NCBI GenBank assembly: GCA_016192425.1
Contig: JACPUE010000008.1
Location: forward strand, 1 to 41,230
Direction: 5' to 3'
Length of the DNA stretch: 41,230 nucleotides
Source of the DNA: Burkholderiales bacterium
Lineage (GTDB): Bacteria; Pseudomonadota; Gammaproteobacteria; Burkholderiales; Burkholderiaceae_C
Part shown: piece after piece, positions 1 through 41,230 of the stretch
Numbering within the stretch: the stretch's first letter is position 1
Layout: each line of letters starts with the position of its first letter
Position numbers and translations under genes: made by a program
The notes under the pieces: generated by a model
The model's input: only the letters and a program-made list of their open reading frames with translations
Told to the model about the DNA's origin: nothing
The model's database searches: none

Positions 1-196
1 CGGTCATGGTGCCGCCCGTGGCGTAGTTCAGCCCCATCATCAGGCCCGTCTGCGTCTGCTTGCCATAGGCCTCCAGCGGGCCGGTCTTGCTGTACACGTG
101 GGCAATGCGGATTTCGCCCGTCTGCGCCAGGGCAGCGGTGGCAGCGGGCAAGCCTGTGGCCAGGGCGGCCAGGGCCACCAGGGTTCTGCGGTGCAT
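1..196 (-). CDS. ABC transporter periplasmic binding protein, LivK type (3' part outside window)
   Basis: Only the first 65 codons are present; the gene runs off the left edge. The start ATG is at 196-194, preceded by an AGGAGAT ribosome binding site. Residues 1 to about 25 form a signal peptide (MHRRTLVALAALATG, then a small-residue stretch ending ALAQ). The mature start GEIRIAHVYSKTGPLEAYG is the typical opening of branched-chain amino acid/amide-type binding proteins (Peripla_BP_6), which capture a ligand in the periplasm for an ABC importer. The ligand cannot be told from this fragment. A sigma-54 promoter lies just upstream, and the gene beyond it encodes a sigma-54 activator, so uptake is probably inducible. 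Confidence 0.85.
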   Translation of the reverse strand, partial: MHRRTLVALAALATGLPAATAALAQTGEIRIAHVYSKTGPLEAYGKQTQTGLMMGLNYATGGTMT

Positions 197-234
197 GGGG
201 GGGATCTCCTGCAAATGGTTTGTCACCAAATGTT

Positions 235-249
235 GCAGCATTCGTGCCA
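235..249 (-). promoter_or_regulatory. sigma-54 (-24/-12) promoter of the LivK-type gene
   Basis: On the minus strand the sequence reads TGGCACG-AATG-CTGC. This matches the RpoN consensus TGGCACG-N4-TTGC with GG and GC exactly 10 nt apart. Transcription would start near 223, about 27 nt before the start codon at 196, leaving room for the ribosome binding site. The downstream gene and the sigma-54 activator next door make the call coherent. Confidence 0.85.
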
Positions 250-303
250 ACCCATGCGCAGCGTCACATCCCCGTCACAGCAGTGTCAAACCACAGGATT
301 TGG

Positions 304-338
304 CTGGACTTCAGACAGTGCACTTGTCTGGAATCCAG
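304..338. promoter_or_regulatory. 35-bp palindrome, probable upstream activator site
   Basis: A dyad centred on base 321 has outer arms CTGGA/TCCAG and inner arms CAGACA/TGTCTG. Of the 17 base pairs compared, 12 match. Its centre is about 98 bp upstream of the predicted sigma-54 start point, a usual distance for enhancer-type activator sites. It abuts the stop codon of the sigma-54 regulator gene (339). No T-run follows on either strand, so a terminator is less likely. Confidence 0.65.
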
Positions 339-1859
<1,521 letters not shown>

Positions 1860-1910
1860 GGGCACCGATGGTAGCGCGCACGCCGCGGCGCCACGCGGCA
1901 CAATCCCTCC

Positions 1911-2336
1911 ATGAATACCCTGGATTCCATGCGCATCGACAAGTGGCTGTGGTGCGCACGCTTTTTCAAGACCCGTAGCATCGCCGCCGAAGAAATCGGT
2001 AAGGGCCGGGTCATGGTCAACGGCCAAACGGCCAAGTCCTCACGCGAGGTGCGCCCCGGCGACACGGTGGTGCTGCGCCAGGGCACGGTGCAACGCACCG
2101 TGGCCGTGCGCGCCCTCAGCCCGCAGCGCGGGCCTGCGCCAGTAGCCCAGCAACTGTACGAAGAAACGGCCGACAGCATCGCGGCTCGCGAACACCAGCA
2201 GGAACTGCGCCGCCTGGCCCCCGAACCTGCCCTGGCCCTGACCGAAGGCCGCCCCACCAAGCGCGACCGCCGCCAACTGGAACGCGAGCGCAGCGGCGGC
2301 TGGGGGGATCGCTGGAGCGCGTCGGTGGATGGCTAG
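1911..2336 (+). CDS. hslR: S4-domain RNA-binding protein, Hsp15 (HslR) family
   Basis: 141 residues. The S4 fold is at residues 7-70 (MRIDKWLWCARFFKTRSIAAEEI, with VMVNG and the loop VRPGDTVVL). A charged tail ends KRDRRQLERERSGGWGDRW, typical of Hsp15. Family members bind 50S subunits carrying stalled nascent chains and help recycle them after heat shock. Translation could also begin at the second Met (1929), immediately before RIDKWLW; neither has a clear Shine-Dalgarno sequence. The gene is divergent from the sigma-54 regulator and ends just before a strong hairpin terminator. Confidence 0.85.
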   Translation: MNTLDSMRIDKWLWCARFFKTRSIAAEEIGKGRVMVNGQTAKSSREVRPGDTVVLRQGTVQRTVAVRALSPQRGPAPVAQQLYEETADSIAAREHQQELRRLAPEPALALTEGRPTKRDRRQLERERSGGWGDRWSASVDG

Positions 2337-2358
2337 CCCACAGCGGCACACCAACAAA

Positions 2359-2390
2359 AAAGCCCTGCGCCAGAACTGGCGCAGGGCTTT
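2359..2390. terminator. bidirectional rho-independent terminator
   Basis: A perfect stem of about 15 bp (AAAGCCCTGCGCCAG pairing with CTGGCGCAGGGCTTT) has an A-run on the left and a T-run on the right. It sits between hslR (plus) and tRNA-Ser (minus) and can serve both. Confidence 0.85.
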
Positions 2391-2397
2391 GGATGCT

Positions 2398-2490
2398 TGG
2401 CGGAAACGGAGGGATTCGAACCCTCGATGAGGCTCTACACCCCATACTCCCTTAGCAGGGGAGCACCTTCGGCCACTCGGTCACGTTTCC
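2398..2490 (-). tRNA. tRNA-Ser (anticodon GCU)
   Basis: A 93-nt class II tRNA. The acceptor stem GGAAACG pairs with CGTTTCC. The discriminator is G and CCA is encoded (2398-2400). The anticodon stem-loop CTCCCCTGCTAAGGGAG carries GCT. A long variable arm is present and the T loop is GGTTCGAATCC. It lies 38 bp downstream of lysC on the same strand. Confidence 0.96.
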
Positions 2491-2528
2491 AGGCAATCCC
2501 GCTATTATGCCTCAGTTTGAGGCTGTTT

Positions 2529-3797
2529 TCACTCGGCTGGCTTGTCCAGGCCAAATGCCGTGTGCAGCGAACGCACGGCCAGTTCGAGGTATTTCTCGTC
2601 GATGACGACGGAGGTCTTGATCTCGCTGGTGGAGATCATCTGGATGTTGATGCCCTCTTCGCTGAGCGTGCGGAACATGGTGCTGGCCACGCCCACATGG
2701 CTGCGCATGCCGATGCCGACGATGCTGACCTTGCAGATCTTGGTGTCGCCCACCACTTCCTGCGCGCCCAGAGCGGGCACGATCTTCTCTTTCAGCAGAT
2801 CGACGGTGCGCGCGTAGTCGTTGCGGTGCACGGTGAAGCTGAAGTCGGTCTTGCCGTCCTTGCTGAGGTTCTGGATGATGACGTCCACCTCGATGTTGGC
2901 ATCGGCCACGGGGCCCAGGATGCGGTAGGCCACGCCGGGGGTGTCGGGCACGCCGAGCACGGAGATCTTGGCTTCATCGCGGTTGAAGGCGATGCCGGAT
3001 ACGACGGCTTGTTCCATTTTTTCGTCTTCCTCAAAAGTGATCAAGGTGCCGGAGCGGGCTTCCTCGTTGATGTCGATGTCCCAGGGCGTGAAGCTGGAGA
3101 GCACGCGCACGGGCACCTTGTACTTGCCTGCAAATTCGACCGAGCGGATCTGCAGCACCTTGCTGCCCAGGCTGGCCATTTCGAGCATTTCTTCAAAGCT
3201 CACGGTGGACAGGCGCCGTGCGGCCGGGGCCACGCGCGGGTCGGTGGTGTAGACGCCATCGACGTCGGTGTAGATCAGGCATTCGTCGGCCTTCATGGCG
3301 GCTGCCACGGCCACGGCCGAGGTGTCGGAGCCGCCACGGCCCAGTGTGGTGATGTGGCCTTGCTCGTCGATGCCCTGGAAACCGGTGACGATGACCACCT
3401 TGCCTGCGGCCAGGTCGGCGCGCACGCGCTGGTCTTCGATGGATTCGATGCGGGCCTTGGTGTAGCTGCTGTCGGTGCGGATGGGCACCTGCCAGCCCGC
3501 ATAGCTGACGGATTCCATGCCTTCGGACTGCAGGGCAATGGCCAGCAGCGCCGACGAGGCCTGCTCGCCGGTAGAGGCCAGCATGTCCAGTTCGCGGTGG
3601 TAGGCCTGGGTGGCGCGCCCGGGGGCCAATTCCTTGGCCAGGCCCAGCAGGCGGTTGGTTTCGCCGCTCATGGCGCTGGGCACCACGACGATCTGGTGGC
3701 CGGCACGCGCCCATTTGGCCACGCGTTTGGCAACGTTGCGGATGCGCTCGGTGGACCCCATCGAGGTGCCGCCGTACTTGTGAACGATCAATGCCAT
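2529..3797 (-). CDS. lysC: aspartate kinase
   Basis: 422 residues. It phosphorylates L-aspartate, the first step to lysine, threonine and methionine. The N-terminal kinase motif is [11 protein letters not shown] (KFGGTS type). [24 protein letters not shown] and [11 protein letters not shown] complete the amino-acid kinase active site. Two ACT domains follow, with [23 protein letters not shown] and [19 protein letters not shown]. The size fits a monofunctional, feedback-regulated enzyme. The start is the ATG at 3795-3797; the reading frame stays open upstream but overlaps tilS. tilS lies 92 bp upstream and tRNA-Ser follows. Confidence 0.96.
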
Positions 3798-3889
3798 GGG
3801 AGAGCTGTGTGACGAATCCGGGGGCTGCGGCGCGGGGTGGACACTGTTTTGGTGGGCGCCGCCGGGCTTCGTGCAGTAGGGGCCAAAAC

Positions 3890-4840
3890 TCAGGGATTGT
3901 ACCAACGCAGCCCGTCGCCCTCGCGCACCACCGTTCCGCGCCCGGCCTTGAGGTGGATCTGGTGCCCGCGCGTGCGGCAGGCGTCGATCTGCACGAGCAG
4001 CGCCTGCAGTTGCGCCGCGCTGGGGGTGGTGTGGTGCGCCTGGCGCAGCCAGTGGCGCAGCACGTTGGCCTGGCGCGCACGGCCCAGTTGCTGCAGCGCG
4101 GCAATGCGCGGCGGGCTGCCCACCTGGGCCAGGTCTTGCGCTGCCAGTTCCTGCAGCAGCTCGCTGGCCTGCGCTGCGTGTGCGGCGCTGCGGGCAAAGG
4201 TGTCGCGGAAGGCGGGGAAGGCTGCTTCCAGCGCAGGCAGCAGTTGCGCCCGGATGCGGTTGCGTGTGTAGTGCGGGTCTTGGTTGCTGGGGTCCTCCAC
4301 CCAGCTTTGGCCGCGTGTGCGCAGCCAGTTGCGCAACTGCGCGCCGGGCACGCGCAGCAGCGGGCGGTGCCAGTGCAGCCCTGCAGCCTGCCAATGCGTC
4401 GGCATGGACGCCAGCCCCGCCACCCCGGCACCGCGCGACAGAGCCAGCAGCAGGGTTTCGATCTGGTCGTCTGCATGCTGCGCCAACGCTATTGATTTGA
4501 TAGCTAGTCCCGCAATACCAGCAAGCGCTGCAGCCTCCAAACATTGGTAGCGCACAATGCGTGCCGCGTCTTCAGGGCTTTGCCCCGGCGCTGCGCGCGC
4601 ATCCACACGCTGCACGGCCAGGGGTACGCCCAGGCGCTGGCACAGCGCAGTGCATTGCTGCTCGAAGGCATCGGCCGCATCCTGCAGGCCGTGGTGCACA
4701 TGGATGGCCGCCACCTGGCCGGGCCAGCGCTCTGCGCAGGCCAGCAGCAAGGCCGTGGAATCGGCACCCCCGCTGAAGGCCACGGCCAAGGGCAGCACGG
4801 GGGCGAAACCGGCCATGGCCTGGTCGAGCGCCAAGGTCAC
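3890..4840 (-). CDS. tilS: tRNA(Ile)-lysidine synthetase
   Basis: 316 residues from a GTG at 4838-4840 preceded by TTGGAG; the frame is open to 4924. The enzyme converts the wobble C of tRNA-Ile(CAU) to lysidine so that it reads AUA. The PP-loop motif SGGADS is at residues 23-28, HHGLQ at 49-53, QHADDQIETLLL just after 120, and WVEDPSNQD further on. Residues 98-119 (CLEAAALAGIAGLAIKSIAL) are encoded by a copy of the dispersed repeat at 4486-4547. Compared with what I recall of relatives, this stretch between RY and the HADDQ motif is about four residues longer. The product is probably still active because the gene is essential in most bacteria. Confidence 0.93.
   Translation of the reverse strand: MTLALDQAMAGFAPVLPLAVAFSGGADSTALLLACAERWPGQVAAIHVHHGLQDAADAFEQQCTALCQRLGVPLAVQRVDARAAPGQSPEDAARIVRYQCLEAAALAGIAGLAIKSIALAQHADDQIETLLLALSRGAGVAGLASMPTHWQAAGLHWHRPLLRVPGAQLRNWLRTRGQSWVEDPSNQDPHYTRNRIRAQLLPALEAAFPAFRDTFARSAAHAAQASELLQELAAQDLAQVGSPPRIAALQQLGRARQANVLRHWLRQAHHTTPSAAQLQALLVQIDACRTRGHQIHLKAGRGTVVREGDGLRWYNP
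4486..4547 (+). repeat. dispersed repeat copy 1, inside tilS
   Basis: Reads GCTATTGATTTGATAGCT, then AGCAAGCGCTGCAGCC and TCCAAA on the plus strand. It matches the layout of the other copies: an AT-rich dyad GCTAT...ATAGCT, then an AAGCGCTAGAGGCC block, then an AATTT/CAAA tail. It lies wholly within tilS, antisense to its reading direction. Confidence 0.8.
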
Positions 4841-4974
4841 GGCAGGGCTCCAAGAATTTGCACGGTACGCATGCGCCGATTGTGCGGCATGCCTTCTTGC
4901 ACGGACGCATGGCGCCACGGGCACAGCATGGCGCGGCGCGCTTCAGCCACCAGCGCGACGCAAGGAAAGCGGCG

Positions 4975-6783
4975 TCACGACGCCAGGCGGAAGCTCCCCA
5001 CCACCTCGGTCAGGCGCACGGACTGGTCCTTGAGGCTTTGCGCCGCGGCGGCGCTTTCTTCGACCAGGGCGGCGTTCTGCTGCGTCATCTGGTCCAGGTG
5101 GCCCACGGCCTGGCCCACCTCGGCAATGCTGGTGCTTTGCTCGTTGGTGGAGGCCGCGATCTCGGCCATGATGTCGGTCACGCGCTGCACCGCCTGCACT
5201 ACCTCAGACATGGTGGCGCCCGCATCGTGCACCAGGCGCGAGCCGTTGGAGACCTGCTCGACCGAGGTGCCAATGAGCTGCTTGATCTCCTTGGCCGCCC
5301 CGGCGCTGCGCCCTGCCAGTGCGCGCACTTCGCTGGCCACCACGGCAAAGCCGCGCCCCTGCTCACCCGCACGGGCGGCCTCGACAGCCGCGTTCAGCGC
5401 CAGGATGTTGGTCTGGAAGGCAATGCCGTCGATCACCTGGATGATGTCCTCGATCTTGCGCGAGGCGGCGTTGATCTGGTCCATGGTGCGCACCACGTCC
5501 CCCACCACCTGCCCGCCGCGCTGCGCCACGGTCGAGGCCTGGGCCACCATCTGGTTGGCCTGGCGTGCGGCATCGGCGTTGTGGCGCACGGTTTCGGTCA
5601 GCTGCTGCATCGATGCGGTGGTTTCCTCCAGGCTGGAAGCCGTCAGCTCGGTGCGGCTGCTCAGGTCCTGGTTGCCGGTGGCAATCTCCTCGGCCGCCAC
5701 GCGCACCGAGCCGCTGGCGTCGCGGATCTGCACCAGCACCCCGGCGAGCTTGCTGGCAAAGCTGTTGAAGCCTTCGGCAATCTGGGCCAGTTCGTCTTCA
5801 CCCTGGGCGTCGATGCGGCGCGAGAGGTCGCCCTCGCCCGAGCCAATGTTGCGCATGGCGTCGCGCACCTGCGTCAGGCGCCGCAGCCGCTGCGCCAGAA
5901 TGCCCGCCAGCACCGCACCAGCCACCACCAGCACCACCAGCCCGGTGAGCGCCGACACCTGCAGCATGGTGCCGATGGCCGACAGCGCCTCGGCCTTGTC
6001 CAGCGCAATGGCCAGCATCCAGCCCGTGCCCTCCACCGGCGCCACGGCCAGCAGCACCGCACGGCCTTGCAGGTCCATGGCCTGCAGGTCGGCGCTGCGC
6101 GCCATTTGCGCCAGCGCAGACGCCGACAACTGCGGCGAAAGTTCGGCCGCAGGCTTGAGGGCGAGCTTCACGTCGGGGTGGGCGATGATGTTGCCGTCAC
6201 TCCCTACCAGGAAGGCGTAGCTGGAGGGCGTGGGCTTGATCGAGGCCACGTTGGCCACCACCGCCGCCAGCGAAACGTCGCCCGCCAGCACGGCCTTGAC
6301 GTCGCTGCCCTGGCGCGCTGCCTGGGCAAAGGTCACCACCAGGCCGGCGCCGCCCGCATCGGCATAGGGCGCGGTCAGAATGCCCGCCTGCGCTGCGGCA
6401 GCCTGCTGGTACCAGGGGCGGGCCGTGGGGTCGTAGTCCGGCGGCAGGTTCTGCGGCTCGGAGAACACCGTGCGCTTGTCTGCGTAGCCAAAGTAGGTGG
6501 TGTGAAAGCTCCCGGCCTTTTGCAGCATGTTGAGGTAGCGCGCGGGGTCGGCCTCGTCCAGCACGGCAGCAGAGGACTGCACGATGGCGGCCTTGGCGCG
6601 CACCCAGTCGCGCAGGGCGTCGGTATGGCTCAGGGCCAGCGCGCGCGATTGGGCACTGAGCTGGCTGTAAGCCTGGCTGCGCGCCGTGAGGTAGTTGGCC
6701 GTGGCCAGGGCGCCCAGGCCTGCCAGCAGGCAGGCCACGCAAATCAGCAGGATCTGACCGCGCAGGGTCTTGAGGATGGCCAT
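4975..6783 (-). CDS. methyl-accepting chemotaxis protein, dCache sensor
   Basis: 602 residues from the ATG at 6781-6783, which follows an AGGAGAG ribosome binding site; a further in-frame ATG at 6804 is less likely. A membrane helix lies at about residues 8-31. A periplasmic dCache sensor region follows, with the signature [11 protein letters not shown], then a second helix ([16 protein letters not shown]) near residue 285. A HAMP domain ([23 protein letters not shown]) and a long cytoplasmic coiled coil complete it. The conserved hairpin tip reads [22 protein letters not shown]. There is no C-terminal CheR-binding pentapeptide. It signals to CheA/CheW; the ligand is unknown. It sits between accA and tilS. 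Confidence 0.95.
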
Positions 6784-6901
6784 GGTGCTCTCCTTGGGCC
6801 GCATGCTGCGGCAGCTTTGGAGGGCATATTACAACCGGACGCATTTTGCCATCCACGGGTTTGCACGCACCCGTGGGACGGGTGCGACACCACCTGCGAG
6901 A

Positions 6902-7876
6902 TCAGTTGTCGGCCTTGGTATCGTTGAAGCGCCCGTAGCTCTGCAGGCGCTCGTAGCGGCGATCGAGCAGGTCCTTGGTCTTGAGATCCGCCACCTGGCG
7001 GAAGGCGTCGCCCAGGGCGCGCTTGAGCAGCGAGGCCATCTGCTTGGGGTCGCGGTGGGCGCCGCCCACGGGTTCGTTGACGATCTTGTCCACCAGGCCC
7101 AGCGCCTTGAGGCGGTGCGCCGTGATGCCCAGGGCCTCGGCGGCTTCCTGGGCTTTGTCGCTGGTCTTCCAGAGAATGGAGGCGCAGCCCTCGGGGCTGA
7201 TGACGGAGTACACGGAGTACTGCAGCATCAGCACCTGGTCAGCCACGGAGAGCGCCAGCGCGCCGCCCGAGCCGCCCTCGCCGATGATGGTGGTGATGAT
7301 GGGCACTTCGAGCTGCGCCATCTCGTAGATATTGCGGCCAATGGCTTCGGACTGGCCGCGCTCCTCGGCGTCGATGCCGGGGAAGGCGCCGGGCGTGTCG
7401 ACAAAGGTGAATACGGGCAGCTTGAACTTCTCGGCCGTCTTCATCAGGCGCAGCGCCTTGCGGTAGCCCTCGGGGCGCGTCATGCCGAAGTTGCGCAGCG
7501 CACGCTCCTTGGTGTCGCGCCCTTTCTGGTGGCCCAGCACCAGGCAGGCGTGGCCGTTGAAGCGCGCCAGGCCGCCCACGATGGACAGGTCATCGGCAAA
7601 GTGCCGGTCGCCGTGCAGTTCGACAAAGTCGGTGAACAGCTCGCGCACATAGTCCAGCGTGTAGGGCCGCTCGGGGTGGCGCGCTATTTTTGTGATCTGC
7701 CAGGGCGAGAGGCTGGAGTAGATGTCCTTGGTGAGCTGCTGGCTCTTCTTGCTGAGCTGCTCGATCTCGTCGGAAATATCGACCGCGCTTTCCGTCTGTA
7801 CGTAGCGCAGTTCTTCGATCTTGGTTTCGAGCTCTGCGATCGGGGACTCGAAGTCCAGGAAGGTTTTTTTCGCCAA
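6902..7876 (-). CDS. accA: acetyl-CoA carboxylase carboxyltransferase alpha subunit
   Basis: 324 residues. With AccD it transfers carboxyl from carboxybiotin to acetyl-CoA, giving malonyl-CoA for fatty acid synthesis. Recognisable segments are [18 protein letters not shown] at the start, [40 protein letters not shown] and [12 protein letters not shown] with [11 protein letters not shown]. The start appears to be TTG (7874-7876) with a strong AGAGGAGA ribosome binding site 8 nt before it; no suitable ATG gives the family N-terminus. It lies 180 bp downstream of the glycosylase gene. Confidence 0.96.
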
Positions 7877-7984
7877 GATGATTCTCCTCTTGTCTTTCAG
7901 ATATCCAGTGCGCGCTGCCCGCGAAACTGGCGCTGCCCAGGCCAGGGCTCCCGCGCAAGGGCCGCCCCGCAGCGCCGGGAGCGT

Positions 7985-8023
7985 CCCCCTGCCCGCAGCG
8001 CAAAGCGCTGCGAGAGCGGGGGG
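7985..8023. repeat. GC-rich hairpin between accA and the glycosylase gene
   Basis: An inverted repeat with the core CGCAGCGC-AAA-GCGCTGCG is flanked by C-runs on the left and G-runs on the right, giving a stem of about 17 bp with mismatches. There is no T-run, so it is not a classical terminator. It may stabilise or process the mRNA, or be an extragenic palindromic repeat. It is the only such unit in this window. Confidence 0.6.
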
Positions 8024-8056
8024 AAGGCCCGCAGGGCCTCAGGGGGGTGTCCCATA

Positions 8057-8716
8057 TCAATACGTCACCGGCAGCGGATCCAGCGAGCGCCAAATATACC
8101 AAGTGGCCACGCTGCACCAGGGCTGCCAGGCCTGGGCGACCTCGCGGGCGTCGCTGCGGCTGACCGGGTCGCCCGAAAAATAGTTCTGGCTGATGCCGTT
8201 GATGAGCCCCACGTCGTCCAGCGGCAGCACGTTGGGCCGCAGCAGATGGAAGATGAGGAACATCTCGGCCGTCCAGCGGCCGATGCCGCGGATAGCCACC
8301 AGCTCGGCGATGATGGCTTCGTCCTCCATGCCGTGCCAGCCGTCCACATGCAGCTTGCCCGCGTCGAAATGCAGGGCCAGATCCACCAGGTACTCGACCT
8401 TGCGCGCCGACAGGCCGGCGGCGCGCATGTCGTCGATCTTGAGCTTGAGCACGGCCGCAGGCGTCATGCGGCGCGGCAGCGCAGCAAAGCGGTCCCACAC
8501 CGTCTGCGCGGCCTTGACCGAGATCTGCTGGCCCACGATGCTGCGCGCCAGCGTGACGAAGGCATCCCCGCGCGACTGCAGCACGGCGTCGCCGTACTGC
8601 GGGATCAGGCGCTTCATCACCCGGTCCTTCTTCATGAGGTGCTTGCACGCCTCGGCCCAATAGCCGGGCGAGGCGGGGCCGGTGGCCTCGATTGCTATCT
8701 TTTTAGTAGCTGGCAC
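8057..8716 (-). CDS. DNA-3-methyladenine glycosylase (HhH-GPD superfamily, AlkA-like)
   Basis: 219 residues. Members excise alkylated purines from DNA. The helix-hairpin-helix and catalytic region reads LVAIRGIGRWTAEMFLIF followed by VLPLDDVGL, where the second Asp of the DD pair is the expected catalytic residue. FVTLARSIVGQQISVKAAQ is the usual N-terminal signature. The best start is GTG at 8714-8716, giving MPATKKIAIEATG. The first ten codons lie inside a dispersed-repeat copy, so this N-terminus was supplied or reshaped by the repeat; a start nearer YWAEACKHL is possible. cysS lies 45 bp upstream. Confidence 0.88.
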   Translation of the reverse strand: MPATKKIAIEATGPASPGYWAEACKHLMKKDRVMKRLIPQYGDAVLQSRGDAFVTLARSIVGQQISVKAAQTVWDRFAALPRRMTPAAVLKLKIDDMRAAGLSARKVEYLVDLALHFDAGKLHVDGWHGMEDEAIIAELVAIRGIGRWTAEMFLIFHLLRPNVLPLDDVGLINGISQNYFSGDPVSRSDAREVAQAWQPWCSVATWYIWRSLDPLPVTY

Positions 8717-8758
8717 CGCTTACCCCATAAGCCATGGAAGCCAATTTTTGCATCAAAA
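8689..8758 (+). repeat. dispersed repeat copy 2, between cysS and the glycosylase gene
   Basis: Reads ATTGCTATCTTTTTAGTAGCT, then CACCGCTTACCCCATAAGCC, GAAGCCAATTTTTGCATCAA on the plus strand. It begins inside the glycosylase gene, where it encodes the first ten codons in antisense, and ends just before the cysS stop at 8762. Confidence 0.8.
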
Positions 8759-8761
8759 CCA

Positions 8762-10138
<1,377 letters not shown>

Positions 10139-10339
10139 GGAATGGTGTTCAGGAATCAGGAGGAGGGGGCGGCCGCACCTGCAAGCGGCTGGCAGGGGGC
10201 AACGTCGGGGCGGCGCCGGAACGCCATGGGTAATTACCAGTGGCAACAGGATTCGTGCATGAGACCCCCTCAGCTACAATCCGCCGAAGTATAAGCCCGG
10301 CCCGGGTTCGGGCGTTTTCACACCCCTGAACAGCACGCC

Positions 10340-11467
10340 ATGACGCACGTTCGCCGCACACTCCCCCGATTCCTGCGCCTGCTGGCCCTGGCAACCCTGG
10401 TGGGAACAGGCCTGGCCCACGCCAACGACTACAGCGAAATCACCCAGTTGCTCAAGGCCGGCAAGCCCGCCGACGCCCTGGCCAAGGCCGACCAGCGCCT
10501 GGCCGAGACCCCGCGCGACCCGCAGTTGCGCTTTCTGCGCGGCGTGGCCCAGGCCGATGCGGGCAAGCAAAGCGATGCCATCGTCACCTTCACCAAGCTG
10601 ACCGAGGAATACCCCGAGCTGCCCGAGCCCTACAACAACCTGGCCGTGCTTTACGCGGGCCAGAACCAGCTCGACAAGTCCCGCGCCGCGCTGGAAATGG
10701 CCATCCGCACCAACCCCAGCTACGCCACCGCGCACGAAAACCTGGGCGACATCTACGCCAAGCTCGCCAGCCAGGCCTACAGCAAGGCCTTGCAGCTCGA
10801 CGCCAACACGGCCAACTCGGTCAAGCCCAAGCTGGCCATGATCCGCAGCCTGTTCAGCGCCGACGCAGGCCGTGGCGCACGCACCAGCGCTGCCACGCCC
10901 GCTGCACCGGCAGCCCCCCCTGCACCGGCTGCCAAGCCAGCCGCCACGGTGGCCGCCGCCCCTGCCATCGCCCCCGCACCGGTCCAGGCCACCAGCCCGG
11001 CGCCCGCCCCCCAGGCCAGCGCCGCGCCCGCTGCACCTGCGCCTGTGGCGGCAGCCAGCCCGGCCCCCACGGCAGCCCCCGCATCGGCCCCCGCGCCCGC
11101 TGCGGCCAAGGCAGCAGAAAGCGACACCGCCGCGCGCGATGTGAAAGCAGCCGTCGAAGCCTGGGCCGCAGCCTGGGCCGCCAAGGACATGAAAGCCTAC
11201 CTGGGCGCCTACGGCAAAGACTTCACCCCGCCCAACCGCCAGAGCCGCGCCGCCTGGGAGAAGGAGCGCGAAGCGCGCATCGTGGGCAAGTCGCGCATCA
11301 GCGTCAAGCTCTCGGATCTGCATGTCAGCGTGCAGGGCGACAAGGCCACCGTACGCTTCCAGCAGGCCTACAGCGCCGATGCACTGAACGTCTCCAGCCG
11401 CAAGACGCTGGATCTGGTGCAGCACCAGGGCCGCTGGATCATCGTGCGCGAGTCCACCGGCGGCTGA
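10340..11467 (+). CDS. periplasmic TPR protein with C-terminal NTF2-like domain
   Basis: 375 residues. A signal peptide occupies about 1-28 (ending GLAHA). Tetratricopeptide repeats fill about 30-165, including PEPYNNLAVLYAGQNQLDKS and YATAHENLGDIYAKLA. A long Ala/Pro linker of about 90 residues follows. The C-terminal domain (about 265-375; VEAWAAAWAAKDMKAYLGAY ... GRWIIVRES) resembles the SnoaL/NTF2-like fold found at the end of some L,D-transpeptidase-associated proteins. The next gene, an L,D-transpeptidase, ends in a related domain. The protein is probably a scaffold in the periplasm; its partner is unknown. It opens a plus-strand operon. Confidence 0.8.
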   Translation: MTHVRRTLPRFLRLLALATLVGTGLAHANDYSEITQLLKAGKPADALAKADQRLAETPRDPQLRFLRGVAQADAGKQSDAIVTFTKLTEEYPELPEPYNNLAVLYAGQNQLDKSRAALEMAIRTNPSYATAHENLGDIYAKLASQAYSKALQLDANTANSVKPKLAMIRSLFSADAGRGARTSAATPAAPAAPPAPAAKPAATVAAAPAIAPAPVQATSPAPAPQASAAPAAPAPVAAASPAPTAAPASAPAPAAAKAAESDTAARDVKAAVEAWAAAWAAKDMKAYLGAYGKDFTPPNRQSRAAWEKEREARIVGKSRISVKLSDLHVSVQGDKATVRFQQAYSADALNVSSRKTLDLVQHQGRWIIVRESTGG

Positions 11468-11531
11468 TGCGAGGTTTCCCATCCCTCTTGGGCCGCCGCC
11501 CGGCGGCACGGTTTTCTTGCTGAGTCTGCGC

Positions 11532-12887
11532 ATGGGGTTTCTGGTGTCTCTGCGCGGCGCACTGGCTGCGCTGCTGTGCCTGCTGCTGTTGCAGCATGGC
11601 GCCGCCGTGCAGGCCAAAAACCAGGCCAGCCCCACCAAGGTGCGCGCCGCAGCGCCGCATGGCGCGCATTCCAAGGCTGCGCCACGCAGCACCCAGGCCG
11701 CGCGCAAGGCCCAGGCTGCGCAGCACAACAAGAAGCCCCGCCCTGCCACCGTACCCACGCCCCCCGCCCTGCGCGACGGCCAGGCCGAGGAGCGCCTGCT
11801 GCAGGTGCTGGAGCTCACGCGCCAGGGCCAGACGCGCGAAGCGCTGGCCAAAGCCGAGCGCCTGGCGCGTGACTACCCCCACTTCCAGCTCGCCCAGCTT
11901 GCCCTGGGCGACCTGCTGGCCGCCCGCACCCGCCCGCTGCAGCAGCCAGGCGACGTGCCCATCACCCTGCATGCCGAGGCCCGCACCACGCTGCAAGACC
12001 TGCGCACCGAGCTGCAACGCCGCGTGCAAGCCCACGGCGCCCGCCCTGCGCAGCAGAACGTGCCCTCGCAGTTCCTGGAACTGGCCCCGCGCTACCGCCA
12101 CGCCATTGCGGTGGATACCTCGCGCTCACGCCTGTATCTGTTCGAGAACACGCCGCAGGGCCTGCGCCTGGTGGCCGACTATTACGCCTCGGTAGGCAAG
12201 CTGGGCATCGAAAAATCGGTGGAAGGCGACCAGCGCACCCCGCTGGGCGTGTACTTCATCACCAGCCGCCTGGACCCGGCCACACTGCGCGACTTTTACG
12301 GCGCCGGGGCCCTGCCGCTGAACTACCCCAACCCGCTGGACCAGCTGCGGGGCAAGACCGGCAGCGGCATCTGGCTGCACGGCACGCCGCCCGAGCAATT
12401 CGCCCGCGCACCGCAGGCCACCGACGGCTGCGTGGCCCTGGCCAACCCCGACCTCGAACGCCTGCTGCGCACCGTGGAGCCGCGCACCACACCCGTGGTC
12501 ATCGCACGCCAGCTCGACTGGGTGGCGCCGCACAGCGTGCAGGCAGAACACAAAGCCTTCGAGGCCGCGCTGGACGGCTGGCGCAATGCCAAGACCGCAG
12601 GCGACATGCAGCGCCTGATGACCTTCTATGCCCCCGACTTCCAGGGCCAGCGCAAGGCCACCCTGGCCCAATGGGCCACCGAACTGCACGCCGAAACCCA
12701 GGCCCTGCGCGGGCGCGAGATCGAGCTCAAGGACAAGGCCATCCTGCGCTGGACCGACAGCATGGACACCATGGTGGTCACCTTTGGCGAGGTGGCTTCC
12801 GGGTCGCGCACCGGCCCCATCAAACGCCAGTTCTGGGCCCGCCGAGGCAAGCACTGGCAGATCATTTATGAAGGAGTGATTGGATGA
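11532..12887 (+). CDS. L,D-transpeptidase (YkuD family) with NTF2-like C-terminal domain
   Basis: 451 residues from the ATG at 11532; a TTG at 11517 in the same frame is the alternative. A signal sequence ([18 protein letters not shown]) is followed by a basic Ala-rich linker. The YkuD domain, about residues 185-340, has the motif [11 protein letters not shown] and the catalytic segment [12 protein letters not shown] (a GCVAL variant of SxGCxR, with Cys as nucleophile). Family members form or remodel 3-3 peptidoglycan crosslinks or attach proteins to the wall. The C-terminal region ([20 protein letters not shown] ... [11 protein letters not shown]) resembles the end of the preceding protein. 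The stop overlaps the ppiA start (ATGA), indicating translational coupling. Confidence 0.88.
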
Positions 12888-13465
12888 TTTCCAGAAGAAA
12901 GACGGCTCTAGCGCTTGCCAGCATTGCCGCAGCAGCTACTATTTTCATAGCACCCGTACATGCCCAGACGGCCCCCCGCGTCAAGCTCGCCACCAGCATG
13001 GGCGACATCGTGGTCGAACTCAACCCCGCCAAGGCGCCCAAGACGGTGGAGAACTTCCTGCAGTACGTGGCCGACAAGCACTACGACGGCACTATCTTCC
13101 ACCGCGTGATCGACGGCTTCATGGTCCAGGGCGGCGGCTTCACGGCCGACATGCAGCAAAAGCCCACCAAGGCGCCGATCCCGCTGGAGGCCGCCAACGG
13201 CCTGAAGAACGACACCTACACCATCGCCATGGCACGCACGGGCAACCCCCATTCCGCCACGGCACAGTTCTTCATCAATGTGAAGGACAATGCCATGCTC
13301 AACGCGCCCCAGCCTGACGGCCACGGCTACGCCGTGTTCGGCAAGGTGGTCTCGGGCACCGAGGTCGTGGACAAGATCAAGGGCGTGCCCACGGGCAACA
13401 AGGGCCCGTTCCAGAACGTGCCCACCACGCCTGTCACCATCACCTCGGCCACGCTGTTGAAGTAA
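12884..13465 (+). CDS. ppiA: periplasmic peptidyl-prolyl cis-trans isomerase (cyclophilin)
   Basis: 193 residues. A strong AAGGAG site lies 7 nt before the ATG. The signal peptide, residues 1 to about 28, ends PVHAQ. The cyclophilin fold follows with [35 protein letters not shown] and [18 protein letters not shown]. It would catalyse proline isomerisation in the periplasm. The hydrophobic core of the signal peptide (residues 7-23, [16 protein letters not shown]) is encoded by a reverse-oriented copy of the dispersed repeat at 12903-12952. The gene is coupled to the preceding L,D-transpeptidase gene and followed after 23 bp by its cytoplasmic paralogue. Confidence 0.94.
12903..12952 (-). repeat. 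dispersed repeat copy 3, encoding the ppiA signal-peptide core
   Basis: On the minus strand it reads TGCTATGAAAATAGTAGCTG, then GCAATGCTGGCAAGCGCTAG and AGCC. This is the same order of blocks as the free copies. The tail diverges. The plus strand of this copy is the coding strand of ppiA and has no stop in that frame. Confidence 0.78.
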
Positions 13466-13488
13466 GCCATTTTCTGAAGGAACCTGCC

Positions 13489-13995
13489 ATGAGCAACCCC
13501 CAAGTCGAACTGCACATCACCGGCTACGGTGTCATCACCCTCGAACTCGACGCCGAGAAAGCCCCCAAGTCCACGCAGAACTTCCTGTCCTACGTGAACA
13601 AGGGCCACTACAACAACACCGTCTTCCACCGCGTGATCCCCGGCTTCATGATCCAGGGCGGCGGCTTCGAGCCCGGCATGAACCAGAAGGGCACCGACGC
13701 CCCCATCGAGAACGAAGCCAAGAACGGCCTGAAGAACGCCAACTACACCGTCGCCATGGCCCGCACCAGCGACCCGCACTCGGCCACAGCGCAGTTCTTC
13801 ATCAACGTGGCCGACAACGGCTTCCTGAACCACACCGCCCCCAGCGCCCAGGGCTGGGGCTACGCCGTGTTCGGCAAGGTGATCTCGGGCACCGAGGTGG
13901 TGGACAAGATCAAGGCCGTCAAGACCGGCCGCAAGGGCTTCCACGACGACGTGCCCAAGGACGATGTGGTGATCGAAAAAGCGGTCGCCCTCTGA
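13489..13995 (+). CDS. ppiB: cytoplasmic peptidyl-prolyl cis-trans isomerase B
   Basis: 168 residues without a signal peptide, so cytoplasmic. Motifs are [39 protein letters not shown] and [17 protein letters not shown]. It is closely similar to the preceding PpiA, suggesting an old tandem duplication with different targeting. An AAGGAA ribosome binding site precedes the ATG. lpxH starts 16 bp downstream. Confidence 0.95.
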
Positions 13996-14011
13996 TCTGA
14001 CAACGATCACC

Positions 14012-14791
14012 GTGACCCCGACCGTGCCCCGGTTCGAGGAGCTGGCCGCTCCTTCGCACTGGCGCACGGTCGATTTTCTTTCCGACCTGCACCTGCAGGC
14101 CAGCGAGCCCGCCACCGTGGCAGCGTGGCAGAACTACCTGCAGACCACGCCGGCCGATGCACTCTTCATCCTGGGCGATCTGTTCGAGGTCTGGGTCGGC
14201 GACGACGCCATCGGGGAACCCGGCAGCTTCGAGGCCCAGGCCTGCGCCGCACTGCAGGCCGCCGCACAGCGCATGGACGTGCACTTCATGCACGGCAACC
14301 GCGACTTTCTCGCCGGGCCTGCCTTCCTGCGCCACTGCGGCATCACCGGCCTGCAGGACCCCGCCGTGCTCGGCTTCGGTGGCCAGCGCATCGTGCTGAG
14401 CCACGGCGACCTGCTGTGCCTGGAGGATGTGGACTACCAGCGTTTCCGCCTGCAGGCCCGCAGCGCGCAGTGGCAAGAGCGCTTCCTCGCGCAGCCCCTG
14501 GCGCAGCGCCGCGCGCAGGCACGCGGCATTCGCGCCGAGAGCGAAGCACGCAAGCAGTCCGGCGCGGTGTACGCCGACGTGGACGGCCCCGCCGCCATCG
14601 CCTGGCTGCAGGCAGCCCACGCCACCACCCTGGTCCACGGCCACACCCACCGCCCCGCCACGCACACCCTGGCGCCAGGATTGCGCCGCGTGGTGCTGAG
14701 CGACTGGGACGCCGCCGCCCACCCGCCGCGCGCCGATGTGCTGCGCCTCACGCCCCAGGGCTTGGAACGCATCGCCATCGCCCCCACCTGA
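14012..14791 (+). CDS. lpxH: UDP-2,3-diacylglucosamine diphosphatase
   Basis: 259 residues. It hydrolyses UDP-2,3-diacylglucosamine to lipid X in lipid A synthesis, at the inner face of the membrane. The calcineurin-type metal motifs are all present: FLSDLHL, LGDLFEVWVGDD, HGNRDF, LSHGDLLC and LVHGHTHRP. The start is GTG at 14012; the family core starts at about residue 19. It lies between ppiB and mtfA in a tightly packed operon. Confidence 0.95.
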   Translation: MTPTVPRFEELAAPSHWRTVDFLSDLHLQASEPATVAAWQNYLQTTPADALFILGDLFEVWVGDDAIGEPGSFEAQACAALQAAAQRMDVHFMHGNRDFLAGPAFLRHCGITGLQDPAVLGFGGQRIVLSHGDLLCLEDVDYQRFRLQARSAQWQERFLAQPLAQRRAQARGIRAESEARKQSGAVYADVDGPAAIAWLQAAHATTLVHGHTHRPATHTLAPGLRRVVLSDWDAAAHPPRADVLRLTPQGLERIAIAPT

Positions 14792-14796
14792 CGGCG

Positions 14797-15618
14797 ATGC
14801 CCGCCTTTTTGAACCGCCTGCGCAACCGCTTGCGCAGCACCCTCGCCCCCGTACCCGACATCCCGGCCGAACTCTGGCTGGAAACGCTGCGGCGCCACCC
14901 CTTCCTCGCCGCCCTGGGCCTGCCCGAACAGGCCAAGCTGCGGGCCTTGAGCGCGCTGTTCCTCGACGGCAAACAGTTCCACGGCGCGCACGGGCTGGAA
15001 GTCACCGACGCCATGGCCATCGCCATCGCCGCCCAGGCCTGCCTGCCGCTGCTGCACTGGGGCGAACCGCACGATGCGCTGGGCTGGTACGACGACTTCG
15101 TCACCATCGTCGTGCACCCCGGCGAGGCCGTGGCCCGGCGCGAGCACATGGACGAAGCCGGGGTCATGCACCGCTACACCGAAGTGCTGGCGGGTGAAGC
15201 CATGGAACGCGGCCCGGTAATGCTGAGCTGGCAGCATGTGGAGGATGCAGCGCACAACGCCCAGCACGGCAGCAACGTGGTGGTGCACGAGTTTGTGCAC
15301 AAGCTGGACATGCGCAGCGGCCACGCCAACGGCTGCCCGCCCCTACCCGCAGGCTTCCTGGGCACCCACAGCGCCCGCGCCGCGCACGAGGCCTGGTGGG
15401 CCGCCTGGGAACCGGCCTACCAGCATTTCCGCGAGACCGTCATCAAGGCCGAGCGTTTTGGCACCGAATGGCCCTGGCTGGATGCCTATGGCGCCACCGC
15501 TCCTGCGGAGTTCTTCGCGGTGGCCTGCGAGGCCTACTTTGTGAACCGCGAGCGGTTTGCGCTGGAGTTTCCAGGGTTGGTGCCGGTGCTGGATGCGTTC
15601 TTTCGGCCTGGGGGCTGA
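14797..15618 (+). CDS. mtfA: zinc-dependent peptidase, MtfA family (M90)
   Basis: 273 residues. The zinc site HEFVHKLDM (HExxH) follows NVVVHE. The downstream acid lies in APAEFFAVACEAYF, the usual third-ligand region. Other family features are ALFLDGKQFHGAHGLEVTD near residue 50 and GWYDDFVTIVVHPGE. In E. coli MtfA cleaves peptides and binds the repressor Mlc; that regulatory role need not hold here. The ATG lies 5 bp after the lpxH stop, so it is the last gene of this operon. The stop codon touches a copy of the dispersed repeat. Confidence 0.93.
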   Translation: MPAFLNRLRNRLRSTLAPVPDIPAELWLETLRRHPFLAALGLPEQAKLRALSALFLDGKQFHGAHGLEVTDAMAIAIAAQACLPLLHWGEPHDALGWYDDFVTIVVHPGEAVARREHMDEAGVMHRYTEVLAGEAMERGPVMLSWQHVEDAAHNAQHGSNVVVHEFVHKLDMRSGHANGCPPLPAGFLGTHSARAAHEAWWAAWEPAYQHFRETVIKAERFGTEWPWLDAYGATAPAEFFAVACEAYFVNRERFALEFPGLVPVLDAFFRPGG

Positions 15619-15687
15619 TTTTCGTGTTCTAACTTGGCTCTAACGCTTACTGATATTGCGGTGGTAGCTATGCTTTTTATAGCTGCC
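15618..15687 (-). repeat. dispersed repeat copy 4, downstream of mtfA
   Basis: On the minus strand it reads AGCTATAAAAAGCATAGCT, then CCACCGCAATATCAGTAAGC, GTTAGAGCCAAGTT. Same block order as the other copies. It starts on the last base of the mtfA stop codon and lies just left of the large inverted-repeat element. Confidence 0.78.
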
Positions 15688-15693
15688 GCTGTG

Positions 15694-16178
15694 CTTTTGG
15701 TGAGGGTGGAGGCCGGGTCTCGCCCCGGCGGGCGACTCACTTTCTTTCGCTTCGCCGAAAGAAAGTAAGCAAAGAAAGGGCGACCCTGCAGGCTGCGTCC
15801 CTCCGCTTCGCTGCGGGCAACCTGCGGTGCTCGCGGCCAGCGGGGTCTCGCTCGAACTCGCGCCTGCGGCGCTCAGACAATCGCGAGCCCTGATCCGCTG
15901 GCCGCTGCGCTCCTCGGCGCATCCTGAAGGGAGGGTGCCAGCCCAACGGGCCATCGCTGCGCTCGGCCCCCAAGGTCGCAGGCGCTGCGCGCCGCGCACG
16001 CCAGGCCGAGCGCAGCGATGGCCCGTGTGGATTGCGGCCTTCAAACCCCTTCTGGCTGCGCCTGCGGCGGGGTCGCAGACTGTGGGTCGCCTTTTCTTTG
16101 GTGACTTTCTTTTGGCGAAGCAAAAGAAAGTTACTGCGCCGCCGGGCGCACATCCCGGCCAGCCACCCTCAGCAAAAA
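15694..16178. repeat. nested inverted-repeat element without genes
   Basis: The gene-free stretch 15619-16197 is mostly this element. Its ends, about 15694-15800 and 16070-16178, are imperfect inverted repeats of roughly 105 bp. Shared blocks include TGAGGGTGG, GGCCGGG, ACTTTCTTT, GCTTCGCC, AAAGAAAGT and AAGAAA(A/G)GGCGACCC. Each end also contains its own hairpin: 15739-15766 (11-bp arms ACTTTCTTTCG) and 16104-16131 (11-bp arms ACTTTCTTTTG). Between them is a perfect 22-bp inverted repeat at 15947-15968 and 16004-16025. I see no transposase, target duplication or credible ORF. It could be a non-autonomous mobile element or a structured bidirectional end for mtfA and aceE. Confidence 0.75.
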
Positions 16179-16197
16179 CCTACCAGCAAAGCACCCA

Positions 16198-18888
16198 TCA
16201 GCAAGCCGCCAACGCCGCCCGCACCACCGCCGCCGCATCCACCCCAAAAAACGCCCGCAATGCCGCCCGCGTATCGCTGCGCCCAAACCCATCGGTCCCC
16301 AGCGTGATGAAGCGACGCCCCGACGGCACGAAGGCACGCACCGTCTCGGGCACCGCGCGCACATAGTCGGTGGCGGCAATCACCGGCCCCTGCGTTCCCG
16401 CAAGTTGCTGCGTCAACCAAGGCACGCCAGGCTCGGCCTCGCCCGCCAGCGCGCGCTGCTCGCAGGCCACACCGTCGCGGGCCAGTTCGCTCCAGCTGGT
16501 CACGCTGAGCACGGTGACCTCCACACCCTCCGCAGCCAGCAGTTCAGCAGCCTTGACCACCTCGGTGAGGATGGCGCCGGAGCCCAGCAGGGTCACCGAT
16601 TTTTGGGATGAAATCGGCTCTCCACGCCCGTCCATCAAGCGCGAATAGCTATTGAATTGATAGCATCCACGCAGCACCCCCTCATGCACACCAGGCGGCA
16701 GATCGGGCTGGGCGTAGTTCTCGTTCATCAGCGTGACGTAGTAGAAAACGTCGCGCTGCTCGGTCACCATCTCGCGCATGCCGGCGTCCACGATCACGGC
16801 CATCTCGCCCGCGTAGGCCGGGTCGTAGGCCTTGCAGTTGGGGATGGTGGCCGCTACCAGGTGGCTGCTGCCGTCCTGGTGCTGCAGGCCTTCGCCGCCC
16901 AGCGTGGTGCGGCCCGAGGTAGCGCCCAGCAGGAAGCCGCGCGCGCGCTGGTCGGCGGCGGCCCAGATGGCGTCGCCCACGCGCTGGAAGCCGAACATGG
17001 AGTAGTAGATGTAGAACGGCAGCATGGCCAGGCCGTGCACGCTGTAGCTGGTGGCCGCCGCCGTCCAGCTGGCGATGGCCCCGGCCTCGCTGATGCCTTC
17101 TTCGAGGATCTGTCCGTCCAGCGCCTCGCGGTAGCTCAGCACCGAGCCAATGTCCTCGGGCGCGTAACGCTGGCCCACGCTGCTGTAGATGCCGACCTGC
17201 TTGAACAGGTTGGCCATGCCGAAGGTGCGCGCCTCGTCGGCCACGATGGGCACGATGCGCGGGCCGAGCGCAGTGTCCTTGAGCAGCGTGCCCAGCATGC
17301 GCACGAAGGCCATGGTGGTGCTCATCTCCTTGCCATCGGCCGCCAGCGCGAACTGCGCGTAGCTGGCAATGGGCGGCACGGGCAGCGCGTCGCACGCCGT
17401 CTCGCGCCGGGGCAGGTAGCCGCCCAGTTGCTGGCGGTGGCGGCGCAGGTACTGCATTTCGGCGCTGTCTTCCTGCGGCTTGTAGAAGGCCAGGCCGGTG
17501 GCCTGCGCGTCGCTGAGCGGCAGGTTGAAGCGGTTGCGGAATTCGATGAGGTCACCGTCGTCCAGCTTTTTCTGGCTGTGCGTGGTCATCTTGCCCTGGC
17601 CCGCCGCGCCCATGCCGTAGCCCTTCTTGGTGTGGGCCAGGATGACGGTGGGCTGGCCCTTGTGGGCGGCGGCTGCGGCATAGGCGGCGTGGATCTTCAC
17701 CAGGTCGTGCCCGCCGCGCTTGAGGCGGTCGATCTGCTCGTCCGTCATGCCCTGGGCCAGCGCAGCCAACTCAGGGTTCTGGCCGAAGAAGTTGTCGCGG
17801 TTGAAGCGGCCGTCCTTGGCGGCGAAGGTCTGCATCTGGCCGTCCACCGTGCCTTCGAGCGTGCGCACCAGCGCGCCGGTGAGGTCGCGGGCGAACAGGC
17901 CGTCCCAGTCGCTGCCCCAGACGAGCTTGACCACGTTCCAGCCCGCGCCAGCGAACAGGCGCTCCAGCTCGTCGATGATGCGGCCGTTGCCGCGCACCGG
18001 GCCGTCCAGGCGCTGCAGGTTGCAGTTGACCACCCAGACCAGGTTGTCCAGTCCCTCGCGCGCGGCGAGCGTCAGCGCGCTCATGCTCTCGGGCTCGTCC
18101 ATCTCGCCATCGCCGAACACGCCCCACACGCGCCGCATCGCGGTGCGTCCTTCTGTGTCTTTGCGGCCAGCGCAGTCCAGCAGTCCGCGGTGCGTGAGGT
18201 AGCGCATGAAGCGCGCGTGGTAGATGCTGCTGATGGGACCGATGCCCATGGAGCCCGTGGGGAACTGCCAGAAATCGGGCATGAGCCAGGGATGCGGGTA
18301 GCTGCTGAGGCCGCGCGCACCCACGCCAGGCGCGGTGATTTCCTGGCGGTAGTGCATGAGGTCCTGCTCGCTCAAACGCCCTTCAAGGAAGGCGCGCGCG
18401 TACACGCCCGGCGCGCTGTGCGGCTGGAAGAACACCAGGTCGCCCCGGTGCTGGCCCGCGCTCAGGCCCTCGCGGGCGTGGAAGAAGTGGTTAAAGCCGG
18501 TCTCGAACAGGTCGGCCGCGCTGGCGTAGCTGGCGATGTGGCCGCCCAGTTCGCCATAGGCCTGGTTGGCGCGCACCACCATGGCCAGCGCGTTCCAACG
18601 CATGATGGACGCGAGCCGCTCTTCGATGGCCAGGTCGCCGGGGAAAACGCCCTGGTCCTGCACGGCCACGGTGTTCACATACGGCGTGTTCAGGCCCGGC
18701 TGCCAGCCCACGCGCTGGGCGCGTGCCATGCGCGCCAGTTCATCGAGCACGAAGCGCGCGCGCTCGGGGCCTTCGGTGGCCACCAGGGCGAGGAAGGCCT
18801 CGCGCCACTCGGCGGTTTCCTGGGGGTCGGTGTCCTCGGGCAAGCCTGCGGGGCGCACGAGGGCCTGGGGTGGGATGGGTGCATTCAT
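16198..18888 (-). CDS. homodimeric E1 of a 2-oxoacid dehydrogenase (AceE/MdeB type)
   Basis: 896 residues from the ATG at 18886-18888 (a GTG three codons earlier is possible). It is a thiamine-diphosphate E1 of the AceE type. Motifs are GDGEMDEPESMSA, LVWVVNCNLQRLDGPVRGNG, QHQDGSSHL and YYVTLMNENYAQP. No E2 or E3 gene is nearby, unlike a usual pyruvate dehydrogenase operon. Its neighbour is methionine gamma-lyase, which makes 2-oxobutyrate, so by analogy with mdeB of Pseudomonas putida it may oxidise 2-oxobutyrate to propionyl-CoA. That role is inference; pyruvate remains possible. Residues about 741-764 (QFNSYSRLMDGRGEPIS and flanks) are encoded by a dispersed-repeat copy and seem about ten residues longer than in E. 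coli AceE. Confidence 0.88.
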   Translation of the reverse strand: MNAPIPPQALVRPAGLPEDTDPQETAEWREAFLALVATEGPERARFVLDELARMARAQRVGWQPGLNTPYVNTVAVQDQGVFPGDLAIEERLASIMRWNALAMVVRANQAYGELGGHIASYASAADLFETGFNHFFHAREGLSAGQHRGDLVFFQPHSAPGVYARAFLEGRLSEQDLMHYRQEITAPGVGARGLSSYPHPWLMPDFWQFPTGSMGIGPISSIYHARFMRYLTHRGLLDCAGRKDTEGRTAMRRVWGVFGDGEMDEPESMSALTLAAREGLDNLVWVVNCNLQRLDGPVRGNGRIIDELERLFAGAGWNVVKLVWGSDWDGLFARDLTGALVRTLEGTVDGQMQTFAAKDGRFNRDNFFGQNPELAALAQGMTDEQIDRLKRGGHDLVKIHAAYAAAAAHKGQPTVILAHTKKGYGMGAAGQGKMTTHSQKKLDDGDLIEFRNRFNLPLSDAQATGLAFYKPQEDSAEMQYLRRHRQQLGGYLPRRETACDALPVPPIASYAQFALAADGKEMSTTMAFVRMLGTLLKDTALGPRIVPIVADEARTFGMANLFKQVGIYSSVGQRYAPEDIGSVLSYREALDGQILEEGISEAGAIASWTAAATSYSVHGLAMLPFYIYYSMFGFQRVGDAIWAAADQRARGFLLGATSGRTTLGGEGLQHQDGSSHLVAATIPNCKAYDPAYAGEMAVIVDAGMREMVTEQRDVFYYVTLMNENYAQPDLPPGVHEGVLRGCYQFNSYSRLMDGRGEPISSQKSVTLLGSGAILTEVVKAAELLAAEGVEVTVLSVTSWSELARDGVACEQRALAGEAEPGVPWLTQQLAGTQGPVIAATDYVRAVPETVRAFVPSGRRFITLGTDGFGRSDTRAALRAFFGVDAAAVVRAALAAC
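16599..16667 (-). repeat. dispersed repeat copy 5, in frame inside the E1 gene
   Basis: On the minus strand (the coding strand) it reads GATGCTATCAATTCAATAGC, then CGCGCTTGATGGACGGGCGT, GGAGAGCCGATTTCATCCCA, AAAATCGG. All blocks of the repeat are present and no stop codon is created. Confidence 0.8.
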
Positions 18889-18990
18889 GGTCGCCACTCT
18901 ATTCCTTGGCTGGCAAAACAGGGTGCTGATTTGCGGGCAAAATCAACCGCCCGCAGCACAAAATTCCAAATCCAAAATCCAACGCAGCAT

Positions 18991-19470
18991 ATGAAGCTGG
19001 ACGCTATCGATCTGCGCATCCTGGCCGAACTGCAGGCCGATGGCGCGCTCTCCAACGTGGAGCTGGCGCGGCGCGTGCACCTGTCGCCTTCGCCCTGCCT
19101 GGCGCGTGTGAAGGCGCTGGAGGCCGCGGGCGTCATCAGCCGCTACGTGGCGCTGGCCAACGCCGCGGCGCTGGGCCTGGGGCTCAATGTGTTCATCAGC
19201 ATCAGCCTCAAAACCCAGAGCAAAGAGGCCCTGGCCGACTTCGAACGCCGCATCGCCGAGCAGGACGAGGTGATGGAGTGCTACCTCATGACCGGCGACA
19301 GCGACTACCTGCTGCGCGTGGCCGTGGCCGACATGGCGGCGCTGGAAAAGCTCATTCTGGAGCGGCTCTCGCCCATCCCGGGGGTGGAGAAGATCCGCTC
19401 CAGCTTCGCCCTCAAGCAGGTGCGCTACAAGACGGCGCTGCCGCTGCCCCAGCCGGTTGCGCGCGGCTGA
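18991..19470 (+). CDS. Lrp/AsnC family regulator, divergent from the E1 gene
   Basis: 159 residues. The N-terminal helix-turn-helix is LDAIDLRILAELQADGALSN with LARRVHLSPSPCLARVKAL. The C-terminal RAM (ligand-binding) domain includes VMECYLMTGDSDYLLRVAV and IPGVEKIRSSFALKQVRY. It is divergent from the E1 gene, with 102 bp between them. That gap holds an interrupted dyad at 18928-18944 (GATTT...AAATC arms), a possible operator. By position it most likely controls the E1 gene, perhaps responding to an amino acid. Its 3' end overlaps the 3' end of the convergent lyase gene by 59 bp. A second Lrp-type gene lies 1.3 kb away. Confidence 0.93.
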   Translation: MKLDAIDLRILAELQADGALSNVELARRVHLSPSPCLARVKALEAAGVISRYVALANAAALGLGLNVFISISLKTQSKEALADFERRIAEQDEVMECYLMTGDSDYLLRVAVADMAALEKLILERLSPIPGVEKIRSSFALKQVRYKTALPLPQPVARG

Positions 19471-20680
19471 AATCCAGCGCTCGTACAAGATCCAGCGCCT
19501 GGCCGATGTCGGCCAGGATGTCCTGCACATCCTCCAGCCCCACCGAGATGCGCACCAGCCCCTCGGAAATACCGTGCGCGGCGCGCTCTTCGGGCGTGTA
19601 GGTGGAATGCGTCATGCTGGCCGGGTGCTGGGCCAGCGTTTCGGCGTCGCCCAGGCTCACGGCGCGGGTGACGAGGCGCAGCGCATCCATGAAGCGCACG
19701 CCCGCTGGCAGGCCGCCGTGCAGCTCGAAGGCGATCATGCCGCCCATCTGGCGCATCTGCTTCTTGGCCAGCGCGTGCTGGGGAAAGCTGGGCAGGCCGG
19801 GGAAGTGCACCACGGCCGTGGCCGGGTGCGCGGCGATGAATTCGGCCACCGTCTGCGCGCTCTGGCAGTGGCGATCCATGCGCAGCGCCAGGGTCTTGAG
19901 GCCGCGCATCACCAGGTGGGCATCGTAGGCCGACATCACAGCGCCGGTCATGTCCTTGAGGCCGTACAGGCGCACGCGCTGGGCCAGTTCTGCGTCGGCA
20001 AAGATGGCGGCACCGGCGGTCAGGTCGCCATGGCCGCTGAGGTATTTGGTCATGGAGTGCACGCTCACATCGGCGCCCAGCACCAGCGGCTGCTGCAGGT
20101 AGGGCGAGCAATAGGTGTTGTCCACCACCACCTTGGCACCCTTGGCATGGGCCAGCGCCGCAATGGCGGCAATGTCGGCCAGGCGCATGTTCGGGTTGGC
20201 GGGGGATTCGAGGTACACCACGCGGGTCTTGTCGCCCAGCGCTGCGGCCACATTGGCCGGGTCGGTCATGTCCACATGGCGCACCGTGACGCCAAAGCGC
20301 GCCAGGCCATGGTGCAGGAACGAGAAGGTGCAGCCATAGAGCGTGAGGTCGGTCAGCACCTCGTCGCCCGGCTCCAGCATGGACCACAGCGTGGCCGTGA
20401 TGGCGCCCATGCCCGAGCCGAACACCACCGCGCCCGCGCCCTGCTCCAGGCTGGCCAGGCGCCCTTCCAGCAGTGCCAGCGTGGGGTTGGCAATGCGCGT
20501 GTAGATGTAGCCGCTTTCCTCACCCGCGAAGCAGCGCGCACCGTAGCCCACATCGGGAAACGTCCAGGTGGCCGAGGTGTGGATGGGCGGCACCAGCGCG
20601 CCCTGGTTCTCGGCCGGGTTGTAGCCAAAGTGGATCGCGCGCGTCGAGAAGCCGCCGCTGTGGTCTGTGGCCTGGGTCAT
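19412..20680 (-). CDS. methionine gamma-lyase (PLP-dependent)
   Basis: 422 residues from the ATG at 20678-20680, with GGAGA upstream. It belongs to the Cys/Met-metabolism PLP family. Lysine in VSVHSMTKYLSGHGD binds PLP, and YIYTRIANPTLALLE holds the phosphate-binding Tyr and Arg. Two features single out methionine gamma-lyase: LTLYGCTFSFLHHG, carrying the Cys that corresponds to Cys116 of the P. putida enzyme, and YGLKDMTGAV, matching its Lys240-Asp241 pair. The reaction is methionine to methanethiol, ammonia and 2-oxobutyrate. The E1 gene and the two Lrp genes around it resemble the mdeA-mdeB-mdeR set. The last 20 residues, Ala/Pro-rich, are read over the end of the facing regulator gene. 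Confidence 0.93.
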   Translation of the reverse strand: MTQATDHSGGFSTRAIHFGYNPAENQGALVPPIHTSATWTFPDVGYGARCFAGEESGYIYTRIANPTLALLEGRLASLEQGAGAVVFGSGMGAITATLWSMLEPGDEVLTDLTLYGCTFSFLHHGLARFGVTVRHVDMTDPANVAAALGDKTRVVYLESPANPNMRLADIAAIAALAHAKGAKVVVDNTYCSPYLQQPLVLGADVSVHSMTKYLSGHGDLTAGAAIFADAELAQRVRLYGLKDMTGAVMSAYDAHLVMRGLKTLALRMDRHCQSAQTVAEFIAAHPATAVVHFPGLPSFPQHALAKKQMRQMGGMIAFELHGGLPAGVRFMDALRLVTRAVSLGDAETLAQHPASMTHSTYTPEERAAHGISEGLVRISVGLEDVQDILADIGQALDLVRALDFSRAQPAGAAAAPSCSAPA

Positions 20681-20733
20681 GGCAATGTCTCCGTCAAGGG
20701 GTTGTGATGGGCACATTGTTCGCCAGGTGTCCG

Positions 20734-20812
20734 GGTAATTTTTCGCTCAATCAACCCATAAATAGACAATTTTTGGAAATAATTACCGCACACATCAGCA
20801 ATAAAGGTTATT
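20734..20812. promoter_or_regulatory. AT-rich divergent control region of lyase and Lrp genes
   Basis: The 133 bp between the two start codons is clearly AT-rich compared with its surroundings. It contains an inverted pair, GGTAATTTTT (20734-20743) with AAATAATTACC (20777-20787), and a small dyad AATAA-AGG-TTATT at 20800-20812 next to the Lrp start codon. Lrp-type proteins bind AT-rich dyads, so these are candidate operators for autoregulation and for induction of the lyase gene. Confidence 0.5.
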
Positions 20813-20813
20813 C

Positions 20814-21287
20814 ATGCCCAACACCCCCTTCAACCTGGATGCCGTGGACCGCAGCCTGCTCAACGCCCTGCAACAGGACGGCCGCGCCACCGTGGGCGAG
20901 CTGGCCGAGCGCGTGGCGCTGTCGCCCTCACCCTGCTGGCGGCGCGTGCGGCAACTGGAAGAGTCGGGGCTGATCAGCGGCTACCACGCCCACCTGGACC
21001 GGCAGCGCGCGGGCTGGGGGGTGCTGGGCTTTGTGCAACTGGGCTTGCACAACCACACGGCGGAGGTCACCGCCGCCTTCGAGCGCGAAGTGCAGGCGCT
21101 GCCGCAGGTGCTGGCCTGCCACAACCTCTCGGGCCGCTATGACTACCAGTTGGAAGTGGTGGCGCCCAGCCTGGAGGTGTTTGCCGATTTTTTGCGCACC
21201 AGCATCCGCAGCCTGCCGGGGGTGCGCGAAATCTCCACCAGCTTCTCGCTCAAGGAGGTCAAGCGCACGGTGGCGCTGCCGGTATAG
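20814..21287 (+). CDS. Lrp/AsnC family regulator, divergent from methionine gamma-lyase
   Basis: 157 residues. Helix-turn-helix: LDAVDRSLLNALQQDGRATV with LAERVALSPSPCWRRVRQLE. RAM domain: VLACHNLSGRYDYQLEVVAP and LPGVREISTSFSLKEVKRTV. AAAGG lies 6-9 nt before the ATG. It is divergent from the lyase gene, the arrangement described for mdeR and mdeA in Pseudomonas putida, and is the better candidate for the lyase regulator. It is a paralogue of the regulator at 18991-19470. Confidence 0.93.
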   Translation: MPNTPFNLDAVDRSLLNALQQDGRATVGELAERVALSPSPCWRRVRQLEESGLISGYHAHLDRQRAGWGVLGFVQLGLHNHTAEVTAAFEREVQALPQVLACHNLSGRYDYQLEVVAPSLEVFADFLRTSIRSLPGVREISTSFSLKEVKRTVALPV

Positions 21288-21290
21288 GGC

Positions 21291-21962
21291 TCAGAACGCC
21301 GTGGGCGTGGTGGACAGGCCTTCGAGCCAGGCCAGTGTTTGCGCCAGTTCGGACGGGCGGATTTCGTGGGCGCTGGAGAATTCGTGGAAGGTGACCGACA
21401 CCGGCAGCGTGTCGAAATGGTGGGCAATGGCCTGCGCGCTGGAGCGCGGCACCACGTCGTCGTGCACGCCGTGGCTCACCCACAGCTTGTGGCCATGGAA
21501 GGCGTCGGGCTTGGCCTCCAGGGCTTGCACCTGCGCCAGCAGCCGCCCGTGCCAGACGATGCAGCCCAGCATCAACTCAGGCCGCGTCAGCAGCATGGAC
21601 AGCGCCATGGTGCCGCCCTGGCTGAAGCCTCCAACCACCACACGTTCGGGCGGTATTCCGGTTTGGGCAATGGCGGCCTCCAGGGTTTCGGCAATGCGCT
21701 GGCGGCTGGTGAGTTCCTGCGCTTCGTCGATGCTGCGTGCACCGCCGGGCTCCAGCGAAAAGTCGTACCACGCAAATGCACCCGGCCCCATGCGGTGCGG
21801 CGCGCGCAGGCTCAGGACGTAGTAGCGGTCCGGGAACTGCGAGGCCAGCGAAAACAGGTCCTGCTCGTTGCTGCCCACCCCGTGCATCAGCACCAGCAGC
21901 CAGGGCTTGGGCGAGGAAGGCGCCGCGGGGCGCTGCAGAAAAGTGAGCGGCAAATCCAGCAT
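21291..21962 (-). CDS. alpha/beta hydrolase, carboxylesterase/phospholipase type
   Basis: 223 residues. LLVLMHGVGSNEQDLF is the oxyanion-hole region. The nucleophile elbow is GGFSQGGTMAL, the acid lies in SHGVHDDVVP and the His in SSAHEIRP. This matches the small cytosolic esterase family (Abhydrolase_2) acting on acyl esters or lysophospholipids. Start uncertain: ATG at 21960-21962 has GGGGG upstream, while a GTG at 22014-22016 overlaps the stop of the preceding gene (GTGA), which would couple translation. It ends 3 bp from the convergent Lrp gene. Confidence 0.85.
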   Translation of the reverse strand: MLDLPLTFLQRPAAPSSPKPWLLVLMHGVGSNEQDLFSLASQFPDRYYVLSLRAPHRMGPGAFAWYDFSLEPGGARSIDEAQELTSRQRIAETLEAAIAQTGIPPERVVVGGFSQGGTMALSMLLTRPELMLGCIVWHGRLLAQVQALEAKPDAFHGHKLWVSHGVHDDVVPRSSAQAIAHHFDTLPVSVTFHEFSSAHEIRPSELAQTLAWLEGLSTTPTAF

Positions 21963-22012
21963 GGTCAGGCCCCCAAAGCAGTGGTGCCTCATGGTACTGC
22001 AAGCAGGCGCAT

Positions 22013-22846
22013 TCACACCACGGGCTGCAGCGCAAAAGCGTCCATGGCCAGCATGCGGTACATCACTTTGCGGCTGATGTAGTGGGCCTGCCAGTCCTGC
22101 GGCGCCGCACCCAGGGCAAAGAACAAGGGCAGGAAATGCTCGTCCGTGGGGTGCGCGCGCAGGGCGTGGGGCGCCAGGCTCCGGTAGTCCAGCAAGGCGG
22201 GCATATCATGGCGCTGCAGGGCCGCTTCCACCCAGCGGCTGAAGGCCTGCACATACGGCGCGGGCTCGCCCTCGGCATCCCCTCCGCCCATGAACTCGGC
22301 CAGGTTGTGCGTCATGCTGCCCGTGCCCACCAGCAACACCCCCTGCTGCGCCAGCGGGCGCAGCGCAGCGCCCAGGGCATACACCTGCGTCGGCCCCGCA
22401 CCTGCGGGCAGCGCCACCTGCACCACGGGCACATCGGCCTGGGGGAACAGGTGCATCAACGGCACCCAGGCGCCGTGGTCAAAGGGGCGCTGCGCATCGC
22501 CCTGCGCAGCCACACCCGCAGCGGCCAGCAGGTCCAGCACCTCCTGCGCCAGCCCCGGCGCGCCCGGTGCGGGGTATTGCAAGGCGTACAGCGCGGGCGG
22601 AAAGCCGCCAAAGTCGTGCAAGGTGGCGGGCTGGGCGCCCGTGGCAACACGCATGCCGCGCGCCATCCAGTGGGGTGACATCACCACCACGCCGCGCAGT
22701 CCTGGGTGCTGCGCCCGTAGCGCCTGCCCATAGCGCGCCAGCGCAGGCCCGGTGTCGCCCGGCTCCACGGCAAACAGCGGCGCACCGTGCGATACAAACA
22801 GGCTGGGCAACGGTTGGGAAAGAGGGGTGGCAGGCGTGTGGTTCAT
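22013..22846 (-). CDS. LigB-type extradiol dioxygenase (4,5-DOPA dioxygenase family, YgiD-like)
   Basis: 277 residues. The metal-site segments are SLFVSHGAPLFAVEPGD, VVVMSPHWMARG, FDHGAWVPLMHLFP and GTGSMTHNLAEFM. The family cleaves catechol rings next to the hydroxyls using a divalent metal; YgiD accepts DOPA in vitro, but the physiological substrate is unclear. ATG at 22844-22846 gives the normal family start. It lies 86 bp after arfB on the same strand and overlaps or abuts the esterase gene. Confidence 0.9.
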   Translation of the reverse strand: MNHTPATPLSQPLPSLFVSHGAPLFAVEPGDTGPALARYGQALRAQHPGLRGVVVMSPHWMARGMRVATGAQPATLHDFGGFPPALYALQYPAPGAPGLAQEVLDLLAAAGVAAQGDAQRPFDHGAWVPLMHLFPQADVPVVQVALPAGAGPTQVYALGAALRPLAQQGVLLVGTGSMTHNLAEFMGGGDAEGEPAPYVQAFSRWVEAALQRHDMPALLDYRSLAPHALRAHPTDEHFLPLFFALGAAPQDWQAHYISRKVMYRMLAMDAFALQPVV

Positions 22847-22932
22847 GCCTTGCACTGTAGAAGACCTGTGCCCGCAGGCCAAGCCCTGCGCACGGGACAC
22901 TGCGTTCCATACGGGCGCACAGTTGTGGCGCC

Positions 22933-23346
22933 CTACTCGCCCCGCACCTTGCCGCGCAGCGCCTTGGTGTGGCTGCGCTGGGTTTTGGTCTGCAGGCGCC
23001 GCTGCTGCGAGCCGTAGGTGGGTTGCGTGGGCCGCCGCACCCTGGGCGCGCGGGCCACGCTCTGCACCAGCGCATTGAGCCGCGCCAGCGCATCGGCGCG
23101 GTTCAGGTCCTGGCTGCGGTACTGCTGCGCCTTGATGACGACCACGCCCTCCTGCGTGATACGGCTGTCACGCAACGCCAGCAGGCGCGCCTTCACGTCC
23201 AGGGGCAGCGCCGAAGCGCCAATGTCGAAGCGCAGGTGCACCGCGCTGGAAACCTTGTTGACGTTCTGCCCGCCCGCGCCCTGGGCGCGCATGGCGGTGA
23301 ACTCGACCTCGCCCTCAGTGATGGCGGGCAGGGCCGCAGCAGTCAT
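22933..23346 (-). CDS. arfB: alternative ribosome-rescue factor / peptidyl-tRNA hydrolase
   Basis: 137 residues. The GGQ catalytic loop is MRAQGAGGQNVNKVSSAVHL. The basic tail (VRRPTQPTYGSQQRRLQTK and beyond) is the part that enters the mRNA channel of stalled ribosomes. The protein releases peptides from ribosomes lacking a stop codon, as a backup to trans-translation. The ATG at 23344-23346 lies 4 bp after the aroQ stop, so the two are probably co-transcribed. Confidence 0.93.
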   Translation of the reverse strand: MTAAALPAITEGEVEFTAMRAQGAGGQNVNKVSSAVHLRFDIGASALPLDVKARLLALRDSRITQEGVVVIKAQQYRSQDLNRADALARLNALVQSVARAPRVRRPTQPTYGSQQRRLQTKTQRSHTKALRGKVRGE

Positions 23347-23350
23347 GGTG

Positions 23351-23797
23351 TCACTGCATCTGCGCCAGCGCGTCGATGGCCAGGCCGTAGCCCGGCACGC
23401 CAAAGCCGCACATCACGGCCCGCGCCACGGAAGACAGGTAGGAGTGGTGGCGGAACGGCTCGCGCGCGTGCACGTTGCTGATGTGCAGTTCGATCAGCGC
23501 CACCCCTGTGCCCTTGATGGCGTCATGCAGCGCCACGCTGGTGTGGGTGTAGGCTCCGGCATTGAGCACCACGCCCGCCAACTGGCCCTGCGCCTGCAGG
23601 CGCCCGGCCTCGTGGATCCAGTCGATCAGTGCGCCCTCGTGGTTGCTTTGATGAAAGCGCAGCGCCAGCCCATGGCGCGCGCAGGCGGCGGCACAAAGCT
23701 GCTCCACATCGGCCAGCGTTTGCGCACCATACACGGCGGGCTCGCGCGTGCCCAGCAGGTTCAGGTTGGGGCCATTGAGGACGAAAACGGTTTTCAC
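23351..23797 (-). CDS. aroQ: type II 3-dehydroquinate dehydratase
   Basis: 148 residues from GTG at 23795-23797, with GGAG 10 nt upstream; a TTG two codons earlier is the alternative. It dehydrates 3-dehydroquinate to 3-dehydroshikimate in the shikimate pathway. Motifs: [19 protein letters not shown] (with the catalytic Arg/Tyr region), [34 protein letters not shown] and [19 protein letters not shown] with the catalytic His. It heads a minus-strand run followed by arfB, the dioxygenase and the esterase. Confidence 0.96.
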
Positions 23798-23880
23798 AGG
23801 CAACGATCTCCAGCAACTGGCCCGCCAACGTGGCGGGCAGCCCGCGCCATTATGCGGTCAGGCCTGCTGGGAACATTTGC

Positions 23881-24225
23881 TCATCGATCCCAGCGGTCAT
23901 AGTCGCGGTGATGGTGGTGATGGTGGCGACGGTAGTAATAGCCGGGAGGCGGTGCGTAGTACACCGGAGCGGGCGGCGTGTAATACACCGGAGGAGGAGG
24001 GGGCGGCGCGTAGTACACCGGGCGAGGAGGCGGTACGTAGTACACCGGTGCGGGTGCCACATACGCCGGGTAGCCCCCGTTGCTGACCCCTACAGCCACG
24101 CCAGGGGAATTGACCCCCACAGACCAATACACATCGCGCGCCTGCGCAGGGGCTGCGCCCACAGCCAGCACCAGCGCCACGCCAGCCGCAGCGGCCATGC
24201 CCAGGAAAGAACGGTTTGAGGACAT
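23881..24225 (-). CDS. small secreted Pro/Tyr-rich protein with His-rich tail
   Basis: 114 residues. AAAGGAGA lies upstream of the ATG at 24223-24225. A signal peptide (MSSNRSFLGMAAAAGVAL, ending APAQA) precedes about 30 ordered residues (RDVYWSVGVNSPGVAVGVS). Then comes a low-complexity stretch of PVYYAPPP-type units repeated about six times, and a tail RRHHHHHHRDYDRWDR. Function unknown. The His cluster could bind metal and the Tyr/Pro units could bind envelope polymers, but this is speculation. The repeat units are reflected in the DNA, which makes unequal recombination likely. Confidence 0.8.
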   Translation of the reverse strand: MSSNRSFLGMAAAAGVALVLAVGAAPAQARDVYWSVGVNSPGVAVGVSNGGYPAYVAPAPVYYVPPPRPVYYAPPPPPPVYYTPPAPVYYAPPPGYYYRRHHHHHHRDYDRWDR

Positions 24226-24399
24226 CACAGTCTCCTTTACCAGCCACGGCCCGGCACCACGCCAGACCCTGCCCATGTGCAGCTAACGCACGAGGTAGGC
24301 AAAAGGATGGCAGAAACCGCCCACTTTTTTGTTTCTGGACGTACACAGACACCGCCCCCACGCCCAATTCCGCACAAAACGCCCACCTAAAATGCCCCC

Positions 24400-26211
<1,812 letters not shown>

Positions 26212-26802
26212 ATGCCCCTTGACCAGCCCGCCCCGCGCGTCGTGGTGTTTGCAGGCCCCAACGGGGCAGGCAAATCCACCCACGCCGATGCGATCTTGGC
26301 AGCGCTGGGCATTCCCACCTTCGTCAATGCGGACTACATTGCACGCGGCCTGGCCGGGCAGCGCACCGAAACCGTAGCCTTTGCGGCGGGCCGCATCATG
26401 CTCAACCGGCTGCACGAGCTGGCCCAGGCGCAAGCCGACTTTGCTTTTGAATCCACCTTGTCCAGCAAGAGCTTTCACCCGTTCTTGCTGCGGCTCAAGG
26501 CGCACGGCTACCATGTAGCCATCTACTACTTTGCCCTGAGCAGCAGCCGACTGGCCCAGCGCCGCGTCAAGCACCGCGTGGCCCTGGGCGGCCACGATGT
26601 GCCAGCGGATGTGATCAAGCGCCGCTTCGGGCGCAGCCTGCAGAACTTCTTTCAGCTTTACGCAGGCGTGGCAGACGAGTGGATGGTGTTTGACAATTCC
26701 AGCGGGCACACCGCCCAAACCGTGGCCCACCTGACCAACGGACAGCAGACCATCGAGGACACCGCACTATGGCGCAAACTGCAAACCATGGCCCGCAACT
26801 GA
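26212..26802 (+). CDS. zeta-toxin-like P-loop kinase
   Basis: 196 residues. Walker A is AGPNGAGKSTHAD near residue 16. FVNADYIARGLAG carries the Asp expected in zeta/PezT-type kinases, and FAFESTLSSKSF is another family motif. RRVKHRVALGGHDVPADVIKRRFGRS supplies arginines. Zeta toxins phosphorylate UDP-N-acetylglucosamine precursors and poison wall synthesis; relatives of this short type are less studied. It starts directly after the glnS stop. A small gene begins inside its last codons, so the two probably form a pair. Confidence 0.82.
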   Translation: MPLDQPAPRVVVFAGPNGAGKSTHADAILAALGIPTFVNADYIARGLAGQRTETVAFAAGRIMLNRLHELAQAQADFAFESTLSSKSFHPFLLRLKAHGYHVAIYYFALSSSRLAQRRVKHRVALGGHDVPADVIKRRFGRSLQNFFQLYAGVADEWMVFDNSSGHTAQTVAHLTNGQQTIEDTALWRKLQTMARN

Positions 26803-26957
26803 CCCCCAGCCCGCGCGCGCTGCAAAAAGCCCTGCTGCAATCCGCCCAGCAGGCCCAAAGGCTGGCCCAGGCCTTTGGCAAGGTGGTACCGACAGAAAAG
26901 CGTAAGACCACAGCCCACCCAGAGAAAGCAGCCCCAGCCAGCCCTTGCACGCATTGA
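26769..26957 (+). CDS. small protein overlapping the zeta-like kinase gene
   Basis: 62 residues, in a different frame from the kinase and overlapping its last 34 bp. MAQTANHGPQLTPSPRALQK is followed by a helical, Gln/Ala-rich stretch (ALLQSAQQAQRLAQAFGKV) and a basic end. There is no signal or membrane segment. The overlap suggests coupled translation, and a small helical partner would fit an antitoxin or regulator of the kinase, but I recognise no domain. It ends 13 bp from the convergent NYN gene. Confidence 0.55.
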   Translation: MAQTANHGPQLTPSPRALQKALLQSAQQAQRLAQAFGKVVPTEKRKTTAHPEKAAPASPCTH

Positions 26958-26970
26958 TTTCAAAGCTACA

Positions 26971-27717
26971 TCACGCTTTCTGCGCAGGCACTTTGCGCCG
27001 CACATGCAAATGGGTCTGTGCAGCATCGCCATCCCCGCTTTTCACTTCCTTCACCTCCAAATACGCAGCCTGTTGACGAATCAACTCCCCCAGTTTGGCA
27101 ACGCCGTAGTTGCGGGGATCGAAAGACGGGTTGCTGCGGTTCAGCTGTCCGCCCAGCGCGGCCAAAGTGGCCCAGCCATCTTCTCGCGCCGTCGCGTTCA
27201 GTGCGTTAAGCAGCATGGGTTTGAGTTTGGGCAACTCTGCCACAGGCTCCGGTGAGGCTTTGGCTTCTTCTGCCGGGGAGCGCAGGATTTCCGTGTACAC
27301 AAACTTGTCGCAGGCGGCCACAAACGGCTCGGGGGTCTTGCGCTCGCCAAAGCCATACACCACCAGCCCTGCCTCGCGGATGCGGGTAGCCAGCCGGGTG
27401 AAGTCGCTGTCGCTGCTGACGAGGCAAAAGCCGTCCACCCTGCCACTGTGCAGCACGTCCATGGCATCGATGATGAGAGCCGAATCAGTGGCGTTCTTGC
27501 CTGTGGTGTAGCTGAACTGCTGGATGGGCTGGATGGCAAGCGCATGCAGTACCTCCTTCCAGCTTTTGAGGTTGCTGCTGGTCCAGTCGCCATAAGCGCG
27601 CTTGATGGTGGCGGTACCGTAGCGCGACACTTCCGCCAGCAGCTCGCGGCTGACGCTGGCCTGCGCGTTGTCCGCGTCAATGAGTACGGCCAGCTTGTGG
27701 TTAGTATTGGTTGCCAT
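26971..27717 (-). CDS. NYN-domain (PIN-like) protein with C-terminal LOTUS-type region
   Basis: 248 residues from the ATG at 27715-27717. The NYN nuclease core fills about residues 8-150: LAVLIDADNAQ, TTGKNATDSALIIDAMDVLH and LVSSDSDFTRLATRIREAG carry the conserved acidic residues of a metal-dependent RNase. Residues about 165-240 (LLNALNATAREDGWATLAAL, FDPRNYGVAKLGELIRQ) resemble an OST-HTH/LOTUS RNA-binding domain. The family (LabA/DUF88-like) is linked to RNA turnover; its target here is unknown. It converges with the zeta-like pair and is divergent from the MNT remnant. Confidence 0.87.
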   Translation of the reverse strand: MATNTNHKLAVLIDADNAQASVSRELLAEVSRYGTATIKRAYGDWTSSNLKSWKEVLHALAIQPIQQFSYTTGKNATDSALIIDAMDVLHSGRVDGFCLVSSDSDFTRLATRIREAGLVVYGFGERKTPEPFVAACDKFVYTEILRSPAEEAKASPEPVAELPKLKPMLLNALNATAREDGWATLAALGGQLNRSNPSFDPRNYGVAKLGELIRQQAAYLEVKEVKSGDGDAAQTHLHVRRKVPAQKA

Positions 27718-27756
27718 AGTTCTCCCCTTGATTCGCTGCATGGTAGCGTCAACGCA

Positions 27757-27790
27757 GTTGCTACATTTCAATAGCTGTCTGCGCACACTC
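27757..27790 (+). repeat. dispersed repeat copy 6, degenerate
   Basis: Reads GTTGCTACATTTCAATAGCT, then GTCTGCGCACACTCCACC. The left dyad is recognisable; the right half is lost or diverged. It lies in the gap upstream of the NYN gene. Confidence 0.5.
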
Positions 27791-27848
27791 CACCGTGGTC
27801 ATGTCCCGATTTCGTACCTAGCCGAGGCCTTTCCGTAGACTTCCAACC

Positions 27849-28175
27849 ATGCACCCCGCCATCGCCCAACACCGCCCCGGCATTTCCGCCATCTAACAGC
27901 GCTACGGTATTCGATGGCTGGAATTGTTTGGATCGGCGGCACGGGCCACTGACTTTGACCCGGCCCGCAGCGACGCCGATTTTTTGGTGGAGTTTGCGCC
28001 GGGCGTTGCGCCTGAGCTCCACACGATTCTTGGCACAAAAGCCGATCTGGAAGCACTGCTGGGCCGGAGCGTGGACTTGGTGGAGCCGGGCTCGGTGCAC
28101 AACCCCTATGTGTTGGCCAGCATCAACCGCCACCGCGTGATCATCTTTTTGGACGAGCACTCGCTATCGTTTTAG
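27849..28175 (+). pseudogene. MntA-type nucleotidyltransferase, interrupted by a stop codon
   Basis: Translation from the ATG at 27849 gives MHPAIAQHRPGISAI, a TAA at 27894-27896, then in the same frame QRYGIRWLELFGSAARATDF and SDADFLVEFAPG. The nucleotidyltransferase motif GSAARx(n)SDxD is intact, so a single nonsense codon separates the start from the catalytic part. A TTG at 27924 could start a shorter protein, but it would begin inside the motif. The last four codons and the stop lie in repeat copy 7. No HEPN partner follows. Minimal nucleotidyltransferases of this kind act as antitoxins to HEPN RNases by AMPylating them. Confidence 0.75.
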
Positions 28176-28225
28176 TAGCTGCTGGCGCAATCGCTGAAAG
28201 CGCTGGAGGCCAATTTACCTCCTAA
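28162..28225 (+). repeat. dispersed repeat copy 7, at the end of the first MNT remnant
   Basis: Reads CGCTATCGTTTTAGTAGCTG, then AAAGCGCTGGAGGCCAATTT and ACCTCCTAAAAA. It supplies the stop codon of the MNT remnant (TAG at 28173-28175) and stands where a HEPN partner gene would be expected. Confidence 0.8.
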
Positions 28226-28252
28226 AAACGCAGCACCGCTAAACTCCAAACC

Positions 28253-28543
28253 ATGCGCCCCTTCGAAGCCCTTTCCCTACACCGCTCGCAAATCCGCGAG
28301 ATCGCACTGCGCCACCGCGTGAGCAGCGTGCGGGTGTTTGGTTCGGCGCTGCATGGGGACGATACGGCCGACAGCGACCTCGATCTGTTGGTGGAACCCA
28401 CTGCCCAAACCACACTGATGGACATTGGCGCGATCCGGTTTGAACTGAAACAGTTGCTGGGTATGGAGGTGGACGTGCTCACCCCCAACAGCCTGCCCGC
28501 CAGCTTTCGGGACCAGGTGCTGCGCGAGGCGATGGCCATATGA
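28253..28543 (+). CDS. MntA-type minimal nucleotidyltransferase (antitoxin family)
   Basis: 96 residues, complete. The motif VRVFGSALHGDDTADSDLDL is the GSx10DxD nucleotidyltransferase signature, followed by VEPTAQTTLMDIGAIRFELK and MEVDVLTPNSLP. In known MntA/HepT pairs this protein transfers AMP to a Tyr of the HEPN toxin and silences it. Its stop overlaps the ATG of the HEPN-like gene (ATGA), the usual operon layout, but that partner is internally deleted. Confidence 0.87.
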   Translation: MRPFEALSLHRSQIREIALRHRVSSVRVFGSALHGDDTADSDLDLLVEPTAQTTLMDIGAIRFELKQLLGMEVDVLTPNSLPASFRDQVLREAMAI

Positions 28544-28707
28544 GCCGGGCGCGCCCGCTGCGGGTGGGAGACTACTCGCAGCACATCCTGGAGGCCATCG
28601 GCAGCATTCAGGATCACACGGCTGGTATGGACCTGGGCATCGTCTGGCAAACCGTGCAGAACGATCTACCAACGCTCAAGGCGCAAGTAGCAGCACTCTC
28701 GCTTTAG
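28540..28707 (+). pseudogene. HEPN (HepT/DUF86) toxin with the catalytic core deleted
   Basis: 55 codons, open from ATG to TAG. Residues 1-30 (LRVGDYSQHILEAIGSIQDH and TAGM) match the start of HepT-type proteins. Residues 31-55 (DLGIVWQTVQNDLPTLKAQV) match the end of the same family. The middle, usually about 55-60 residues containing the RX4-6H RNase motif, is absent, with the frame kept. The peptide cannot be an active RNase. It might still bind the antitoxin, or be an inert remnant. The stop codon lies at the edge of repeat copy 8. Confidence 0.8.
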
Positions 28708-28772
28708 ATTGCTACTGTTTCGATAGCTACCTACGCTTATCCATCAAGCTCTAGAGGCCAATTTCATCCAAA
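28707..28772 (+). repeat. dispersed repeat copy 8, after the deleted HEPN gene
   Basis: Reads GATTGCTACTGTTTCGATAG, then CTACGCTTATCCATCAAGCT and CTAGAGGCCAATTTCATCCA. It is one of the best-preserved copies and begins on the last base of the HEPN remnant's stop codon. Confidence 0.85.
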
Positions 28773-28799
28773 GAACTGCAGCACCACCAAAGCCCATCC

Positions 28800-29120
28800 A
28801 TGACGCGCCCGTTCACCCCAACCTTCACCCATGTGCCGCCCGGCCCAGTGCCAGGCCCCTTGCAGTTGTTACCCATCAACGCCGAAGTGGTGGCGGTGCA
28901 CACGGCCACTGGCGCGCATGTGGGCTCGCTCAAGAAGGTGGGCGGGGTCTGGAAGTTCAAGGCCATGGGCTACGGCGCTGACGGTGGCATGGAGCCGGGC
29001 CACGGCCCGCTGACGGAGCAGCACAACATGCAGTTCGCCACACCCGATGCCGCCGAGGTGAGCGCGCGGCTGCTGGGGGCGCTGGCGTTGGATATTTCAA
29101 AAAGCGTTTCTCATATTTGA
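28800..29120 (+). CDS. hypothetical protein
   Basis: 106 residues; I do not recognise a family. It starts MTRPFTPTFTHVPPGPVPGP and has an ordered-looking middle (INAEVVAVHTATGAHVGSLK, KVGGVWKFKAMGYGADGG). No signal peptide, membrane segment or cysteine is visible. The segment GAHVGSLKKVGGVWKFKAMG looks like a beta-rich fold. It follows repeat copy 8. Its last codons overlap the predicted promoter of the XRE gene. Confidence 0.6.
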   Translation: MTRPFTPTFTHVPPGPVPGPLQLLPINAEVVAVHTATGAHVGSLKKVGGVWKFKAMGYGADGGMEPGHGPLTEQHNMQFATPDAAEVSARLLGALALDISKSVSHI

Positions 29121-29151
29121 CAAAATTACGCTTTTGAAAATAATGAGAAAC
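29106..29151 (+). promoter_or_regulatory. AT-rich promoter/operator of the XRE-nucleotidyltransferase pair
   Basis: TTGACA (29117-29122) and AATAAT (29139-29144) with 16 bp between form a strong sigma-70 promoter. The predicted start point near 29151 is almost on the ATG at 29154, implying a leaderless or nearly leaderless mRNA. A perfect 9-bp inverted repeat, GTTTCTCAT (29106-29114) and ATGAGAAAC (29143-29151), brackets the promoter. A second inverted pair, CAAAAAGCG (29098-29106) and CGCTTTTG (29130-29137), overlaps it. This is the layout of an autoregulated toxin-antitoxin operon. Confidence 0.7.
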
Positions 29152-29153
29152 AA

Positions 29154-29672
29154 ATGCCTTCACCAGCACCCCTCACCCCCGAGCAATGCGCCGCCCAACT
29201 TCAAGCCTTGGGCGCGCACATTCGCGCCCAGCGCAAGGCGCTGCGGCTGAGTGCGACGGTGACGGCCGAGGCAGCAGGGCTGTCGCGGGTGACGCTGCAC
29301 CGCATCGAAAAGGGCGAGCCATCGGTCACCATGGGCGCATGGTGCAACGCCTTGGCGGCGCTGGGCATGGGGCTGCAGGCAACACCCAGCACAGCCGATG
29401 CAGCCGATGCAGCCGTGCCTGCACCCGACCGCACCGGCTGGATTCCGGCCCGGGTGCCGCTGGCCGACTACCCGCAGTTGCGCGCGCTGGCCTGGCAGGT
29501 GCACGGCACCGACACCCTCACGCCCGCAGAGGCCTTGGGCATTTACGAACGCAATGCGCGGCACCTCGACATGCAGGCCATGTCTGCCAACGAACTGGCC
29601 CTGCTGCAGGCATTGCGGCTGGCCCTGCCGCCCAGTGCAGAAACCAACACCGGGGCCAGCGATGCAGTTTGA
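29154..29672 (+). CDS. XRE-family transcriptional regulator (probable antitoxin)
   Basis: 172 residues. The helix-turn-helix is at about residues 20-75: IRAQRKALRLSATVTAEAAG, LSRVTLHRIEKGEPSVTMGA. The C-terminal half (VPLADYPQLRALAWQVHGTD, TPAEALGIYERN) is a separate domain without a recognised name, probably contacting the partner. The start codon lies right at the predicted transcription start. Its end overlaps the next gene by 11 bp, so the two are translated together. The inverted repeat upstream is the likely operator. Confidence 0.88.
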   Translation: MPSPAPLTPEQCAAQLQALGAHIRAQRKALRLSATVTAEAAGLSRVTLHRIEKGEPSVTMGAWCNALAALGMGLQATPSTADAADAAVPAPDRTGWIPARVPLADYPQLRALAWQVHGTDTLTPAEALGIYERNARHLDMQAMSANELALLQALRLALPPSAETNTGASDAV

Positions 29673-30375
29673 GCGCCCGCACCACCAGCGCATTGCACAT
29701 GTACTGCAGGCACTGAACGGGGCCACGCTGCGTCAGCATGGCTGCCTGTTTGGCGGCGGCACCTGCATCGCGCTGCGCCATGGCGAATACCGCGAGTCGG
29801 TGGACATTGATTTTTTGGTGTCTGACGCGGCGGGTTACCGCGAGTTGCGGCAACTGCTCACCGGCCCGCAGGGGCTGGCCGCCATCACCCACGCGCACGC
29901 GCAGCCGCTGGTGGCATTGCGCGAGATACGGGCCGACCAGTACGGCATACGCACCCAGGTGCAGATGGATGGGCAGGCGATCAAACTGGAAATCGTGCGC
30001 GAGGCTCGCATTGCTTTGGAGCCCCCGGTGGCCGATGACACGGTGTGCGGCGTGAGCACGCTGACGCGGCTGGACCTGGCCACATCCAAGCTGCTGGCCA
30101 ACTCCGACCGCCAGGCGGACGACGGCGTGTTCAGCCGCGATGTGATTGACCTGGCCATGATGGATCTGCCCTTGCCCGCGCTACGCGCCGCGCTGGCCAA
30201 GGCAGCAGAGGCTTATGGCCCCTCGGTGGCGCGCGACCTGGGCAAGGCGATCGACCGGCTGCAAACGCGCACCGGCTGGCTGGAGCGCTGCATGCAGGCC
30301 ATGGCGATGCAGATGCCCAAGGCGGTGTTGTGGCAAAAGGTGCGCGCCCTGCGGCGGGTTGTGCCCGAGGTGTGA
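29662..30375 (+). CDS. AbiEii/AbiGii-type nucleotidyltransferase (probable toxin)
   Basis: 237 residues from the ATG at 29662. CLFGGGTCIALRHGEYRESV followed by DIDFLVSD is the nucleotidyltransferase core (GG...DxDF). VCGVSTLTRLDLATSKLLAN and SRDVIDLAMMDLP are the downstream conserved segments of PF08843-type proteins. Members act as toxins in type IV-like AbiE and MenAT systems by adding nucleotides to tRNA or other targets. The paired gene upstream is an XRE regulator rather than an AbiEi-type antitoxin. This pair appears intact, unlike the MNT/HEPN remnants next to it. Confidence 0.86.
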   Translation: MQFERPHHQRIAHVLQALNGATLRQHGCLFGGGTCIALRHGEYRESVDIDFLVSDAAGYRELRQLLTGPQGLAAITHAHAQPLVALREIRADQYGIRTQVQMDGQAIKLEIVREARIALEPPVADDTVCGVSTLTRLDLATSKLLANSDRQADDGVFSRDVIDLAMMDLPLPALRAALAKAAEAYGPSVARDLGKAIDRLQTRTGWLERCMQAMAMQMPKAVLWQKVRALRRVVPEV

Positions 30376-30391
30376 GAAGGCCCACAACCCC

Positions 30392-30721
30392 ATGCGCCGC
30401 CGCAAACCCCACCACCACGTCTACGTGGTCGAACTCTCCAAAGACGTGCTGAACGAACCGCGCTTTCGCAAGTGCAACCCCGGCTACGTGGAAGGCATGC
30501 CCTGCGTGTACGTGGGCATGACGGGGCTGGACCCGGACGTGCGCTTCGACAAGCACAAGGCGGGCATCCAGTCCAACCGGTTTGTGCTGCTGTACGGCCT
30601 GCGCCTGCTGCCCGATTTGTACGAGGGCTTCAACCCCATGACTTACGACGAGGCGGTGGACCGGGAGATTGAGATCGGCATCGACCTGCGCTCGGCGGGG
30701 TTTGGGGTGTGGCAGGCCTGA
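30392..30721 (+). CDS. GIY-YIG-like nuclease-fold protein
   Basis: 109 residues. HHHVYVVELSKDV and PCVYVGMTGLDPDVRFDKHK correspond to the two beta strands (GIY and YIG, here VYV and YVG) and the following Arg of the GIY-YIG nuclease fold. YDEAVDREIEIGIDLRSAGF could supply the metal-binding Glu. There is no added DNA-binding domain. It starts 16 bp after the nucleotidyltransferase gene on the same strand, so it may share its transcript. Similar short solo proteins have no settled role. Confidence 0.7.
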   Translation: MRRRKPHHHVYVVELSKDVLNEPRFRKCNPGYVEGMPCVYVGMTGLDPDVRFDKHKAGIQSNRFVLLYGLRLLPDLYEGFNPMTYDEAVDREIEIGIDLRSAGFGVWQA

Positions 30722-30789
30722 GGGCCTTTGGCGGCACCCGCTTGCAGCGCTTTGTCCATGCGCCCTGCGGATCACTTTTGACATGCACT

Positions 30790-31347
30790 ATGACCCCACC
30801 AACCACTACCGATCCGGCAGCCGTCCTGCACTTCTGGTTTGACGAACTGAGCGCCGCGCAGCATTTCGCCAAAAACGACACGCTCGACGCCGCCATCGCC
30901 CGGCGCTTCGGCACCCTGCTTGCGGCTGCCGCGCGCGGCGAGCTGTGGGGCTGGCGTGCCAGCACGCCGGGGCGGCTGGCCGAGATCGTGGTGCTGGATC
31001 AGTTCTCGCGCAATGTGTGGCGCGGCACGCTGCGCTCCTTCGCGCAGGACGGCATGGCCCTGGTGCTGGCGCAGGAGCTGGTGGCCAGCGGGCAGGACCG
31101 CGCCCTGCCCCCGGCGCAGCGCGCATTTGCCTACATGCCCTACATGCACAGCGAATCGGCCGCCATCCACGCGCAGTCGGTGCAGCTTTTTGCGCAGCCA
31201 GGGCTGGAGGGCAACCTGCGCTTCGCGCTGCAGCACCAGGCCATCATCGAGCGCTTTGGCCGCTACCCGCACCGCAATGCCGTGCTGGGGCGTGCGTCCA
31301 CGGCGGAAGAACTGGCGTTCCTGAGCGGGCCGGGCTCTTCGTTCTGA
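30790..31347 (+). CDS. DUF924 family protein
   Basis: 185 residues. VLHFWFDELSAAQHFAKNDT at the start, LAEIVVLDQFSRNVWRGT and AYMPYMHSESAAIHAQSVQL in the middle, and LQHQAIIERFGRYPHRNAVL near the end are the hallmarks of DUF924, an all-helical TPR-like family. Function unknown; no enzyme activity is established. No signal peptide, so cytoplasmic. Confidence 0.92.
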   Translation: MTPPTTTDPAAVLHFWFDELSAAQHFAKNDTLDAAIARRFGTLLAAAARGELWGWRASTPGRLAEIVVLDQFSRNVWRGTLRSFAQDGMALVLAQELVASGQDRALPPAQRAFAYMPYMHSESAAIHAQSVQLFAQPGLEGNLRFALQHQAIIERFGRYPHRNAVLGRASTAEELAFLSGPGSSF

Positions 31348-31424
31348 CGCAGCACGGGCAGCGCCGGGCAAGGCCCTGGTGCGAGCGCCATTGGGCGGCC
31401 ACAAGCCCTCCCTACAATGCAGCG

Positions 31425-32795
31425 ATGCCTTTTCCCTCTCGCTGGCCGACTCGGCTTGTTTTCTCTCTCCTTTGGCTGGCCTACGGCCTGGCCAGTGCCC
31501 AGAACCCACCCATCGCTGCGGATGCGCCCGGCGCCTCTGCCTCTGCTGCGCAACCCGCCGCAGCGCAGGAGGCCGCGCTCTCGCGCGATGCCCGGCGCAT
31601 CCATGCGCTGTCGCGCGACAAGCTGCTGCAGATCCGCACGCTGCTGCGCAGCTCGGCCACCCAGGCGTCGATCGGTTCGGGCTTTTTCGTGTCGCCCGAC
31701 GGGCTGATCGTGACCAACTTCCATGTGGCCAGCCAATTGGCGCTGGAGCCCGAGCGCTACCGTGGCGTGTACGTCACCATCGACGGGCAGGAGGGCGATG
31801 TCGATCTGCTGGCGTTTGATGTGCAGCACGACGTGGCCGTACTGCGCGCGCGCAACCGCACGGCCCCCGCGCCCGTGCTGGAGTTCCGCCCCGCCGCCGA
31901 GGCCCTGGCCCAGGGCGAGCGCATCTACTCGCTGGGCAACCCGCTGGACATTGGCTTTGCCGTGACCGAGGGCACCTATAACGGCCTGGTGCGGCGCAGT
32001 TTTTACCCGCGCATCTTCTTTGGCGGCACGCTCAACCCCGGCATGAGCGGCGGCCCCGCCGTAGATGACGCAGGGCGCGTGCTGGGCGTGAACGTGGCCA
32101 AGCGGCTCGATGGCGAGCAGGTGAGCTTTCTCATCCCGGCCGAGTTTGCCCAGGCCCTGGTGCAGCGCGCAGCCAGCGCCCAGCCCATCACGCAGCCCGC
32201 CCACAAGGAGGTGGCGCGGCAACTGTTGGTGCACCAGCAATTGCTGACCGAGCGCTTTTTGCAAACCCCCTTCCAGGAGCAGCGCCACGGCAGCTACCTG
32301 GTGCCGGTACCCGACGACGCGCTTGCGCGCTGCTGGGGCGCCGGGCGCGACCCGGACTTTCACGCAATGCACCTGGAGCGCACCACCTGCCAGGCCAACA
32401 GCCATGTGATGGCGGGCGACTTCAGCACCGGCACGGTGCAATTGGGCTACGAGGCCTTCAACGCCCCCAGCTCTGGCGCTGCGCGGTTTGCCCACCTGTA
32501 TGCGCAACACTTCGGCAACGAGCGTTTGCCCAAGCGCGGCAATCGCCACAAGACGGCACCCGAATGCGCCGAGCGCTATGTGAACCCCGGCAAGCTGCCG
32601 CTGCGCGCGGTGGTCTGCATGGCGGCCTACCGCAAGCTGCCGGGCCTGTACGACATGACCGTGCTGGCCGCCACGCTCAACCAGCCCACGCAGGGCGTGC
32701 TGGGCCGCCTGGAAGTACGCGGCATTGCCTTTGACAACGGCCTGAAGCTGGCGGAGCACTACCTGCAGGCCTTCAAGTGGGAGGCCGCGCCATGA
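31425..32795 (+). CDS. periplasmic trypsin-like serine protease with unique C-terminal domain
   Basis: 456 residues. The signal peptide ends near SAQ at residue 26. The protease fold carries the catalytic triad in IVTNFHVAS (His), DVQHDVAVLRA (Asp) and LNPGMSGGPAVD (Ser), as in the DegP/HtrA class. There is no PDZ domain. The last 200 or so residues (EVARQLLVHQQLLTERFLQT to YLQAFKWE) are unlike anything I recognise and hold four cysteines (RCWG, TTCQ, PECAE, VVCMA) that could form two disulfides. The stop overlaps the next gene's ATG (ATGA), coupling it to an FHA membrane protein. Confidence 0.9.
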   Translation: MPFPSRWPTRLVFSLLWLAYGLASAQNPPIAADAPGASASAAQPAAAQEAALSRDARRIHALSRDKLLQIRTLLRSSATQASIGSGFFVSPDGLIVTNFHVASQLALEPERYRGVYVTIDGQEGDVDLLAFDVQHDVAVLRARNRTAPAPVLEFRPAAEALAQGERIYSLGNPLDIGFAVTEGTYNGLVRRSFYPRIFFGGTLNPGMSGGPAVDDAGRVLGVNVAKRLDGEQVSFLIPAEFAQALVQRAASAQPITQPAHKEVARQLLVHQQLLTERFLQTPFQEQRHGSYLVPVPDDALARCWGAGRDPDFHAMHLERTTCQANSHVMAGDFSTGTVQLGYEAFNAPSSGAARFAHLYAQHFGNERLPKRGNRHKTAPECAERYVNPGKLPLRAVVCMAAYRKLPGLYDMTVLAATLNQPTQGVLGRLEVRGIAFDNGLKLAEHYLQAFKWEAAP

Positions 32796-33775
32796 TGCCC
32801 ACACTTGCACTGCTGGAGGCCTTTGACCGCCACGGCGCGCTGCTGGCGCGCGCACCCGTCACGCGCTGGCCCATCACCGTGGGCCGCAGCCTGGAATGCG
32901 ACCTGGTGCTGGACGACCCGCATGTGGCCCCCACGCACCTGCACATCGACCGGCAGGCCGACGCGCCCCGCACCGTGAGCGTGGAGGTGCAGCACACCCT
33001 CAACGGCGCCCTGCTGCAGCGCCAGCGCCACGGCAGCGGCCAGCGCTTCGACTGGCCCGACGGCGCGCCGCTGGAGATCGGCCGCACGCGCATTGCGCTG
33101 CGCCTGGCCGATGCGCCCATCGCCAGCGAGCTGGCGCTGCCCCGCTTCCCCTGGCGCACGCTGGCCGCCACCATGGCCCTGCTGGCGCTGATGCTGGCCG
33201 CCGCGCTGGGCGCCGAATGGCTGAAGGCCGACGATGCCTCCAAGTTTTTCAAATCGCTGCCCGGCACACTGTTTGGCCTGACGCTGGCAATGGGCGGCTG
33301 GGCAGGCCTGTGGGCGATTGCCAACAAAGTGTTCGACGGCCACCTGCAGTTCTGGCGCCACATGCGCATCGCCTGCGCCCTGTACCTGGGGGCCGAAGCC
33401 GTGGCGCTGGCGGCCAACCTGGGAGCGTTCGCGCTGTCGTGGGAGGCCCTCTCGCGCTTTGGCTTTGTGCCCATCACCATGGTGACGGCCGCAGGCATCT
33501 ACGCCCACCTGGCCGCCGTGCTGCCCCGCCGCCGCACCGGCCTGGCCTGGACGGTGGGCACCGTGCTGGCCCTGGGCATACCGGCTTGGCTGGGGGCGCA
33601 GTGGCTCAACCACTCGCGGCTGTCGAACGAGCTGTACATGAGCAGCCTGTTCCCACCCAGCCTGCGTGTGGCCCCCGCCGTGCCCGTGCCACAGTTCATG
33701 CAGGAAGCCGGTGCGCTGCGCGGGCGGCTCGACCAGCGCATGAACACCGACGGAGAAGGCGAGGAGGAGGAGTGA
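32792..33775 (+). CDS. FHA-domain membrane protein
   Basis: 327 residues. A forkhead-associated domain occupies about residues 25-110: ITVGRSLECDLVLDDPHVAP and THLHID correspond to the GR and SxxH-type phosphothreonine-binding loops (here PTHLH). Five predicted membrane helices follow (TLAATMALLALMLAAALGA and four more), then a Glu-rich C-terminal tail. FHA domains read phosphothreonine, so the protein would place such a reader at the inner membrane. Translation is coupled to the periplasmic protease gene, which suggests a joint function. No kinase gene is nearby. Confidence 0.87.
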   Translation: MMPTLALLEAFDRHGALLARAPVTRWPITVGRSLECDLVLDDPHVAPTHLHIDRQADAPRTVSVEVQHTLNGALLQRQRHGSGQRFDWPDGAPLEIGRTRIALRLADAPIASELALPRFPWRTLAATMALLALMLAAALGAEWLKADDASKFFKSLPGTLFGLTLAMGGWAGLWAIANKVFDGHLQFWRHMRIACALYLGAEAVALAANLGAFALSWEALSRFGFVPITMVTAAGIYAHLAAVLPRRRTGLAWTVGTVLALGIPAWLGAQWLNHSRLSNELYMSSLFPPSLRVAPAVPVPQFMQEAGALRGRLDQRMNTDGEGEEEE

Positions 33776-33804
33776 CGGGGACACCGCCGCCTCATCCATG
33801 ATTC

Positions 33805-33872
33805 ATTTGCTACTATTTTTATAGCTTCCAGCGCTTTATCCTCAGGCCCCAGAGGCCATTTCCATTCAAAAA
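33805..33872 (+). repeat. dispersed repeat copy 9
   Basis: Reads ATTTGCTACTATTTTTATAG, then TCCAGCGCTTTATCCTCAGG, CCCCAGAGGCCATTTCCATT. Intergenic, between the FHA gene and the DUF2322-like gene. Confidence 0.85.
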
Positions 33873-33908
33873 ATTACCCTGCAGGGCCCAACCATCCAGT
33901 CCATCGCC

Positions 33909-34226
33909 ATGAACTTTTCTGACCGCCTGAAACAGCTCCCCTCCCCCGCCCACCTTGCCGCCCTACAACTGCTGGGCGCGGACGGGCAGGTGCTTGCCAC
34001 CATCGAGAACAAACCCGGCCAGGCCGGTTCGCTGGCGGTGTATGCGGCGCTGGCAGCGCTGTATGGCGGCCAGATCACGCCTGCCGCCGCCCGCCTGGGA
34101 CTGGAGTGGTATGCCGAGCACACGCAGGACGCACGGGCCTACCCCGGCAAGCACCCCAACATCGACCGCCTGCTCGCCTGGGCCGAAGGCAGCGAGAGCT
34201 ACCGCGCGCAGACCGTTGCGGCCTGA
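33909..34226 (+). CDS. DUF2322-like conserved protein
   Basis: 105 residues. MNFSDRLKQLPSPAHLAALQ, then ENKPGQAGSLAVYAALAALYG and YAEHTQDARAYPGKHPNIDR, agree with my recollection of DUF2322, a betaproteobacterial family of about 100 residues without known function. Cytoplasmic, no signal. It stands alone between repeat copy 9 and an SRPBCC gene. Confidence 0.72.
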   Translation: MNFSDRLKQLPSPAHLAALQLLGADGQVLATIENKPGQAGSLAVYAALAALYGGQITPAAARLGLEWYAEHTQDARAYPGKHPNIDRLLAWAEGSESYRAQTVAA

Positions 34227-34351
34227 CGGGGCGCTGGCACGGTGCCGCTGCCCGGGCGCTGCAGAGAAAGCCTGATCGGCGTACAGTGGGCGCCGGGTCG
34301 TGCCGCCCCGGACCTTGTCGGCACCGCTGTTCCCTCGAAAGGAGCCCGCCC

Positions 34352-34816
34352 ATGACCACCACCACCACCACCACCGGCACCGTCACCCTGCACCGCGTGC
34401 TGCGCGCACCGCCCGAGCGCGTGTACCGCGCCTTCCTCGACCCCGACGCCATGGCCAAGTGGCTGCCGCCGCACGGCTTCACCGGACGCGTGCTGGAGCA
34501 GGACCTGCGCGTGGGCGGCCGCTACCGCATGCAGTTCACCAACCTGGGCAACGGCCAGGTGCATGCCTTCGGCGGCGAGTACCTGGAGCTGGTGCCGGGC
34601 GCACGCATCGTGAACACCGACCGCTTCGACACCCCGGACCTCCCGGGCGAGATGCGCACCACGGTCACGCTCCGGGCCGTAGCCGTAGGCACCGAGCTGC
34701 GCGTGGTGCAGGAGGGCATTCCCGCCGCCATCTCCCCCACCGAGTGCTACCTGGGCTGGCAGGATTCGCTGCAGCTGCTGACGCTGCTGGTGGAGCCGGA
34801 GATTCCAATCGTTTGA
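34352..34816 (+). CDS. SRPBCC / AHSA1-type ligand-binding protein
   Basis: 154 residues. AAGGAG precedes the ATG. LHRVLRAPPERVYRAFLDPD, AMAKWLPPHGFTG and GGRYRMQFTN are typical of the AHSA1/START-like fold, which has a hydrophobic cavity. The N-terminus is a run of seven Thr from ACC repeats, which could slip by whole codons. The ligand is unknown. Confidence 0.9.
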   Translation: MTTTTTTTGTVTLHRVLRAPPERVYRAFLDPDAMAKWLPPHGFTGRVLEQDLRVGGRYRMQFTNLGNGQVHAFGGEYLELVPGARIVNTDRFDTPDLPGEMRTTVTLRAVAVGTELRVVQEGIPAAISPTECYLGWQDSLQLLTLLVEPEIPIV

Positions 34817-34883
34817 ATGGATTTCACGCAATGGTGCAGGCACATGGGTTACCCTCGGGCCCCACCCACCATTGGAGCGCACC

Positions 34884-35135
34884 ATGAAAACCCTCAAAGT
34901 CACCATCGAACTGGAACTGTCCGTACCGGACGAATGGGAGCTGGTGCAGACCTCCGAAGGCACGCCGGTCATCCGCATGGCCGACGGCGAGTTCCTGGAC
35001 ATGGCCGTGGAGCCCCTGTTTGCCGCCGACCCCGAAGACGTGTGGAGCAGCACCGAGGACGAAGACGAACTCAACGACATCCTCGACATGGTGGACAGCG
35101 AGGCGGTGACGTACGAGTTTGTGGCGCAGGAGTAA
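34884..35135 (+). CDS. small acidic conserved protein
   Basis: 83 residues, strongly acidic. TGGAG lies before the ATG. It begins MKTLKVTIELELSVPDEWEL and ends in an Asp/Glu-rich helix (DEDELNDILDMVDSEAVTYE). No domain recognised; no signal peptide. It converges with the lipoprotein gene, 5 bp between the stops. Confidence 0.75.
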   Translation: MKTLKVTIELELSVPDEWELVQTSEGTPVIRMADGEFLDMAVEPLFAADPEDVWSSTEDEDELNDILDMVDSEAVTYEFVAQE

Positions 35136-35140
35136 GCCTC

Positions 35141-35725
35141 TCAGTCTTCCTGCGGCTCTGCTGGGGCGAGGTAGCTGCGCACCAGGTCAAAAAAGCTGTC
35201 GTAAAACGGCTCGCTGGCAATCGTCTCGCTGCCCACCCTGACCAGCGCCTCGCTGCTCGCCGTCAGGGGCACCGACAACGAGCCGATGCCGCCCACGCCC
35301 AGGCTCGCGGAGTTGCTCACCTTCTTGACCGTGTAACGGTCTTGCACCGCCGTCACAAAGCCCGTGCTGAGCACGCCTTGCGGCGCATCGGGCACGCAGA
35401 CCACGCGGATGAGGATTTCCAGATGCGATTCGGCGTCGGGCTGGAAATTCTTGCGCCCCTCCACCTGCTCGGCCGAGGCACCCTGGATCAGGTAGCCCTG
35501 GCTCAGCAAGGCACGGCGCGCAGCCTCGCAGGTTTGCGCAGGAGCCGCATCAAACAAGCGCGAGTAAGTGGCCACGGAACTGAAACGCTCTTGCGGCCCG
35601 TAGTGTGGTGGCGGGGGTGTTGTGCACCCGGCCAGCAGAGGCACGAGCCACAGGCCACGGCGCAGGGCGGGCCACAGAAAACGCAGGGGCAGAGGCAGGC
35701 TTTGCAAGGTACAGGTTCCGGTCAT
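35141..35725 (-). CDS. lipoprotein, DUF2242-like
   Basis: 194 residues from the ATG at 35723-35725. The lipobox LLAGC places the lipidated Cys at about residue 34, so it is probably outer-membrane anchored. The body (FSSVATYSRLFDAAPAQTCE, QDRYTVKKVSNSASLGVGGI and YDSFFDLVRSYL) matches what I recall of DUF2242, a betaproteobacterial family of unknown role. Confidence 0.78.
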   Translation of the reverse strand: MTGTCTLQSLPLPLRFLWPALRRGLWLVPLLAGCTTPPPPHYGPQERFSSVATYSRLFDAAPAQTCEAARRALLSQGYLIQGASAEQVEGRKNFQPDAESHLEILIRVVCVPDAPQGVLSTGFVTAVQDRYTVKKVSNSASLGVGGIGSLSVPLTASSEALVRVGSETIASEPFYDSFFDLVRSYLAPAEPQED

Positions 35726-35817
35726 GGTGCACGCCAGGGTGCCCGGCGATAGAGGCGCCTTGTGGGCGCAAGTTCCACGCCATTCTAGAACCAGCCACAG
35801 CACGGCTGCGCCACATG

Positions 35818-35885
35818 ATTTGCTATTATTTTTATAGCTATCAACGCTTATTGCACGGGCGCTTTGGGCCAGTTTTCTTCAAAAA
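35818..35885 (+). repeat. dispersed repeat copy 10
   Basis: Reads ATTTGCTATTATTTTTATAG, then CTATCAACGCTTATTGCACG, GGCGCTTTGGGCCAGTTTTC and TTCAAAAA. Intergenic, in the 243-bp gap between the lipoprotein gene and the acyl-CoA ligase gene. Confidence 0.85.
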
Positions 35886-35968
35886 TCTCAGCGAATGCCC
35901 GCCCGCAGAAAGCTCTGCACAAACTGGCGCTGAAAGATCAGGAAAGCCAGCATTCTGACCAGGCCTGT

Positions 35969-37705
<1,737 letters not shown>

Positions 37706-37929
37706 GGCAAGGTCTCCTCAGGAATGCGACGGGCCATTGTGCAAAGCCCCCGCCCACCAAAAAAGACAAAATGGTTGCAAAACCAACCACGGCCCATGCT
37801 TGCGTGGGCGGGCGACAGGGCGCACCATACACCCTGGGCCGGGCCGAACAAAATTCCACGTGGGTCAACCGCAGGGGCGGCTGGCGCGTCAAGGTTTGGG
37901 AAGCCTCGCTTGCCTGGAAAGCATGTACC

Positions 37930-38448
37930 ATGAACCACACCCCCTCATTTGCGCGCTGGCTGGCCCTGGGCTCACTGGCCCTGCTGGCCTCGGGCTGCGT
38001 CAGCACCGGCGAGCCCTACTACAGCGACGGCCCGGCCTACCCCACCTACCCCTACCCGCGCGCGGCAGAGCCCATCATCATCCACAACCCCGGCGTACAG
38101 CCCGTGTACCCGGCCTACCCTGCGCCCGACTGGCGCCAGTCTGAACGTGAACGCGAGCGCTGGGAACGCGAGCGCCGCGAGCGCGAACGCTGGGAGCGCG
38201 AACAACGCGAACGAGAGCGCTGGGCCCATGACCGAGACCGCGAACAACGCGAGCGCGAGGCCCGCGAACGTGAGCGGCGCGAGCGCGAAGCCCGTGACCG
38301 CGACCGTGAACGCCGCGAATGGGAGCAGCGCGAGCGCGACCGGCGCGAACGCGAACGCCCGGTACAGCCCAACCAGGGGCGCTGCGCTTACGACCACTAC
38401 AACCCCAGAACCGGCCAGTGCTTGCCCAATTCCGATCGCTTGCCCTGA
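37930..38448 (+). CDS. lipoprotein with long Arg/Glu helix
   Basis: 172 residues. The lipobox LLASGC gives a lipidated Cys at about residue 23. A Tyr/Pro-rich stretch follows (EPYYSDGPAYPTYPYPR). About 85 residues are then almost only Arg, Glu, Trp and Asp (units such as RERERWERE), which would form a highly charged single helix. A short Cys-containing end follows (GRCAYDHYNPRTGQCLPN), where the two Cys could form a disulfide. Function unknown. The stop overlaps a possible start of the next gene (TGATG). Confidence 0.82.
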   Translation: MNHTPSFARWLALGSLALLASGCVSTGEPYYSDGPAYPTYPYPRAAEPIIIHNPGVQPVYPAYPAPDWRQSERERERWERERRERERWEREQRERERWAHDRDREQREREARERERREREARDRDRERREWEQRERDRRERERPVQPNQGRCAYDHYNPRTGQCLPNSDRLP

Positions 38449-39167
38449 TGTCCCATCCAGGCCTCGCCATGTCCCTCCCCCGCATCATCGTGCCCTGGAT
38501 GCTGTGCGCCAGCCTGCTGGCGGCCAGCGCCCAGGCCCAGGTGGTGCGCTGCCAGGACCCGCGCACCGGCCAGGTCACCTACACCGATGGCGAATGCACC
38601 AGCGGCGACAAGGCCCGCGAAGTGCAGGCGCGCAAGAGCGCCGAAGAACTGGCCCAGGAACGCGCCCAGGCCGCCGAGGCCCTGGAACGCAAACAGCAGC
38701 GCCTGGAACTGGAAAAAGCCCGCCAGGAGGCCGAAACCGCCCGCCTGCAAGCCCAGCGCCAGCGCGAACTGCTGGAGCACCCGCCCACCGCGCGCCCCAA
38801 CTACGCCCAATCCCCCCAATGCCAGGCCTCGCGCCGCCAATGGCAAGAACTGAACGAAGCCCAGACCCGCGAGCCCATGGTGCTGCAACCCGGCCTGGAA
38901 GCCGCCCAGCGCCAGATGGACCTGGACTGCCTGGGCCCCGAGGGCTACGCCGACATGGAGAAAGCCCGCGCCCAGCGCCCGCAGGTCGTGGTTGTGCCCA
39001 CGGCACGCCCCCGGCCTGGCCCGCCACAGCCCCGGCCCCGGCTCACCCACTGCTCGGAATTCCAGTGCTTTGACGACCAGGGCAAGTCCTACCCCCGTGC
39101 AGGCCCAGGGCGCCTGCCCGGCCCTGACGGCACCTGCCGGTCCGCCGGTGGCCGGGCACCGTGCTGA
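38448..39167 (+). CDS. secreted DUF4124 protein with coiled coil
   Basis: 239 residues from the ATG at 38448, which overlaps the previous stop; the ATG at 38469 (MSLPRIIVPWML) is equally possible and gives 232. The signal peptide ends SAQAQ. VVRCQDPRTGQVTYTDGEC is the DUF4124 signature. A coiled coil of about 70 residues follows (ELAQERAQAAEALERKQQRL). The C-terminal part has Cys pairs (SPQCQAS, DLDCLG, HCSEFQCF) and ends GGRAPC. Probably periplasmic; role unknown. Confidence 0.83.
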   Translation: MSHPGLAMSLPRIIVPWMLCASLLAASAQAQVVRCQDPRTGQVTYTDGECTSGDKAREVQARKSAEELAQERAQAAEALERKQQRLELEKARQEAETARLQAQRQRELLEHPPTARPNYAQSPQCQASRRQWQELNEAQTREPMVLQPGLEAAQRQMDLDCLGPEGYADMEKARAQRPQVVVVPTARPRPGPPQPRPRLTHCSEFQCFDDQGKSYPRAGPGRLPGPDGTCRSAGGRAPC

Positions 39168-40103
39168 TCAGGAGCGCAGCCCCTGCACCACCGTGGGGTA
39201 GCGCAAGCGCACGCGCAGTTCTTGGTGCAGGCGGGTGTTGTCCATGCGGCGCGATTCGCTCATGAAACTCAGCAGCATGGGCGCAATATCGGCCTGCGCC
39301 TGGGCGCGGGTGATGCGCGGCGGGCGTGGCAGGCCATACAGGCTGGCGGCCAGGTCGAAGTAGTCGCCCATTTTCAGGTCGCTATCGTCGCTGGCGTGGT
39401 ACACGCGCTGGGGGGCGCCGCGCCACAGCGCCGCCACGCAGGCGCGGGCCAGGTCGTCGGCGTGGATGTGGTTGGTGTACACGTCGTCGGCAGGCACCAG
39501 CACGGGCGTGCCCCGGCGCAGGCGCGCTTCGGGCGTGCCGCCCTCGCGGTTGGGGGCGTAGATGCCGGGCACGCGCAGAATGCTGGCGCGCATGCCGCTG
39601 CGGCCCGCAAAACGCACCAGGCGCTCGGCATCCACCCGGCGGCGGGCACGGGCGGTGGCGGGGGCCAGGGCGCGGGTCTCCGTCACCCAGGCGCCGCCGC
39701 AGTCGCCATACACCCCGCTGGTGGACGCATACACCAGCGCCGCAGGCGGGCAGCGCAGGCGCAGCGCCCGCACCAGGGCCTGGGTGCGCGGGTCACGCTC
39801 GCCCTGGCCGGGCGGGGGCGCCAGGTGCAGCACCTGCGTGGCCAGACCAGACAGTCGGCGCAGGCTGGCGGCATGGTCCAGGTTGCCCAGCAGCGGCGTG
39901 ATGCCCTGGGCACGCAGGGCGGGCGCGCGCTCGGGGCTGGAGGTGAGCGCCAGCACACGCACCGGCGAGCGCCCCGTGGCGCTGGCGCGCATGACCTGCG
40001 CCACACGCAGGCCCACGTCGCCACAGCCGACGATGAGCACGCGCGCGCGGCGAAAGCGCGCAGGCAGCGCGCCCAGGTTGCAGGCGGGGGAGGCAGAACT
40101 CAT
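39168..40103 (-). CDS. atypical NAD(P)-dependent SDR (epimerase/dehydratase-like)
   Basis: 311 residues. The Rossmann motif is VLIVGCGDVGLRVAQVM. VYASTSGVYGDCGGAWV carries the active-site Ser/Thr and Tyr of extended SDRs, but the expected YxxxK Lys is not seen; the region ARARRRVDAERL has Arg instead. ILRVPGIYAPNR and YTNHIHADDLARAC are further family features. It may be a nucleotide-binding protein or reductase with altered catalysis. The stop codon lies directly beside that of the facing DUF4124 gene. Confidence 0.88.
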   Translation of the reverse strand: MSSASPACNLGALPARFRRARVLIVGCGDVGLRVAQVMRASATGRSPVRVLALTSSPERAPALRAQGITPLLGNLDHAASLRRLSGLATQVLHLAPPPGQGERDPRTQALVRALRLRCPPAALVYASTSGVYGDCGGAWVTETRALAPATARARRRVDAERLVRFAGRSGMRASILRVPGIYAPNREGGTPEARLRRGTPVLVPADDVYTNHIHADDLARACVAALWRGAPQRVYHASDDSDLKMGDYFDLAASLYGLPRPPRITRAQAQADIAPMLLSFMSESRRMDNTRLHQELRVRLRYPTVVQGLRS

Positions 40104-40220
40104 GCAAGGGCTCTCAAAGGTGCGCCGCACCAGCCATCGGCCCGGCGCGCAAAAGGGGTAAACACTGCGGGCACAATCCAGGGCATTGCCGTGTTCGACC
40201 CCCGCGAGGATAACCAAAAC

Positions 40221-41230
40221 ATGACCACCGCAGCGCCCACCCCCGCCCTGCCCCACACCGTCACCGTGCAGCCCAGCGGCCGCAGCTTTGAAGCCCAGCC
40301 GGGCGAAACCATCCTGGCTGCCGCCATCCGCGCCGGCGTGGGCCTGCCCTACGGCTGCAAGGACGGCGCCTGTGGCTCGTGCAAGTGCAAGATGCTGGAG
40401 GGCACCGTGGTGCACGGCACACACCAGGACAAGGCCCTGAGCGCCGACGAAGAAGCCGCAGGCTGGGTGCTGACCTGCTGCGGCGTGGCACAGACGCCGG
40501 TGGTGCTCGAATCGCGCCAGGTCACCGACGAAAGCGCCTTCCCCATCAAGAAGCTGCCCGTGCGCGTGAGCACGCTGCAGCGCCGCTCTGCCGATGTGAT
40601 GCAACTGCAACTGCAGCTGCCTGCGGCCGATACCTTCCGCTACCACGCGGGGCAGTACGTGGAATTTGTGCTGCGTGACGGCGCGCGCAGGGCCTACTCC
40701 ATGGCCAACGCACCGCACACGCAGGCGCAGGCCCCCGGCATCGAACTGCACATCCGCCACATGCCCGGCGGGCGCTTTACCGACCATGTGTTCGGCGCCA
40801 TGAAGGAGAAGGAAATCCTGCGCATCGAAGGCCCGTTTGGCGGCTTTTTCCTGCGCGAAGACTCCGACAAGCCCATCGTGCTGCTGGCCTCGGGCACGGG
40901 CTTTGCGCCCATCAAGGCCATCATCGAGCACCTGCGCCACAAGGGCATCACCCGGCCCACACACTTTTACTGGGGTGGCCGCCGCCCAGCCGACCTGTAC
41001 CTGGACGACTGGGTGCGCGAGCAGGCCGCCCACATGCCCCAACTGCACTACGTGCCCGTGGTGTCCGACGCCCTGCCCGAAGACGCCTGGAACGGCCGCA
41101 CCGGCTTTGTGCACCAGGCCGTGCTTCAGGATTTTGCCGACCTCTCGGGCCACCAGGTGTACGCCTGCGGCGCCCCCATCGTGGTCGATTCCGCCCGCAG
41201 CGCCTACACCACCCAGCGCGGCCTGCCGCC
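40221..41230 (+). CDS. 2Fe-2S flavin reductase, CDP-6-deoxyglucoseen reductase-like (3' end outside window)
   Basis: The first 336 codons are present. GAGGA precedes the ATG. The plant-type ferredoxin domain (residues 10-100) has the cluster ligands in PYGCKDGACGSCKCKM and WVLTCCG. The FAD domain carries RRAYSMANAP and HIRHMPGGRFTDHVF. The NAD domain carries LLASGTGFAPIKAIIEHL and VYACGAP. This set is typical of AscD/RfbI-like and oxygenase reductases. Betaproteobacterial members are usually annotated as CDP-6-deoxy-3,4-glucoseen reductases, but no dideoxysugar genes are seen here, so a general electron-transfer role is likely. Confidence 0.9.
   Translation, partial: MTTAAPTPALPHTVTVQPSGRSFEAQPGETILAAAIRAGVGLPYGCKDGACGSCKCKMLEGTVVHGTHQDKALSADEEAAGWVLTCCGVAQTPVVLESRQVTDESAFPIKKLPVRVSTLQRRSADVMQLQLQLPAADTFRYHAGQYVEFVLRDGARRAYSMANAPHTQAQAPGIELHIRHMPGGRFTDHVFGAMKEKEILRIEGPFGGFFLREDSDKPIVLLASGTGFAPIKAIIEHLRHKGITRPTHFYWGGRRPADLYLDDWVREQAAHMPQLHYVPVVSDALPEDAWNGRTGFVHQAVLQDFADLSGHQVYACGAPIVVDSARSAYTTQRGLP

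What the first reader, a model, noticed from the sequence alone, without database searches (positions are those of the whole stretch)
4486..35885. Family of ten short dispersed repeats, about 65 bp each
Ten copies (4486, 8689, 12903, 15618, 16599, 27757, 28162, 28707, 33805, 35818) share one layout: an AT-rich dyad TTGCTAT-N6-ATAGCT, a CGCTTAT-like block, AAGCGCTAGAGGCC, then AATTT and a CAAA tail. They occur on both strands, have no ORF, and are AT-rich in a GC-rich background. One copy per 4 kb is dense. Half touch or enter coding sequence, often exactly at stop codons. I associate the sequence with Comamonadaceae but know of no description of its mobility or function. It could be a very small MITE-like element or a REP-type element moved by a host enzyme.
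Basis: partly seen in the sequence, partly recalled or inferred. Interest (0 to 1): 0.8.

Follow-up and report, generated by a model that had tools for sequence, protein, structure and literature searches.

The report
Dispersed, in-place-conserved 62-bp chromosomal DNA motif
Hundreds of copies of a roughly 62-letter DNA pattern sit at the ends of genes and inside genes of one bacterial family; they look like sites kept in place, sometimes over ordinary protein code, rather than like a jumping element, and what reads them is unknown.

Summary
The ten repeats are real: a covariance model's ten best hits in the window are those ten (nine strong, 27756 weak), and a strict pattern has 255 hits in the genome against 2 reversed. 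The dyad spacer is N7, not N6. A moving MITE or REP is not supported: where flanks align in congeners a copy is present in 42 of 45 comparisons, 31 of 32 with matching gap lengths. Some copies overlie older coding sequence: one without any gap against E. coli YbdL, one on the TINxIA motif of the CCA-adding enzyme. At 19 loci high-information columns differ in 5% of cells, low-information ones in 23%. Orientation to genes is even, pairing does not covary, divergent gaps are poor in copies. The motif is confined to one family, patchily. RAYT linkage is weak. Best reading: a duplex-DNA recognition motif kept in place by selection or drive; no reader protein was found. One, perhaps two, fragments were printed in 2017, unexplained.

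The parts
4484..4552 (+). copy 1, inside the tilS-like gene called at 3890-4840 (-), antisense to it, next to the AQHxDDQ stretch
   Evidence: E 8e-13; alignment to E. coli TilS (1ni5) shows 6 extra residues here; orthologous, element-like by eye, in the 7 congeners aligned, scored as a copy in 3 of 3
8690..8758 (+). copy 2, between two - strand genes, 5 bp from the stop of 8762-10138
   Evidence: orthologous sequence in the 7 congeners aligned, scored as a copy in 3 of 3
12887..12955 (-). copy 3, over the first codons of the + strand ORF 12884-13465 (signal-peptide-like, by reading), antisense to it; my gene caller put the start downstream, so it is not among the 28 'inside' copies
   Evidence: orthologous sequence in the 6 congeners aligned, scored as a copy in 3 of 3
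15619..15687 (-). copy 4, directly after the stop of the gene 14797-15618
   Evidence: copy in G022, part of dyad 1 missing in G023
16600..16668 (-). copy 5, in frame inside an aceE-type gene 16198-18897 (-), sense
   Evidence: relatives
27756..27823 (+). copy 6, degenerate, between divergent genes
   Evidence: (E 1e-4)
28159..28227 (+). copy 7, overlapping the end of a small ORF 27987-28175
28707..28775 (+). copy 8, intergenic
33805..33873 (+). copy 9, intergenic, 33 bp after the stop of 32792-33775; best-scoring window copy
   Evidence: copies near the site in G022 and G023 with about 1.7 kb more DNA between the flanks, none in G003
35818..35886 (+). copy 10, intergenic between two - strand genes
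33809..33825 (+). dyad 1 (model columns 5-21) shown on copy 9: GCTAY-N7-RTAGC with an A/T centre; the best conserved part
   Evidence: column frequencies; orthologue divergence
33828..33852 (+). dyad 2 (columns 24-48) shown on copy 9: CTxGCGCTT-N7-AAGCGCTRG
   Evidence: pairing counts
33858..33871 (+). tail (columns 54-67) shown on copy 9: WWW at 56-58, A-rich at 65-67

Best explanation
A family-specific DNA recognition motif of about 62 bp, read as double-stranded DNA, with two clear inverted-repeat dyads and a weaker tail, their centres about 23-25 bp apart. Each copy is kept in place at its locus by selection or drive and can form inside genes by base changes and small insertions; no spread to new places was detected between congeners. 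SHOWN: copies are real, confined to one family, found at orthologous places, constrained at particular columns, even in orientation to genes, poor in divergent gaps, and in some genes superimposed on older protein code. INFERRED: a sequence-specific protein or complex, present in copy-rich genomes and lost or changed in copy-free ones, reads the motif on the chromosome; after its loss the copies decay. I think a chromosome-structure role (a nucleoid protein, or a gyrase-type topology site at gene 3' ends, given the order convergent > co-directional > divergent) a little likelier than DNA uptake. The confidence is for the class (constrained in-place DNA motif), not for the protein.
For: Orthologues: 42 of 45 comparisons at 26 loci hold a copy, 31 of 32 with gap lengths within 20 bp; 21 of 22 in reverse. 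Constraint at 19 loci: columns >= 1.1 bits differ in 23 of 456 cells, columns < 0.7 bits in 143 of 627 (p about 4e-17); columns chosen from genome G003: 47 of 532 against 127 of 570. In place: copy C8:188586 aligns to E. coli YbdL with no gap. CCA enzyme: dyad 1 on TINxIA; element (HMM >= 14 bits over both dyads) in 14 of 17 copy-rich genomes, 1 of 7 family genomes with 0-1 strict copies, 0 of 2 outgroups, 4 of 30 not recovered; the last Ile of the motif is ATA in 15 of 17 against 1 of 7, where ATA is 2.2% of Ile codons. Orientation: inside genes 14 sense, 14 antisense; co-directional gaps 23, 24. Copies per gap class: convergent 17 in 16.5 kb, co-directional 47 in 84.6, divergent 6 in 32.4. 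Range: 45 of 299 family genomes have >= 50 strict hits (my count); at most 2 in any of 194 order genomes outside the family.
Against: No reader protein was found. Copies carry about 63 bits where about 14 would mark 430 sites, an excess also expected from common descent. Beside several in-gene copies there are extra residues against relatives or PDB homologues (CCA enzyme +4 to +17 where the element is detected, AceE about +6, TilS 6, an oxidase 9), so some insertion took place. One site is empty in the own genome. Three of 17 copy-rich genomes lack the CCA-enzyme copy. Low-information columns diverge more than the flanks I kept (0.22 against 0.14; flanks over 40% different were left out), as gene conversion could also give. 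In G003 the strand listing hints at a leading-strand bias. The orthologue tests are within one genus; the in-gene cases were picked by me, not drawn at random; the low-G+C cut was chosen after seeing the data.
Confidence: 0.55

Rival explanations
1. DNA uptake (self-recognition) sequence. Competent cells prefer fragments bearing the motif, and recombination of those fragments spreads and repairs it in place, as for the Neisseria DUS and Haemophilus USS.
For: In-place origin over coding sequence, no orientation preference to genes, orthologous stability, scarcity in the lowest-G+C windows, more information than site-finding needs, whole sets present or absent by lineage.
Against: One per 8.6 kb is sparse beside known uptake sequences, and 62 bp is far longer (comparison recalled). 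Spacing is not more even than random (CV 1.16 against 1.04). In a search for the phrase with three genera of the family none of the 15 papers listed (of 666) held it.
Confidence: 0.2
2. Fossil mobile repeat: an old MITE-like or REP-like element spread in an ancestor of the family, then lost mobility; copies persist and some were co-opted.
For: High shared information, extra residues beside several in-gene copies, the empty site next to a pre-existing GCTAG, copies over stop codons.
Against: Gapless in-gene copy; dyad 1 on residues that relatives without the element also have; column-specific constraint; no target duplication seen at the one empty site.
Confidence: 0.15
3. REP element moved now by a RAYT (TnpA-REP) enzyme, or a currently mobile MITE.
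For: RAYT-like gene in 31 of 34 copy-rich against 17 of 25 copy-poor genomes (p 0.04 without phylogenetic correction); small palindromes.
Against: Own genome with 255 strict copies has only a sub-cutoff match that lacks HxH; 2 of 30 RAYT or IS200-type loci hold dyad 1; no pairing covariation beyond shuffles; one empty site in 22.
Confidence: 0.05
4. RNA element: terminator, mRNA-stability hairpin or 3' UTR signal.
For: 24 of 64 copies with an upstream stop start 1-9 bp after it (no control run); T/G and A/T variants in dyad 2 are compatible with wobble pairs.
Against: No strand preference against genes; pairing no better than shuffles; between orthologues single changes in dyad 2 make or break a pair 34 times and keep it 22 times; no Rfam match at the window copies at gathering threshold or at the copies in ten loci at E 0.5.
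Confidence: 0.05

Closest known systems
Spaced motif pairs GCTTAT(N)5AAGCG of Acidovorax ebreus TPSY (114 copies) and ATAGCT(N)22CAAAAG of Polaromonas naphthalenivorans CJ2 (125 copies), PMC5217627 (section 13 read; one passage of section 12)
   Same: The first fits model columns 29-34 and 40-44 exactly and has the same bias (44 convergent, 4 divergent, 59 co-oriented gaps; generally < 50 bp from genes). Same family of bacteria.
   Different: Only short pieces were reported; section 13 gives no full element, orthologue, constraint or explanation. That the second pair is the same element in Polaromonas form is my inference; the seven Polaromonas copies I printed do not show CAAAAG at those columns.
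DNA uptake sequences (DUS of Neisseriaceae, USS of Pasteurellaceae); PMC2397512, PMC3630211, PMC2346458, PMC1939737 seen as listing and abstract starts only
   Same: Works like: dispersed, chromosomal, in and between genes, kept in place.
   Different: About 62 bp in several blocks, about 1 per 8.6 kb, strongly intergenic; uptake not tested.
REP/BIME and RAYT systems (PMC3116915, PMC2817692, PMC8266576 seen as listing and abstract starts; PMC3733652 and PMC6006769 searched for six names each of genera or groups, none present)
   Same: Short palindromes, hundreds of copies, 3' ends of genes.
   Different: No gathering at RAYT genes, copies in reading frames, orthologous stability. REPIN-type inverted pairs were not tested for.
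Beta-proteobacterial repeat element BRE (PMC3110155, section 14 read)
   Same: Dispersed repeat in overlapping taxa, some copies inside genes.
   Different: About 90 bp, 69% G+C, tandem arrays, at most 29 copies per genome. Its alignment is in a figure not held, so no direct comparison was made.
Rickettsia palindromic elements and ERIC (recalled, no call)
   Same: Repeats within reading frames, or conserved between species.
   Different: Not compared here.

Membership tests
REP moved by RAYT | RAYT gene co-distributed with the repeat | tested here: inconclusive
   RAYT-like in 31 of 34 copy-rich, 17 of 25 with 0-4 copies, 3 of 3 with 15-20 copies (p 0.04). Own genome sub-cutoff, HxH lost.
REP moved by RAYT | repeats flanking the RAYT gene | tested here: not met
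   Dyad 1 in 2 of 30 loci of about 3.3 kb, about what chance density gives; the own-genome RAYT locus L143 was not in that scan.
REP moved by RAYT | conserved single-strand hairpin | tested here: not met
   Pairing no better than shuffles of partners. Pairing does beat partners slid by 1-3 columns, as the palindromic consensus alone would give.
MITE | clean empty sites in close relatives | tested here: not met
   Copy present in 42 of 45 (31 of 32 strict) and 21 of 22; one unpolarised empty site. Only species-level relatives available.
MITE | target-site duplication | tested here: inconclusive
   None seen at the one empty site.
DNA uptake sequence | arises and is kept in place over coding and non-coding DNA | tested here: met
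   with extra residues at other loci.
DNA uptake sequence | raises uptake of DNA by competent cells | not testable with these tools
   Needs an experiment.
DNA uptake sequence | spacing more even than random | tested here: not met
   CV 1.16 against 1.04, sd 0.10.
Protein-binding or chromosome-structure site | DNA-level, orientation-independent, column-specific constraint | tested here: met
Protein-binding or chromosome-structure site | bound by an identified protein | not tested
   No candidate was searched for beyond PF01797.
Known Rfam RNA | match to a curated family | tested here: not met
   Window: one tRNA only at gathering threshold; ten loci bearing copies: two weak matches, neither at a copy.

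The most novel reading that the evidence does not exclude
A new kind of genome-wide self-identity sequence: a multi-block motif of about 62 bp, several times longer than any uptake or segregation motif I know of, that a lineage-specific machine reads as double-stranded DNA and that is written into place over existing genes, down to a conserved motif of the CCA-adding enzyme, in one bacterial family.
Probability: 0.25. Interest if true: 0.9.

Novelty: new variant of a known kind. Interest (0 to 1): 0.7.

Why it matters
Dispersed bacterial repeats are usually filed as selfish leftovers. Here hundreds of copies of a long pattern appear constrained at fixed columns and in some genes laid over protein code, which points to a trans-acting reader that I know no description of in this family. 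The motif may also mark DNA of Comamonadaceae origin elsewhere: a copy lies in a cassette ORF of a class 1 integron on an enterobacterial plasmid.

Tried and rejected
RNA structure: a two-hairpin model counted on 34 copies and on 30 orthologue pairs from 19 loci; dyad 2 is not kept by pairing beyond what its consensus gives. Two loci that looked compensatory by eye (C8:76596, C8:99709) did not make a trend.

RAYT co-distribution. The first count (32 of 34, p 0.013) included G022, whose only match is IS200-like; recounted as 31 of 34, p 0.04. G022 was not in the draw and counts as copy-rich from 47 copies in 292 kb. For 8 of 30 loci my script did not recover the protein.

Replication-strand polarity: my first figure for G003 (94 of 157) was a miscount. 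A recount of the listing, which is cut at 100 of 157 rows, gives 98 of 157 on the presumed leading strand (p 0.002), if both strands are complete to 1.93 Mb and the origin is at position 1, neither of which I could check. Own contigs are mixed. A modest bias is possible, a near-total one is not.

Regular spacing: not found. Gene conversion between copies: considered for fast-changing interiors, not excluded.

Low-G+C stretches: 0 copies in the eight 10-kb windows under 0.61, 9.3 expected; with the cut at 0.63, 8 copies in 16 windows, 18.6 expected. Both cuts were set after seeing the table. A 44-kb stretch of normal G+C on C1 also has none. Ten proteins from such gaps gave no integrase or structural phage protein, so they are not shown to be acquired islands.

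Plasmids and phages: one copy as blastn query found no phage record and 32 plasmid records, another no plasmid record. 47 viral contigs hold a strict pattern, 35 with a profile hit; how much is host flank was not worked out.

DUF1010: a cassette ORF with that label contains a copy; of nine own-genome ORFs over copies in that frame one reached PF06231, at E 0.034, below cut-off. That the Pfam family begins as a translation of this motif is only a lead.

Conserved columns were first picked partly from the same pairs, then redefined from profile information and from G003. Literature: listings in a held open-access library; no paper printing the element was seen there, and subscription journals are mostly not covered.
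Full report
OBSERVATION. A covariance model made from 34 copies of the own genome (eight of them in the window) was run without filters on the window: its ten best hits are the ten listed, nine with E <= 3e-12 and 27756 with 1e-4. The strict pattern GCTAYN7RTAGCTN5CGC has 255 exact hits in 3,667,790 bases of own genome and 2 for the reversed pattern. A profile HMM from 50 copies finds 96 in 841 kb and none in the reversed sequence; adding model hits gives 98, about 430 per genome by extrapolation. The spacer of the first dyad is 7, not 6.

ANATOMY. In a gapless frame of 69 columns: dyad 1, (T)GCTAY-NN-WWW-NN-RTAGCT, columns 4-22; dyad 2, CTxGCGCTT-N7-AAGCGCTRG, columns 24-48; then GAGGCC, WWW at 56-58 and A-rich 65-67. 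Columns 12-14 and 56-57 are A or T in 98-100% of 50 copies although the sampled genome is 65% G+C. Total information is 63.5 bits in 79 copies and 60.9 bits with nearly the same consensus in 30 pattern-selected copies of congener G003; about 14 bits would mark 430 sites.

WHERE COPIES SIT. By my own gene caller 28 of 98 copies are inside genes, 47 in co-directional gaps, 17 in convergent, 6 in divergent; these gaps make up 84.6, 16.5 and 32.4 kb. Convergent exceeds divergent (p 2e-4) and co-directional (p 0.04), and co-directional exceeds divergent (p 0.006). Orientation is even: 14 sense and 14 antisense inside genes, 23 and 24 in co-directional gaps. Of 64 copies with an upstream stop, 20 overlap it and 24 begin 1-9 bp after it; no control was run for this crowding. 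The eight 10-kb windows of G+C below 0.61 (of 84) hold no copy, 9.3 expected; with the cut at 0.63, 8 copies in 16 windows against 18.6; the cuts were chosen after the fact. Ten proteins from copy-free stretches are transport, metabolic, kinase, cyclase, O-antigen-ligase-like and secretin proteins, one DUF and one VapE-like, so these stretches are not shown to be acquired.

RANGE. Of 299 family genomes 101 have at least one strict hit and, by my count of the table, 45 have 50 or more, the own genome included. Congeners differ sharply: G103 211 and G270 283 against G197 0 and G329 0; G118 79 and G210 216 against G280 0; G151 185 and G235 209 against G300 1. Of 200 genomes drawn from the order, six are of the own family; of the other 194, four have 1 or 2 hits, the level of the control. 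In those 80 loci the HMM finds 13 copies in 107 kb of Acidovorax and 7 in 83 kb of Polaromonas, and 0 in 230 kb of Variovorax; as the loci centre on a gene that can carry a copy, the first two are biased upward.

STABILITY. Own copies were compared with the stretches I held of congeners G022, G023, G012 and G003. For 26 of 96 copies both flanks aligned, in 45 comparisons; 42 hold a copy. In 32 comparisons at 20 loci the gap between flanks agrees within 20 bp, and 31 hold one. The three without: 15619 in G023 (part of dyad 1 missing), 28707 in G023 and 33805 in G003 (different intervening DNA). 28159 and 28707 share one copy in G022 and are ambiguous. In reverse 47 copies of G022 were tested, 22 mapped, 21 hold a copy. 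The exception, at own C8:152284, has about 53 bp more in G022, beginning at a GCTAG that both genomes share as the end of a gene; gain and loss cannot be told apart.

CONSTRAINT. Over 19 loci (one relative each) columns of at least 1.1 bits differ in 23 of 456 cells, those under 0.7 bits in 143 of 627; choosing columns from G003 gives 47 of 532 and 127 of 570. A copy must be recognised to be compared, which favours conservation, but 42 of 45 places had one. Conserved-column matches are equal in own and relative (21.4 and 21.5 of 22), so the set is not visibly decaying in this genus. Inside genes the contrast holds on six loci (3 of 132 against 37 of 282). Pairing does not explain it: on 34 copies standard pairs are no commoner than with shuffled partners; between orthologues in dyad 2 single changes make or break a pair 34 times and keep it 22 times, and 4 of 12 double changes keep it. 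With partners slid by 1-3 columns fewer single changes keep a pair (7-16), as a palindromic consensus by itself predicts.

IN-GENE COPIES. I looked at six of the genes, picked because their families are recognisable. In a YbdL-like aminotransferase (copy C8:188586, model E 4e-11) the alignment to E. coli YbdL runs through the element with no gap. In an acetoacetate-CoA ligase there are two single-residue gaps inside the element region and one just after it. TilS has 6 extra residues, a glycine-oxidase-like protein 9 in a weak alignment. In the CCA-adding enzyme dyad 1 lies on TINxIA, which outgroups have too; the last Ile is ATA in 15 of 17 copy-rich genomes and 1 of 7 family genomes with 0-1 strict copies. 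Of 26 sequences recovered from 30 genomes the element (HMM >= 14 bits over both dyads) is found in 14 of 17, 1 of 7 and 0 of 2 outgroups (p 0.004 within the family, relatedness ignored); G210, G219 and G096, all copy-rich, lack it. The segment after TINxIA is longer than the outgroups' 23 residues (motif start to end) in most of the family, also in some copy-free genomes, so an insertion belongs to the history there. In AceE dyad 1 lies on GCYxFxxY, which several Variovorax and a Bordetella-labelled MAG share without the element, Zwartia having GTYxFxxY; the element is found in 21 of 76 named segments recovered (80 tried) and in no Variovorax. G103 shows a worn, G197 and G094 a lost version.

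MECHANISM. Shown: a real, family-limited set of copies, constrained at given columns, even in orientation to genes, partly formed over older code. Inferred: a protein or complex reads it as duplex DNA. Even orientation and the lack of covariation speak against RNA and single-strand hairpin processing; near-absence of empty sites speaks against present movement. Crowding at stop codons is what I would expect if useless spacer is deleted up to a needed site (inference). Between the chromosome-structure and uptake forms the data do not decide: 3'-end and convergent enrichment favours the first, in-place writing and excess information the second.

RAYT. PF01797 matches 32 of 34 copy-rich, 17 of 25 with 0-4 strict hits, 3 of 3 with 15-20. 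G022's only match is IS200-like, leaving 31 of 34 (p 0.04). The own genome's match is below cut-off and reads SRYHL where all 21 other proteins recovered keep HxH. Dyad 1 occurs in 2 of 30 RAYT or IS200-type loci.

PRIOR ART. Two spaced motif pairs in PMC5217627: the first is a piece of this motif by register; the second is only likely to be. The authors gave counts and positions and no explanation. Six consensus words are not in the held library; a search for RAYT with Comamonadaceae gave no paper. BRE (PMC3110155) differs in base content, size and number.

SCORES. Class 'in-place constrained DNA motif' 0.55, uptake form 0.20, fossil mobile repeat 0.15, active RAYT or MITE 0.05, RNA 0.05. The recounts made while checking did not require a change of odds.

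Noticed in passing
window 15690-16180: A second, different intergenic repeat directly beside copy 4: pieces recur on own contig C67 and in G022, G023 and G003, with an internal inverted repeat (15932-15968 / 16004-16040) and the string TTTCTTTCGCTTCGCCGAAAGAAAG. Rfam: only three weak microRNA-family matches far below gathering.
   Followed up: partly
L397:2863-3108 (plasmid pKPN5, NC_009651): A copy of the motif (41.9 bits) lies in an ORF labelled DUF1010 in a class 1 integron, between aadB and a YciI-family ORF; the same blastn search found 32 plasmid records, 20 shown, 18 of those with this label. It suggests a Comamonadaceae origin for that cassette.
   Followed up: partly
L143:1126-1827 and L118-L142: A RAYT-like gene, mostly one per genome, is widespread in the family with and without the repeats; in the own genome its NHxHL stretch reads SRYHL and it falls below the Pfam cut-off.
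   Followed up: partly
window 12991-13957: Tandem duplication: blocks of 300 and 125 nt repeat at 74-76% identity about 530 nt apart, across two neighbouring ORFs after copy 3.
   Followed up: no
window 38127-38356: Stretch of near-tandem units spaced 15 nt or multiples of 3, GCGAGCGC-rich, inside a called gene.
   Followed up: no
own contigs C59:4491-76574, C23:24611-51336, C67:60050-86687, C1:53469-97757: Long stretches without copies; the first three are 60-62% G+C, the last 65% with a VapE-like protein.
   Followed up: partly
G022 beside own C8:90771 and C8:130749: About 150-160 bp of other DNA stands next to the orthologous copy in G022.
   Followed up: no
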